Source: Fistulifera solaris (Eukaryota; Bacillariophyta; Bacillariophyceae; Naviculales; Stauroneidaceae). From it: 64,000 nucleotides of DNA. The stretch's first letter is position 1; every line of letters starts with the position of its first letter. Made by a program: the position numbers and the translations under genes. Location of the stretch: positions 2,542,001 to 2,606,000 of the forward strand of contig AP026123.1 in the NCBI GenBank assembly GCA_030295235.1, in the 5' to 3' direction. The notes beneath the pieces were generated by a model. The model saw nothing but the letters and a program-made list of their open reading frames with translations, did no database searches and was not told the origin of the DNA. Positions 1 through 64,000 of this stretch are shown one piece after another.

Positions 1-266
1 AATTTGATGGGCGAGTACGATGCCAACTGGGATGCCGAATTCCGTGTAGGACAGGTCCCCTCCTCAAGGTAAAAGAAAGGCATCTATTGCTGCGTCAAGA
101 CCTCTAAATAATGAAACGAAAGTACATGTAATAGCCCCCAACATTTATTATCAGTTCATTCTTTTAAACTGATAACCCGAGTCGGTGTATTCAATGCAAT
201 AAGTAATAGTTGAAAACGTTTTGGCTTTAGGCTGACCTGCAATGTGCGCAACTCTTTATTTCTTCG
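1..266. other. no gene seen at left edge
   Basis: I see no supportable gene here. The stretch holds stop codons in all frames and is the 3' flank of the small acidic gene that follows on the minus strand. A gene truncated by the window edge cannot be excluded for the first 70 bases. Confidence 0.4.
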
Positions 267-548
267 TTACTTCTTGCTCGACCGCGGCAGCGATTCTTTC
301 GCTCGAACATGCTTGGACGAGTAGATAGTACCACTACCGCCGCTACCACCTCGATCCTGTTGTCGCTTATCTATCTTGCTTCCCGAAGTTGCTGCAAAAT
401 CATCATAATCATCGTATTCATCGGCCGCTTCGAAAAACTGCGTACTATCGACACTATTTTCACGCGCGGTCTCCTTTCCTGGAGCAATCTCACTAGGTAG
501 CGTACCGCCCTCCTCGTCTGTCGCTTGCTTCTTCGATTCAAAAGACAT
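267..548 (-). CDS. small acidic hydrophilic protein, unrecognised
   Basis: A complete 93-codon frame with ATG at 548 and TAA at 267. The product is hydrophilic, with an acidic middle (residues about 40-50, repeated Glu/Asp/Tyr around DEYDDYDDF) and a basic Gly/Ser-rich C-terminus ending in SSKK. No signal peptide or membrane segment is visible. The charge segregation and lack of low-complexity padding favour a real small gene, but I do not recognise the family. It could be an intrinsically disordered nuclear or cytosolic protein. No antisense frame is more convincing. Confidence 0.5.
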   Translation of the reverse strand: MSFESKKQATDEEGGTLPSEIAPGKETARENSVDSTQFFEAADEYDDYDDFAATSGSKIDKRQQDRGGSGGSGTIYSSKHVRAKESLPRSSKK

Positions 549-898
549 ATGTACCTGTATTTGGATTACTGAGCGGTCTGATACGAGATAATAACGACTT
601 CAGCACCTGTTTCTGCAAAATGATGAAAACTGCAACGGCTTTATTTTTTGCGGCTTCGTTTCTGGTGTCTTTCAAGTCGTATCGGGAACGCCAACGGTGT
701 CTTTTACGATTCATTCCGCATTCCCGAGTCCCGAAATCTATGGACTGATGTTCTTTTCGTTTCTATTTCCCTTCGACTTCTCAATGGCCGTTCGTATCTT
801 CCAAGGCATATAGTATGCACACGCAATTCATAAAAACAACACCATTGCAAAATTGCAGCCATTTTTTGTGAGCTTCCTTCCGTCATCCACCACTGAAC
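549..898. other. intergenic, no gene seen
   Basis: The 350 bases between the divergently placed small acidic gene (minus) and the first B12D-like copy (plus) probably hold both promoters. The open frames here are short and have no recognisable features. Confidence 0.4.
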
Positions 899-1340
899 AT
901 GACTCTTCAAACTATTTTCCGACATAGCACTAGATTGGCTCGACGTCGCTTAGCTTCGACCGCAGCAGTCCCCAAGCCTCCCGTTCCCGAGGCCATCTTG
1001 AAAAGAATGACTTCAAAACGAACTACCTTAGTGATCCGTCGACCTATCCGTTATTTGGGGGTCATGGCAGCGGCGGGGTGATTGTCGTCATCTTTACGGT
1101 CAATATGGTGAATTACAAGAACTGGAGTATCCTTCCTTCGTCGAAAAACGAGACTTTGGAAAAGATCCAACTCCGACCAAGAAGTCAATTACGGAGATTG
1201 TTTCGCGAGAACCGATTACGTTTCACCCGCAGGCCATGAAGGACACTCGAGCGGAAAAGAAAGGTCTTGGTGTCGAACATAAGGAAATGTTGAGCGCACC
1301 CGGGTCCATGAAGCCTTCGGATCAGTATGAAAAAATTTAA
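899..1340 (+). pseudogene. B12D/NDUFA4-like mitochondrial protein, frame broken (paralogue of 1430-1834)
   Basis: ATG at 899 opens a mitochondrial-type presequence rich in Arg (residues 5-20) followed by PKPPVPEAILK, nearly matching the start of the minus-strand gene at 1430-1834. The matching frame then changes at A4 (1001-1004), G5 (1057-1061), G4 (1075-1078) and A4 (1160-1163); reading across these gives SDPSTYPL, a membrane segment, YKN, TEIVSREP and LGVEHKE, all parallel to the paralogue, ending at TAA 1340. Four indels in 440 bp is dense compared with other genes in the window, so a true pseudogene is likely, but all four lie in homopolymers, so poor consensus sequence is an alternative. 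The two copies are tail to tail, 90 bp apart. Confidence 0.6.
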
Positions 1341-1429
1341 TGAATTATTCATAGTGTATAATATGTCGATGTTTTTTCTATTTAGATACATTCATGGTGA
1401 GAAGATTTTATAGATGTAACATTTGCTGT

Positions 1430-1834
1430 TTATCGTCCTTTGGATTTCAACCACTCTTCATGGTCAACTCCAAGTCCTTCTCGTCGAATATCCTTAAATC
1501 CTTGAGCGTGGAAACCTCTAGGCTCTCGGGTAATGATCTCGACGAGCGTGGTTCGGCGACCCGAATCTTGTGGCATCGTCTCGTGTTTCGCCGAAGGAGT
1601 GATTTTCACATTCTTATAACCAAGTCCATTGATGGACATGCCGACCATGAATGTCATGGCCGTTGTCATGATCACAATCAATGGATACGTCGAGGGGTCG
1701 CTCAAAAAAGTAGTCTTGAAATCTTTGTTCTTGGTAAGAGATGCCGGAATCGGTGGTTTGGGGGCGGTCGCAAGAGAAGCAAAGCGTCGGCTGGCCAAAG
1801 TGGCGTTGCGCTGCATGATGGTACGGAGACTCAT
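1430..1834 (-). CDS. B12D/NDUFA4-like single-pass mitochondrial protein
   Basis: A 134-residue protein with ATG at 1834. Residues 1-22 form an Arg-rich, Asp/Glu-free presequence typical of mitochondrial import. Residues 40-75 read SDPSTYPL, then a hydrophobic span of about 20 residues, then GYKNVKITPS. This resembles the B12D / MLRQ-subunit family (NDUFA4-like), in which a short matrix segment ending in a Pro-rich turn precedes one membrane helix and an N-x-D/V step. Members sit in the inner membrane and associate with respiratory complexes. The C-terminal 60 residues (EIITREPRGF...LGVDHEEW) extend beyond the usual family length and are shared with the adjacent inverted copy. The family call rests on pattern recognition only. 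Confidence 0.6.
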   Translation of the reverse strand: MSLRTIMQRNATLASRRFASLATAPKPPIPASLTKNKDFKTTFLSDPSTYPLIVIMTTAMTFMVGMSINGLGYKNVKITPSAKHETMPQDSGRRTTLVEIITREPRGFHAQGFKDIRREGLGVDHEEWLKSKGR

Positions 1835-2052
1835 GGTTTAGATTTGCTAGAGCAAAGAAAGATATTTGAAAGTTTTTGTGAGATATTGGATTGTGAGAAG
1901 AGAATGTGTTAGTTTGAAACTGTTTTGACACGACGAAGATGCAAAGAATTTGCGAAGAATGCGAACCCGACGGGCCCCCAATGAGAATTTTTGACGCGAA
2001 ACGCGAACTGGCAGGGCTTGATAATAAGTACCGGTTTCCTACAAATCAGACC

Positions 2053-2113
2053 TACTGTAGGCCCAAAGAGTTGGTTCTAAGGTCAGCACGACTGTATTTC
2101 CAGTCACGAGTCA
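2053..2113 (+). repeat. dispersed hairpin repeat, copy 1
   Basis: Carries CTGTAGGCCCAAAGAGTTGGTT, then CACGACTG...CAGTCACGAGTC, which can pair as a short hairpin. Same order and spacing as the other copies in the window. Confidence 0.7.
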
Positions 2114-2273
2114 ATTAATTGTGGCAGACTAGGACATTCAAATTTCGTTCATTCTGCTATTTCGATAAGCTACACTGGTCGTTATTACAACGAAACAATA
2201 TTCAGCTCCATAAACGTTGAGGAACTTTATAATATGATGACCAAAAGCTTTGCGAGTCGTTGTCATGCCCGAG

Positions 2274-2330
2274 TACTATAGGCCCAAAGTGTTGGTTTAC
2301 GGCAACACTGCATTATTTCAGTCACGATGC
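2274..2330 (+). repeat. dispersed hairpin repeat, copy 2
   Basis: TACTATAGGCCCAAAGTGTTGG is conserved; the left arm of the hairpin is degraded (CACTG) while the right arm TTCAGTCACG is kept. Confidence 0.65.
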
Positions 2331-2378
2331 ACTAAAAACTGAGTTCTAGGGTTGAATTTAAATGTTTAGTCTAAAAAT

Positions 2379-4304
2379 CTATAACCTACTTTGTATGATC
2401 TTTGATTCAACAACACAGTTGTACGAGTGAAATCCTTCTCCGTGAACAAAGACGTACTTCTGTGGTTGGCTTTCGTCATCGTCGACCAAAGTCGCCCGCG
2501 TCCACCAAGGACCGTCAAATGCGGTATTTTCTAGCGGGCTACCAAGAGAGAAAGGAGCAAGAAACCCGACCTGTAGACCAGATTGAGTTTTATCTTGCTT
2601 TGGCAATGCAAAGTCAAGGCTGGATGACTTGTAGCACGACCCGTCACTCAGGGTTCCGTGCCAATGTACATCTAAAACTTTTCCACTTGTTGTACATTGA
2701 GTGATGAGTACCTCGCTCACAGCGACAAGACCGCGGCCGCTTTTCGATCCTTGCCTTCCCAAACCCTTTCTTTTGATCGAATCAGAGTCTTGATTCACAA
2801 AATTAACGTCACCTGAATAACTTGTATCACAACTAAGAATCCACGCAGTTCTGTTGCAGCCATGAAGCGGTACAGCAATTGGATTCGGCATATCACCTTG
2901 TGGCTGATGACCGGTGCAAATAATAGCTAGTCCGGAGCGACGGAAGAAATCTCGTACCAACTTAACAAATACAGCATCCGTCGGATCATCGCTGTTTGGG
3001 AAAAACGACCGGGGCATTCCGTTCGTACACCACCGATTGTAAACGATAGTTGGGTTGCGTCGCCCCTCGGGTGGAATGGAGCCCATTCCGTACTGCATCA
3101 GCTGCGAGAAGCTTGATTGTTCATCAATCAAATAATATCCCCACGCACCCTCCGACCAAAAGGGCTTTCTCGGTACGTCGTTAAGCGCTTCCTCTTTCCA
3201 TGACGCCACTCTCTCCTTCGCAAAGTTATTCAAGCAAGCTATCCAGCCTTTGATCGACGAAACACCCATATCGGAAGCTTTTGTGTTGTTAGGTAGCCAT
3301 GGCATGGCAAACGTCAGGTCGTCCCAGAATTCGTCCGTGCTAGCTTTTCTACGAGTTACATCTTGCAGTGTATCACTTGTGAATGGCAAGGCTCCGTGAA
3401 CAAACAAAATTTCTCCAAGCTGAATGGCAAGGTTGCCATTCGACAAATATCTCCCCATTTCCCCTTCGGGATGTGTGCTGCGCTGATACGAAATCACGAC
3501 ATCCTCGTCTGTTACAGTGGAAGTAAAATTGTCAGTGCTTTGACCTTTCAGCTCTTTTAGCAATAGTTCTTCTTGCTCAAGTTCCCACTTTCGGTAATCA
3601 AATGCCCTCGGACTGCCCATCGTATTTCTCAAAATCCACTTTAATCGCTCCGAGGGAGACTGCGTGAGCAATTGTCGCTCATCCGGGTCTCCAGTTATTT
3701 TTCTACCTTTTAACCAGTAAACTCCATACGACTCCGGCAACAATCCTTGCTCATCTTGATGCATTTCCTGTAGTAGTCTCATTTTGTTGATATCCCGATT
3801 TCCCACTACAATGTATACATGTTCCGGATACCGTTCTTTCAAATCGAGCAATTGCCGAATAACGTACAAATCCGAGCCCCCTTGATCCCAAATGTCCCCT
3901 CCAAACACCAAATAGTCCCGAAACGGTCGTTGAAAGTCAATGCAATGTTGGTAGGGAAAGAAATTGGTTTCGAGACGAGGAGTACAGGGTCGGAAGCATA
4001 GAACTTTGGACTGTTTCACGTATCGTGTCAGATAGTCGCGGTCGCCTTCAATATCGGTTATGAACGTTATCCTTCGACTGTTAACCTCTGATTGAGAGGA
4101 AAAGACACTAGTTGCCATTTTGGAAGCAGACGATAGATGGTTCCTCCGAGGCAAGAAAGCGGAAATGGAAGTTCGATGGGAAGCAAGAAATATTCGAATC
4201 CAGGGAGATCTCCCTGTTCGAATCGACAGCATTCCTGTACTGCTCCGACCAAAGATCCAATAGAAAGTGAACGCGACTATTCTTTGGATCGTCCGTATTC
4301 TCAT
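2379..4304 (-). CDS. calcineurin-like metallophosphatase
   Basis: A continuous 641-residue frame with ATG at 4304. Metal-binding motifs of the metallophosphatase superfamily are in order: D84 in FITDIEGD, GGDIWDQGG (D137), GNRD (168-171), VHGALPF, and TGHQPQGDMP near the C-terminus. The usual first motif D-x-H is D-I-E here, so one metal ligand differs from the canonical enzyme; a DIEG form is seen in some protist members. Residues 1-50 contain a hydrophobic stretch and SISAFLPRR, which resembles the ASAF plastid-targeting motif of diatoms, but the signal peptide itself is weak. A later start at Met63 (MATSVF) would give a cytosolic protein. Substrate unknown. No intron or frameshift is visible. 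Confidence 0.85.
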   Translation of the reverse strand: MRIRTIQRIVAFTFYWIFGRSSTGMLSIRTGRSPWIRIFLASHRTSISAFLPRRNHLSSASKMATSVFSSQSEVNSRRITFITDIEGDRDYLTRYVKQSKVLCFRPCTPRLETNFFPYQHCIDFQRPFRDYLVFGGDIWDQGGSDLYVIRQLLDLKERYPEHVYIVVGNRDINKMRLLQEMHQDEQGLLPESYGVYWLKGRKITGDPDERQLLTQSPSERLKWILRNTMGSPRAFDYRKWELEQEELLLKELKGQSTDNFTSTVTDEDVVISYQRSTHPEGEMGRYLSNGNLAIQLGEILFVHGALPFTSDTLQDVTRRKASTDEFWDDLTFAMPWLPNNTKASDMGVSSIKGWIACLNNFAKERVASWKEEALNDVPRKPFWSEGAWGYYLIDEQSSFSQLMQYGMGSIPPEGRRNPTIVYNRWCTNGMPRSFFPNSDDPTDAVFVKLVRDFFRRSGLAIICTGHQPQGDMPNPIAVPLHGCNRTAWILSCDTSYSGDVNFVNQDSDSIKRKGLGRQGSKSGRGLVAVSEVLITQCTTSGKVLDVHWHGTLSDGSCYKSSSLDFALPKQDKTQSGLQVGFLAPFSLGSPLENTAFDGPWWTRATLVDDDESQPQKYVFVHGEGFHSYNCVVESKIIQSRL

Positions 4305-5389
4305 TACGGGTATTTAGAACAGAAAGCAATGATGAATGCTGATATGAATGATGATGATCTCCATTGCGCTTCGATGAAAACAGTTTCGTCTTTTTTTTTT
4401 GTTGTCGACCTCTTTCCTCTTTTCTCTTATGGGCGTACGACGGACGTGCCAAATAAACCTTAACCTTGGCATGCCGATTAAAATGACCACTATAGTCCAA
4501 GCTTAGCTAGTCTACAATTCATTCATTCGTTCGCCCAATTTCTTGGGCCCCATGTGTCGACGTTGCATTCCAATAGTCCTTAGCAGCGTTTTCATTGCAC
4601 ACCATGATCTTTTCATGTAGTCTAGAAAAGCCTGCGAAACGTTGTCTGCCCTATTTTTACTATGGACCCAAAGTGTTGGTTAAGACAGACCACGACTGAG
4701 TTTCAGTCATGAATCAATATTTTTTCGAGAGACAGGCTTAGCTAGTCTACAATTCATTCGTTCGCCCAATTTCTTGAGCCCCATTTGTCGACGTTGCATT
4801 CCAATAGTCCTTAGCAGCGTTTTCATTGCACACCATGATCTTTTCATGTAGAAAAGCCTGCGAAACGTTGTCTGCCCTATTATTACTATGAACTCAAAGT
4901 GTTGGTTCAGACAGACCACGACTGAGTTTCAGTCACGAATAAACATTCTTTTCGAGCGACAATGCTACCTACAATTCATTCGTTCTCCCAATTTTTGAGC
5001 TCTGATTGTCTTGCTGCAATGCATTAGGCTAAGCAGCGTTTGCATGGCACGCCTTGATATTTTTACGTCGAAGTGCCTGCGAAACGTTCTCTGCCGTATT
5101 TTACTATAGACCAAAGTGTTCGTTGCGCAGACCACGACTGTCGCACTGGCGAGAATTTTCTCGTGTCTTTCATGCGCCGCCGAACCGCATTATTCACTGC
5201 GTTGAACTCGAAAATATTGCCTTCTGGTGTCAAGAGAAGCCTTATTTATCAATCTTATTGACGACGCCCGTCTCTTTGTTTACCAAACTTTGAACCTAAT
5301 CACGAGAGGGTGAAGGAAGGGGATCATTCGCCGGAATCGTAGCAATTAGCAAATAGCAGTGTCACTATTTCGTGTGAACACAACAACAA
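4305..5389. other. intergenic, mostly tandem repeat
   Basis: Between divergent genes. 4305-4500 is the probable promoter region of the metallophosphatase; 4501-5150 is three tandem copies of the dispersed repeat; 5150-5389 is the 5' flank of the membrane-protein gene. No gene supported. Confidence 0.5.
4501..5150 (+). repeat. three tandem full-length copies of the dispersed hairpin repeat
   Basis: Three units of about 225-235 bp start near 4501, 4739 and 4963. Each begins with a (TTAGCTAG)TCTACAATTCATTCG-type block, passes through TTGCATTCCAATAGTCC and GCGAAACGTTGTCTGCC, and ends with TACTATGGACCCAAAGTGTT plus the CACGACTG...CAGTCATGAA hairpin. Units 1 and 2 are nearly identical; unit 3 is diverged and its right hairpin arm is lost. 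These units define the full length of the element of which only the 60-bp end is seen elsewhere. Confidence 0.85.
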
Positions 5390-7541
5390 ATGAGCGTTTC
5401 CGCGAACGAATCTGATTCTCTGTTGCCGTCTAGGCATCATTCGTATGAACGAGAATCCGTCATTACATCCCGGTTTAAAACGATTCTTTTTCTAGTCATA
5501 CTCGTCTTTGCGGGGATCGCTTATCAGAGCGAAGTCAATCAACTACAGTTGTTACTTGAAACCCAGACGGAAAAGATCGATCATCTCGAGGCAGTATTGC
5601 AAATTCACAATGAAGTCATTAATCGATTTAATGCTTCCGTCACCAACTCGGATGTCGTTAAACGACTGGAGACGCTGGAAGATAATTTTGTGTTGACGCA
5701 GACGAAATTGAAAAAAGATCTCCAGAACGTTGAAGACAAGGTATCCGCCGAACTCGCGGATACGCTGCTGTCCCTCAATGCCACCGTCAGTCGAGCGGAG
5801 CGTGAAATTTCCGATGAAGTCGAAAAGGTCAAAAAAGATGTCGAGCACTACGTTGTGACCACGCAAGATCAGTTTAGCATGGAAAATTCGTTTATGGTCT
5901 ACCAACTCGCTGGAACGTTTACTCTGTTGAGTGGCTTGATTTCGATGTGGCACATGACGGCACATTTACGGCGCATGAATCAACCCGATGTCCAGCGCAA
6001 GATATTGGCGATTCTTTGGATGGTTCCCATATACGCCATCACGTCGTGGTTCAGCCTGGTGTTTCATTCGGCGGAAGGTTATTTGGCGATTCTGAAGGAT
6101 GGATACGAGGCCTATGTGATCTACCAATTTCTTTCGTTTTGCATCGCAGTTTTAGGGAAAGGTGATCGAAACGTTGTGATTGATTTACTCGCCAAGAGAG
6201 CCGATCACTTGACTCCGCCCTTCCGGCTCGTCGGTATTCTCGAAGTTTGTGGTTTGTGTCATCCGAAACAATACCCGAGCGACCGGGCTCTCGCTTCCGA
6301 TATCTTATTGCAGTGCCAATTTTTTGCCATGCAATTCGTTTTCTTTCGACCATTGACGACAACGGCTATGGTGGTCTTGAAGAAGATGGACTATTATGGC
6401 GCCGGTACGGGGCCGACGGACTTTCGCTCTCCTCAATTTTATATCACCATCATTCAAAACATTTCGATTTTCACCGCATTCACGGGGTTGTTGAAATTTT
6501 ACCACGCTGTGGATAAAGATCTGGCTTGGTGTCGACCTTTTGCCAAGTTCCTTTGCATCAAGTGCGTCGTGTTCATGACCTTCTGGCAGGGCCTGGCTAT
6601 TTCGATTCTGGCTTCGACCACGGATGTTGGCGGTCAGGATGCTACCGAGTGGGCGCAGTCAGCTCAGAACTTTTTGATTTGTCTGGAAATGTTACTTTTC
6701 TCCATCGCGCATTTCTACTGCTTTCCGACGGATGAATGGGAAGAAGGTTACCGAGTGAAGCATTCCGACGGAAAGTTTGGTGACAGCATTGCTCTGCGTG
6801 ATTTCTTCTCTGATGTGAAACTAATTCTGCGGTACGTTGCTTGTTCGTCCATTACAGCATTTACCATCGTTTTTGACACCTTTCCAGAGCCAATGCGCAG
6901 GACAAAGTTAAAAAGGTCGTTAGCGATTCTGCGATTCCCGAGGGCGATGAAGAAGAAGGTAGCCATGGGTCCAACAAAACCGAAAGCCCAAGTGTGGACG
7001 ACACAGATGTCGGTGCTTCAGTCGATTTAGAAAATAACGGATATCACACGCCCGCGATAGAACATCGATCGCTGCAAAAGAGGAGCAGCGATTAGCACTT
7101 GCTCTGGAAGAGTGTTTGGGACTCGCTGCTGACGACCCGGACATAGCAGAAGCCAAAGAAAGGTTACTGAAGAGTAACTTTCTATCACCAGATATGTTTG
7201 CGGCTTCAGATTCATTTGTTGACGACGATTCTATAGACAAGCAAATCGGAGCGTATTTGGGAGAAAATCTTGACGTTAGTGATGTTGCGGATGAGTCTGA
7301 AGTAGTTCCAGATGGCGATGCCGATGAAGAAATAGGCGATGCCGATTATTATCCGCAGGGAGGTATCTACAGCAACGTGAAATATGTCGAAGACGAGGAA
7401 GCAGCCAAAGAGACAACAAGTCTATTGTCTTCGCCAGACTACAAGCTACGGCCGAGCATCTTTACTACTGTCGCTTCGATAGCCGAACCTGAGCCGGAAA
7501 GTGATCAGAAAAATAAAGAGGAGGAAACATCATCAAATTAA
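5390..7541 (+). CDS. TMEM184/OST-alpha (DUF300) family membrane protein, spliced; one probable frame error
   Basis: ATG at 5390. Residues 25-45 form a first membrane segment, then a coiled-coil region (about 50-155), then the seven-helix organic solute transporter alpha/TMEM184 domain from MENSFMVYQL to DVKLILR, with family-typical SWFSLVF, YEAYVIYQF and FFRPLTT. The frame continues past an intron at 6832-6887 (GTACGT...TTCCAG, 56 nt, phase 2) into an acidic tail. That tail stops at 7095, but a +1 step at AA 7061-7062 joins it to an open frame reading AAKEEQRLALALEECLG and ending at 7541. I take 7541 as the real end; termination at 7095 is the alternative. The role in diatoms is unknown; relatives act in bile-acid or lipid transport or vesicle traffic. 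Confidence 0.8.
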
Positions 7542-7756
7542 GAAACGCAAGTCAAAATTAATGTTCTACTAGTATTGCAAAGAAATATCAACTGGTACCT
7601 TTGTGATTTGTAGGCGGAACCGCTCATAAAACAACCGATTCCCACAAATTAAGAAACGCAAGCCAAAATTAATGTTCCACTAGTATTACAAAGAAATATC
7701 AACTGGTACCTTTGTGATTTGTAGGCGGAACCGCTCATAAAACAACCGATTCCCAC
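7535..7756. repeat. 111-bp tandem duplication across convergent 3' ends
   Basis: Copies 7535-7645 and 7646-7756 differ at only about three positions. The left copy begins inside the last codons of the plus-strand membrane-protein gene; the right copy contains the stop and last codons of the minus-strand DDHD gene. So each gene end has been copied next to itself. A recent slippage or unequal-exchange event explains it. Confidence 0.95.
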
Positions 7757-10700
7757 TCGCTCGCAGCAGCTTTTTCTGTCGCTCCGAGAGTAATTTGTCT
7801 AGCAATGAACATTGAAAGGTCCTTCTCTATCCAATACGAAGAGTGAGCAGCGAGTGCAGCTACATATTCGTTAGCACTTTCGATCTCCTTCTCTTGAAGC
7901 ATGTAATCGATGCGTCTGCCCTGATTGAGAGCGCCTGCTTTAACACCAGTGGAACTTGGATCATCCGAACTGAAGGCGGATTCCAAGTCGTCGTCTCCCT
8001 GTTGTGCCAATGAAGAATCCATCAAGCCCATACCGACTACTTTGGCTTCAAAAGCCGCCAAGAAATTTTGCTGCGTTTGCCAAGTAGAGTCGACAAACAT
8101 TCTCCATAAACGCTTGGTCTGGTATTGAACTCGCAGACCTCCATTCCAATGCGCCATAATCATGGGGTCATATTCAGAGTTCCTAGGGTCAATGCAGGGC
8201 TCAAGTCTGTACGCAACCGGGTCGTAGGGGTGAAAAATGTTGAAGACTCGATGACATCCTTTGAGATAGAAAGATTCGGTCAATGGCGCTCTCTGGTTTC
8301 GAATCATGAGAAACACCGCAACCGGTGATCCCAAAAGGAAAAAGTTATCGACACTAAAATCAAGTTGCGGATACGAATAGTCTACTGGTTCGTTGCTCGG
8401 CTCATACGATAATTCCGAGGTTTGGCTCATTTGCGAAAGGGGACTTCCATACTGAAGCAAGGAATCTAAGCTTTCACTTGATTCGTTTTTCTGTTCAACG
8501 AGCAAAGATTCGTCATTGACCTGAAGATGCTCACACCGTTGATTTGAAAGAATATCCCAGCTGATAATGGAGCCCAGGCTGTGACCTATGAGCGAAATTC
8601 CACCTTTGAAACCTGTTAACTCGCGAAACTTCTCAACAACAACATTCATCTCATTGGCTACGACGTCAACAATAATATCATGGTGCTCAGGACTCATAAA
8701 GTAAAGGACGTCCATAAGTGTATCATTTGCAAACTCTCTCATTTGAGGAATTGTCTTGAGTGAGATGTCATTGAGCATGACATTTTTTCTCGTCTTCCCT
8801 GAATCGGTAGCGGTTGCTGTAGATGCCGCCCTTCGTTGCGAAACGATTGAAAATGCTTCGTGCCATTCAATGGGCAGGTATTCAACTCGACCTTTTTTCT
8901 CCCCCTGCGTGAGAGAGAGAAGCTCGGACTTCTTCGATCTCCACGTGATTCTTTCTCAGAAAGCCACAGCAGTCAACAATGGACGAAAGGTTTGGAAGTG
9001 AGAGACCGAAAACATCCATCGATTGCATCATTTCACCGATACCATGAACAATGAGAACGAGGTGGTCCGTTTCTTGTGCCTTGTGGTCAACCAAGTTTTT
9101 CGCCATATCATTTTCATAGAGTCTCTTCGTTGGTACAGCGAGCGAAGCAAACGGGGATTCTTGGTTCGTTGTGAGAACAAAACCTGTTTCAGATTTTGAT
9201 GGCGGTGGAGCTAAAACGGATCGTATGGATACATCGGGTACCATCGTCTCGCCTAGCGTCCCGCTCTCTTCTACCGCCTGCAGTATTGATTCTGTAATAG
9301 ACCGCGGTGCACTCTCCGATAGTAACGTTCGGTCCTTTTCCAACCAAGCACCACGGTACACCCTCCGCTTGAACATTGCAATAGCCGCGCCCAACCCTTT
9401 CTGAATCACTGTTGCGTACGTCAGGGAGCTAAACTGAACCAGAACCGTCCCTTCGCCCAGATTTGGTACTTCCACTGTGAGAAGAGCCCCATCAATTTCC
9501 ATGTTGTGATCAAAGGCGCGTCGCAAATTCATCCAGTTCAAAAACAAATAGGCATCTTCCAATAACGCTTGGGCCTCATCCCCAAACGGTTGTAGTCCAC
9601 GAGCTGTGTCGAGAAACCAGTTGGAGCGCCGCACTTCGTCACCCGGTCCATAGAATCGCCAAAGCGTCGGTCGCATAATCATCGTCAAGGGAGGAGGCGC
9701 AAATGCCGCCATGGGACCCGTTTTATCTTGTTCTTGTTCACAGCATGTCGGACAAAGATCACCTAATTGCCTTGGTGCCATAATTTGCTCGGGTAATTCC
9801 TTCCGACACAAGGGGCAGCACAGTCGAAACGAGACAGCGTGGCGATTTTGATCCACCAAAACGTCCGACAATGGATCTGGTTCGTACCATTTTGCTATCG
9901 TCGAGTATTTGGTATCATCCAGTCCTCCGCCGTCATTATTATTTCTGCGTGGATGATACGAATGCCGAATTCTTCCTTCCCGGACTATTTCTCTGTAACG
10001 TTGTTCTAAATCTTTTTGTTCTTGATTGCGACAACAGATCCACGCAGCATCCTTCCCAGGATGTCTGCCGTTGATATAAGGAAGTCGAAACCATAAAGGA
10101 GAGATTTCCGACCCGCCGGTGACTTCGTCTAAATCATACGTATCCCCCGAACCCACCAAAAACGGATCTTCCAATGCGCGATAGTTGGGGTACGGACACA
10201 ACCATTCGTCATCTTCCGTCAAGGACGACCCCCGTTGTTTTAAAACTCCCGTCAATACCAGGTCATCGTACAAGGGACGATTGTGAAAGCGAATGTGCGC
10301 CGCCAGTTCGTACCGGGCGACCGGATCATTGAGACTGAAATACCGATCACAAATGTGATCAATGACATCTTTCTTAATCATACTATCGAGTGTGGCGTAC
10401 GGACCACTCCCCAGCACTTTCCACTGCGTATGCGATAACGTGCGCGTAATGTTGGCGTCGGCGCGTTTGATGTAAAGACACAATTCTCGAAACATGGTCG
10501 AAAGGGCCCATTTGGTTCCATTGAGGGCAAAGTCGACGGTATCCCGGACTTTTTGACGGGACGGAATGGGATATTGCGCAATTTCCCAACTGCGCTGCAC
10601 AAATCCTACCGTGAAACATAGGGCCGGCACGAGAAAGTTTTCTCCAACGAACGGTACTTGTTTCGCCAGATCGAGTGTTTGGACGCCCAAATGAATCGCT

Positions 10701-11115
10701 CCATCACTTTGAAAAAAGCCAATCACCCCCAAAGCCACGTGCTCGGCTCCAAAAAAGGCTGGCAAAATAATCCAATCACGAACGGGTAAAAGAAACCGTG
10801 TTCGATCTTGCCGGTCCCATCTTTCGTGGCATTGTAAATGCCGCGGGCCGATTTCAAACAAGCGACCGACAATCCTCGGAGAGCTGTGTAAGCGGCTTCC
10901 CATTGATCGACGGCCGACAAGGCGGCTTCGATCGAAGCATCATTCGAATCCCACACCACTTGCTTGGTGGTCATGGCGGCGTGTCGTCCGACACGTTGCA
11001 CGCGCAACAACGGATGCGTCGATTTTTTCTTCTTGTGCAGATAGCGATACGGAACAAAGGGAGAAATAATGGCGTCGTCGCGCGGGGAAGTAGGAGGTTT
11101 CGGGGGATGATTCAT
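7735..11115 (-). CDS. DDHD-domain phospholipase A1 (PA-PLA1/SEC23IP-like), two probable frame errors
   Basis: Three minus-strand frames form one protein of about 1,125 residues starting at ATG 11115. The middle part has WLCPYPNYRALEDPF, a central CxxC...CxxC cluster (CPLCRKE, CPTCCEQ) and LVLIVHGIGE, the start of the lipase fold. The last part has GRVEYLPIEW, the GxSxG nucleophile elbow SLIGHSLGS and the DDHD region FLLGSPVAVF. Frames meet at AAAA 10788-10791 and CCCCC 8901-8905; changing each run by one base gives a continuous family match. Members hydrolyse phosphatidic acid or related lipids at the ER-Golgi. The putative zinc cluster inside the N-terminal half is unusual for the family. 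The C-terminal end lies in the 111-bp duplication. Confidence 0.85.
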
Positions 11116-11810
11116 TTGTGAGTTGTTTCGGATGCAAAGGAGAGTCTATGTGACAAGATAACCGAGCCAGAGAAGTTATGATAGAGGTCCGGCATTTAAA
11201 CTTTTCGTGCATTGCGTGTCAATGCCGTCGTCGCTTGGTTCAAACGAGTGTATTGTTTTCCGTCTCGCCTCTACACTATGCACCATAATGGCAAATGCTG
11301 CATCGAAGAAACAGCTCCGTCACAGTCTCTCCGGCATTGAACAATACCCATGGAACCTGACTATAGATCTAGAGAGTGTTCTCGGGTGTGCCGGACGGAG
11401 GACGACGGAGGAAAAAAGTCTTTCCGGCATTGAACAATTTATTTCTTACTAAACCTTCTACGGAGTAAGACCTATAATCATTGGGGATTGGGGCCCTTTT
11501 TGGGGGATTCAAATTGCTAGAAACCGTTATAGTAAAATTCACAACAAATGTGAGTGATTATTGAACGCTACGTAACTCCTCTAAAAACTGCTGCTTCTAT
11601 AAACAATTAACAGGAAATAGACCTCAAGTGACACTGAAAGAGGATGTTTGACGGTTGATTGTTGCTTTGGTGGCTGTTAAAGAGAAAACGAAGCAGAATC
11701 ACCTGTTAATTGATTTCATTTAATATAGTAGGACGAACAAAGGATGGTAGTGAAGCCGACATTGCTTTGTTGTGATGTCAATGGCGACGTTTTGTTTTTG
11801 TGAAAGGCAG

Positions 11811-13615
11811 TGATTCATGACTACTGTACAATCCAGTCTTGGATCGAGTAAACCCACACTCTGTTTCATAGTAAAAAATTCATTGTGTCGTTCCTCAGAT
11901 TTCGACGTGAAAATAGAAGAAATTCTTGACAAGTAGTTTAAAATTATCATTGTTGAGACTTAATATACTCATAATGATAAATATATTCGCAGTTGAATGA
12001 AAATGGACAAAAGCGAGAGACACCAAACGGACTCTTTTGTTGTTCGGTTCATGACTCATTACTACTGTACAAACCAGTCTTGGCTGGCGTAAACCAACAC
12101 TACGTTGCATAGTAAAAAATACAAGGTGTCGTTCCTCAGATTTTCGACGTGGAAATAAAAGAAATTCTTGACAAGTAGTTTAGAATCATCATTGTTGCCA
12201 CTTTTTTACCCATAATAGAATTAAATTCGCAGTTAAATGACAATGGACGGATTCGAAAGACACCAAACGGAATCTTTTGTTGTTCGGTTCATGACTCATG
12301 ACTCATGACTACTGTACAATCCAGTCTTGGCTGGCGTACACCAACACTACGTTGGACAGTAAAAAATACAAGGTGTCGATCCATGGATTTTCGACGTGGA
12401 AATAAAAGAAATTCTTGACTCTTGACAAGTGGTTTATAATTATCATTGTTGAGACTTAATATAGATACTCATAATGATAAATATATTCGCAGTTGAATGA
12501 AAATGGACAAAAGCGAGAGACACCAAACGGACTCTTTTCATCACTCATGACAACTGTACAATCCAGTCTTGGCTGGCGTAAACCAACACTACGTCGCATA
12601 GTAAAAAATACAAGGTGTCGATCCATGGATTTTCGACGTGGAAATAAAAGAAATTCTTGACAAGTAGTTTAGAATCATCATTGTTGCCACTTTGTTTACC
12701 CATAATTATATTTAAATTCGCAATTGAATGACAATGGACGGATTCGAAAGACACCAAACGGAATCTTTTGTCGTTCGGTTCATGACTCATGACTCATGAC
12801 TAATGTACAATCCAGTCTTGGATCGAGTAAACCCACACTCTGTTTCATAGTAAAAAATTCATTGTGTCGTTCCTCAGATTTCGACGTGAAAATAGAAGAA
12901 ATTCTTGACAAGTAGTTTAAAATTATCATTGTTGAGACTTAATATACTCATAATGATAAATATATTCGCAGTTGAATGAAAATGGACAAAAGCGAGAGAC
13001 ACCAAACGGACTCTTTTGTTGTTCGGTTCATGACTCATTACTACTGTACAAACCAGTCTTGGCTGGCGTAAACCAACACTACGTTGCATAGTAAAAAATA
13101 CAAGGTGTCGTTCCTCAGATTTTCGACGTGGAAATAAAAGAAATTCTTGACAAGTAGTTTAGAATCATCATTGTTGCCACTTTTTTACCCATAATAGAAT
13201 TAAATTCGCAGTTAAATGACAATGGACGGATTCGAAAGACACCAAACGGAATCTTTTGTCGTTCGGTTCATGACTCATGACTCATGACTACTGTACAATC
13301 CAGTCTTGGCTGGCGTACACCAACACTACGTTGGACAGTAAAAAATTCATTGTGTCGTTCCTCAGATTTCGACGTGAAAATAGAAGAAATTCTTGACAAG
13401 TAGTTTAAAATTATCATTGTTGAGACTTAATATACTCATAATGATAAATATATTCGCAGTTGAATGAAAATGGACAAAAGCGAGAGACACCAAACGGACT
13501 CTTTTGTTGTTCGGTTCATGACTCATTACTACTGTACAAACCAGTCTTGGCTGGCGTAAACCAACACTCCGTTGCATAGTAAAAAATACAAGGTGTCGTT
13601 CCTCAGATTTTCGAC
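11811..13615 (-). repeat. AT-rich satellite, about 7.5 units of about 242 bp, built around the dispersed hairpin repeat
   Basis: Units start near 11816, 12060, 12307, 12548, 12798, 13038, 13286 and 13526, each with CATGACT(CATGACT)...GTACAATCCAGTCTTGG...GTAAACCAACACT...CATAGTA. Read on the minus strand this is TACTATG...AGTGTTGGTTTAC...AGACTGG...AGTCATGAG, the same order as the dispersed repeat. Two unit types (ending GGACTCTTTT and GGAATCTTTT) alternate, giving a 2-unit period of 488 bp and a 4-unit period of 979 bp. The last unit breaks off at about 13615. Recurrent 71-codon frames inside it are by-products of the repetition. Confidence 0.9.
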
Positions 13616-13646
13616 CTCCAGGAAGAGCCGAGGCATGCAGAACTTT

Positions 13647-13668
13647 GGGGGGGGGGGGGGGGGGGGGG
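13647..13668 (+). repeat. 22-base poly-G tract
   Basis: An uninterrupted run of 22 G, 30 bases after the satellite breaks off. Such runs are rare in compact nuclear genomes, can fold as G-quadruplexes, and are also typical places for assembly artefacts. Confidence 0.9.
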
Positions 13669-14281
13669 TTTACCGAAGTCGAGAACCCCGGCAGAGGCCA
13701 CTCTGCCCTTCCCGCTTGCTCATTGCTATAGTACTTAATCTAGACTACTGTTATCGTCTTCCTCAGGTTGCGGGTCTCTATCCCACCACTTCCGATAGTG
13801 ACTGCTTCCTGGCAACCGGGTGGCTGCTTTACATAGCTCCATGATGGGTCTAGTGGGGTATATTTTGCACAGTGAAAACAGGATTCTCTACAATCTCGTA
13901 TCACAGAAGTCTGCTGTTTTTTGGGGTTTGATTACAAAGGCATAATAAATTTCGTCTTTGTACGTTGAAATCCATTTGATAGTAAAACTTTTCCGCCATA
14001 CAGGCGTCAGCCACAATTTTCAAGGATGATACAAGTACAAGTACATTCGCGAATAAATTGCTAGACTAGACAACGTCGTGTACCGGACAGAGGACAGTAG
14101 TCAGTGTCGGCGTGCGTGCATTTGCGAAAGCCTTCCACAGCCCTTCAATCGTAACCGGCTTTTTGCACGTCAAAGAAAGAAAGGAGGTGCCAAGCGACGA
14201 GCGACGAGATCCACACTTCCCGTCGACCTATCCTCTCCGTACTATTGCTCATCTTCTTCTCTTCTTCATTACCCTAACAGT

Positions 14282-15217
14282 ATGACATCCAAAGACGTCG
14301 ATAAATGCCACTGTTCTTGGTCCGACTGTAGTTGGTTCAGTGAACAGATGGAGAAGCACGCCCCAAAAGGACACGTTTGGTTGGGAAATCGTCACCGCTG
14401 GAAGCAAGTGCGCTTATCCAAGAGGACCATGTTTGAACGGATGCTCTTTTTGGCGGCCATGTGTCAACATGTTCCCGGCATTGAAGAAGCCTTTCAAGAT
14501 GGCGGTCGAGGATCGAATCGCAAAGAAATTGTCCTCGCGCGACATCATTTTCCCATCGTCGTGTACGACTTTCTCGGTGCCCGGCGAATTACCACCTTGG
14601 TGAAAGAAGGACAAATGGATTTTTTGGTCGAACGCGACGGCAGTACTCGTTTGGCGGCCGAAGACAATCGCGTGCGGAGTTTGGCAGACTTGTTGACCAC
14701 GAAATTATTGCCGGACGGTGCACTGCGGAACGAATTTCTCGCGCGCGAACAGGAATTGGTCGGTAGTAAGGGGAAACTCTTTCTATGTGCACCCGTCGCG
14801 TCACGAGAAGAAATTTTGGCAGTCCTCCAAGAAATGAAGCGCCACCAGAACGATCCTGCGGACGAGACGCCACTTGAGCCCACACCATTGGTGTCACCCG
14901 ATGAATCCTCGTTACTGCTGTTGGGCCTGGCCGCGGAATTGCCCGACGCGACCATCGAACAATCGCCCGTCATGGTTCCGTCTCTAGAAGAATGTGTGCA
15001 GAAAATTCAATCCAAAGTCCGGACGTTGGGACTGGAACAGGCGTGTCGCTCTCCGAATTTTCGTGTGGCGATTCGATTGTTGCGATTCTTTACACCTATC
15101 ACAACGCCATTCCACTGGAAGATGACAATCATGTCAGTGCAGGATATTTACATCCTTGTCGAAACGAGGATGCGAACGACAAGTCTTGTGCTACCTACGA
15201 GATTGCGAGTACAATAG
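14282..15217 (+). CDS. unrecognised protein with N-terminal Cys/His cluster
   Basis: An open frame runs from 14078, but the first convincing start is ATG 14282 (MTSKDVDKCHCSW), after which codon use and composition look coding. Residues 9-35 hold C-x-C-x4-C plus H residues (CHCSWSDCSWF...KHAPKGHVW), a possible small zinc site. The middle is mixed alpha/beta (SNRKEIVLARHHFPIVVYDFLG), without membrane segments. I do not recognise a family. The C-terminus is doubtful: after about residue 260 another frame reads ILYTYHNAIPLEDD... and ends at 15303, which looks more protein-like than the tail ending at 15217, so a one-base error near 15085 is possible. Confidence 0.55.
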   Translation: MTSKDVDKCHCSWSDCSWFSEQMEKHAPKGHVWLGNRHRWKQVRLSKRTMFERMLFLAAMCQHVPGIEEAFQDGGRGSNRKEIVLARHHFPIVVYDFLGARRITTLVKEGQMDFLVERDGSTRLAAEDNRVRSLADLLTTKLLPDGALRNEFLAREQELVGSKGKLFLCAPVASREEILAVLQEMKRHQNDPADETPLEPTPLVSPDESSLLLLGLAAELPDATIEQSPVMVPSLEECVQKIQSKVRTLGLEQACRSPNFRVAIRLLRFFTPITTPFHWKMTIMSVQDIYILVETRMRTTSLVLPTRLRVQ

Positions 15218-15375
15218 CGAGCGAAGGAATGTACTGCTCGCCGTGTCAAATGTCGATATCGATCAAGAAGGAAGAAACCCACCTTGAGAATATATATGAA
15301 TAATGGCTATCAACTATAGCATCGAATATAATATACTCAAAAAAGATTAAAAGGTGTATTTACATGATACAACGA

Positions 15376-16732
15376 TTACTCTTGAAGCTTTCGCTTCTTG
15401 GAAATCAGATCGCGATCGTGCGGTAGTTCCAACAACTTTGTAAAGTCATTCCCCCGTGGTACCACCGAATAAATATTCAACTGAGGATGCGATGTGTAGT
15501 AATGCGCTTTGATCTGTTCCATATTGATCGTTGCCTTGACTCCCGGCATTTGATAAATTTCTCGCAAGTAATTCAAAATGGACGGGGTATAGGTCACCAT
15601 GCGTGTATTCGTCTTGAAATAAACAACATATACTTCGTCGAATCGCAACAGCGTCACAAACAATCGAACATCGGCCTCGGTGAACTCATCTCCGGCAATA
15701 TACCGTTGATTCTGCAGAATCTGGTCAATGCGATCAAAGGATTCGGTCAATTCGGTAATCGCTGCATCGTAAGCACTCTGTGTTTTGGCAAACCCACATC
15801 GGTACACGCCATTGTTGATCGTCGGATACACCCAATCATTGACTGCATCAATGGCGTCTCTCAAATGTTCCGGATACAGATCCAAGTCTTTGTATTTGGC
15901 GAATTCATTGAACTCGGAGTTCAGCATACGAATGATTTCTGACGATTCGTTGCTCACAATCGTATGGAGTTTCTTGTCCCATAGAATAGGAACACTGTAC
16001 TTTCCGTCGGTATCACCGGCCTTTTCGTAGATGCCTCGGATGTTCTTGGCCCCACAGAATGGATCGGGCTCATTGTCGGGGTACGCCGGTGGAAACGGCC
16101 CGCCGTTGCCGTCTTTGTTGCGCAACGGTTTGCCATTGGGATCACCAAAGACCCATCCGGCATGCTCATCTTCTTCCGGACGGGTTCTTTGCCAAGTGGG
16201 ATGGACGATGGTAATACTAATCACATCTTCCAGTCCTTTCAATGCCCGTACCAAGACCGTACGATGGGCCCATGGACAAGCGTGTGCGACGTAGCTGTAA
16301 TTTATTAAAAGAATTATCAAAAAGGAAGTGTCAGATTTGTGATTGCACAGGGTTTCACGTTTTGAAAAAAAACTAAACAACAACTTACAGGTGATATCTT
16401 CCTTTCTCTGGAGCAAACTTGGCACCCGGCGCTGTAAAAAACAAAAGGGTGAATGAGAATCAATCAACATAAATTGCCACATAGTCAAAAATGAGAGGAA
16501 ACGTACCTCGACTAACCCAATTGCGCCAGGAGGCGTCTTTCCTTACAAACTCGCCCTTCAAACCGTGCTCGTCCAGAGCTGTTCGAACCGTAAATGGTTT
16601 GGATGCCGTGATAGCTGTTTTGCGTTTGACCGACGGGGAGCGCAAAAACGCGGAAGATGAAGCGGCGAGGAACATTGTGAGTACGTTCAGTAAATAAATG
16701 AGCTTGACGAGCAGATTGCTGCACTCACTCAT
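15376..16732 (-). CDS. glutathionyl-hydroquinone reductase (xi-class GST), plastid-type presequence, three exons
   Basis: Exons 16732-16507, 16431-16389 and 16294-15376, with GTACGT...ACAG (75 nt) and GTAAGT...ACAG (94 nt) introns, give 395 residues. Spliced exons read EKGRYHLYVAHACPWAHRT across both junctions, the glutathionyl-hydroquinone reductase signature with catalytic Cys at about residue 96. Downstream motifs GWVFGDP, SVPILWDKK, IVSNESSEIIRML and DEFTEADVRLF are family-typical. The enzyme reduces glutathionyl-(hydro)quinones with GSH. Residues 1-28 form a signal peptide ending SSSA-F, followed by a Ser/Thr/Lys-rich stretch: the bipartite ASAF-type plastid signal of diatoms. Start Met is at 16732; the longer upstream frame has no support. 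Confidence 0.93.
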
Positions 16733-17820
16733 TTCAAAAAAATCAAGTGAATCGGATCGCTGTTTGTATAACGATCGTTTCGAATCGAACTTATAATTGT
16801 GAGGAAAGAACGGATGGTGGATGGTTTGATGAAGCTTCCCAGTTTTTTCGGTTCGCTTTCGATGTGCTTCCTTTTCTTCGACAAGACACACCAAGAACAC
16901 AGGTGAGCTGCAAACACCAAACACATAAATAAATAAGAAATCACAGCTTCAAAATAACTTGCTTCACGCTTCACCGCAGTTATCCATTCGGTGTGAGCTG
17001 GTTTATGTAGGTTGGACGTTCGTGTTCGTGGTGTCGACTAAAGCCCCACACAGCAAAAAGTGGCGCCGGCGGCGACATGGCGGCGTTCTATGTTCCATGA
17101 GACGAGCGGATTGCTTCTCATTATGACCCCGCAATGTACTTCTGGAACCATAGCGGAGAAGGTCGGCGAAGCGGAAACCTCCGCACTTCAAAGTGAAATA
17201 TCATCATGGAACAAAAAAAATGCTCGAGCTCGCGGCGGAAATCGTCGTACACAAATGTATCATCACATCGCCGCCGAATTTACATTCTTCCGTCGAGCTC
17301 TTCAACATTGTCTGCAATATATCAACGATGACAGAAATGAGTATGGGATTGTATGTCATTAGTTTCTGACAGCTTGTTTTGCTGTCGGAAACCGACTCAA
17401 AAATCGTTCTTTGATTACACTCTACTTCACACTACTTGGAAAAATTGTCGTGTCCCATGTCCCATGTCCCACGTCCCACAGATCGTGGTTTGTGAATCGT
17501 GCATATCAGAATTATGCCTTCTTTCTTTGGCTTACGTCATAGAACACGTCATTTTTATTCCATGGAACGTGGAACACGTTGAATGCTAAAGCAACTGCTG
17601 GAGTCCCGTTAGCGAATGAGGTCGACCGGACGGCGTACAGAGCGTCTGCCTGTGTCCTGTGTTGCGTCGGTGATGAGTGATGAGTGATGATGGCGCACCT
17701 CTTGTATTGATGGGCAACTGGGCAACTTACTTGTCAATCAAAGTCATCCGCTTTATAGAATACATCCATTGTACAAGTACGCAAACTGTATTAAACAAGC
17801 CCATGACACGAGCCGTAGGG
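16733..17820. other. no gene seen
   Basis: 5' flank of the reductase gene and unique DNA. Only short open frames without recognisable features. A simple repeat of TGTCCCA units lies at about 17450-17480, and ATGAGTG units near 17670. Confidence 0.4.
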
Positions 17821-18114
17821 ATGCAGCAAATACACAGAGCGACCACAGCCATCGCTCGAGGGAACCAGCGGCTCGCCCATCGGAATATTCAACACCATTT
17901 GCCAGGGATGCAATGCCTTCAATGGAGTAGTAGCAACACTCGAATTATGTTCTCTACCAATGTTTCCTGTGGAGGATTTTCTCCGTCACTCTTTCAGACC
18001 CTGCCCAACTTCCGCACTTCTTCAACCACGACGGCTTGCCCCACTGCTCCAGTATCTCTGCGGTTATCTCTCAATGTTCTTTGCCATTTGAATGAAGAGG
18101 ATGACGGCGGGTAA
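17821..18114 (+). CDS. small ORF, possible mitochondrial protein (weak)
   Basis: 97 codons from ATG 17821. The N-terminus is Arg/Gln-rich without acidic residues (MQQIHRATTAIARGNQRLAHR), like an import presequence, and the C-terminus ends in EEDDGG before the stop. The minus-strand ORF at 18765-18992 also ends in EEDDGT and starts with an Arg-rich segment, and the two converge. The similarity is limited, and both may be chance. Confidence 0.25.
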   Translation: MQQIHRATTAIARGNQRLAHRNIQHHLPGMQCLQWSSSNTRIMFSTNVSCGGFSPSLFQTLPNFRTSSTTTACPTAPVSLRLSLNVLCHLNEEDDGG

Positions 18115-18764
18115 CATCTGCTAGAAACAAAGATATCGGAACGAGTGTCGTTTGTACAGCGTTATGGAATAACATAAGATCCGAGATTACCAGGTACACT
18201 TCTAGAAAAATAGAAATACAATTTTCTCTGAAATATGCTTAAATCGTTATTGAGAGAGTGCGTCATGTTTGCGAAGATTACTTTGCCATGAAACCCTACA
18301 TATAAGAGAAGCATTTAAAAATGAGTCACATTGTCATTTTGTAAATGCACTGGAAGATACTTGGCGCCAGTCACCCCTGTGTCCCTCAGAAGGAAGTCAG
18401 CAGATACGAGAATGTATCGACATGTATTCGTTCCGCAAACAAATGTAGTTATGATCGCGATATCCTCATAGGAATCAGGGGTGCTGAACTTGTTTTAAAA
18501 CAGGTTGCGGCTGGCTTACCTTTTTTTAAACAGGGGAGGTTTCGAGACAAAATAATGACTGATTGGTTTGACATGATTGGATTTGAATTTTCATTATCTG
18601 CAGAAGGATGAAGAAAAAGTCGATCGGATCGAATTCGTCAACTTTTAGTAATGAAAAGAAGTGCAAATGTGAATCACAGCAAAAAAGAAACAAATTGAAT
18701 CCAAACAAGAATCCGACGGCTCTACGCAGAAAACAACAACCACAACACACGATAAATAAAGTCC
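18115..18764. other. no gene seen
   Basis: Unique sequence between two weak convergent small ORFs. An A-rich open frame at 18608-18770 has Lys/Gln-rich composition and is not convincing. Confidence 0.35.
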
Positions 18765-18992
18765 TTACGTTCCGTCATCCTCTTCTGCCAAATCAAACAA
18801 TTCCAAAGCAATTGATGGTGCCGATGAAACACTCCATTGTTGCTGAATGGTATCTACGGATTGAATGGCCAGGGTTCGCACGGCGAGCGAACGATGCCGT
18901 CGTTCGAGTCCGACCATACGCTGTTCGAGGCGTCGCGATAGTCCTTGACTTCGCCAGGATGCAAATGCTCTTCGCATGGTTTGTGTCCGCAT
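18765..18992 (-). CDS. small ORF, possible mitochondrial protein (weak)
   Basis: 75 codons from ATG 18992, with another ATG at 18977. It begins RTQTMRRAFASWRSQGLSRR, an Arg-rich amphipathic segment compatible with mitochondrial import, and ends LFDLAEEDDGT. No membrane segment. Possibly a diverged partner of the ORF at 17821-18114. Family unknown. Confidence 0.3.
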   Translation of the reverse strand: MRTQTMRRAFASWRSQGLSRRLEQRMVGLERRHRSLAVRTLAIQSVDTIQQQWSVSSAPSIALELFDLAEEDDGT

Positions 18993-19446
18993 ATTGTTTT
19001 ATATTTTGTAATGATGACAAGAAGAGCAGAATGGCCAGATTAGTATTGGTCGCAATGATGCTCTGTTGCGAGGGTTGCGAGTGAGTTGACGATGTGAGTT
19101 TTGCGAGAGATGACGATGATGCGCGGACGAGAATAAATCCGCAAGAACGTGCGAAAGTCAGACCGCGTGACTGCGTCCAGAGTTTCTGTATGATTGAAAT
19201 AAAACTGGTCCTGAATTCTGACCCTGCCCCAGATTTTCTGTAGGAGGCGCGTGACTGAAAGATCTTCTCAAAAATAGTCTACGTCGTCCATAAACTCCAT
19301 ACGTTGCTGAAAATCCATGTGAATTGCTGAGCCTCCATTTTATATATTTACGTTGAACAGTGTCGAAGTTATTTTTCCGCAGCATATGAATGGCACGCAT
19401 TGATTTGATACCGAAAAGCTTGGAAGGCTATATCCGTCGCATTAGT

Positions 19447-19498
19447 GTATCGGCCAAAGTGTAGGCGACCTTTTCCACGACTGAAGCTCAGTCATGAA
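19447..19498 (+). repeat. dispersed hairpin repeat
   Basis: TGTATCGGCCAAAGTGTAGG followed by CACGACTGAAGCTCAGTCATGAA; intact hairpin arms. Confidence 0.7.
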
Positions 19499-19661
19499 TA
19501 TAAACTGCTTTGAGTCAGACCAATACCCAACCTTTGTTTTTCTGCAACCATTTTAACCTACATTTACTTTTGATCGAAGCCTACTTACTGCTATCCGTTT
19601 TTTCCGTGCACGCATCGATGGACGATGTCGATAAGCGTGGAGAACGTTGTCATTATTTATT

Positions 19662-19725
19662 ACTATAGATCAAAGTGTTGGTTTACGCCTATCCACGACT
19701 ACTATTCAGTCATGAGTCATGAGAC
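19662..19725 (+). repeat. dispersed hairpin repeat
   Basis: TTACTATAGATCAAAGTGTT, then CACGACTACTATTCAGTCATGAGTCATGAG. Preceded by the GAACGTTGTC block also seen in the full-length copies at 4.5-5 kb. Confidence 0.8.
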
Positions 19726-19814
19726 AACAAAGATGAAAAAATGACACAAGCTGACAACTAATTTTTTTAAAAAAATGTTCTCGTCCCCAGATGATTTGCT
19801 GGGAATGGAAAGAC

Positions 19815-20125
19815 TCCATGTGCGCAGATTTTCTATGTAGGTGACAACACCGCGTGTCAAGATTTACTTGGGACGTGAAAAACCCCTCCCCACATTTTCT
19901 GAATAAATGAAAATACCGCACTCCCAGATTTTCTGGACACGTGAAAATATTACCCGCCCACTTTTTCTGAAGACGATAAAATATCGCACTACCACATTTT
20001 CTGGAGAGGGAAAAAACCACACCCCCACATTTTCTGGAGACGTTAAAAAAAAACCAAGGAAAAACCACACTCCAACATTTTCTGGAGACGTGGATAATCA
20101 CTCTCCCACATTTTCTGGAGATGTG
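19815..20125. repeat. degenerate minisatellite, core CACATTTTCTGGAGACGT
   Basis: Seven or eight degenerate units of about 33-50 bp, each with C(C)CA(C/G)ATTTTCTGGA(G/C)ACGTG followed by AAAA(T/A)ACC. The core TTTTCTGGA resembles the ATTTCTGGAA core of the satellite at 31.8-33.1 kb. Open frames through it on both strands are repeat-driven. Confidence 0.8.
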
Positions 20126-20312
20126 AAGCACCACGTCCTTGCAATTTTGCCCGTTATTTTTGTTTACCTGGTCCACCGTCCACCATTGATTGCCTTGTCG
20201 ATCATTTTAAGAACATTACGTAGTATTAATGTAACAAATTCAGCGCTCCACAGCTACGCTGAACGATCGCTTTTCTCCTTGCTGACACGACGAAGAATAT
20301 CGAAGGACAGAA

Positions 20313-21860
20313 ATGATATCACAAGAATACTTTGATGAGATTTATCTCGAAAATGTCGAAGCCTTTGATTTGTCTCCCGAAGAAGCGATAGAAGAGACAA
20401 TACAGCAATTACAGAAACAACAATCTGTCAGCTTGTTACAGCATTTGACATTGACGCCCGTCGATAGTGAAGTTGGCAAGGAAATACGACAAAAGCGCGC
20501 CGCGTTCTTGCAAGCCGTCGAGGAGTCTTCAATGCCGTTTTCGTTTATGCGATCCTGTTTGAATGAGAAGGAAAATCAACCAGAAACAATCGAAATGTTT
20601 CGAAATTTAATGATACGCGTGCAACCCGGACTCGCTACTCTATTACTGCACATCTTCGAGGATCCTGACGCCAAGGCACTCGAGTTCGTTGTGATCGATC
20701 TTTTGCAACTTCCATCGTTGTATCCGGGTGTTTTACCGTCCTCTGCGAACGGCTTTTTGTCGGAATTGCGAAACGCGATTTCACCTCTATTTGTGTCGTC
20801 CTATTTGAATGAAGTGAATCGAATCCAAGAGAATGGTGACGACCATTGTTTGGAGCACTTGGTGACGCTGGGTTATTGGTCATGTCGGCATTGTGAAAGC
20901 AACAAACAAACGTGGATAAATACTTCCATTGCGGACGGAGAAGAAACAAGGAAAGCAAGAACTCTAGCGCCATTGTTAGTCGCTATTCTGCAGAAACCCA
21001 ATGTTTCGGAACAACTCATTGCGGCAGTGGGGAATTGGATCATTTTACTCTGTACATTTGATGAATTCCGCTCATCGTCGTCATCCGATGGACCCGCCGT
21101 ACAAGCATCGCATCATAATGTGGGTCGATTGGCGGAAAACGGGGCCATTGTTGCATTGTACCAACACATCTCCTCCGGCAACGCTGCTATTTTGTTCTCG
21201 GCACTCCGGGCCATGGCCATTCAAGATGATACGGTGCAAACCATGGTCGCCATGGGCATTGTGGCATCGGCAGTGGAAGCCTGGAGGCAATGTACCGATC
21301 ATACGACCTTGGCGACTGCATTGATGGGTCTTTTTCGAAATTTATGTGCCAATGATGATTTGAAAACGTCGCTTTGTCGTGGGACCGATTGGGCCATTGT
21401 GAATGGTCCTCTGCCGACTACTCTCTTACGGCAATCGGCACTATTGGCGGAACACTTGTGTGGGACAGTAGCTGCCATGGCTTTGCGGCAACCGGAAAAT
21501 GGACATCATTTAGTCAAAGCCGAATGGCACAAAAGTGTCGTGGAAGCTATGGAACATTACAAAGAACGAGGGTCATTGCAACGTCAGGGAGCGTTGGCGA
21601 TACGAAATCTAGTAAGTCGATCGAAAGAATTGATTGCACCCATTTTACAAGCAGGGGCAGAAGCCGTGCTGTACAAGGCGGCGGCCAATCACGTGAATTG
21701 TCAAGATGAAATCTATGCAGCATTACGGGATTTGGACTTGGTCCAACCGGGCAGCATGCGTAAATACGAAGTAGTGGAAGGAAAGGTAGTGGCACAAGAA
21801 AACAGCCAGTTGGTGTTTGGCGAGCGGAATCCCAATTTTCGGCCGATATTCGATGATTGA
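20313..21860 (+). CDS. ARMC6: ARMC6-like armadillo-repeat protein
   Basis: ATG at 20313 opens MISQEYFDEIYLENVEAFDL and then SPEEAIEETIQQ, which closely parallels the conserved N-terminus of metazoan and protist ARMC6 (S-Q-E-x-F-D-E...N-x-E-F...P-E-E-A). The remainder is armadillo-type helical repeats (LFSALRAMAIQDDTVQTMV, GLFRNLCANDDLK, ALAIRNLVSRSKELI, AALRDLDLV). Length 515 residues fits the family. Its biochemical role is not well defined. No intron or frame break. The gene begins about 190 bp after a minisatellite. Confidence 0.9.
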   Translation: MISQEYFDEIYLENVEAFDLSPEEAIEETIQQLQKQQSVSLLQHLTLTPVDSEVGKEIRQKRAAFLQAVEESSMPFSFMRSCLNEKENQPETIEMFRNLMIRVQPGLATLLLHIFEDPDAKALEFVVIDLLQLPSLYPGVLPSSANGFLSELRNAISPLFVSSYLNEVNRIQENGDDHCLEHLVTLGYWSCRHCESNKQTWINTSIADGEETRKARTLAPLLVAILQKPNVSEQLIAAVGNWIILLCTFDEFRSSSSSDGPAVQASHHNVGRLAENGAIVALYQHISSGNAAILFSALRAMAIQDDTVQTMVAMGIVASAVEAWRQCTDHTTLATALMGLFRNLCANDDLKTSLCRGTDWAIVNGPLPTTLLRQSALLAEHLCGTVAAMALRQPENGHHLVKAEWHKSVVEAMEHYKERGSLQRQGALAIRNLVSRSKELIAPILQAGAEAVLYKAAANHVNCQDEIYAALRDLDLVQPGSMRKYEVVEGKVVAQENSQLVFGERNPNFRPIFDD

Positions 21861-21945
21861 AAAGTAACCGATTTCTTTATAATCAAGGTAGAAAATATGG
21901 TAAAAGATATGCTTGGATTACAAGACGTGAACTCGTCGCACGTAG

Positions 21946-24900
21946 CTAGTCGGACTCTATTAACACGGGTTCACAGAGCCAATCGATGAGTTCAGCTCCC
22001 GACATTTGGCGCGGATCACCTTTGCCCCACGATCCAGGCCTTCCAGAGGCTGCGTCCGCAATTTTAGAATAGGCGACAGCAAACTCACGACGAATGCGGT
22101 GATAATAACCTCCTCGGAGAACGTGAGCGACGTCGTAAAATGTTTCAAAAGGGTCTTCGATTGTGAGTGCGGCACTGTAGTTCCTCCATCCGTCAAATTC
22201 AGCTTTAACTTCACGTTCGACAACTCCACGGCATGCAGTTGAATGTAAACTGACAACATGCCGTTTGTAGTTGAACTCGTAAGCAAAATAACGAAAGAAC
22301 GAAGCCAAAAGAATACCGAGGGAAAGGTCTTGGCCTGAAAACTGTATCTGGAGGTATGCTCTCTGTTCCTGTTTTACTGGTCGACTAAAGTATGTATTGA
22401 CCACCTTGTCCTCCACCAGTGGGTGTTTGATCATGTTTCGAGGAAGAGCAGGAACTTCGGTGTAAGGTGTACCAGGAGGAGAACCAAGCCATCGAGGATC
22501 CATCCAATGAAAATTTGGGAGAAGGGGAGTGGGACCAGGCTCCTGTTGACGTCGAATGGCAGCGTTTCCTTCAACTGGGGCCACTGGAGAAACTAAACCG
22601 TTCCCTGTTCGTTTGTGATAGGTCAAAAAATGAAGCAGCATGATAATGTATCCGTAGCTGCTCAATGTGTGTTTCGCTGGGTTGTTAATGTCGCGCGCTT
22701 TGGCCCATCGCTTAATGATAGCTGCAAGTACACGGGTAATAGGTGTAATCTCCGCATAGCAGCGAAGATACGATGTATTAAGAACTGCCAGCGGATTTTG
22801 CATAGACAAGTCACAGTCAATTAGATCTTCTGCATCACCCGTCAATGGATTTGGGCATTGAAACATGAGAATAGGTATCCGAGCCGTTAGGCGACATGTG
22901 TCCACACCTTTCATGCCGGATTCTTCCAGCTTTGTCGCAAGCTTCGCCATTGCCTCGGCACCAGATATGTCGTCTTCGTTTAACTTGCTACCCTCCGGTA
23001 GCTGCAGGCACATATCGATGTCTGACTTGGGAGAGCCAAAGCCGTTGGCTGAGGAACCAAAAATAACAACTCTGGAGTTAGCAGGGAATGCGCCACTCTC
23101 ACAAACAAGTTGTTCAACGCGCAACCTTATGAGCTCTCTCTTCCGGACGATGGAATCTTCGTCTGCAAATAGTTCGTGGTAATAACTCCCCATAGCTGCC
23201 GATAAACCATTGAAGAGAGAGACTGCCCTTGGATCCATGGAACGCTGCTCCGGTGCATTATTCTTGCGTGGGAAAAGGACGTCGTCCATGCCCATGGTAT
23301 TCGGTTCAAAGCTTAGTGTCCTTTGTTGCATCTTGATTCGTGCTTGCCGGTACGCTGCAAAGTCCTCTGCTGTAATAGGATTCGGTAAATCGCGCATGGC
23401 CTCATACCAAAGCGTGCCACTATTCTCGGATCCTGCAGATCCTGGTATCGCAAATTCTTCCGACAAGGGACACCACAATTCAAACTCAATTCTCATCTTG
23501 ATCATGAGATCTCGACGCAACAAACTGGGCATTGTCGGGTTGGTCACTACCGCGCGTAAAATGCTAGCAAACGCTAGTTGCGAATCTCTCCATTTGCGCT
23601 CACACGAAGCTTTCCCGCTCATTAATGTTTTGGTTTTTTCACGAAGCTCGGTGGCCATTTCCGACTCAATCGCGCCTCCATCGGTCGAGTGGAGTTCGGA
23701 ACCCACTGACAGGGCTTGGGATTTGCTATCTTGCTCGTCATCTTCATCCTCCACTTGTAACTTGAGTTGTTCGACGGCAGTTTCGAGTTCGGACATTTTC
23801 TGATTCGTTTTCGTGTATTCACTAAAACACGCATCAATGACTTTCCGCGCTTCCTGAATGCACCCCCACGTCGCCCGCGCCGACGAATCATTCGGCCGCA
23901 CCAACGGCGTCTCCAGCACCAATGCCAAGGACAGCAAAGACGAAAGTGACGTTGGATTGCTCTTTTTCGCTTTAAAATTGCTCAAAATGAACCGAATCGT
24001 GGATTCGTAATCTTCTTCGCGGACCCGCACGTGTAAACTGGGCCCGGTCGCCCAGGTATACAACGGCTCCCCCTCGTTGTGCATGCGAAAGACGACATGT
24101 CCCGGAGTCCGGGGCGAATAAAAGGGCACACGGCCGCATACCATATTCCCTTCCTTCCAATAATCGTACGACCGATGTTCATCCCCTAACACTGGTTTGG
24201 AAATAATGGACGCTTGCGATCCATTTTCGGTACAGCCCGTCGGAATAAGCCAATGGTACATTGTTTCAGGGCCTGTTCGAGATTATTAGACGATGATTGT
24301 TGTTGCAAAAACGCCAGTGGCAACGACCAATGCGCCGACAATTCTTGTCGGGGCGCCAATGTTAAAACTGTACTCGTATCGTGTCCCGAAATTCCTTGGA
24401 CGCGCAAAATTCCGGGTTGTTCTTCGACCTTTGTCCACAATCGTTTGGGAGGAGGAACATCTTTTTTGGTGTTCGTCGCCGGCGTCGGAGGGATACTGTT
24501 GTTGTTATTGGTTTGTGGTGTCACCGGGAGAGTCGTGGATCGGGACGGAGTCGATGGTAACGGAGGGGCATTGGGTGTAGACCAAGTGGGAGTGTTATTA
24601 TGCTCCGTCGCAAAGGGATTGGATGATGGTTGATGATTATTTAATTGTGGTGTCCGTGGCGGTGTAGTAGCCGCATGGGTGGAAGACGTTGTAGCACGAG
24701 GCGGTTCTGAAATCGTCGCGGAATTATTAATGTTGTGACTGTAAGGATGATTGGATGTCCACGGATTCTTCGGTTCGACAGTAGGAGTTGCACTAGTTGT
24801 CGGTGAAGAACTTTCTTCTGGTGGTTCGGAGAGAAACACCCTCGCTTGTTGCAAAAGAGTTGTTCATCCTTGTGATGATTTAAATACAATTCATGTATCT

Positions 24901-25292
24901 GCAAGGCTTGTGCATTTCCACTCTTTAGATAGGGCAAAAAGCAATTAGAACGTCCTGCGCGCACGAAAGAGAGTGAAGAAGGACATGTCAGTGAACTAAT
25001 TGATGCATAAAAAGAAAAGCCGATTCGAAAACTCTTACTTCATCTTTCATTTGTGTTGCCGCATTCGCAGAAGCCGCACTATTGTTGTTTCTATGACTCG
25101 AAGTCGTGGCATCGTCCTGCCGTCTTCGAGGAGCATTGCTTTTCCTACCTCGTCCACTGTTGTTACTTCTTCCGCCACGAGGAGTCGAAGAACTGTTGCT
25201 ATTGTTTGGATTCGATTCCGGCGAAGCAGGATGTCGTCCTCCGCCGCGTCCGGATGGACCCCTCGTCCTCCTCCTCGTCGACGACCGGACAT
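21946..25292 (-). CDS. Cid1-like terminal uridylyl/adenylyltransferase with long N-terminal extension; several probable frame errors
   Basis: The catalytic part has the nucleotidyltransferase signature FGSSANGFGSPKSDIDMCL (two Asp), a third Asp in IDCDLSMQN, and PAP-associated motifs LSSYGYIIMLLHFL and LGILLASFFRYFAYEF. These define non-canonical poly(A)/poly(U) polymerases. A preceding segment (VPFYSPRTPGHVVFRMHNEGEP...ATGPSLHV) looks like a beta-sandwich. Upstream comes a Ser/Thr/Pro/Asn-rich linker and, after an intron at 24955-25038 (GTAAGA...CGCAG, 84 nt), an Arg/Gly-rich first exon from ATG 25292. The frame moves at AA 24261-24262, AAAA 24853-24856, AAAAA 24936-24940 and CCCC 25259-25262, each fixable by one base. 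The catalytic frame alone is intact from 24261 to 21946. Confidence 0.8.
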
Positions 25293-25711
25293 GTTGATGT
25301 ATTTCTTATGCCTTGCTGGCTTCTCTCTTTCGAACTCTCACTTAAAACTGATACTCCTGGTGAATGAGCTGATATAGAAAGGATGTCAATGCTTGGATCG
25401 CTTTCGTTCCTTTTTGTGAATAATAAGAGACATTGGCATCCTCGCCCACAATGCGAGAGTGTGTCGAAGGAAAAAGAAGGAGATGTCTTTTTTCGCGAGA
25501 CTTCTGGTTACCGCATGGTCGGACGGACCTTGGTCGTAGTAAAATCGAGAGGGCACACACTGGCTAGGAATGTTTTCCATGAACGAACAGACAACGATGA
25601 GCAAGATCATTCGACGTCTAGAATGACATCATACAGTAGCACAAATAGCTGTAGCCTACCAGTAATGAGCAAAACAATTGCAAATTGAAGCAGTTCGCAT
25701 CGATTGAATCC

Positions 25712-25795
25712 TGATTCATGACGGAAATGCAGTCGTGGTCAAATCCGGGCAACACTCTGGTCCATAGTAACTTTCCGAAGACAACGTTTCGCAAG
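25712..25795 (-). repeat. dispersed hairpin repeat, inverted
   Basis: Plus strand reads TGATTCATGACGGAAATGCAG TCGTGG...CAACACTCTGGTCCATAGTAAC...AGACAACGTTTCGC. The reverse complement has the GCGAAACGTTGTCT block, TTACTATGGACC, AGTGTTG and CACGACTG in the standard order. Confidence 0.8.
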
Positions 25796-26127
25796 AATCA
25801 TTCACGACAAATAGCCGAGTGAGCAGTTCATGCTGCTTCCCGTTCAAGCACAGTGATGGAAGCGTGTCAAGCTAGCAATGGACGGACACGACGGAAGTGC
25901 AGTAGTGCTTTCGATAAAACAACATTCTCATGTTTTTTCTTGCTACTCTCAATTTTTATTTTATTTATTTTATTTGCTGCAAAAGCATTCAATCAGTTTT
26001 CAATACAATGTAGTGCAACTGATAAGCAAAAAGTGTTGTTGATTCATTCGCTTGCGACGCCGATTCTTTTCCTTCTTCCGTCGAGCGAGACGAGCGGAGG
26101 CTCGTTCGCAGTCTGGCTCCTTAGCTG

Positions 26128-26160
26128 AGTGACTGAAATGCAGTCGTGGAAAAAGTAATA
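26128..26160 (-). repeat. partial dispersed hairpin repeat, inverted
   Basis: GTGACTGAAATGCAGTCGTGGAAAAAGTA: only the hairpin and adjacent A-run remain. Confidence 0.6.
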
Positions 26161-26441
26161 TACACAATGAGCTATAGCTGGTTCCAAATTAGTCGCAGCG
26201 GTAAGCGCACTTAATTCGACCTTCGACCTTTGTTTACCTTTTCCCGTGTGCGCGCACCGCGCGCTCTAAAATTTCCCTCCGCAACAACAAACGCAATAAC
26301 GCAACAAACAACGCAACAAAAATAACCGCAAAGAAATAAAACCAACAACAACGTTCTATATTACATCATTGTCACTTTTACTCGACCCGGATCTCTCTTC
26401 TCAACAAGTTCGAATCAGAAAAGCATTAAACGGGAAACGCT

Positions 26442-27215
26442 ATGAACCGATCTTTTCTATTCTTCCGTTTTCTGTTGTTTACAACGACGACAGTTGCAGC
26501 CTTTCATGCTTCTCTTCTGCAGTCTCAAGTGTCGCGTCGACCGACCTTTGTCGCTACACAGTCTACTGACGCGGAAACACCCGAAGAACAACCGGAAGGT
26601 GAATTGACGCTCTTAAAACCTTATTTACCCGCCGTCGATCCAATGTACATGCATCGCGGACCCATCGGACAAGGCACCTTTGTGATTTCGCGCACGGGAG
26701 GACCCACACTGGAAGAATTGTCGAATGCGAACATGTTACAGATAGTCAAATGTCAATGTACCGACTTGGAAGTCAATACACTGGTCTGGAAGTGTTTGGG
26801 ATATCGTTACGATGAAAAGGAACAGTTATGGAACGACAATACGCTCGTTTTTCCCAATTGGCGCGAGAAATATCCGACGCCCCCGGATTTTCTCGGGATG
26901 CGTCGTGTGTACGAAAAAGAAGTCGATCAACCGTCGTTACGCGCCAATCAAGCCCTGGTCCGGTCGGTACCGGTGCATGCCAAACAAAGTTTGAAGACGG
27001 CTTTGAAACCCGAAGGCTGGAAAGGATATCAGTACAAAGAACTGACACCCAACAAGACACGACGCGCGCAATGTGCCAATTGGTTAATTTTTTATCGCAA
27101 TGAATTGTTTGGTTATACGTTGGAAGAATTGCGGGCGAGAAGGCAACAACAAAAAGAACAACATCAGCAAAATGAAGAGCCGACGTGGTCTCCGCCAGTA
27201 AAAGAAGTGTATTAA
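26442..27215 (+). CDS. DUF1823 protein with plastid-type presequence
   Basis: 257 residues from ATG 26442. Residues 1-20 form a signal peptide ending TVAA-F, the A-F step of diatom plastid targeting. The mature part has VNTLVWKCLGYRYDEKEQLW, PNWREKYPTPPDFLG, GYQYKELTPNKTRRAQCANWL and LFYG-like C-terminal helices, matching DUF1823, a family shared by cyanobacteria and photosynthetic eukaryotes. Function is not established; its distribution suggests a chloroplast role. The C-terminal 35 residues are Gln/Glu-rich and not conserved. No intron or frame break. Confidence 0.9.
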   Translation: MNRSFLFFRFLLFTTTTVAAFHASLLQSQVSRRPTFVATQSTDAETPEEQPEGELTLLKPYLPAVDPMYMHRGPIGQGTFVISRTGGPTLEELSNANMLQIVKCQCTDLEVNTLVWKCLGYRYDEKEQLWNDNTLVFPNWREKYPTPPDFLGMRRVYEKEVDQPSLRANQALVRSVPVHAKQSLKTALKPEGWKGYQYKELTPNKTRRAQCANWLIFYRNELFGYTLEELRARRQQQKEQHQQNEEPTWSPPVKEVY

Positions 27216-27599
27216 TAAATAGATAACATATTATGTATTATGTTTGAATGAATTTCGACACCGTCGATTTAGAAGTGTTATGAGACTTGATAATATTTTC
27301 GTGATTGAATTCAATCATAACATCGCCCTTCGTGATTTAAGAGCTGAGATCTGCGATAAATTGTAAAGGAAGGGTACTTAGTTTCATCGGGAAATCTCCT
27401 CCGGATTTACTATGGGCTGCGACGCATTAGAGAAGTGATCAGACGACTCGCTCGGTTTTTTCAGTCCCGAGCCACATTCCACGTGTCTGTTTTTTGCGAT
27501 AGATAATAGATAAGTGCACGCATTGCAGTTTTCTCGTTTGACCAGTTTTTTTTTTGCAATGAGCAACAACAAACAGCAATATATACAAAACGTAACAAT
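27216..27599. other. intergenic, no gene seen
   Basis: 3' flank of the DUF1823 gene and 5' flank of the thioredoxin-fold gene. Nothing distinctive. Confidence 0.4.
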
Positions 27600-28900
27600 A
27601 TGAAAGGATTATCATCATTATCAAGAGCTGTGCGTCGCATTATCCTTCTCATTCTTGTGTGCATCGCACTGACATACGCCGCGACAGAACGAGCCGGGCA
27701 CATTGATTTGTTCGATGCCGATACATTGTCGTACTATTTACAATTCAATCAAAGCAACAACAAAGAGAACGACGCATCCGTAAAACATCCCTACGATGTC
27801 GTTGTCTTGTATTACGCCCAGTGGTGTCAAAATTGTCGTTCTTTGTCACCCATGTACATTCGCATTGCTGAAATATTAAAAGCCGGGGAAGCCAAATCGA
27901 ATATTATAATGGGTTATTTTGATTGTGAAGCGGATTATGAACACGCTGTGCTTTGCGAACAAGTCGGTATTACCCATTATCCGACCCTACAGTACATTTC
28001 GTTAGCACCGGATCATCGATTGCCGCACACACAAAAGAAACTACCACCCCATGTTACACAATTCCCCGGCAACTGGCAAGTGGGTGAATCCATTTTGGAT
28101 TGGATTCGGACCATGTCCTTTTAAGTCAATGGCATCGGGCGTCTTGGGGTAAAGCCTTGCGACAATTCTTGTTTGCGAAATCATCGTATCCGCAATCCTC
28201 CGTGTCTGAACTTCCCGTGGGATTGCCACCTCAAGTGGCGAATCAAAAACAATTGCAAGCCGCCGAACAAGCTCTCAACTCGTCTCAAGCCTTAGTGACA
28301 CGCACATCGTATTATGTCGATGCCCTCTTGGCACCCATGCCCTGCCGTGACAACCACTGCATGACCGAATCTGCCACCAATATCACATACATTGACGCGT
28401 ACGGGTATTTGGACCGCACCGCCGGATGGAGTTCCATGACACCGTCGGCACAAATTGTGCGCAGTTGTGTCTTGGAAGCGGTCCTCGATGTGTGTCAACG
28501 ATTGCAAGTGCAAATTGCGGAAGTGTGGTTGTCGCAACAGAAACCAATTCCGCAAGTGGAGTATTTGACACAGGAGCAGTTGGAACGATTCGAACCGGAA
28601 ACGCGGCAAATGATGGAAGAGCAAGAGCCGTATTGTTTGCAGATTGATCAGTGTATCATGAAACAATTGGAACCGGTGGAAGTGTGTTTGCCACCGACGT
28701 GTCCATTTCAAGAGACTTATAAGTGTCGGTATTTGACGACTTGCTTTGTGGATGCTGTGCAACGAGATTATGCGGACGCTCTCGGTGTCGAATGGAAGCC
28801 ACATGGTTCTATAAGTGAGCCAACGGCACAAAAGAAACAAGAAACGAAGCAACAAGGGGAGGAGCAGGCACCCAAGAAACAAAAGTGGGGTCTCTTTTAA
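27600..28900 (+). CDS. ER-type thioredoxin-fold (PDI-like) protein, one probable frame error
   Basis: ATG at 27600. Residues 11-28 form a signal peptide. The thioredoxin domain contains VVVLYYAQWCQNCRSL with a CQNC active site (C76, C79), a PDI-like W-C-x-x-C, then DCEADYEHAVLCEQVGITHYPTL with the cis-Pro. The frame stops at 28122 but continues one base over at CC-TTTT (28117-28122) as LLSQWHRASWGKALRQF to 28900; reading through gives about 430 residues. The C-terminal half is Cys-rich (PMPCRDNHC, CVLEAVLDVCQRL, CLPPTCPFQETYKC, TTCFVDAV) and ends Lys/Gln-rich without KDEL. Likely a secretory-pathway oxidoreductase; client unknown. Confidence 0.8.
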
Positions 28901-29589
28901 GTTAAAAACAATAAAAACACGCGACTGTAGTCTACGTGGGCGACTCTACGTTTGAAGGCAAGTAGTCGTTTTCGCTACATTGTGCTGATGCCATTGTCCC
29001 GACACTCGTCGCAAGTATACGCGGTACATTCGCTACATTACTTTTTTTTATAATAAACAATACCGAAAGCCTGTCGCTTTTTATCTGCGCTTCTCATCAT
29101 TTGAACCGAATGATAGAAAAGCTAGGTACTAGTTAGTCTTGGGTCAAAGTGCAACGTATGAGAATGTAAATGGGAGCGGTTATCGACTTGTCTGTGGTCT
29201 GTGTAGTCTATCTAAAGTTAGACGAACTTTACGGGATTCGGGACTCAGACCACGACTGAAACAAGATGCGTCACTGACACCACGTATAGTATGACTTGAA
29301 GTGTTAGTTTACCCGAAACTGCGACATCAGGATTATTAATGCATTTCTGAAATTTGTACTATTTTCTAAGCACTTCAACGAACGTGAAGAAGAATGCCAT
29401 CAGCTTCTGCATTTTCTTCGTGCTCTTTTTTCCACCGACGAAACTGTTCCACGACGATGATAGCCATCAACTTTTTGTCGTGCACTTCGTAATAAGCAGA
29501 CAATTTCAAATTGGATTCGGAGGAGAACTATTCTCATTCAAAATCCAAATAATAGTCGACTGCCGATCATTAAAACTCAACGTACAACC
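28901..29589. other. intergenic with degenerate dispersed repeats
   Basis: Unique sequence plus diverged repeat copies at about 29253-29335. The last 200 bases are the 5' flank of the PAS gene. No gene supported. Confidence 0.45.
29253..29335 (+). repeat. degenerate dispersed hairpin repeats (two fragments)
   Basis: ACCACGACTGAAACAAGATGCGTCACTG is a hairpin variant. It is followed by TATAGTATGACTTGAAGTGTTAGTTTAC, the left part of another copy. Confidence 0.5.
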
Positions 29590-30331
29590 ATGAATCGTTT
29601 GGCGCCCCTTCGTTCACTCCGCCGACTGGCTGCTTCTTCGGAAGCATCTTGGTCGAAGCAAATGTCCTTCGCATCGCCCGAATCGGATTTTGCCGCTGCT
29701 TCTCTTCCGTCTCCATCGCATACGACGGCAACTACGCGTGCGCTGTCGGCGTGGTCAGGACAGCTCACTTTCGCATCTGCCGAATCGGATTTCACTCAAT
29801 CGAACATGATGAAAGACATTTCTCCGTCACGATCCCTCAGCACATCATCACTTGGTCAGCTGTGGTCACAAACACTGTCGTTCGCTTCACCCGAGAGTGA
29901 TTTCACAACATCGTGGTTCCAATCGACTGAATCATCACCTCGATTGCCCCAAACGTTAGCAGAGGCTTTGATGGAAGAAAAGCGCGCTGTCGTGGTGACG
30001 ACCGCCGCGAGTCCGCACAAAATTGTTCATGTCAACGCGGCGTGGGAAGGCTTGTGTGGCTATTCACGATCGGAAGCGCTGGATCGCACTCTTTCCTTGA
30101 TTCAAGGACCCGATACAAACTCCCAATTGGCATCGAGCACCGTTCAGAAAGTTCTTTCACAACAGCAAGTTCACGATGCGTACCTAGTCAACTACGCCAA
30201 GGACGGTCGTCGTTTCATCAATCACCTTTCTATGGGACTCCTGTCGTTGGAAGGTGAAAACAATTCTCATGGTCGGTGTTTTAGAAGAAGTACAAGCGGA
30301 GGATGTTCCTTTGCGAATGGTGTCGTATTAA
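29590..30331 (+). CDS. PAS-domain protein with triple W-x6-FASPESDF motif; one probable frame error
   Basis: ATG at 29590. Residues 1-110 hold three copies of a 14-residue motif, W-S-x-x-(M/L)-(S/T)-F-A-S-(P/A)-E-S-D-F, at W21, W55 and W92. A PAS domain follows (about 130-235): AVVVTTAASPHKIVHVNAAW, GYSRSEALDRTLSLIQGPDT, DGRRFINHLSM. The segment TLSLIQGP sits where LOV domains have NCRFLQGP, so the flavin-adduct Cys is absent. The direct frame runs to 30384 with an unconvincing tail; removing one A from AAAA 30257-30260 gives ILMVGVLEEVQAEDVPLRMVSY and a stop at 30331, which completes the PAS fold. Function unknown; a small sensory or adaptor protein is plausible. Confidence 0.75.
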
Positions 30332-30516
30332 CTTTCGCAAGTTGCACCACATACGTCTTTAGAGTAATCCATACGCTTAGATGAAAATCATAATTCAAAC
30401 TAGGTTGTGGGGGTTGATGATAGTTGCGGAGTCCATTGTGGTTGAACCGCATTTTAAAACTTTGATTCCTTTCGAAAATCATTGCGTTCAAAGTTATGTC
30501 TTCCGAATGTTTCGTA

Positions 30517-30578
30517 TGGACTATAGGCCAAAGTGTAGATGACTTTTTTCACGACTGCAAGTCAGTCACGAGTCACGA
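30517..30578 (+). repeat. dispersed hairpin repeat
   Basis: GGACTATAGGCCAAAGTGTAG...CACGACTGCAAGTCAGTCACGAGTCACG; both arms intact. Confidence 0.75.
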
Positions 30579-30732
30579 TTCTGCTGAGCCAGATTTCATC
30601 GCAAATATTCGGTTCGCTCTGTAATTTTGGTGAACTCCTTTTGTTCCTAGCATAGTCAATTTTACCATTTGAATGATTTTCAATGCACGGCTCAATATTT
30701 TGCTTCAAATTTGCTTCCGAGTCGCTGTCGAC

Positions 30733-30772
30733 CTATACACTAGCACGACTGCAGTTCAGTCATGAACCGTGG
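30733..30772 (+). repeat. dispersed hairpin repeat, internally deleted
   Basis: CCTATACACTAGCACGACTG then CAGTTCAGTCATGAACC; the AAAGTGTTGG block is missing. Confidence 0.55.
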
Positions 30773-31309
30773 TTGGCAGAGCCGCAGACTTCGCAGCCTA
30801 ACGTTCTTGCAACTTACTAAGCCTTCAGCTCTATCGTGATTGCCTCATATCCATTTGTATTTCAAATCACACATATCTACCATTCACTTGTCCGCTTGCA
30901 ACGATTGGGAGGCATCTATGAGGTATTAGCTTTCCGATCTAGAAGAGGATTTTAGTCAATTGATGGCACCAAGCAGGAGCACCGGTTGTTTTTAATAAAC
31001 TAACACAGTTCATGAGAGTTTTTAGCTGCCTTTGCATTGAACCCTTCACCTGGCAATTGCAGTGACGCTCTGAGGATACCCGTTACATAATGATCAATGC
31101 AAATTGCACTTTATATCAAAGGCGTGATCTAAAACTGACTATTAGCAGAACCCGCTTATGACGCCGTTTCTTGCAAATTGATTCTGCTTTACATTTCTAT
31201 CAACGCATTACCTAAAAGCATCGAAATCGGATGTCGCGTTCCGTTAACGATTGTGTGTCGTGATACTCCGGAATACCTCGATGTAGAATTTCTAACTTTA
31301 CGTTTTTAA

Positions 31310-31684
31310 CTAGAATTGTTGCTGCGATGCAGCTTGCTGTTTCTTTGCAAGTCGTCCCATCATTAATTCGTTCGAATCGAGCCATTTATTCGTGATGGAA
31401 TAAATGCAAGCAACTTCCCTTCCGGAAAGTTTGGGGTCTTTGGTTGCGGATGTGACGCACTTTTCGAAGGACCGTTGCGTCAAATCGGTAATCACTGTTT
31501 GAATCAGCATTTGTTGTTGCAATGCCATGGAAAATTGTTGAAAATCGGACACACCACTACCGCCTCCTTGCATGGGAACGGTAGACGCAAAGTGATCGTC
31601 CGCACCGCCGTCCATGAACCCTTTTTCGGACGACCCCGTGTCTTCTTCTTTATTTCCGCCGCCACCTAAGCCGAACCAAGACAT
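31310..31684 (-). CDS. small TIM (Tim8/13-type) chaperone with only the inner cysteine pair
   Basis: 124 residues from ATG 31684. A Gly/Asp-rich N-terminal third is followed by a helix-turn-helix, MALQQQMLIQTVITDLTQRSFEKC...GREVACIYSITNKWLDS. This resembles Tim8/Tim13 subunits (Tim10/DDP zinc-finger family), which chaperone hydrophobic proteins across the mitochondrial intermembrane space. Family members carry twin CX3C motifs. Here the first motif is S-F-E-K-C and the second C-I-Y-S-I, so the outer cysteines are lost and the inner pair is kept. A similar loss is known in some protist small TIMs. No presequence is expected or seen. Confidence 0.75.
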   Translation of the reverse strand: MSWFGLGGGGNKEEDTGSSEKGFMDGGADDHFASTVPMQGGGSGVSDFQQFSMALQQQMLIQTVITDLTQRSFEKCVTSATKDPKLSGREVACIYSITNKWLDSNELMMGRLAKKQQAASQQQF

Positions 31685-33499
31685 TGTTAAACTTAAAGAA
31701 CGTTATTCAAGAAGTAAGATACGGATTATTGATTTCAAAAGTGATGATGTATTTGACAGGTCAATGAACAAAACTCGGCTGATCTGGGCTCATCGCGTCA
31801 ACCGCAAAAAACAGGAAAGAAGGACGGACCGAATATCAAAATTGCTGGACCAGTCACAAAGAAATTCTGGCTGACTAATCAGGGATTCCAAAATTTCTGG
31901 AATTTGCACCAATTGGCTGTCAGTCTCAAAACACTAGTTACCGTATATCAGGAATGTACACAGGAATTCCGTATGACCCAAAACACCAGTTCCAGAGTAC
32001 CTGGAACGTCCACGGTACAAGGATTAATCCTTGCCACGGTATGTCTGTTTTTGACTCGAACCAAGTGGTCCAGAATTTCTGGACCAATCACACAGAAATT
32101 CTGGCTGACACAAAACCACGAATTCCGGAATTTCTGGAACTTGCACAAATTGGCTGTCAGTCTCAAAACACTAGTTACCGTATATCAGGAATGTACACAG
32201 GAATTCCGTATCACCCAAAACACCAATTCCAGAGTATCTGGAACGTCCAAGCAATGTCTGTTTTTGAACCAAAACAAGTGGTCCAGAAGTTCTGGACCAA
32301 TCACACAGAAATTCTGGCTGACACAAAACCACGAATTCCGGAATTTCTGGAACTTGCACAAATTGGCTGTCAGTCTCAAAACACTAGTTACCGTATATCA
32401 GGAATGTACACAGGAATTCCGTATCACCCAAAACACCAATTCCAGATCCAGAGTATCTGGAACGTCCATGAAATGTCTGTTTTTGACTCGAAAACAACTG
32501 GTCCAGAAATTCTGGACCAATCACACAGAAATTCTGGCTGACACAAAACCACGGATTCCAGAATTTCTGGAACTTGCACAAATTGGCTGTCAGTCTCAAA
32601 ACACTAGTTACCGTATATCAGGAATGTACACAGGAGTTCCGCATGACCCAAAACACCAATTCCAGAGTATCTGGAACGTCCATGAAATGTCTGTTTTTGA
32701 CTCGAAAACAACTGGTCCAGAACTTCTGGACCAGTCACACAGATTTTCTGGCTGACACAAAACCACGAATTCCAGAATTTCTGGAATTTTCACAAACTGG
32801 CTGTTATTCTCAAAACGCTAGTTCCACAGCATTGCTGAATGACCACAAACACCGTTTTCAGAATATCTGGAACGGGCACAAAGTACCTGTGTGAAGCGAA
32901 ACAACTGGTCCAGAAATTCTGGACCAGACACACAGAAAGTCTGGCCGACACAAAACCATGTATTCCAGAATTTATGGAACTTGTACAAAAATCTCTGTGT
33001 GACGGAAAACAGCGATTTTGATAGTCTACGGATAATACACAGATTTTCTGTATGAAGCAAAACGCAAAACACGACGTCCAGAGTCCAGAGTATCGGGAAC
33101 TCAAGACAACAGCAAGGAGCAAGGACGTATACAAGTCGACGAATGACATAAAGTACTTAATGAATGTCCTACGTCCTCTTTCCTTTAGTGTCAGTCAAAG
33201 CAGTGTGTCCTAATTGGTTAGGCATATCTTCGTCGATGATGATTTATGATTTTTAGTTACACGTTTTTCTTTTGCGTACGCGTGACTTCTACTTTGTAGA
33301 TGAGTGCTAAATGGAATGACGCGTTACTCCGCCGTAGGGGGAGGCCCAATTCGTCCTCATCGCGAAGCCCAACAACAAACCTTGGCAAACGGCAAAAGTC
33401 AACAACAGGATGATTCTGTTGCTGTCGCTGTGTCTCCAGTAAAGAATATCAAGAACAAACTAACGCTTTATCACAATAGTCAACAAACTTGGGTGCAGA
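31685..33499. other. gene-free stretch, mainly satellite
   Basis: 31849-33085 is satellite (listed separately). 33086-33499 is unique DNA with the 5' flank of the receptor gene. Long open frames here come from the repeat. Confidence 0.6.
31849..33085. repeat. satellite of about 213-237 bp units rich in TTC-NN-GAA palindromes
   Basis: Five to six units. The block GGCTGTCAGTCTCAAAACAC recurs at 31915, 32152, 32365 and 32585 and, degraded, at 32799 (periods 237, 213, 220, 214). Each unit has CCAGAAATTCTGGACC, ACAGAAATTCTGGC and TTCCGGAATTTCTGGAAC, that is, nested palindromes. The first unit has an extra insertion containing the perfect palindrome AAGGATTAATCCTT (32019-32032). Units degrade towards the right end. 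A stray TTGGTCCAGAAATTCGGG lies at 37877, just past an ARM-repeat gene. Confidence 0.9.
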
Positions 33500-35533
33500 A
33501 TGATAAGGAACAGTATATGGCTCGCATTTTGGTGGCTGCAATGGCTGACGATGGGTGTAGTGCAAGGCCAATCGAGACTTCGCTTCGGAATGATCAGTGG
33601 AGCTTCGACTTATTACGAGGACATACGTGAGGGATGGGAAGCGGCCTGTGCGGTTCGCGGAGTCTATTGCGAATATATTACCTTAGAAGAGCAAGACAAT
33701 TGCGATGCCGAACAAGAAATTTTAGATTTGTGGAAAGAAGAAGGGTTCGATGGCGTTGCCCTCAAATCCTGCGAAGCTTCCGACGACACACTCATTATCG
33801 ACCACTTCACCGAACAAGGATTACCGATTGTGACGTTTGACAGAGATGTATCCAATTCAACGAGACTATCGTACGTTGGCACTCGACAAGGCTTTGTGGG
33901 CGAGACCATGGCACGAATTCTTCGTCAGATGAGACCCGATGGAGGTACCTTCGGAGTGGTTTGCAAGCAGCCCGTACGGTACGAAAGCTTCGTAAGAGCA
34001 ATTACCAAGTACAACAACGTCAATAATAGAGGCCATTGGTTTGAAATTCCTCAGCCGTATGATCAAGAGGAAGGGGATTTGGATCGAGCACCTTTCTTTA
34101 TGCAGTTGATGGAACGGTTTGTGGAGTTACAACCCTCGGCGCTGCTTTTCATGTGTCAATTGCCCATGGAGGACGAAAACTGGACCGTTTTTGTGGACAA
34201 GTATCGTGACAGGAATATTACCCTGATTGGTGTGGACGGCGCGGATTTTCAGCTCGAATACTTGAATAAGCGGTATGTAGACGGTTTAGTGAGTCAGATA
34301 CCCTTTGAAATCGGTTCCCGGTCTCTGGAAGTGCTCCATGACTTTACAGCCTACAACGTACGACCCAAGGATGTCGTAGGCTTAGACCTGGTCGCTTACA
34401 ATCTGATTCCAATTGAGCTGCCTCCATTGACGGTTGACAACAACCGGATAGGGAATCTCAAGTACCTCGGATACACGGCATTTGGTGCAGTCGCACTTTG
34501 TGCGCTCTTTTGCATCGCGTGGACTATTCGCTACAGACAAAACCTTGTTGTGAAAGCAGCACAGCCCTTCTTCTTGCTCATGATCACGGGCGGAGTGCTG
34601 GTTCTGGCCAGCAGTTTGATACCGCTCTCCATGGATGACGGCGGTGACGACAGTACCAAGAGCACGACGTATCGTGTGGGTGTTTGCATGAGTGTTCCGT
34701 GGCTAGCATTTATAGGCTTTACCGTCACATTCTCTGCGTTATTCAGCAAGACCTGGAGAGTGAACCGAATCATTCAAGCCAAGGCGACCCTCTCGCGAAT
34801 AAAAGTCGAAACGAAGGATGTGCTGGGGCCGTTCTTTTGTTGTTGACGTGTAATATTCTTGTGTTAACGCTGTGGACGGTGTTGGATCCACTAACGTACA
34901 CTCGGAACAAAAAATGAAGGAACGGATTACTGGAATCGTGTCATTTCGACGCACGGGTCGTGCGAGTCCGACAAGGCACATGCGTTCTTGGCCCCGCTGG
35001 CGGGGATCAACTGGAGCGTGATAGTCATTGCTTGTTACCAAGCATATGAAGCACGATCCATCAAATCTGAATTTTCAGAAGCAAAATACATCGGCCTTGC
35101 TCTGTTCTCCCTTTTCCAGGCATTCATTACCGGCATTCCGGTGTTGGTGATAGTTCGTGACAGCCCACAAGCGTATTACATTTCACTTTCACTGATGATT
35201 ACCTTGCTATCGCTTGCCGTCCTGGTGTTAATCTTTGTGCCCAAGATTATGATGCAACGACAGTACGCGGGATTGTCGGAAGCTGAGCAGAGACGAAAAT
35301 TGCAGAGCAGCGTAGTTCGATCCTCGAACGATCGCAGCAGCTCACAGTTTGCGAACAACCTGCACCTTGAACGCATCAGCCGGAATGTCAGTACAAGTTC
35401 GTTTCGAAAATCGGCTGATGCAATGCCCGGTCGCAGTTCTGATTTCAAGTCTACGCACGAAACGGCCACAGCGATCGGGGTTGTTGTCGAAGAGGTACCA
35501 AACCAGGCCTTGGTCCGTCGGCACTCGCTGTAA
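33500..35533 (+). CDS. class C GPCR-like receptor with periplasmic sugar-binding-type ectodomain; two probable frame errors
   Basis: ATG at 33500 opens a signal peptide (residues 1-24). The ectodomain (about 28-310) begins LRFGMISGASTYYEDIREGWEAAC and has GFDGVALKSC, GLPIVTFDRDV, YVGTRQGFVGETMA and LIGVDGADF, the pattern of RbsB-type sugar-binding proteins. Seven hydrophobic segments follow: YTAFGAVALCALFCIAW, FFLLMITGGVLVLASSL, VPWLAFIGFTVTFSALF, VLLLLTCNILVLTLW, INWSVIVIACYQAYEA, YIGLALFSLFQAFITGI and SLSLMITLLSLAVLVLIF, fitting 7tm_3. Frames change at GGGG 34825-34828 (one G missing) and A6 34909-34914 (one A extra). The Ser-rich cytosolic tail ends at 35533. Ligand unknown. Confidence 0.85.
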
Positions 35534-35796
35534 CTTCGGGTTGCGTACTTGTTCCACGCGCTTACATGGAGTGGTCGACTTACAAAAGCAGGCTGGATAG
35601 AGCATGTTCGGCGCCGGTGCTTCCGTGACGCAACGACTTCGTCTTTGGTTCACCTACATATTGTAATCCAAAAGTGCACGCAGATTGTCACCCAATTCGA
35701 AAATATCGACGTGTGCACCTTCAGATCCTACACGAATATCTAGCGTTAATGTAATAGTACTATTTATGTCTTTAGTTCGACTTATCTTTCGAAGTT

Positions 35797-36242
35797 TCAT
35801 CGAACAAAGTCAAGGCAGAATGCAGTGACTCGTTCGATGATGGCCTTCATTTGCTCTCTCGACTGCTGTCGTGGCTGCTGTAACGTTATGCCCAAAATCA
35901 AATTCGATCGAGGCAAGGCCGCTAGAATTTGACGGGCATACACCGCATATATGGGCTCGTCGTGGCCCAAAAGCGTGGAAGTATTGTATTCCAATGTTTG
36001 GCCTTCGGGGCCTTGCAAGGAAGAGCAACTCAAAAGGTCCCAATTCTCCCCGACATTTGACTGATGCACACCATGACGGTATCTTCAAAGTATTGTACGA
36101 AAAAATCGGTTTCAATAGTATCGATAACTTCCGTATTGGAAGCTGTCCGCGGCAAAGAACTGGGCTCGGGTGATAGAGACGAATTTGATTCCGTATTCGA
36201 AATGGAGAGTGTTTCGAGGGATTCTTGTATATTACTTGTCAT
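35797..36242 (-). CDS. proteasome assembly chaperone 3-like (PSMG3/PAC3), one probable frame error
   Basis: ATG at 36242. A Ser/Thr-rich leader of about 40 residues precedes DFFVQYFEDTVMVCISQ, a beta strand pair, then GENWDLLSCSSLQG, STLLGHDEPIYAVYARQILAAL, NLILGITLQ and EQMKAIIERV. The C-terminal half matches the PAC3 pattern, in which VLLG-x-DEP-x-x-x-V-x-A is characteristic. PAC3 works with PAC4 on the alpha ring of the 20S proteasome. The frame moves at TTT 36056-36058 (AAA on the coding strand); one more A joins the two parts. The protein would be about 148 residues, a little longer than human PSMG3 because of the leader. Confidence 0.7.
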
Positions 36243-36726
36243 TTTGAAGCTGGTTGCTGCTTACGAGAGAGACAAATAAGTAACTGCTTTAATATGTTAC
36301 GATACTATCGACTTTGTGAAGTAAAGGGCTCCTCATTAACAAAGAAATGGATGCGAGCTCGCATCATCGTCGTCGTCGGCGCAAAAAAAAAAAAACAGCG
36401 GGGTGCAAAATGCGGGCAGAGGTGCAAGAACCGCACCAAGTACAGACGTAGATCAGTTTCCGCGATCCCTTGTGACATGCGACTATCGCTATGAATGTAG
36501 TCTCGTGTCCAGCTCTTCCCATAGTATGGATATTCATTATCCGATAGATTGTACTAAAATCCAGAATTCAAATAACAAACGAAAATGTGAGCGATCGCTA
36601 CATTTTCGCCGATCTGGGCCGTCACAAAGAAAATACAATCGATCATTTGCACCAAAGGCGATCACTTGCCAGCTTCATTTTCATTCCAGCTTTACTCCAT
36701 TTCCCCCCTCACTCACGGCATCAACA

Positions 36727-37874
36727 ATGGTGATCCCCAAAGGTGGTCTTTTCTCCCCAAAATCTCCGCGTTATTACTACAGGCGGTCCGAAGATGATGC
36801 TTCGACCGTCAAGACGGGCAGCTCGGTGATTTCGCTGAACAAGGGCAGAGATCGTAGTTACAGCAGAGGAAGATCACGTCTCGATGACACGCACGACGAA
36901 TACGACACCATCTCTCCTGTAGATTCTTCACTGGACCGACAGGTATTCTTTCCATCCAACACACGGTCAAAAAGTCGCAGTAGACTCCATCTATCCAGTT
37001 CGGATATTTTAGCCACTCGATCTCGAGACGAAAGCGTGGCATCACCCGACGAGCGTCAGAGTCGAAGTAGATCCAAGTCCAGGTCACGATTGGCGCCATC
37101 GTCATCCATGATGTCGGAATCATCATCCATGACTTCCCGGGTGACATCCAAACTCAACAAACTGGCGGCTTCCATCCGAACACGAGATAGTCCCAAAGCC
37201 GCTGCGAAACGCGATCATCTGCAAGACGAAAAGAAAATACTGAAACTCATTACGGATGGTCTCTGGAGCCACGACCCCAACGTCATCGAAGACGTTCTCA
37301 ACAAACTCAGCAATCTCATGTTCACCGTCGACGAAGAACTCAAGACTTTTCGGAGGGACGCCATTTTCCAGTCGGGAGGACACTTGGCCATTGTACAAGC
37401 CATGCGACGCAATAGTAAGCATAAAGGAATTGCCACACAAGGTTGTCGAGCTCTCGCCAATTCGACTTGGGAAACCTCGGATTTCATGACAGCCATCGCG
37501 GCCGTCGGAGGAATTGGTGTTATTTTGGAATGTATGGAACAGTTTCCACACGATGAGTTGGTGCAAATCTGTGCCGTATGTGCTCTGCGCAATCTCAGCT
37601 CCATGAAACGGATCGCGAGCATCATCCTAGAACGAGATGGTCTCAAAACAGTGCTTACGGCGATGCAAACATTTCAAATGAATAGCAACATCCAAGAATG
37701 TTGCTGCTGGACCATTGCTCATCTTTGCCTGGATAAAGACAACAAATCGTACATTGAAAAGGGAAATGCCTGCAGTGGATCGGAGCAGCCGTTGATAATC
37801 ATCCGAACGAAACGGACGTTTTGGCTTCTGCCAAGCAAGCCAGTAAACGTATCTGGGAGATTATTCTGGCCTAA
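36727..37874 (+). CDS. armadillo-repeat protein A with Ser/Arg-rich N-terminus; one probable frame error
   Basis: ATG 36727 is preferred over the open frame from 36403 because the earlier part is not protein-like. Residues 1-150 are Ser/Arg-rich with RS-like runs (QSRSRSKSRSR). Residues 160-340 are armadillo-like: LWSHDPNVIEDVLNKLSNL, AIFQSGGHLAIVQAMR, GCRALANSTWE, AVCALRNLSSM, CCCWTIAHLCLD. At AAA 37764-37766 one missing A switches from the tail ending at 37908 to CLQWIGAAVDNHPNETD...RIWEIILA ending at 37874, parallel to the end of the neighbouring paralogue. Function unknown; diatom genomes hold many such proteins. Confidence 0.75.
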
Positions 37875-38524
37875 AACTTGGTCCAGAAATTCGGGCTACT
37901 GCAAATAGAACAAATAGTATACGTACTTTTCATAATGATTGTTTTACGCCACACTGTAAGTGCAAATAAGGTGTTGTCAATTGCTTTTGAAAAAGCACCT
38001 GTCCCCTATTGCCCTCATTATAATCCACGCTACCTATTAGGTGATCTTCTAATTCAAACTTGTTCTTAGCATCACTGAAGAACTGTGAACGTTTCTGATT
38101 AGCTTAAAAAACACGATGCGAATCTATCACGTCTTGTAATTCATTTCATTTTCAGGCTTAAATCGTCGAGACTCTTCCTGGTAATGCAAAATGAACTAGT
38201 AAGCATGGAGCATGATGGGTATCTTATGATTTCATGATGAACAGATGTCCGCAGGACGTAGAATTGCCATGAATGCGAACGTCTTAGATTATTTTCGGGA
38301 CTGAATATCAATCGAGTCCGAAGCCATCACCTTTACATCTTACGCGATAGTGCATATCCTTGTTTAATGAAATTTTGTAAAACGATCTGACCGGTACACA
38401 ACGGAAACCTGTCTATCGCCAAAAGAATTTGATTCTGCACCACAAATCGCCAATCAAGCCATTACTACCATTCATCGTATTTCATTAACAACGAAGCAAA
38501 CGATACAATACAAAAGCGTCGACC
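37875..38524. other. intergenic, no gene seen
   Basis: Between two tandem ARM-repeat paralogues. A single short match to the 32-kb satellite core lies at 37877-37895. Otherwise featureless. Confidence 0.5.
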
Positions 38525-39548
38525 ATGATGAGATTCGGGCGTAGCAAACCTTTTCGTGAACGTGATGAAGAAGTTGTTCTTCGCTTGAATCTCAACGGAG
38601 TCAGAGATCGGCGGAAACATCAGCAACAGAATGACGAACAGAGCAAAAAGACTTCGAAACATCATCGCGACGAAAGAAGACAAGATGATCATTCAACCAT
38701 AGCATCAAGATGGTCACGCGCTTCTCCTCATCATCCTCCGAGACACCGAAACGAAAGCATGATGAGTGACGCCGAGAACCGAGAGCTGCAATCACCGGCA
38801 AGCCTCTCGACAAGCTCCGAACACCATAGCCTGAATAGCAACTTCACAGGAAACAAAAACAGAAAGAATGGCGAAGAGAATGTTATCCAACGGCTGATCA
38901 TCGACGATCTTTGGAGTGACAATCCGGCGATCGTAGAAAAGGGCTTGAAGAAGCTTTCGGGTATTGTGGGCACGAAGAAAACGGAGAATGATGAAAAGTC
39001 AAGTCGTGAAATTATTTTTTCGCGCGGGTGGACATCTTGCGATCGTCCAGGCGATGAAGAAACACAAAACGTCGGAGGCGGTCCAGAAAGAAGGGTGCAG
39101 GGCGCTTGGGATCGCTGCCGAAGAGATTATTGACACGACATCGCATGATAACGCGATCGCCACGGTAGGGGGGATCGACGCAATTCTATCAGCCATGCGG
39201 CACTTTCGCAACAATGAGCAGGTACAAGATTTTGGATGTGGAGCACTACAGAATCTAACTGGTGCGAAAGAGAATTCCAAGCTCATGATTGAAAAGGAGG
39301 GTTTGGCGATCCTTCTTACGTCCATGAAAACTTTTCCGAAAAGTGTAAATGTGCAAGAAAGTGCATGTTGGACTATCGTCAACCTTTGCCTTCGGAAAGA
39401 GAACAGGTCGAAGCTAGAAAAAGCTAAGTGTCTGAGTACTGTTGCTTCTGTCATCGACAATCATCCAAAGAGTCCCCAACTCAAGGTAGCAGCCCAAGAG
39501 GCACTTCAACACTTACTCTCGCTTTTAATTTCAGAGCGTGATGAGTGA
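38525..39548 (+). CDS. armadillo-repeat protein B, tandem paralogue of A; one probable frame error
   Basis: ATG 38525. Residues 1-110 are basic and polar (His/Arg/Gln-rich), unlike the N-terminus of A. From VIQRLIIDDLWSDNPAIVEKGLKKLSG onward the protein follows A: GGHLAIVQAMKKHK, EGCRALGIAAE, GGIDAILSAMRHF, CGALQNLTGAKEN, SACWTIVNLCLRKEN, KCLSTVASVIDNHPKS, HLLSLLISERDE. The frame changes at T6 39015-39020, where one fewer T joins EIIF to RAGGHLAIV. The pair arose by tandem duplication, with the N-terminal region replaced or rapidly diverged. Confidence 0.75.
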
Positions 39549-39621
39549 TATTTAAAACGTGGAGATGATTGACTTCTACATTTATACGTAACATTGCAAC
39601 TAGAGGAGCTGTTACTTATTA

Positions 39622-42600
39622 TTAACTTCTTTCTTGAGCATCGGAGGATCCGTCAGCGATAGAGACGCTTCCAGTGTGGCTGTTCGACTTCAACAGGAAA
39701 GGAAACGCCGCAAGCTGAACAACCTTCGCCTTTGCTCCCCATTTCTCGTAGGTTCTGCGCGAAAGTATGAGACTGTCGATGGCCTCGTCGTCTCTGCCGC
39801 ATCCTCTTAGGAAGTAACTTTTATGCTCCGCAATGAGGGCGCGATGCAACAAAGAATCCCCTTGCTCGCAACAAACAGCTGCCTCATCAAAAGCTGCTAG
39901 CGCTCGATCCTTCTTCGCCTCAACTGCATACAAAAGCGCTTCTAAGAAATGAACCTGGTGATTGTGGTCTTCTGGAACCATTTCCGCTCTTTTCCGTACG
40001 AGCTTTATACATTTCTTAGCTTGCCTTATTCTTCGCCATCTTCCTGTTAGTGAACTATGAGCTAAAATCAATTTACTTGCCCCGCCAAAGAATAAAACAC
40101 AACATCTCGAAAACTTTGAATGGACGTATGGGATTGATTGACAGAAATCAAAGATGCGCTCCGCCCGTGCGTAATCATTCATCGTGAAGGCGACAATAAT
40201 ACTGCATATGCATAATACGCTTTGTGCGGCTCGATTCCCTTGTTGTTCGGCCACTTTCTCAGTTTCCTTTTGGTTGAGAAACGATCCGGTGAGATCCACT
40301 GGGTCCGCTGTTCGACCAAGAAGATTTTCCATAGCTTGTAGGACTATATTGAAAAGAATAAGGACATTGTCATGCCGAAAGGCATTGAACACCTTCCGAT
40401 AATCGATTCCAAACTTAATGAGTTCATCGATTGACTCCGACCCCAGGAACCGAAATAAAGTAGCGAAATAGAGACAACCTGTAGAACTGGTTGTGTCACC
40501 ACTAACTAAGCCAGCTCTATATCCTTCCATGAGAGGTTCGATGACTTTTCGAACAGACATTGTCTCAATAAAAGTCAAACCATAGACCAAGGCATAAACT
40601 CGACTAACCCATGCTTTGGTGTCATACTTCCGCATGATATCCAACGTGAGTCGACCATACTGCTGTGCAAGTTCAATATTTGACATCATCGCCATTATCA
40701 CGGAAAACATAGCAAACGCACTGACGCTCTCTGCATTCATACCATACTCTAGCCGTCAATCGAATCATAGCCATCGATAATGGTACCTGGTACGGCGACT
40801 TGGAGAGAAATGCGCTAGTGAGTGTATGTGCGAGAATCTCCATTGCAGCCTGCGACTCGCGGCACGTCATGACAGGGAGGGAAAGAATATCGGCTGTGCG
40901 AAATTTCGTCAGTTTGCTTTTTGTTTTCAACACTTCAATAGCAATTTGTAGCTTGCCGGCTCTACTGGGAATACGAATACTGAGTTTTCGTAGCAGCTGT
41001 AATCCTAGTTGAATAGACTCCTCGAACAGTAGTTGAGAGGAATAGGAACTGATAGTCACTGTGTGAGCTACGACTGAATCAAGAAATAATCGAGCATTTT
41101 CGATGACTTCTCTAGCAAGTCTTTCGGCATTGTCACAGTGTCCCACAACGTGCTCAACCTCGGCTGATGCCGTGAATATACTAAGAGAAAGATTGTAATG
41201 ATCTCTCCAGTGTCTCCGCGGCAGAAGCTCACGAGCATCATGAAACTTGTAAGCGGCTGCGTTGAACCTTGTTGACTTCAAAAGCACTTTCCAGCTAAAA
41301 AGAAGATTTCAGCAAATTTCACTTTCTCGGCTGAACTGTTCACGAGATGAAGACTTTGTCGTAGTAGACGTGAAATGATAGCAGCATTTTCTTCGGACGC
41401 CCATTGTTCCATCTAGCTTGTCGACAAGAGTTCGAGCAGCACCAAGGCAGAGTTGGGAGTTTTCCATCTCAGTTAGAAGGGTAGAACACGCATGTTGAAC
41501 TTTTGTCATGATAGAATTCATAGTATGCAGTGTGACAAACTTGCCGAACAATCCTTGGCAAACTGTTGATTTCGGTAGAACTCAGAAAGTACTGATCATC
41601 TTGATCTAAGGCCAAAGAAACAAGTCTTGAATCGAACCTTGTTCCCATGAATGAAGCGAGGGCCAGTGCTCTCTGCGTTTCGAGGGATAGCTTTTGCAGT
41701 TTCAAGGTAATGACATCGTTGACGGCCCCTCGCGAAAGAGTGTTTCTCGATTTGTTCAATATCTCCAAGTCGCAATGTAGAGTGCCATCCTTCTTAGAAA
41801 CAGCCCCCATTGATTTTAGAGTGCGAAACAATTCCAGCGTGTAAAACAGGTTCCCTTCAGTTTGTTGATATATCATCATGCAGAACTGCTGGCATTGCGA
41901 CTTTGACAAGCCGGAAGAATGTGAAACAAAATCACACACCTCCTCAATATCCAGCTCTCGAAGGTAAAGATCTTTGATACATAGTCCCTCATCCTCCAAC
42001 TCACGTAACAAGATAGATAAAGCGGAGTCCACTGACACCTCCTCGCTGCGGCAAGCTGCAATGACCTGTAGTCCATTAATTTGCTTCCTCAGTATTGCCG
42101 ATAGCATGGCCAAGCAGCCAGGCTCAGCCCATTGCAGATCGTCCAAAAACAGTAAAACCGTCTCCTTCCTCTCGTGACAAACAAATTCCAAAAAGCGAGT
42201 CACGACATGTCGCAAGCGGATTAGTAGCTCTATCCCTTGATAGGAGGACACGTTCGGTACATCTTGCTTCGGTAACACGCTTGACAAAGGCGGAATTGCT
42301 GTCATCAGAAGTCCGATTTCTCCGTCCACAGCTTTCGGTAAGGTCTCTTTTAGTTTGCTTAGCTCATCGGCGTCAAGGCTCGCCAACAGTTGCTCCGTAA
42401 GGTCCGAAAGAGCTGCACCAAACGGCATGTAGGTGGCAAAACACATTTGATCGAACTTTCCTCGACAAAAATAAGCAAAACGATTACTAAACCGGAGAGC
42501 CAAGCTGGTTTTGCCGGAGCCGCTGCTTCCGGTTATAAGAATCAGCGAAGGCTTGGAATTTATTATATTTTGAAGTTCTTGTTCCTCGCGAAGGCGACAT

Positions 42601-42755
42601 TTCCACGGCTCCGTCTCTTGCAAAAGCTGAGGCGGCATCGCCTCTTCATCCAACATCACGTCGATTGATGAGTTCGTCGCGGCAGATCGAAGGAGAGGCT
42701 TTGATACGTCTTCTTCGGAAGGTGAAATAGGACTAGAGTCGTCGGAGATTTTCAT
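39622..42755 (-). CDS. AAA/STAND ATPase with COG3899-type helical domain, copy 1; four frame breaks
   Basis: ATG 42755. Residues 1-50 are leader, then EEQELQNIINSKPSLILITG, Walker A GSSGSGKTS, Walker B VLLFLDDLQWAEP, CRSEEV, winged-helix-like LKLQKLSLETQRALALASFMG, and TPR-like helices (GQSTPGRW-like arrangement in LTGRWRRIRQAKKC, SLLHRALIAEHKSYFLRGCG). This is the predicted-ATPase family found in bacteria next to kinases and sensor domains, but here no kinase or sensor domain is attached. Breaks at TTTT 41501-41504, CCC 41400-41402, TTT 41287-41289 and CC 40753-40754 each need one base. The intact copy 2 shows the expected reading. Either consensus errors or a decaying copy; the density (four) exceeds that of copy 2 (one). 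Confidence 0.75.
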
Positions 42756-44050
42756 GGACAATAAAAGGTAAGGAGAACAACGACGCGCTGTGCACTATTG
42801 ATCGCTTGAACTTGCAATGAAACAACGAAAATAAAGAGAGGAGCGAGGTTGTAATTTTTGCAGTTGCGACCCATAGTTTTGAGCACGAAGCACGCGAAGC
42901 TTGGAAAACGGAAACGGGATGATGGATGATGGTGCATGCGGGATGCGGGATGCGGGTGCATGGTGCATGGTACTTGTTCTTCGTTCTTTGATGACCGACG
43001 ATGATGACTCCTCGTGTACTACTTACGAAAAAGCAGAAAATTGCTGTAAGGAATGCGTTGAGCTTAGGATTTTGTGCATTAAGCACGTGTTGCCAAGTGC
43101 AGCTTAACCCTATAGTCTTTGACCAATAGCTCAGGGCTTAAGTAAAGCTAAAGGAGCATTCCAGCATTCACCTACGTACCAGGTAGTAAGTCGTACAATC
43201 TACTATCAACTCCGATCTCCGAGCAACAAATTCCTTCCTGGCGACTTTACTTCAAAGCTATAGTTTTCCGACTTCCGACTTCCGACACTACTGTATGTAC
43301 TCAGCGATGACGTGGACGTGGACTGACATGACCTTGAACTTCGTATTGCATACGAAGACCTATGCCGGTAAGACGTCCGGGCGTTGGAGCGACAAAAAGC
43401 AAAAGGCAATAAAACAAACAACAAACATAAAACATCAAACAAACGACGCGATAACAAAGACGAGCTTCACATTGAAAGAATAGAACCATTAGCTTCAACA
43501 CTCCTTCGTCAGTCTTGACAGGCACTGTCAAAAGCCCTTACCAATCTTCTTGGCGGTCCTACAATCGCTTCCTTGCTGCATTTGGCCCGGACGATTGTAA
43601 GATGTACGATGCACGTTTTCCCTTCTCGCAAAATCAACCTGAATGCATTTTATATACAAGGCTTTTTTACGGTCAGCAGCCATCGCCGGAGTTATGTACA
43701 AGGAAGAGATCTTAAAAAGCAGAATAAAAACGAGATAGCTACCGTTGGAAATGTTCATTTATCGATGTTGAGCGGTAAACGAGCCCGCCTGCTTTCCTTT
43801 GTACAAGTAGCCTGCGCATAAAGGTAAAAATCTCTTCAGTTGCGGCTGCGGAACAATGCGGAACGAATTTTAAGTAGGCTCAGCAAAGGTTTGGCACGTT
43901 TGTAATGGGCAATTGTCGCCTAGAATTTGAAGAAAGATTGCTGCATATCGCTCGCTCACAGGAAAGACGCTTCTACGGTTGACTATGGTTGCATGTTCTC
44001 AAAATCATTCAAAATGGTTTAACGCATACAAGATTCAGGGAGCTGAAAAG
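42756..44050. other. intergenic, no gene seen
   Basis: Between the tandem STAND genes. A GGATGATGGTGCATGCGGGATGCGG-like simple repeat (split into short units) lies at 42915-42970. No coding region is supported in the remainder. Confidence 0.45.
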
Positions 44051-47000
44051 CTAATTAGTTTCGACAACGGTGACGCTTCCAGTGTGGCTGTTCGATTTCA
44101 GCACTAAAGGATAGGACGCAAGCTGATCAGTCTTCGCCTTAGCCCCCATTTCTCATACACTCTGCGTGCCGTTAGGAGCGTATCGATGGCCTCGTCGCCT
44201 CTATCACATTCTCTCAGCAATTTACTTTTGTGCTCGGCAATAAGGGCTTGATGCAAGAGAGAATTACCTCGGTCGCTGCAAAGAGATGCCCCATCAAAAG
44301 CTGCTAGCGCTCGTTCCTTCTTCGCCTCAACGACGAACAGAAGCGCTTTTAAGAAATGCACTTGGTGACCGTGGTCTTCCGGAACCATTTCCGCTCTTTT
44401 CCGTACGAGCTTGAGACATCTCTTCGCTTGCCTTATCCTCCGCCATCTTCCTGCCGGTGAACCGTGAGCTAAGATCAGTTTACTCGCCCCACCAAAGAAT
44501 AGCACACAACATCTCGAGAACTTTGATTGAACAGAAGGGAATGACTGATAGAAATCGAAAATACGCTCCGCGCGTGCGTAGTCGTTCATCGTGAAAGCGA
44601 CAATGATGCCACACATACATAACACGCTCTGTGCGGCTCGATTTCCCTGTCGTTCTGCGAGCTCTTCGGTTTCCTTTTGGTTGAGGAATGATCCCGTCAA
44701 TTCCACAGGGTCCGCTGTTCGACCAAGAAGATTTTCCATGGCTTGCAAAACGATATTGAAAAGAATCAGCATATTGTCATGTCGAAAAGAATTGAATACT
44801 TTACGGTATTCCTCTCCAAGCTGCACCAATTCACTGATAGATTCAGAACCCAGAAAACGAAAAAGTGTGGCGAGATAAATCGACCCTGTGGAACTAGTTG
44901 TATCACCACTAGCCAGTCCAGCTCTGTAACCTTCCATAAGAGGTTCGACGACCGTCCGAACAGACATTGTCTCTGTAAATGTCAAACCATATACCAGGGT
45001 GTAAACCCGGCTTACCCACGCCTTGGCATCAAGCTTCCGTATGATATCCAACGTGAGTTGACCGTACTGCTGTGCGAGTTCGGTATTTGACATCATAGCC
45101 ATTATCACGGAAAACATAGCAAACGCACTGACACTTTCTTCGTTCATACCAAAATCCAGTGTCAATCGGATCATAGCCATCGATAACGGTACTTGATACG
45201 GTGACCTGGAAAGAAATGCACTAGTGAACGTCTTGTCAAGAATTTCCATGGCGGCCTGCGTCTCGCGGCATGTCATGACAGGTAACGAGAGAATATCAGA
45301 TGGCTGAAGCTTCTTCAGTTTGCGTTTCGTTCTCAAAACTTCAACAGCAATCTGCAGCTTGCCGGCTCTTTTCGGAATGGGTATTTTGAGTTGTCTCAGC
45401 AGGTGCAATCCTAACTGAACGGATTCCTCAAAACGTAATTGGGAGGAGTATGAGCTGATAGTCACCGTATGCGCTAACACGGAATCAAAGAAGGACCTAG
45501 CGTTCTCGATAACCTCGCTGGCAAGTCTCTCGGCGTTGTCACAATTCCCTAGGACGTGCTCAACCTCGGCTGACGCCGTGAATATACTGAGGGAAAGGTC
45601 ATATTGATCTCTCCAATGTCGTGGCGGAAGCAATGCCCGAGCAACTTGAAATTTGTTAACGGCTGCAGTAAAGCAAGATGACCTTAACAGACTTTTCGCT
45701 GCGAAATAGAACAGCTCGGCGTATTTCACTCTCTCCGATTCATCGCTTACGAGTTGCAAGCTCTGGCTTAGCAGATGTGCCAAGAGAATGGAATTCTCTT
45801 CCAGGGCACTTGTTCCACCTAGCTTGTCCACAAGAGTTCGAGCTGAATCAAGGAAGAATTTAGGTTTTTCCATCTCAGGAAGAAGGTCATAACACGCTTG
45901 CTGAACTTTATCATGACGGAATTCAAAGTAGGCAGTCTGATTTTGTTGCCTGACAAGCCTCGACGATTTATTTATTTCAATTGAGTTCAAGAAATGCTGC
46001 TCATCTTGATTTAAGGCTAAAGACACGAGTCTTGAGTCGAATCTTGTTCCCATGAAGGATGCAAGGGCAAGCGATCTCTGCGTCTCGATGGAAAGCTCCC
46101 GCAATTTCAACGTAATAACATCGGTGATGGCTCCTCCCGAAAGTGGATTGCGAAACGAATTTAGTATCTCCAAATCACAACGTAGATGCCCGCCCTTCTC
46201 AGAAACAGCCCCCATGGATTTTAGAGTGCGAAACAGTTCCAGAGTGTAAAACAAATTTCCTTGAGTTTGTTGATGCAAAATCTCGGAGAACTTTTGGCAT
46301 TGCGACGTTGCTAACCCCGACGACTTTGAAATAAGTTCACATACCTCAGAAATGTTCAGCTCACGTAAGTGAAGATCTTCAATACGAAGTCCTTCAGTTT
46401 CCAGCTGACGTAAAGAGACGGATAGATCAGAATCCACCGACACCTCGTCGCTACGACAAGCTGCGATGATTTGTAGCCCAGGAATTTGTTTCCTTAGTAT
46501 CGCCGACAGCATGTCCAAAGATTCGGGCTCCGCCCATTGTAGGTCATCCAAAAGCAAAAGGACCGACTGCTCTGTTTCACGACAAACTGATTCGAGAAAG
46601 CATGTCACTATGTGCCGTAGGCGAACTATTCGCTCTATACCCTGATAGGTAGCCTTGTTCTGAACGTCTTGTTTCGGTAGTATTTTCGATAAAGCAGGTA
46701 TCGCTGCGGCTAAAAGACCGATTTCTCCATTGACAGCTTCCGGTAAAGTCTCTCGCAGCCTCTGAAGTTGCTCTGCATCCAGTTTCGTCAGCAATTGCTC
46801 CGTTAGGTCTGAAAGCGCAGCACTAAAAGGCAAATACGTTGCGGGGCACATTTGATCGAACTTTCCGCTACAAAAATAATCAAATTGTTCGCCGTACTGA
46901 AGAGCCAAATAAGTCTTGCCCGATCCGCTAGGACCTGTTATAAGGATAAGCGACGGCTTGGAACTGATGAGTTCCTGAAGTTCTTGTTCTTCGCGACGGC

Positions 47001-47154
47001 GCCATTTCCACGGCGCTTTCCCTGGAAGGAAGTGGGTCAGTTGCTGCGCTTGCATGTCGTCGAAAGAGGTAGTCTTTAGGGTAGTCACCGCAGATCGAAG
47101 CAGAGGCTCTGCTGCTTCCCCTTGGAAAGACGAATCACAGACGGAACTTGTCAT
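44051..47154 (-). CDS. AAA/STAND ATPase with COG3899-type helical domain, copy 2
   Basis: A frame of 1,063 codons is open from 47295, but the start that aligns with copy 1 is ATG 47154 (MTSSVCDSSFQGEAAEPLLRS). Walker A GPSGSGKTY, Walker B VLLLLDDLQWAEPES and CRSDEV are present, followed by about 700 residues of TPR-like helices. Copy 1 is roughly 80% identical by eye. The direct frame ends at 44104, but one more C at CCCCC 44143-44147 gives AKAKTDQLASYPLVLKSNSH and a stop at 44051, matching the end of copy 1 (KSNSHTGSVSI). Such ATPases are signal-transduction NTPases in bacteria; the diatom role is unknown and a bacterial origin is plausible. Confidence 0.85.
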
Positions 47155-47751
47155 CGTATTGACTATGTCCGATTTTAACTTTTCGGAAAAGAACAAATGC
47201 AAGGAATCAAAAGGAAAGAGAGCGTCGTGCTGTATAAGGTTTATAGCGAGGCCAAGCAGTTCAAAGACAGCTCGTGCGAAAAACGAAGAATACATCGGCC
47301 TTTGTCGCCTTGGTTAGTGGTGCGAAATTCGTTCGATATCACTATGAATCAATCTGTAAACTAATTCGCTGATCGACAAGAAATCTTACGCATGGACTAC
47401 GTGAACGTGATGTCTTGTATGACCGATGACAACGTCACTGTTGGTACCACGTGTTACTATAAGATGATGTGTGGCAATTGAGAGCCGGCTGGCGGACATG
47501 TGACATTGCTTACTACTGCTTCTTAGAGACATGGGGTCTCACTGGTAAGTTGTGAAATGTCTTGTTGACGAAGAAGCGCAGTAACAATCAAGCCTACAAT
47601 GTTTTCTATACAAAGTGTACCGTATAGTATACCGCTGCGACTGATGAAAGCGGCGAAGAGACGAAAACGAGAAGCGACGACAGCACAAAAGCAAGGCACA
47701 ATGAACTCACAACACCGCATCATGATAACTAAAATACATTGATAAATAGTT
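47155..47751. other. divergent intergenic, no gene seen
   Basis: 5' flanks of STAND copy 2 (minus) and of the orphan gene at 47752 (plus). Nothing distinctive. Confidence 0.45.
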
Positions 47752-48453
47752 ATGAAAGCAACAGTTAGGCCATTTCTCATTTCGATACCATTTATTGATG
47801 TGTCAGCCTTACTTATAAGTGATCTCGCGACCCCTTGCTTACTTATCGATGTTGGCTTCCTTCAGAAACAACAAGCGTCGGAAATTGAACCATTTCCTCT
47901 TCCCCGATTGCAAGTCGGTTCATATTCACTTGATCCCAAAGTGTTACAATGTTCAGATCGGTACACCGAGGGAACAGAATTCCTAGCAAAACATGATGCC
48001 TTGACACCGGGCGTATGCTATCTTCACACGAGCGTTGTGGTACCAACCAATGAAGAAATAAGCGACACTCGGAATTTAGCAGAACTGGATCTACCGGCGA
48101 ATTCTTCATGCAAGGCGCATTTAGTGTTAGGATTGAATAATCATCACGTGATATCGTACTACTGGGCTAGATCTGCCGGCGCGGGAAGTTCCATGGAGGC
48201 ACCCGGCATCGAGCTCGTCTCGAACAAGTTGCGATGGCTCTCTGACGATTGGAAGGAATGTAATTCAAATGATGGCAAGCGCAGCGAGTGGGTCGCCTTC
48301 TTGAGACCCAAAGACACGGTACAGCTTCTACCAGACGAAGATTGGCGATCATGGGAGCTGCCAGTCTGGGGAGTGAGTTCTCGTGGGCGACCGCTGGGAA
48401 GTGAACCGGCTGTAATTTGCGAATGGAATACAATAATCGACTTGACAGAGTAA
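47752..48453 (+). CDS. unrecognised 233-residue protein
   Basis: A complete frame with ATG at 47752 and TAA at 48453. Composition looks like a folded soluble protein: PFIDVSALLISDLATPCLLIDVGFLQKQ at the start, then YTEGTEFLAKHDALTPGVCYLHTSVVVP, HLVLGLNNHHVISYYWARSAG and VWGVSSRGRPLGSEPAVICEW. The phrase DLATPCLLIDVGFL resembles the opening of PLP-dependent D-threonine-aldolase-like proteins, but the lysine motif and the barrel do not follow, so I do not assign the family. No signal peptide. Not obviously related to the neighbouring ATPases. Confidence 0.6.
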   Translation: MKATVRPFLISIPFIDVSALLISDLATPCLLIDVGFLQKQQASEIEPFPLPRLQVGSYSLDPKVLQCSDRYTEGTEFLAKHDALTPGVCYLHTSVVVPTNEEISDTRNLAELDLPANSSCKAHLVLGLNNHHVISYYWARSAGAGSSMEAPGIELVSNKLRWLSDDWKECNSNDGKRSEWVAFLRPKDTVQLLPDEDWRSWELPVWGVSSRGRPLGSEPAVICEWNTIIDLTE

Positions 48454-50320
48454 TTGGCCGATACTACATGCGCCTTGCGCTTTCGATAACAGTCGAAGAG
48501 TTCTACTTAGAGTCGTTCACACAAAACAAAGAGACCGATTATAGGAAATGAACTATCAGCTTGCTATCTTAAGCCAACATCTGAAGAGACTCATATATAA
48601 ACATATGGCAATCTTCTTTAATGAATTATGACGTTTTTATCGAAATGGCTCTTGGAGAAGTGAGCAGTCCATGGGTGAAGCAGTCGCCGTGGCATGTGTT
48701 GCTTTGAGAAGTTCCTCGACATGAGTAAATCCTATTAGCTTTGTATCTCCTTTTCATGAAAAGCAGCTGGAGACAGGGGGGCACTGCTTTTTCTCAGCGA
48801 CGCCCTAGAGCGAAGGTTTCAGTCAATTCGTCCCTTCATTTCGACTAAGAGAGCAAAGCGCCAGGGACTCCCATACCAAGCTGATAAGTAAAGTGGAAAG
48901 CAACAATCAATTTTTGAAAAAATTCTTGGCCTTTTGAAATGAAGGCCCATTTTAAATTTACTTAGAATGACGGAATTGTCAAGTGTCAAGCATTCGTACG
49001 CAAGCTGGTACGCATACATAGAAGACAAAACGTGGAACATAACTTTTTCAAAGTAGTTAGGTTTAATCTTGCATAACAAGAAATGGCTATCGAACCAGTT
49101 CCCAGTTCCCACTTTTCGTCTCCTTTCTTGCTTTCTAAATCCTGTCGTCATTTTCTATACTGTACTCTCTACCTTTTCCCTCGCTTTACACAAAAGTGAT
49201 GAGAAAGCTAGAATCCTAGATCCTAGCGAATGCTCCTGACTACTACTTATTATATTACCTTGAGATCTGGGTGTTGATGAGTCAGGTGTGAGTAAAATGG
49301 CGGCGTTTTGTTAGTCAAAACTAAAATCCTAGCGAATGCTAGACTACTTATTACTTTACCTTAGGATCTGGGAGTTGGTGAGTCAGGTGTGAGTAAACTG
49401 GCGGAGTTTTTGTTAGTCAGTCGTTTATTAATTTTGGTGGTAGTTGCTTAAGCCCTACGCAACACAATAGCGGATAAAATGACGATTCCGATCTTCCAGT
49501 TAGGTGTTACAGTTACAGTAGGTATCTTGGTGTCTGTAAATAATTTTAGAAATTCGATTTCCCCGTACTTTACTCTATTGCCTGGCAACTGTGAAGTGTC
49601 AGCTCCAAGATCGCCGCTCGCCGCACTCCGGTCAACAAATACGTATAAAGTTTGTCGGGCGAAATTTTTTTATTATAAAAGATATCTATCGTTCCAAATT
49701 CTACATGCCAAATGCAAGTTGTGGTCTACAGGACAAAAGGCAAAAGACTAAAAGCCTAAAGATCCCCCAGACTGTTGACTCTTGACTCTTGACTCTTGCG
49801 TCGTGTAGATTGTTGGAAATTAGCAATTCACCATTCACCTTAAATTTCGGCAAGCGCTTTATTCACTTGTTAAAGCATACGGAGTATGTTTTGGCTCTGG
49901 CTGCTATAGTAGGGCTCCAAGGTAGACTTAGAGACCCTGTCCGATCATAGTACAAATCTAATACTAATTTCAACAAAATTTCTGACAGCAACTTGAAAAA
50001 CAGAACATGAGAAATGAGAACTCGAGCGAACGAACAACGAACACATAATAGCCTCCAACAACTTTATCATCGGACCTTTACATTATTTGCGCAAGATTAG
50101 CAGTTCGTGATCAGTCAATCAGTCAAACGCGAAACCCACTTGGCAACAACCCGCGTGTCTTTTGTCCATGTCCAGAACTCCCTCAACTCCTCCTCCTGGG
50201 CAGAGAGTTATAATTTTGATTTTGAGACCTTCAAGAATGTTGGGGTGCCAAGTGACAACTCAAACCATTTCCTATCACAAAAGGCATTTGGACGGCCCCG
50301 CGATACAAGTTTGGAGGACC
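48454..50320. other. gene-poor stretch, 106-bp tandem duplication
   Basis: 1.9 kb with no supportable gene. It holds a tandem duplication at about 49215-49428, GACTCTT units at 49775-49798, and the 5' flank of the HSF gene. Confidence 0.5.
49215..49428. repeat. 106-bp tandem duplication
   Basis: ATCCTAGCGAATGCT...GACTACTTATTA...ACCTT(G/A)(A/G)GATCTGGG...GAGTCAGGTGTGAGTAAA...TGGCGG...TTTTGTTAGTCA occurs twice, the shared TCCTAGCGAA starting at 49221 and 49327. The copies differ at several positions, so this duplication is older than the one at 7.5 kb. Confidence 0.85.
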
Positions 50321-51283
50321 ATGACGGATAACAGAGCAGCTGAAAGCCCCAAAGAGAAAAATTTTGACGAAAGCGGCGGCAAGAGCTTTGTCCAAAAACT
50401 CTACACCATTTTGCAAGATCCTGGTAATGAAGAGAGCGATTCTCGCTCTCTTTGGTGGACGCCCGATGGGAAAGGTATCCTTGTCTCTCCAAAGAAGTTC
50501 GAAGAAAACGAATCGAAGAAATACTTCCAGGGTACACGGTATTTCGGTTTTTCTCGACGCTTGATGAGAAACTACTTTGATCGAGTCAGCGACTCCGAAA
50601 CCCAGGGTATGCATGAATATCGACACCGAGACGGTCTTTTCCAAAGAGACCATCCACATCTGCTCAATAAAATAAAGTTCAACAACAAGCGTCCTTATCG
50701 CAAGGAAGCTGAGAGTGACTCTCCCTCGGCAAAGCCTCCAGCTCGAGCATTGAAGGCATCCCCTCCTCAGCAGGCCGCTATCGCTCAACCCACGGAGCCG
50801 GAAATAGAAAGCAGCGCTGTGTCAACTCCCTCAAGAGCATCACTGCTATCGCTCCCTTTCGCGTCGGACCTGCCTTCCTTTCAAGCAAGATCCAGCACTC
50901 CGTCACATATTTCGCAGCAACTCATAAACTTATCGCAGTCTTCCTTTCTACAGCACCAAGCTTTGCGACAGGCTGAGGAAGAAAGACGCGAGCTACTCAA
51001 TGCCCTCGAGTCTCAGAGAAACATCATGAATGCCGGCCAGTCTTTGGACCGGTTCGTCCTGTACCAGTTGCTACAAGAAGAGGCACAGCAGCAGCGCCTT
51101 CAGAACTCGCTTCTTCAAATTGCTCCGCAGCTAACCTTGTCTATGAATCGAAGTGCTCGTCCATCTGTCAATCTTGCTCCAGTAGCGGCGCAATTGAGCG
51201 AGCAAAGTCAAACCAGCACGGAAGATGAGGCATTGGCTCGTTACATTCGTGAACTTTTGCGATTTCGACGCGGCGGGCCGTAG
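50321..51283 (+). CDS. heat-shock-factor (HSF) type transcription factor
   Basis: ATG 50321 (MTDNRAAESP); the open frame extends upstream to about 50168, but that part is not protein-like. Residues about 20-118 form an HSF DNA-binding domain: SFVQKLYTILQDP, SLWWTPDGKGILV, KKFEENESKKYFQGTRYFGF, the recognition helix SRRLMRNYFDRV, and the basic end NKIKFNNKRPYRKEA. A Pro/Ser linker and a Gln-rich helical region (QHQALRQAEEERRELLNALESQ) follow, perhaps for oligomerisation or activation. Diatom genomes carry a much expanded HSF family; most members are not stress-specific. Target genes cannot be inferred. No intron or frame break. Confidence 0.92.
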   Translation: MTDNRAAESPKEKNFDESGGKSFVQKLYTILQDPGNEESDSRSLWWTPDGKGILVSPKKFEENESKKYFQGTRYFGFSRRLMRNYFDRVSDSETQGMHEYRHRDGLFQRDHPHLLNKIKFNNKRPYRKEAESDSPSAKPPARALKASPPQQAAIAQPTEPEIESSAVSTPSRASLLSLPFASDLPSFQARSSTPSHISQQLINLSQSSFLQHQALRQAEEERRELLNALESQRNIMNAGQSLDRFVLYQLLQEEAQQQRLQNSLLQIAPQLTLSMNRSARPSVNLAPVAAQLSEQSQTSTEDEALARYIRELLRFRRGGP

Positions 51284-51713
51284 AAATGATACTTTGAAAC
51301 AATTTTTAAATTTAGATTAAGTTATTATTAGCCAATTTTGAATAGCATTTGTAGTCCTCTCTTTATACCAGGTAGGAAGGGAAAAAGCAACAGTGATGGC
51401 GTTCGACCATCTGTGACTCATGACTTAAGTCCAGTCGTGATGAAACAGGATGCACACATTTTATTGGACAATGGTGAAAGTCTTCATGGCGGATAGCTCG
51501 ATGTAGAAAACTACCAGTATACAAGTAGCGCATAGTCGTTTTTCTCTTGCAGTATGACTCAGAGCTATAGAAGTACAGCGACTTTGTTGTGTTCATCGAT
51601 GTTGCCGTCGATTTCTTGAGGACGTAAAATAAAGAATTCACGTGCGCGCAATTACGCCGATCGAAGAGAGTAAGCATAGGAAATTCTTGTCATTTATGTT
51701 CTACTTTCACAAC
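51284..51713. other. intergenic with a partial dispersed repeat
   Basis: Between convergent genes; partial inverted repeat at 51415-51440. No gene seen. Confidence 0.5.
51415..51440 (-). repeat. partial dispersed hairpin repeat, inverted
   Basis: GACTCATGACTTAAGTCCAG followed by TCGTGA; only the hairpin remains. Confidence 0.55.
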
Positions 51714-52799
51714 TTATCTTATATTTGTTGCGCTTGATAATGGTTTGGTGTTACTGTTGCTTTCCGCCCACTTTTTCAAATCCTGAATCCACCACGCCAT
51801 GACGAGAGGCGTAACTACCACGCCCATAAAAGCCGCAGTACTGAGAGCAATGGTGGTCGATGAGGAACCTGCACTCCCTGTCGACGTTTGGTGACCCAAC
51901 CACGTCCACAACACCGTAAAGGTTCCGCCATGAATCAACGTAGCCGCAGCAAACATCCACCATTGTATGACAGGCAACAAACTGGAGCCAAAGTTTTTAA
52001 TCATTTCCGGAAAGCAGCTAAATTTCATGAGAAAAGCAGTCAAGAGCGGAGAATGTGGATGCAGCGTGGTTGTTTTTGATTTGAAGGGAGAATGCGAGCT
52101 TGTCGTGACAATGGACGGAGCCGACCCAGACGAAGACGCCCGATTGATGAGCTGGAAAATCTCATTATGCTGCAGTTGTGTGGCGACGTGTTGATACAAC
52201 CAACATCGCCCGATACCGAATGCCAACATTGCCCCCGTAAACTTTCCCAGCAAACTAGCACCGACAGCTTTCCAGCCCAACACCATCCCTGCCGCAGTTT
52301 CCACCGGAATCGTAGATAATCCACAAAATTCCCATAGCGCTAAACCGCAACTATAATAGAGCCAACCGAGTCGATTCGATTGCAATGGTTCCAGCAACTC
52401 TAAGGTGCGCTGTAAGATCAAGTCTTTGTTGATGAGAGGTAACCAGAAAGAGCGTTGTTGAAACAGTACCAGCGATAAAGCGGCTAAGCTCCCAATCGTC
52501 CAGAGAGAACGTCTCGTAGCACCTGCTTTCGTTGTACGAATGGTTGTTGTTTTTGCTGTCGTCGTCGTTGTTGTCGTTATGATGGCGTCTTTCGTCGTGG
52601 TATTGTGCGCAGCTTTCTGGCTCACCGGCGGAGCGTTTACTGCGCCTCCACGAAAGTGATACAGCGGAACGACGGAAGATCGATGCACCCGAAAGGCCTG
52701 TACGAATGGACTGCAGGAATGATATCTTCCAAGAATGAGAAAAAGACCGAGCCGCAGAATCATCATTTTTGTTGTGTGCAAAGGTATCTCTTTTGACAT
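51714..52799 (-). CDS. VTT/SNARE-associated (DedA/TMEM41-like) membrane protein with plastid-type presequence
   Basis: ATG 52799 chosen; Met at 52766 or 52763 would also serve. Residues 12-35 form a signal peptide ending FVQA-F, an ASAF-type cleavage step. A Thr-rich stretch precedes a membrane segment (LWTIGSLAALSLVLF). The core LALWEFCGLSTIPVETAAGMVLGWKAVGASLLGKFTGAMLAFGIGR fits the VTT domain, with the Pro-x-E turn and the G-x-x-x-G region before F-G-I-G-R. Further helices: FPEMIKNFGSSLLPVIQWWMF, ALSTAAFMGVVVTPLVMAWW. VTT proteins are lipid scramblases or membrane-integrity factors; a plastid-envelope role is inference. Confidence 0.8.
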   Translation of the reverse strand: MSKEIPLHTTKMMILRLGLFLILGRYHSCSPFVQAFRVHRSSVVPLYHFRGGAVNAPPVSQKAAHNTTTKDAIITTTTTTTAKTTTIRTTKAGATRRSLWTIGSLAALSLVLFQQRSFWLPLINKDLILQRTLELLEPLQSNRLGWLYYSCGLALWEFCGLSTIPVETAAGMVLGWKAVGASLLGKFTGAMLAFGIGRCWLYQHVATQLQHNEIFQLINRASSSGSAPSIVTTSSHSPFKSKTTTLHPHSPLLTAFLMKFSCFPEMIKNFGSSLLPVIQWWMFAAATLIHGGTFTVLWTWLGHQTSTGSAGSSSTTIALSTAAFMGVVVTPLVMAWWIQDLKKWAESNSNTKPLSSATNIR

Positions 52800-53810
52800 T
52801 GTTATAAAGGAAAGAGAACACACGTTTGCAACAAAAGGAATTGAAATATTCCTGAAGATTCATTCATGCTCATCATCGTCATTTCGATCATCGCATTTTG
52901 CATCGGCGGGTGAAAAAAGCCGTTGATAATTTGATCGTACCACCACTCGTGATCCATGTAAACGATGCCGTAGCGACTTTCACGCTCCGGCCGATGGGCT
53001 CTCCAAGCATCTCTGATTCATTCACTCTCATGATCGTAGACGGCTATGAACCTCCGTTATCATTATTCTGCTAACATGATTAGCTAGCTAGTCTATGCTT
53101 GTCATTCGCCTTGAAGTTACTCTGAAATTTTTACGTATCAACGGGTTTCTGGTGAACTATAGGTCTAAAATGTATATTACCTTTTTCCACGACTGCAGAT
53201 CAGTCATGAGTTGAACCGGACTACGGAGTATTATGGTTACCTAGCTAGACCCTATAACTAACTTCATTCGTCTTTTAAAAAAAAAAAGATCGACAAATCC
53301 TTGATGATTCTTTCCTGTATAGTCATTGCGGATGTTAGTCTTTCGATTATACTAAATCAAATTATCCTTTCAATGAATCATTCAAAGCACGCAGTACGGA
53401 AAAATGGGCTCGAATTCGAGAAAAAAAAATAAGAACTATTTTATTGGATGGAGAGCTAGTCGCTTTAGGGTCACCTACTGTATCCATAGGATGCCATGGC
53501 AGAATATTTTTGTTCCAGATGCTATTCATGAATCGCAAATTTGTGTAGTTTTGCATTTGACTTTTGACGAACAATGTGAACTGCCACCTGCTTCCATGAT
53601 TGGAATAGCACTTTTGCCTTTCAGGCGTCCACAAAGCTGGCTCTGCTAAATTTACAAGATACAGTACACGTCTTGTCGACCATCGCCTACCCAAGCTCCG
53701 TTGACACACTTTATCGATTTGAAGGAATCAACCCATGACTAACTTTCAAGCCAGGTGGAATATACTCTTGTCGAGCCTGTTCCTGTTTCGTCAATGCGCC
53801 ACCAGTACTG
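52800..53810. other. intergenic with one dispersed repeat
   Basis: Contains a full-length but diverged repeat copy at 53086-53213. Otherwise only short frames; no gene supported. Confidence 0.5.
53086..53213 (+). repeat. dispersed hairpin repeat, shortened copy with both ends
   Basis: Begins TTAGCTAGCTAGTCTATGCTTGTCATTCGCC, as the 4.5-kb units do (split here as TTAGCTAGCTAGTCTATGC then TTGTCATTCGCC), and ends AACTATAGGTCTAAAATGT...CACGACTGCAGATCAGTCATGAG. The middle is about 100 bp shorter. Confidence 0.7.
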
Positions 53811-55188
53811 CTACTGCTCTCCGAGTCGAACGGAGCGCAATTTGCGCTCGGAATAAAATTCGTTCAGCCGAACGAACGCTAACATCAACAACAAAAACGC
53901 GACAGCACCGAATGCCAACAGCAACCATCCCCACCATTCAATAGTTTCAATTCCCCGTGAACTCTCTTCTGTTTCAATACTCCGGGTGGGTATTGTGCTT
54001 CCGAAAGCTGATGGCGCGGAAGTTCGAATCAAAGTCGCTGATACTGTGGGTTCCAACGTTGGAGTCTTGGTTGCCGTGGTGGGTGGTGCCGTCACAGAAG
54101 GCATCATTGATATGCTTACAGAGGGACGGATGGTTGAGACACCTATAGTGGGAGCAGGAGTTGGTGGAAAAGGCATTCTAGTCGGCACCGATAGAGCGGT
54201 AGGTTCACTCGTTGTGACCGTTGGTGGCGTGGGCATCATCATAGTTGGTGAGGCTGTTGTAGATGTCGGCAGGGTCGGTGCTGGGGAGATTGTCGGCGAA
54301 GGTTCAGATCCAGTAGAAGGCTCCGCAGTCTCCACAATGCGTGTTGGATACAATGTACTTGAGGGTGGACGAGGTATAGGAGGCGGCATAGGAACATCAA
54401 TGGTATCTTCGTACAGGCTGGGCACCAGATCGAACAAGTCAGTGCCTATGTAATCCACTTTTTGAATGACGGGCGTTGTCAAATTTCCGATATTCGATTG
54501 CACTCTCGATAACACCCGCTGCGTTACAATGCGTTCATTTGATCCTACTGCATGAACACCCAAGAATCCTTGTACAACAAAGCAATCTAGATTTTGGATC
54601 GTCAGCTCGGGGTCACACGTTACTAATGGATAAAGATGAAGATTGACACGTGAGTTATCGCGAATCAAACAAATGCAGCAATTTTCACATCAATTACTTA
54701 CAGCCCGACTCGACCAGCAGATCCACAGGGTGCCAATCTATGGCTTGAATGGTCGTCAATGGAGATCCCTTCTCACAATCGAAAAAGTCTGGCAACAGAC
54801 TGGAAGTCAATTTCTCATCCATAGCAGGCAGTATCAGTACACGCAAAGCGCTCGGTCGTGTATCAGGAAGCACATGAACCTGGTAAAGAAATTCGATATG
54901 GTAAATGTCCCCTCGCTGGGTTCCATAATATCCTTCCTCGTTGAATTCGCACTCGAAAGATGGTTCTAAATGAAAATCCCTCGGATGGAAAAGGTCTTTC
55001 AAAGGATCTTGAACATTCGGCAGGACTTCATTAGGCGTTCTTTCTTGATAAGTCGAAGTATGTCGCCGTCGAAGTTTGACAAGGTCACTATCGGTGTCTT
55101 TCAACTGTTGTTCAATGATTTTGTTGGCGTTCGACGATGAGAGCGAAAGAAAAAGTAACATCAGTTGTATCCACTGACGTATTCTCAT
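53811..55188 (-). CDS. secreted type I membrane protein with Pro/Thr-rich mucin-like stalk, two exons
   Basis: Exon 1 is 55188-54702 and exon 2 54622-53811, separated by a 79-nt GTAAGT...TTAG intron (phase 1), giving 432 residues. Residues 1-21 form a signal peptide (LMLLFLSLSSSNA). The N-terminal ectodomain contains FHLEPSFECEFNEEGYYG, IYHIEFLYQVHVLP and two or more Cys (LLVESG-L-TCDPE across the splice). A stalk of about 130 residues is almost all Pro, Thr, Ser and Met. Then comes one membrane helix, WWGWLLLAFGAVAFLLLMLAFV, and a short basic tail. This is the shape of cell-surface or frustule-associated proteins. No family recognised. Confidence 0.8.
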
Positions 55189-57286
55189 GGTATTAGCTTT
55201 ATGAATTATGAAGACGAGCTTTATGAAGATATGAATGAAGGAATGATTTAGAACACTAGCTTGGAATGCTTTTTACCAGATACCATCACGTTTGTCCATT
55301 GCGTTTGTTTTGTCGTGGTTTTGTGGTTGTTGCTTATGGAAGGACGCCCGGTGAAATGCCGCCCATCATCTCAACGGCTTTCTTATTTACGACAAATCGG
55401 CGAAGGGTATGCCGTTGACAAGTCACGTACTATATAGGCAGAGTACGTTTCTACTACTATTTATAGTCGTATCGTACATTTAGATATTAGCGGTACTCAA
55501 ATAATCTAAGTATCCTTGACACAGAATCCCGAACGCTATTGTAATTTGTAATGCGCCCTAATGCACCTCTTTTCATCGATGCCTTGCATCCATTCTATCA
55601 TCTATAACGTGCCAATACTGGTAAAGCTATCGTCGCCGTTGTTGTATGGCGAGTTTTTTCTCCAAGCGACAAGCTTCACGTGTCTAAGTCCTTCAAATAA
55701 TCTTTCGATGCTAGAGTCATTGTCGCCAGTTTATATATAGCATTATAAATCAAAGATGACTAGCTAATGTGGACGAAAAAGAAGCCGTCCACATCGTGTC
55801 AGCTGTCAATTTCGCTTTATCAGCATCTGGTAACTCTCATTACAAATTGAATAATTAAGCCCGATTAAGGAAAGCTGCTCAGGCAGAAGGCTCTCATCAT
55901 CTCTACCATAAGAATGCTTCATGAGAAGTCAAAAGAGCCAATGATCTCAACGGCCCAGCCAAAGTTCGTGTTTGTTCTCTTTTCAGGCAAATGTCTATAT
56001 CGAGTTCATGCAGCAAATTATTAGAAACCCGTCATTCGTTTACAAATTCTTCAATTTCGACAGTAAGCGCGCTTCCCCAGGAGCCCAGGAGGGGAACAAA
56101 ATAAAATGAAAATACCTTAGTACTGAATGGGTAGTATTGCCATGATTATTCGAGTTCTGGGTGAGGGCTGTTGCTGTCGCTATCGGCTATGGCATCTGAA
56201 CCAATGTTGCATGTTGCCTTGGTTTGTTTCTGTTGCAAAGTGCCAAGTTCCATCTTCCAGGCTTAAGGCTCCTACGATTTGGCGCTTACCTTGCGGCATG
56301 GCATAGGACTTAGCGTGGCGAAAGGAGAGTGTCCCAAGTCAACGTCAGCTTAGCTGACTTCATGGCTTAGCTGCCAGCTGTCTCCAAATTTCGAATCCAA
56401 TGTCTAATAATACTAAAAACTAGAAGCCGATGACGTGACAGGTGACAGTGACCTCTGTTTTTCATAAATCTTCAATGCATTAAGCCCTTCGATCTACTCT
56501 TTGCATAATACCAGAACTCGAATTCCGGGCATACGCGAATTCATTCGAGAATTCGCGCCGAATGCGATAATGACGCGTCACTCTTGAAGTTACCGATAGA
56601 TGATAGATCATACATAGCCGGTTGAAGAGAGTGCACAGTGCAGAGTGCAGAGAGTGGAGAGTGGAGAGCAGTGACCAGTGACCAGGGACCAGGGACATAA
56701 TCGAAACGTAAAAGACACGCTGGGAAAAGGCCCTTCCGTATTCCGTACGTTTTGCACCAGTTTGGAGTTGGAGATTCGAGATGATGATTCGAGTTCGAGT
56801 ATCTCATTCTCAAGTCTAAAGATTCTCACGGTACACACTACTGTAGACTTCGTACTCGTATCCTTTACCTTTTTTATGTGAAATAAAGTAGAAAGTAAAA
56901 ATCTGGAGAGCTAGAGAGAGGGTCTATGTCTCTCTTCATGTCTCTCTACTTTCTATTCTCTCGAGTGTACTCCTACTCCCTATGTCTATGTCTGTCTAGA
57001 TTTGACAATTGAGCACTTATCTTGGAAATACGTTCCTCATTCCATTATTTGTTCTTTAACTGTACCGATAGACATTCTATTACACCAACTTCGTGTAGTT
57101 TTCCCAATTTCACGAGCACCACGGCCAACTTCTTCCGCGGCGGCGAGAAAGGAAGCAGGTTTGTAGAACAAACCTCAACTGAAACCTACCACATTCCGGA
57201 ATAAATTTTGGAATTCAACCTGCCGATCGCTGGAAGAAGGCTTGGAAACGAATTGGGGAGAAGCAACATCGAAAACATAAAACAAG
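55189..57286. other. gene-free stretch
   Basis: 2.1 kb with no supportable gene. Simple duplications lie at 56628-56697 (GTGCAGA, GTGGAGA, GTGACCA and GGGACCA each doubled) and a TCTCTCT/TATGTCT-rich stretch at 56920-57000. Confidence 0.5.
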
Positions 57287-57556
57287 ATGATCCATCCAAA
57301 TCGCCCATCCATCGAATGCAATCGAGCACCGAATGCAGTCAGTGATAGCTTGGCCGATGCTTTGCAGTATCACGTCCTTCATCGATCGGCAACTTCCACT
57401 CATCCGGATCGCACGCCGAATCGATCTGTGCGTGCCACGAGGGTCATGAAGATTTTACAAGAAGCCCTCGAGCTGATTGACTCTTTTGAGATCGAATCAA
57501 ATCAAGGCATCGACAACGAAGATTCGCCAGGTCCTTCCAACACGGAACGTCGTTGA
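57287..57556 (+). CDS. small helical ORF, unrecognised
   Basis: 89 codons from ATG 57287. It is polar, with one clear amphipathic helix RATRVMKILQEALELIDSFE and an acidic end. A second small ORF at 59430-59633, on the other side of the thioesterase gene and in the same orientation, has a comparable helix (AELIAILEEALGMFH) after an Arg/His-rich segment. The two may be a duplicated small gene. The convergent thioesterase stop is only 59 bp downstream. Confidence 0.45.
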   Translation: MIHPNRPSIECNRAPNAVSDSLADALQYHVLHRSATSTHPDRTPNRSVRATRVMKILQEALELIDSFEIESNQGIDNEDSPGPSNTERR

Positions 57557-57614
57557 TTCTTTCGTTAAAACCAGTTTTATAGACAATTTTGGTTATTCTT
57601 GTCCTTTTATCTCT

Positions 57615-58743
57615 TTAATGCACCAAGTAAGTGTGTATCCATCGCTCAAAGTCTTCCATACTGAATCGCAAATGATCTCCTGGAAAGGTTTCGAAATAAT
57701 TTTTTCCTTGCGATTGTGCCGTAGCCAGGCCAAAACTATCACGCGTGTACCATTCCGTTTCCTCCATCGGTAGAACTCGTTCAAACGGATCGTCAGGATC
57801 AGGAGCACCCCATTGCTCTCCCTCTTTGGGCCATACCATCGCATCTTCGTCGGCCATGATCCAAACAAACTGCTGGGTCTTCAAATAATTCTCTATCCAT
57901 GTCGTATTACTCTGATAATGCGGACCTTCTTGATTCCATCGTGCCAGTTGACTGTACTCGTAGTACAAAGGCATCGCAAAAGTCGAGGATCGCGCCAATA
58001 ATTGGCTTGAAAGGAATGCTGTTGAGACCACTGGGTGTACGCCCGATGCGATGCTTGTTCCATCAATAAATCGCACATGCTAAATCCGGTTTGAAACAAC
58101 GAAGAAAACGAAGGACGACAGTAGGGTACCGCTCCTTCGCCCGCGTTGACCCCGTTGATCGACAAAAAGGTGTGTACGGCTGGTGTATTGTAACGCGTCA
58201 TGTACCCACGAATGACATTATTCCCTTGCGAAAATCCAATCGCATGAAATCCATTTTGTAGCTGATCATTTTGTTGAATGGCTTCCGCAAAGACATCCAC
58301 CGAGGCATCCATATTCAAGAAATACCCATTCTTGGTGTCTTCCTGTTGATTCTTTCCAGTCGGAATACAAACCGTGTACACTCCACCCAGCAATTGCGAG
58401 ACATGTTGTGTCAAATGCTGCATTCCCTTGTTGAAACACGAATCTCCCATGCCGTGGGCGAGAACGACGGGAAGTTGCGAAGCATCGAGTTGACGTGATT
58501 TTGCGCTGACTTTTGTGATCGTCATTTCCTTATCCAATGCTGTTGTTCCTTCGGTTCGAAAATCGACTAACAAATGGTGTTGACGCGCCCATTCGTTCAT
58601 CTCTTGCGCAATTCGATTCGTATCTTTTTCCTCTAACCAACGACAAAGAACCGGATGCAATCGTCGTTCTTCTTCGTGGCAATAAGACAATGTCGTAGCC
58701 GGAAGAAGACAAGCCATGAACAGTAAAAGGGTCGATGCATCAT
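57615..58743 (-). CDS. palmitoyl-protein thioesterase (PPT1-like), probable frame errors
   Basis: LPVVLAHGMGDSCFNKG and HAIGFSQGNNVIRGYMTRY (GxSxG serine) are PPT signatures, as are INGVNAGEGAVPYCRP, FVWIMADEDAMVWP (probable catalytic Asp) and FPGDHLRFS (catalytic His). The first frame is open from 58717; at AAAA 57979-57982 one more base (T5 on the coding strand) joins DPRL to FAMPLYYEYSQLARWNQEG and the rest, ending at 57615. PPTs remove palmitate from S-acylated proteins, usually in lysosome or vacuole. The ORF lacks a good signal peptide, but ATG ATG at 58743 followed by one extra base at 58725-58728 would give FLLFMACLLPATTLS, a proper one. Confidence 0.85.
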
Positions 58744-59429
58744 AATTAGATGGACGCTCGAATGCTTATCTATCGACTGATGCACCGCGAAATGAGATCT
58801 TTTGCTTCATTCGTATCCGCTGTTGAAAACAATGCAATCGTATCGAAGCAAAGGATCGCGATAAGGAGAGCGTTTTTGCGAGCTGCGAGCGGCGGACGAG
58901 TTTTCGCATAACTCATGACTGAATCCAGTCGGAGAAAACTAGGCTACCCGCTACACTTCGGCTTACAGTACCGTGACATAGGCCGTCAACGTCAGAGACC
59001 AGAAATCATGCCAGAAACGAAGCAAAGTATACATTCTTGTATCAAACCGACGTATTCGTACGTACTTCTAAATCAACACTTCTGAACTCACAGGTCCAAG
59101 GTCCAAGTCATTGCGGTCATTTGTCATTCGGATTACACCGCGTTCCAACTTCGCAGATCAGCATCACTTTATCGTTCGATGTTGATGCGTGGCTCCCGAT
59201 CGAGGGGGGATGATGAATAGAGTAGATTCAAGACGACAGATCGGCGTTCGGATGCATAATTCGAAACAGGATGAATCAGAAAAATTCGCATTTGCAACCA
59301 GCTTTCGGCATTACGTCTCCGTGCAGGCATTAAATTCGCCCAAGAACTCATCGGAATTCCGATCATTAGCTACCAACTTCCGAAACTTTAGCCACCCGTC
59401 GCCATTATTTTGTCACCGCCTCGAAAAAC
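58744..59429. other. intergenic with a partial dispersed repeat
   Basis: Holds the thioesterase promoter and a hairpin remnant at 58911-58932. An ORF at 59212-59437 has no recognisable features. Confidence 0.4.
58911..58932 (-). repeat. partial dispersed hairpin repeat, inverted
   Basis: ACTCATGACTGAATCCAGTC: hairpin only. Confidence 0.5.
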
Positions 59430-59633
59430 ATGGATAAGCAAGTAACATCTCCCTCACCCAATTCGTTGCGATCCACCTTGCACGATACGGAGCGAATGAA
59501 TCATCGTGATCGTCGTCACTTCCGGAATACTGTGGGGCATGCCGAGCTGATTGCGATCCTCGAAGAAGCCTTGGGGATGTTTCATACGGACGATTTCAAC
59601 GATTTGGAAGATGATGTTCAAAGCAATGCTTGA
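59430..59633 (+). CDS. small helical ORF, unrecognised (possible partner of 57287-57556)
   Basis: 67 codons from ATG 59430 to TGA 59633. A Ser/Pro start, an Arg/His-rich middle (DTERMNHRDRRHFRN), the helix HAELIAILEEALGMFH and an acidic end (DFNDLEDDVQ). The helix-plus-acidic-tail plan matches the ORF at 57287. No known domain. Confidence 0.4.
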   Translation: MDKQVTSPSPNSLRSTLHDTERMNHRDRRHFRNTVGHAELIAILEEALGMFHTDDFNDLEDDVQSNA

Positions 59634-60039
59634 GTGATGTAAATATGCTATGCGTTTTTGTGATGCTATTCCAGCGGTGAAGAAGGAGAGCCGCAAATCC
59701 TTTAATGTAGCGCATTAATATCAACATAGACACGAGTCAAGAAACGCAAAGCTTATTGTATAGCTAGGAGTTGATTTCGACGTCTATAGAAAACAGGAGC
59801 AGCTGCTGATCTTTGAATTATCATCATTCAATTTATTTGGTGAGATCCGAAGACAATCGTTCTGAACTCATCATCGTTCCTTAACGTAACTCCTTGTCTT
59901 CATTTGGCATCGTTAAACGCACCTGTTAACACATTCACAAATAAAGTTCATGCATAAAATGAATACGTTATCTTTATCGGAATCTTACTCTAATAATCGA
60001 TTCCGCCGTTTATGCCTCTTAAAGAGCAGCACTGGTCGC
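59634..60039. other. intergenic, no gene seen
   Basis: Between the small ORF and the 3' end of the RBR ligase gene. Featureless. Confidence 0.4.
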
Positions 60040-61789
60040 TCAGGCGGCCTCTTCCATTCCATCTTCCACGTACTTGAGAATGTTCTGCAAGAAGCGATCC
60101 ACGACGCGCGTCTGATTGACAACATCCGTCCGGTTCATCTGTTCCAAAGGCTTTTCCGACAGTTCACTCAAATGCTCCGTGAACTTCTCCAACATCTCTT
60201 GATGATACTCAAATCGATCACGCGTCAAACTGTTCGCAGGTTCGTGCTCGAAAGCATAATAAGCATACACATACGTGTACTTCAAAACACGACGGCATTC
60301 AACCAACAACTCGTTGGCGACTTTCAAAAACTCGACATCGCTCCACTTGGCAGTTACTTTCGATGAGGACAATTCCTGCCATTGAATCATGCGCTGTTCC
60401 GTTTCTCGCAACTGCTTGAGCGCGAATTTCTGCCCCTCCTCGTGTGCGTGGTAGCGTTTGTAGTAATGCAAGTAACGATTGAGTTGACGGCGGGCCGCGT
60501 CTGTGTCACTAGATCCACCTTCCTGAGAAGCGTCGTACTTGTTGCACTTGTAATAGCCTCCCGTGTTGGCATCATGTTCACGCCAGTCTCCCATACAAAT
60601 CCAGCAGAACTCGTGTCGACATTTCTGACAAGTCATGTGGTTGCATCCATTGTTCTTTTCGATGCGGGTGACACAACTGGGACATTCTTTGGTGTTGGCA
60701 AGTATCCAGTTGGCCGTTTCACTTTCGTCACGACACTTGTCGTGCCATACCTGCAGACTGCGACAGGGCACGGGACGGTGAGGTTCATTGTGTCCACACA
60801 TCATGCAAAAGCGCGTGTCACAATGATCACAGTGCGCCAATCCAATAGCAGCATCCATCGCCGACGCTGTCGGTGCCCAAGCGATGCGCTCGCAACCCGG
60901 ACCCGGGCACCACCGAGTCAATGTATTCGCTTCCACAAATGCTTTGAGTTGAAACTGTTGGTATTTATTCCACAAATTCGGATGCGACTGCTCCAAGGCC
61001 GGCTGGATTTCATCTTGTGTGACCACTTCCGGACATCCTGCATGAGGACAGGTGCTCGACGCACGTCCTTCGTGTTGCACGAGATTCACAGCAAAATCTG
61101 TCCAACAATCTCCACAAAAAGCGTGTCCACACGGCATGGCTTTCAAGGGTGATGTGGGCGAAGCATCTTCCATACAAATGGGACACATGTCGGCGGCCGA
61201 TGCTTCCGGATTTTGATTTCCCGAACAACGATGATAAACTCCTGCTCGTTTCCAGATCGTTTCCGGATCATCATTCGTATAACTCTCCATCAATCGTTCT
61301 TTCGAGAATTGATAGGACTGCAACAATGCCATGGCGGTAGCCTGCGAAACACCGAGCATTTCCGTGACTTCATCGCAACGCTGCTGCAATGTCGGCCACA
61401 ATTCGGATGTTTTCATCATGCGAATCGTCGCAGTCGTCGGTGAGGAAGGTACTGCTGCTGTGAAAGGTTGTAAGAATGGTTTGTGAGTGATTACTTGTTC
61501 CAAGAACATGAGTTGCTGCGGACTGTGTGCTCTTCTCGCCAGCCCGTGCGCTCTTACTTCCCTCTCTTCAATCAATCGAAAACAGTTTTTGAGTCAAAAG
61601 AAACGTACCCGTGTAAAAAGAAGACTGTACCGGAGCCGCATTGGGATTTTCGAGTGCCATGGCTTCCTTCTCGTCCGGATCCAGCGAAGTATCGTCGTCT
61701 TCGTCATCGTCATTTTGACTCATAAAGACATCATTGTCATCTTCATCCGACGAATAGGCATAATATTCATTCTCGTCTGACATGCTCAT
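60040..61789 (-). CDS. Ariadne-type RBR E3 ubiquitin ligase, two exons
   Basis: Exon 1 is 61789-61609 and exon 2 61457-60040, joined across a 151-nt intron (GTACGT...CACAG, phase 1), giving 532 residues. The acidic N-terminus (ENEYYAYSSDEDDND) is typical of Ariadne-1. RING1 begins CPICMEDASP...CGHAFCGDCW; the IBR has WCPGPGCERIAW...CDTRFCMMCG; RING2 has CPSCVTRIEKNNGCNHMTC and CRHEFCWICMGDW, with the catalytic Cys just after the GxNHM-type turn. The C-terminal helical Ariadne domain (RYLHYYKRYHAHEEGQKF...YAYYAFEHEP) normally autoinhibits the ligase through RING2. The family transfers ubiquitin via a RING2 thioester, often with cullin-RING ligases. No frame breaks. Confidence 0.95.
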
Positions 61790-62230
61790 GTTTGAAATAT
61801 GTTATTCGATGAAAAGGAATCAAAGAAACTGGAATTAAGGCAAGCTGCTCGTACGATTCCGGGTCGCTTCTCACTATCTTTCTTGTGTATGACACGTCTG
61901 TTGTTAGCGCTTGCCTTCTCTGCGTTCTTCTTTTTTCTATCTTTTCACGAAAAATGAATCACTTGAATGACAAGACCAGCAAGAAAGGAAGTTGTATTTG
62001 TATAACAGAAACCTTTCGTTGCGTCGAATAAGATAAGTGTCATCGTTCGTTTGGTCGCAAAAAAAGCGCAGCGCGGCGCCGAGCAGCGGCGAGAACATCC
62101 CTCCAAAGAACAAGAGACAAGTCACAGTGCGACTTTAACCATGCTAACTATTTAGCTGTCTACATATATTCTGTAAAAGTACCAATGATCACACCACTTT
62201 ATTTTGAGGTCTATGGTCTATGGGGGAACC

Positions 62231-62248
62231 CCTAAGGACGTCCTTAGG
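62231..62248. repeat. perfect 18-base palindrome
   Basis: CCTAAGGACGTCCTTAGG, flanked by GGGGGAAC on the left and AACCCC on the right, so the symmetry extends with mismatches. A second, 15-base palindrome CGTAGAATTTCTACG lies at 62282-62296. Confidence 0.9.
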
Positions 62249-63831
62249 AACCCCATCGTGAGACGTGAGAATCAGAAGTAGCGTAGAATTTCTACGTTCT
62301 TTTCGTACCGAAATTCCGGGTTATTTTTGCTTACAACGTTCAAATCACCACTTTACGCTCACAAACTATTGATAACGAAAAGGACAGATTAAAGCCATAA
62401 CAAAGTCAACAAAGTAAAAAAATCCTTTACATCAGTTACCGCTTAGTTGTTTAGATCACGGTGCTAAACAGGAATTTTACTGGGAACCTTTGTGCGAGCC
62501 AAGCATCAGCAAGATAACATCTACCACCGTTTCACGAGGCACATGCCCTCGTTCAGAGCAAAACTGAATTATCACTAGCGTTTGCGCACACCGACTGCTT
62601 GTGCAATAACATTTTTCAAAATCTCAAAAGGTGTATGATTGTAGCATATTGTTTCTTTCTCATGGGAGTCTCTACCGTGCAATGGCGACAGAAGTGGCGA
62701 TTCAGGTCTATGGGCACAGGAGGCCGTAGTTTGACGCTTCGTAGTGCATCATAAGTTTTGTAACTGCTCTTTCATCGAACTTCTGCTTCTGCGACTTGTC
62801 GAGTAATAAGATTCAACTTGCACATTATGACCCCATTGCCTCGCCAATGCAAACAGAATGACTTGAGTTCTGCTGATGAAAGCAGTTAGGTCTCAACCAC
62901 TTCGAAGCAGCAGTGTATTGTAAAAATGATCTTTTTCCTCTATACCGTCTATTCTTTCCAAGACAGCCTATCGTATTCAACAGCATTAACAGTTGCTCTC
63001 TTGACTGACTTGCCGAGCTTTTCATCCGGGTATCAGTATCGAGAGTTCTTTGCAAGTGAAGGCATTTGCGTAAATTTCCCAATGACGACTGCGAAAATAC
63101 GATACGCGCGTCAACACCCTCTTTGCTTGACCAGTTTATTGTAGAGGTGAATGGAGAAACAGTACATCAACAACCACGTCCTGCATATTATCGAGAACAA
63201 CGCCGTCACAGCCTCGTAAGCTGTCATGACGTCGGAGCCTTTGCGGTGCATCTACGCTAAGTGATCGACTTAATTTGTGATCGCTCGCTAAGCAAAGAGA
63301 ATATTTTCGTGGATTGCGGGCGTAATAACTGTTAACATTAGCAATGATCTTTGAATGCAACAACATGGTGAAATTGTGGTGAATTCAAATGGCAGTTTGA
63401 TTTTTGAAGCCGACGCAAGGCTTTTGTCTATTTCAAAAACGTGTTACTACACATTTCGTCATAGTTAAAGTTTTGTACCAGTGCTACGGCCGAGGCTACG
63501 GCACTTCTGATTTTTCACCATGGGGTTCCCCCATTGCCCATTGTGCACCAATGCCAATGTCGTCTTCTCTGACATGGACAATTCGTACCATTTAAGGATA
63601 ATCGACATCGAGTTAACAGCAATACGTGAAAATACTAAACTAATGCAACGCCTCGAATGTTTACGTAAAATTCACGTAGCGCTTTTACTGGTATGAACAT
63701 TTGGACAAAAATGATACTCCGGAGTAGAAATGTATGCACAGTATTTATTTTTAACTTTCAAGGCTTTAAGGGGTTACAGGTCTCATTTGAAACGCAACAA
63801 AATCGAAAAGCTTTCAGATCGTCGACTGGAT

Positions 63832-63890
63832 CACTATAGGATCAATGTGTTGGTTCTAGGCGACCGCGACTGAATTCCAGTCAGGCTCCA
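63832..63890 (+). repeat. dispersed hairpin repeat
   Basis: CACTATAGGATCAATGTGTTGG then CGCGACTGAATTCCAGTCAGG; hairpin arms intact. Confidence 0.65.
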
Positions 63891-64000
63891 GGCTCCAAAA
63901 GGGAGTGGCGATCAGCTATGCCACAAATGATCGTACAACGGGTATAATAATCAATGCTAAGAATTTTATGGGTGTCAAAGTAGATTACTTCTGTCATTTG

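Follow-up and report, generated by a model that had tools for sequence, protein, structure and literature searches.

A probable satellite-like tandem repeat with a conserved hairpin box between the genes of the allodiploid diatom Fistulifera solaris

What is the short hairpin that recurs through the intergenic DNA of a 64,000-nucleotide stretch (the window) of the genome of Fistulifera solaris, an allodiploid (hybrid) diatom with two parental chromosome sets? A first-pass annotation had counted at least 16 copies and proposed either a non-autonomous mobile element whose 3' end is conserved or a conserved regulatory or structural element. Using nhmmer and a profile built without the window, we found 24 family copies at E≤0.01, on both strands and spanning positions 2,052 to 63,883, whereas 20 dinucleotide shuffles of the window gave only 1 match in total at the same threshold with this held-out profile. 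The recurrence therefore lies far above chance, and an origin as chance matches is refuted. The earlier impression of many copies on both strands was right, but the true count is 24, and its text passes over an eight-copy tandem array at 11,808-13,587. Genome-wide, the pattern CACGACTGN5CAGTCATGA has 655 exact matches (325 forward and 330 reverse), while its reversed control has 0. The literal word CCAAAGTGTTGG alone is a weak signal, with 13 window matches at up to 2 mismatches versus 5.8 expected; the pattern CACGACTGN{4,8}CAGTCATGA occurs 4 times versus 0.00 expected. Of the 24 window copies, none overlaps an ORF of at least 180 aa (37 such ORFs, defined from stop to stop), in agreement with the earlier statement that no copy lies within coding DNA. 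Across all loci analysed, 15 of 128 boxes fall inside ORFs of at least 130 aa. These results support a real, dispersed and non-coding family in a diatom.

The hairpin box, a palindrome whose two 8-base arms enclose a 5-base centre, is part of a monomer of about 220 bp that is repeated head to tail in short intergenic tandem runs of 1-12 boxes at the loci analysed. A same-strand upstream neighbour lies within 300 bp for 88 of 148 profile matches, with a spacing mostly of 190-250 bp, and what had been described as a full length of 225 bp with 3' fragments is really a series of head-to-tail monomers. In an array on C2, the 221-bp monomers are 99-100% alike. Near-constant monomer length and head-to-tail order are thus both found, as in satellite-like tandem DNA. 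Our monomer alignment drew no more than two monomers from any one locus, except for the window, which supplied more, and comprised 52 of 79 monomers; the best-conserved parts are the box and GCGAAACGTTG, with a mean majority per ten columns of 0.80-0.90 compared with 0.52-0.82 elsewhere. Our preferred reading, which we consider probable, is that the family is a satellite-like, non-coding tandem repeat with a monomer of about 220 bp in short head-to-tail intergenic arrays, in which the hairpin box is best conserved.

We then compared the window with its homoeolog, C4, in which three clusters have no counterpart; counterparts exist for two pairs and for two single boxes. The first cluster without a counterpart is an array of about three monomers on the plus strand (4490..5154; repeats D11, D14 and D15), belonging to a subfamily of the window's own subgenome. 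It contains boxes at 4641..4734 (76.7 bits) and 4867..4961 (65.8 bits) and a third at 5086..5140 (36.0 bits, profile positions 1-56 only), which the array edge truncates within its hairpin. The left edge of the array falls within a monomer and the right edge in mid-hairpin; the site measures about 827 bp in the window versus about 267 bp in C4, and C4 homology picks up again at 5139, at the array edge. The second is the eight-box array on the minus strand (11808..13610; repeats D1, D3 and D5), whose spacing alternates around 241 and 247 bp, with boxes at 11808, 12044, 12291, 12538, 12770, 13023, 13258 and 13512 (29.8-39.4 bits); the C4 alignment around it stops at 11111 and restarts at 14282. 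The third lies on the minus strand, where no homoeologous counterpart was found for the boxes at 25700..25785 (62.4 bits) and 26130..26177 (28.5 bits); a degenerate box (12.2 bits) stands at 25887..25928.

The copies common to the two homoeologs are a plus-strand pair 216 bp apart at 2052..2120 (35.3 bits) and 2271..2334 (31.2 bits), a second plus-strand pair at 30515..30591 (52.9 bits) and 30741..30772 (22.6 bits), and single boxes at 51402..51479 on the minus strand (29.1 bits) and 53153..53212 on the plus strand (36.5 bits). In a further plus-strand pair, at 19448..19515 (40.7 bits) and 19657..19723 (47.5 bits), the second box has a C4 remnant in which the hairpin and right flank are partly kept. 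A single degenerate box at 58908..58972 on the minus strand (20.7 bits) has homoeologous traces in the form of a weak C4 match, and a single box at 63830..63883 on the plus strand (31.7 bits) completes the set.

For the subfamily of the window monomer, all 49 of 49 scored rows fell in one subgenome (18 arrays, ten verified homoeolog pairs); for the subfamily of the C2 monomer, at an identity of at least 90%, all 18 of the 18 closest rows fell in one subgenome (10 arrays, eight verified pairs). The best 40 of 150 and the best 40 of 298 candidates were scored in these searches, and consequently the split covers close relatives rather than all copies. Thus each of the two recent subfamilies tested is seen in only one or other subgenome, which is a new observation, and on the rows scored on verified pairs both show homogenisation within a lineage. 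The best reading is that the family is old, having sites common to both subgenomes, and was amplified further in each progenitor after the split.

Under the satellite-like reading, unequal exchange between direct-repeat boxes would make arrays grow and shrink, and single boxes would represent the collapsed state of arrays. New sites might be reached by tandem DNA in pieces whose ends are arbitrary, as when excised circles or rolling-circle copies reintegrate, and each progenitor lineage would then homogenise its own copies. The box could persist as common ancestral sequence or as a preferred exchange site, and RNA structure would be unnecessary.

The array edges bear on this reading. Starts and ends of arrays (n=47) map to many points of the monomer, although 31 of 47 ends coincide with the profile's second hairpin or follow it closely, partly since the profile ends there, and 16 of 47 starts lie at the first; this clustering may reflect a real boundary or be an artefact of the profile limits. 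Two arrays on different chromosomes, C2 and C22, are 92% identical over 994 columns and have neither edge nor flank in common, and at one orthologous site C36 and C37 carry one box versus two. Despite the ends near hairpins, these observations point to local changes in copy number without fixed ends. The repeat (GTCATGA)n is present behind some last boxes, but it is equally common inside arrays (17 of 78) and at array ends (9 of 40), and we dropped it as a candidate 3' tail. The data do not support the earlier proposal that a mobile element has kept a conserved 3' end, GTCATGA not being end-specific and the C2 and C22 arrays sharing neither edge. Mobility in a wide sense is nevertheless likely, given the many sites and the three clusters of the window that C4 does not have. 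No target-site duplication was shown in homoeolog alignments or in the joined flanks of five leader-bearing elements, where sites were mostly diverged. In the empty-site comparisons, C1 and C2 both carry the element, and C9/C10, C15/C16, C21/C22 and C28/C29 were too diverged for a clean junction. Terminal inverted repeats, which a MITE would have along with target-site duplications, were sought in the window at lengths of 25 bp and above, and shorter ones would be missed.

Among 14 loci selected out of 26 leader-like matches, 13 have a leader (CAGAATTTCCGTCTG...) 63-78 bp upstream of their first box; the 12 matches set aside are mostly CCAGAWTTTCTGG repeats or lack a nearby box. Of 18 additional loci chosen for an exact match to the leader, 16 carry a box downstream. 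The leader resembles a fixed 5' portion of some older element of a more ordinary kind. Together with the ends near hairpins and the excess conservation of the arms described below, the leader counts against the satellite-like reading. It would fit a non-autonomous transposon of the HINE/DINE-1 (Helentron) type, in which the leader would be the left end and the last hairpin the right end, with monomers between them and a rolling-circle replicase supplied in trans. According to PMC7492417 and PMC4067079, oyster Cg_HINE and DINE-1 have a comparable layout, in which a left module and short satellite-like arrays mostly of few monomers are accompanied by a palindrome close to the right end. Such an element would also agree with the frequent position of array ends right behind a hairpin and with the pieces of Helitron replicase that a protein search found at five places in the genome. 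On the other hand, every monomer carries the palindrome, which is not confined to a right module or a 3' end, the two recent arrays have no common edge, and no subterminal inverted repeat was noticed by eye between the leader and the right end. We regard this transposon as unlikely.

As to Helitrons proper, which have a 5' TC, a 3' hairpin with CTRR and insertion between A and T, the leader starts with TC at 20 of 32 loci and the right end lacks CTRR; read in reverse, the leader ends in CTGA, which a T follows at only 6 of those 20 loci. The family was accordingly rejected as a Helitron. The one Helitron examined (C13:591297-593141), a genuine element of 1,845 bp with TC...CTAG ends of its own, inserted between A and T, is nested inside the repeat, and it was set aside as the carrier. 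A search with the Helitron Pfam family PF14214 gave no match in the genome, and none in 14 control genomes either. The genome search for reverse-transcriptase domains returned 26 rows.

The conservation of the box might instead reflect function in DNA, with a host protein (a regulator, a CENP-B-like protein or a recombinase) whose binding would preserve the palindromic box as the remaining monomer sequence drifts. Stem covariation was examined in 76 distinct copies out of 120 kept, leaving out the C1 loci picked by exact pattern (to avoid bias), partial matches and copies with more than 4 mismatches per arm. Over 7 stem pairs, only 2 compensatory cells were found, and 55 of the 76 copies carry a C.A mismatch in the stem. 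The arms are thus conserved as sequence and not as pairs, which speaks against the structural element proposed earlier and is consistent with protein binding. A structured RNA element was rejected on these counts and on the lack of an Rfam match in the window and four element loci; a ribozyme, considered on account of GCGAAAC, likewise had no Rfam support.

Binding by a protein would agree with the high conservation of the box and GCGAAACGTTG in the monomer, and we take ATGAGTCAT to resemble an AP-1/GCN4 site. Between homoeologs (seven boxes, five regions; gaps left out), 108 of 119 arm positions are identical (91%), compared with 81% in the flanks and 79% in the rest of the box. This excess would favour function, but it is biased, the window boxes having been found by their arms, and with gaps counted whole boxes are no better kept than their flanks (66% versus 67%). 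Whole boxes thus show no sign of selection and do not support the conserved regulatory element proposed earlier, whereas the arms show a slight sign of it and might. Around 39 box clusters flanked by ORFs to left and right, gene orientation showed nothing clear (16 versus 7 in tandem gene pairs), and whole clusters missing from one homoeolog adjoin colinear genes. A functional DNA element is, in our judgement, improbable.

More doubtful still is a role of the box in recombination or integration, with a recombinase encoded by the host or by an element excising monomer circles there and reinserting them into other boxes; if true, this would explain the conserved box, above all its arms, as well as the drifting interiors, the head-to-tail arrays and the single boxes. 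Least credible is a SINE- or LINE-tail-like retroposon with a 3' stem-loop and a short repeat tail, 5' truncation of which would yield single boxes: the many array ends just after a hairpin and the (GTCATGA)n behind some last boxes would suit it, but GTCATGA is no commoner at ends than inside arrays, no tRNA (ARAGORN, window) or Rfam similarity was found, although decayed heads could be missed, and no target-site duplication was shown.

The family, read as satellite-like, resembles several known systems in part. CENP-B-box-like motifs are short, conserved and partly palindromic boxes within fast-evolving satellite monomers; the F. solaris box is likewise conserved among drifting monomers and differs in its short intergenic arrays and in that any binding protein is hypothetical. 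The short dispersed satellite-like arrays of Crassostrea gigas, as described in PMC7492417, similarly have monomers of 100-500 bp, mostly few per array, are scattered in assembled DNA and form several subfamilies, some with flanking modules. In F. solaris, by contrast, the array edges vary, each monomer has a palindrome, any complete carrier is hypothetical, the two recent subfamilies are split by allodiploid subgenome and the host is a diatom. HINE/DINE-1 elements (PMC4067079) share the leader module, internal tandem repeats, near-end palindrome, non-coding nature and high copy number, whereas the F. solaris repeat has a variable right end and lacks subterminal inverted repeats visible by eye. 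Among the matches listed in a search of titles and abstract openings in the open-access literature, we found no description of comparable satellite-like repeats in a diatom.

Comparing the homoeologs shows that intergenic DNA between colinear genes of this diatom turns over in a lineage-specific way. In Xenopus laevis, in work cited in PMC5935921, subgenome-specific repeat relics served to sort allopolyploid subgenomes; the F. solaris subfamilies resemble these relics in having expanded in one progenitor and differ in being short tandem arrays and not transposon relics. For F. solaris, PMC5935921 itself based the sorting of subgenomes on GC and codon usage, and it reports a flip of the GC ratio on chromosome 10. 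The two subfamilies offer a sequence label for each parental subgenome that is independent of this sorting, and such labels could be used to check the chromosome 10 flip.

Moderate enrichment was found for CCAAAGTGTTGG alone, with 13 matches at up to 2 mismatches against 5.8 expected in the window, and the hairpin pattern that the first-pass annotation had described as recurrent clearly exceeded chance (4 occurrences against 0.00 expected). We built a profile of 92 positions for the box, which is the hairpin-bearing and best-conserved part of a non-coding monomer of about 220 bp, from loci outside the window. At a cut-off of E≤0.01 it identified 24 copies in the window and 1 in total across 20 dinucleotide-shuffled windows, and a profile including the window copies returned the identical 24 sites. 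None of the 24 overlapped an ORF of at least 180 aa, in agreement with the earlier observation that no copy lies inside a coding region. Genome-wide, the strict hairpin pattern had 655 occurrences, 325 on the forward and 330 on the reverse strand, compared with 0 for the reversed control. Because the window and its 70-kb homoeolog together contain 33 profile matches and only 5 strict-pattern matches, the genome-wide total can be put, reasonably but roughly, at several thousand copies.

The boxes form runs on one strand, with 1 to 12 boxes per run: 88 of 148 profile matches had a neighbour within 300 bp upstream, mostly at a spacing of 190–250 bp. The consensus of 52 monomers from 30 loci has the box (TTTACTATGGACCAAAGTGTT...CCACGACTGCATTTCAGTCATGA) and GCGAAACGTTG as its most conserved parts, with weaker conservation over most of the remainder. 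At window positions 11808–13610 the monomers make up a higher-order repeat, their lengths alternating around 241 and 247 bp; 300-nt stretches spaced 488 and 979 bp apart are 96–99% identical, and therefore this array grew by monomer pairs. Among 14 selected loci, 13 have a leader, CAGAATTTCCGTCTG..., located 63–78 bp upstream of the first box. Genome-wide there are 23 copies of its exact form, CAGAATTTCCGTCTGC, and further loci chosen by that form had a box downstream in 16 of 18 cases. The leader is dispensable for arrays, because several arrays close to the window monomer begin elsewhere. It looks related to a second intergenic palindrome family, CCAGAWTTTCTGG, which is tandem with periods of 33 bp or about 213 bp, is found at window positions 19878–20160 and 31822–33063 and at many other loci (89 matches over 186 kb of loci versus 0 in one shuffle), and is somewhat commoner downstream of box arrays.

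Short satellite-like arrays dispersed over many sites have precedents, one of them in the oyster, in which HINE (Helentron-type) elements carry them (PMC7492417); a carrier of the box family, if any, was not demonstrated. Since this is so, and since none of the HINE- or Helitron-defining features examined could be shown for it, the box family is a newly found example of this known type; among the matches listed from the open-access literature, none described repeats of this sort for a diatom. Some 340 bp away from one array, a 386-aa frame resembles Helraiser (7lcc_A, E=2.5e-19), and Helitron replicase matches comprise ten rows at five places in the genome. One of the five is a whole 1,845-bp Helitron on contig C13 (C13:591297–593141, loci L005/L094), TCTATTTATA...GCGGCTAG, whose termini, TC and hairpin-CTAG, are canonical and which contains part of a Helraiser-like replicase. 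It is inserted between A and T within a box monomer, the intact neighbouring monomer representing the empty site, and is a later guest and not the carrier. Its ends serve as an example of Helitron termini in this genome, and visual inspection places the same 5' end at the left boundary of the array at C5:531651.

Array edges, mapped on the monomer for 47 starts and 47 ends, were scattered over many points. The first hairpin coincided with 16 of the starts, and 31 of the ends lay on the second hairpin or directly after it, a clustering that may be an artefact because the profile begins and ends at those hairpins. The most clear-cut comparison is between one array on C2 and one on C22, with 92% identity across 994 columns: if they were copies of a fixed-end transposon they would have common edges, yet their left edges, right edges and flanks all differ.

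The first-pass annotation had also offered a structural element; a selected RNA stem is not supported by 76 distinct copies (chosen without reference to the exact hairpin, at most 4 mismatches per arm), in which arms and centre are kept as letters (most frequently CATTT at the centre), 55 carry a C.A mismatch in the stem, and arm covariation amounts to 2 compensatory cells over seven pairs. Conservation of the box is a matter of DNA-sequence constraint or common descent.

F. solaris is described in PMC5935921 as allopolyploid, with 42 homoeologous chromosome pairs and an overall homology of 75%. The contigs are likewise organised pairwise; we verified pairs 1/2, 3/4, 9/10, 11/12, 15/16 (the weakest of the ten), 21/22, 25/26, 28/29, 32/33 and 36/37, and found no homoeolog for the one piece searched of each of C5 and C7. 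A window gene and its homoeolog on C4 share 83% protein identity, the latter being FisN_20Lh058 (Fistulifera solaris; 636/636 residues identical). Over 64 kb, two box pairs and two single boxes are clearly common to the window and C4, and two further window boxes (19.7 and 58.9 kb) are doubtful in C4. Three window clusters (4.5–5.2, 11.8–13.6 and 25.7–26.2 kb) have no C4 counterpart beside colinear genes, and two C4 boxes outside the aligned parts (at 58,691 and 65,252, counted along the C4 stretch) were matched to no window box. At one C36/C37 site, a single box on one side faces an additional monomer and box on the other. Counting gaps, common boxes are 66% identical and their flanks 67%. 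With gaps excluded, the arms (108/119 identical, 91%) exceed the remaining box (79%) and the flanks (81%), contrary to pure drift, in a comparison that covers only seven boxes and is biased because the window boxes were found by their arms.

Other differences accompany this alignment. A stretch of about 7.1 kb (C4:2419070–2426181, loci L064/L065) is confined to the homoeolog and lies opposite window 21807–21811, where the flanking alignments overlap by 5 bases, as would be expected if an inserting element had duplicated a 5-bp target. Near a DDHD-domain gene, a 111-bp tandem duplication (window 7534–7755, 97% identical) is apparently single in the homoeolog. A tandem gene duplication (window 39622–42794 and 44104–47313, about 4.4 kb apart, 74–84% identical), whose second copy has an AAA/STAND-type NTPase domain, aligns with both copies to a single homoeolog stretch.

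Monomer searches scored the best candidates only, so the following split applies to close relatives. In the ten verified pairs, the window monomer matched the window's side in 49 of 49 rows (18 arrays) and the other side in 0, with 60 further rows on contigs outside these pairs. The C2 monomer, at 90% identity or more and with eight pairs used, matched C2's side in 18 of 18 rows (10 arrays), with three further rows on C6 and C8; the count was five versus one at 85–89%, and at lower identity the window's side predominated. The simplest account is that each progenitor amplified the repeat after the split, on top of an older common stock. The most interesting aspect of the box family is its use as a subgenome label.
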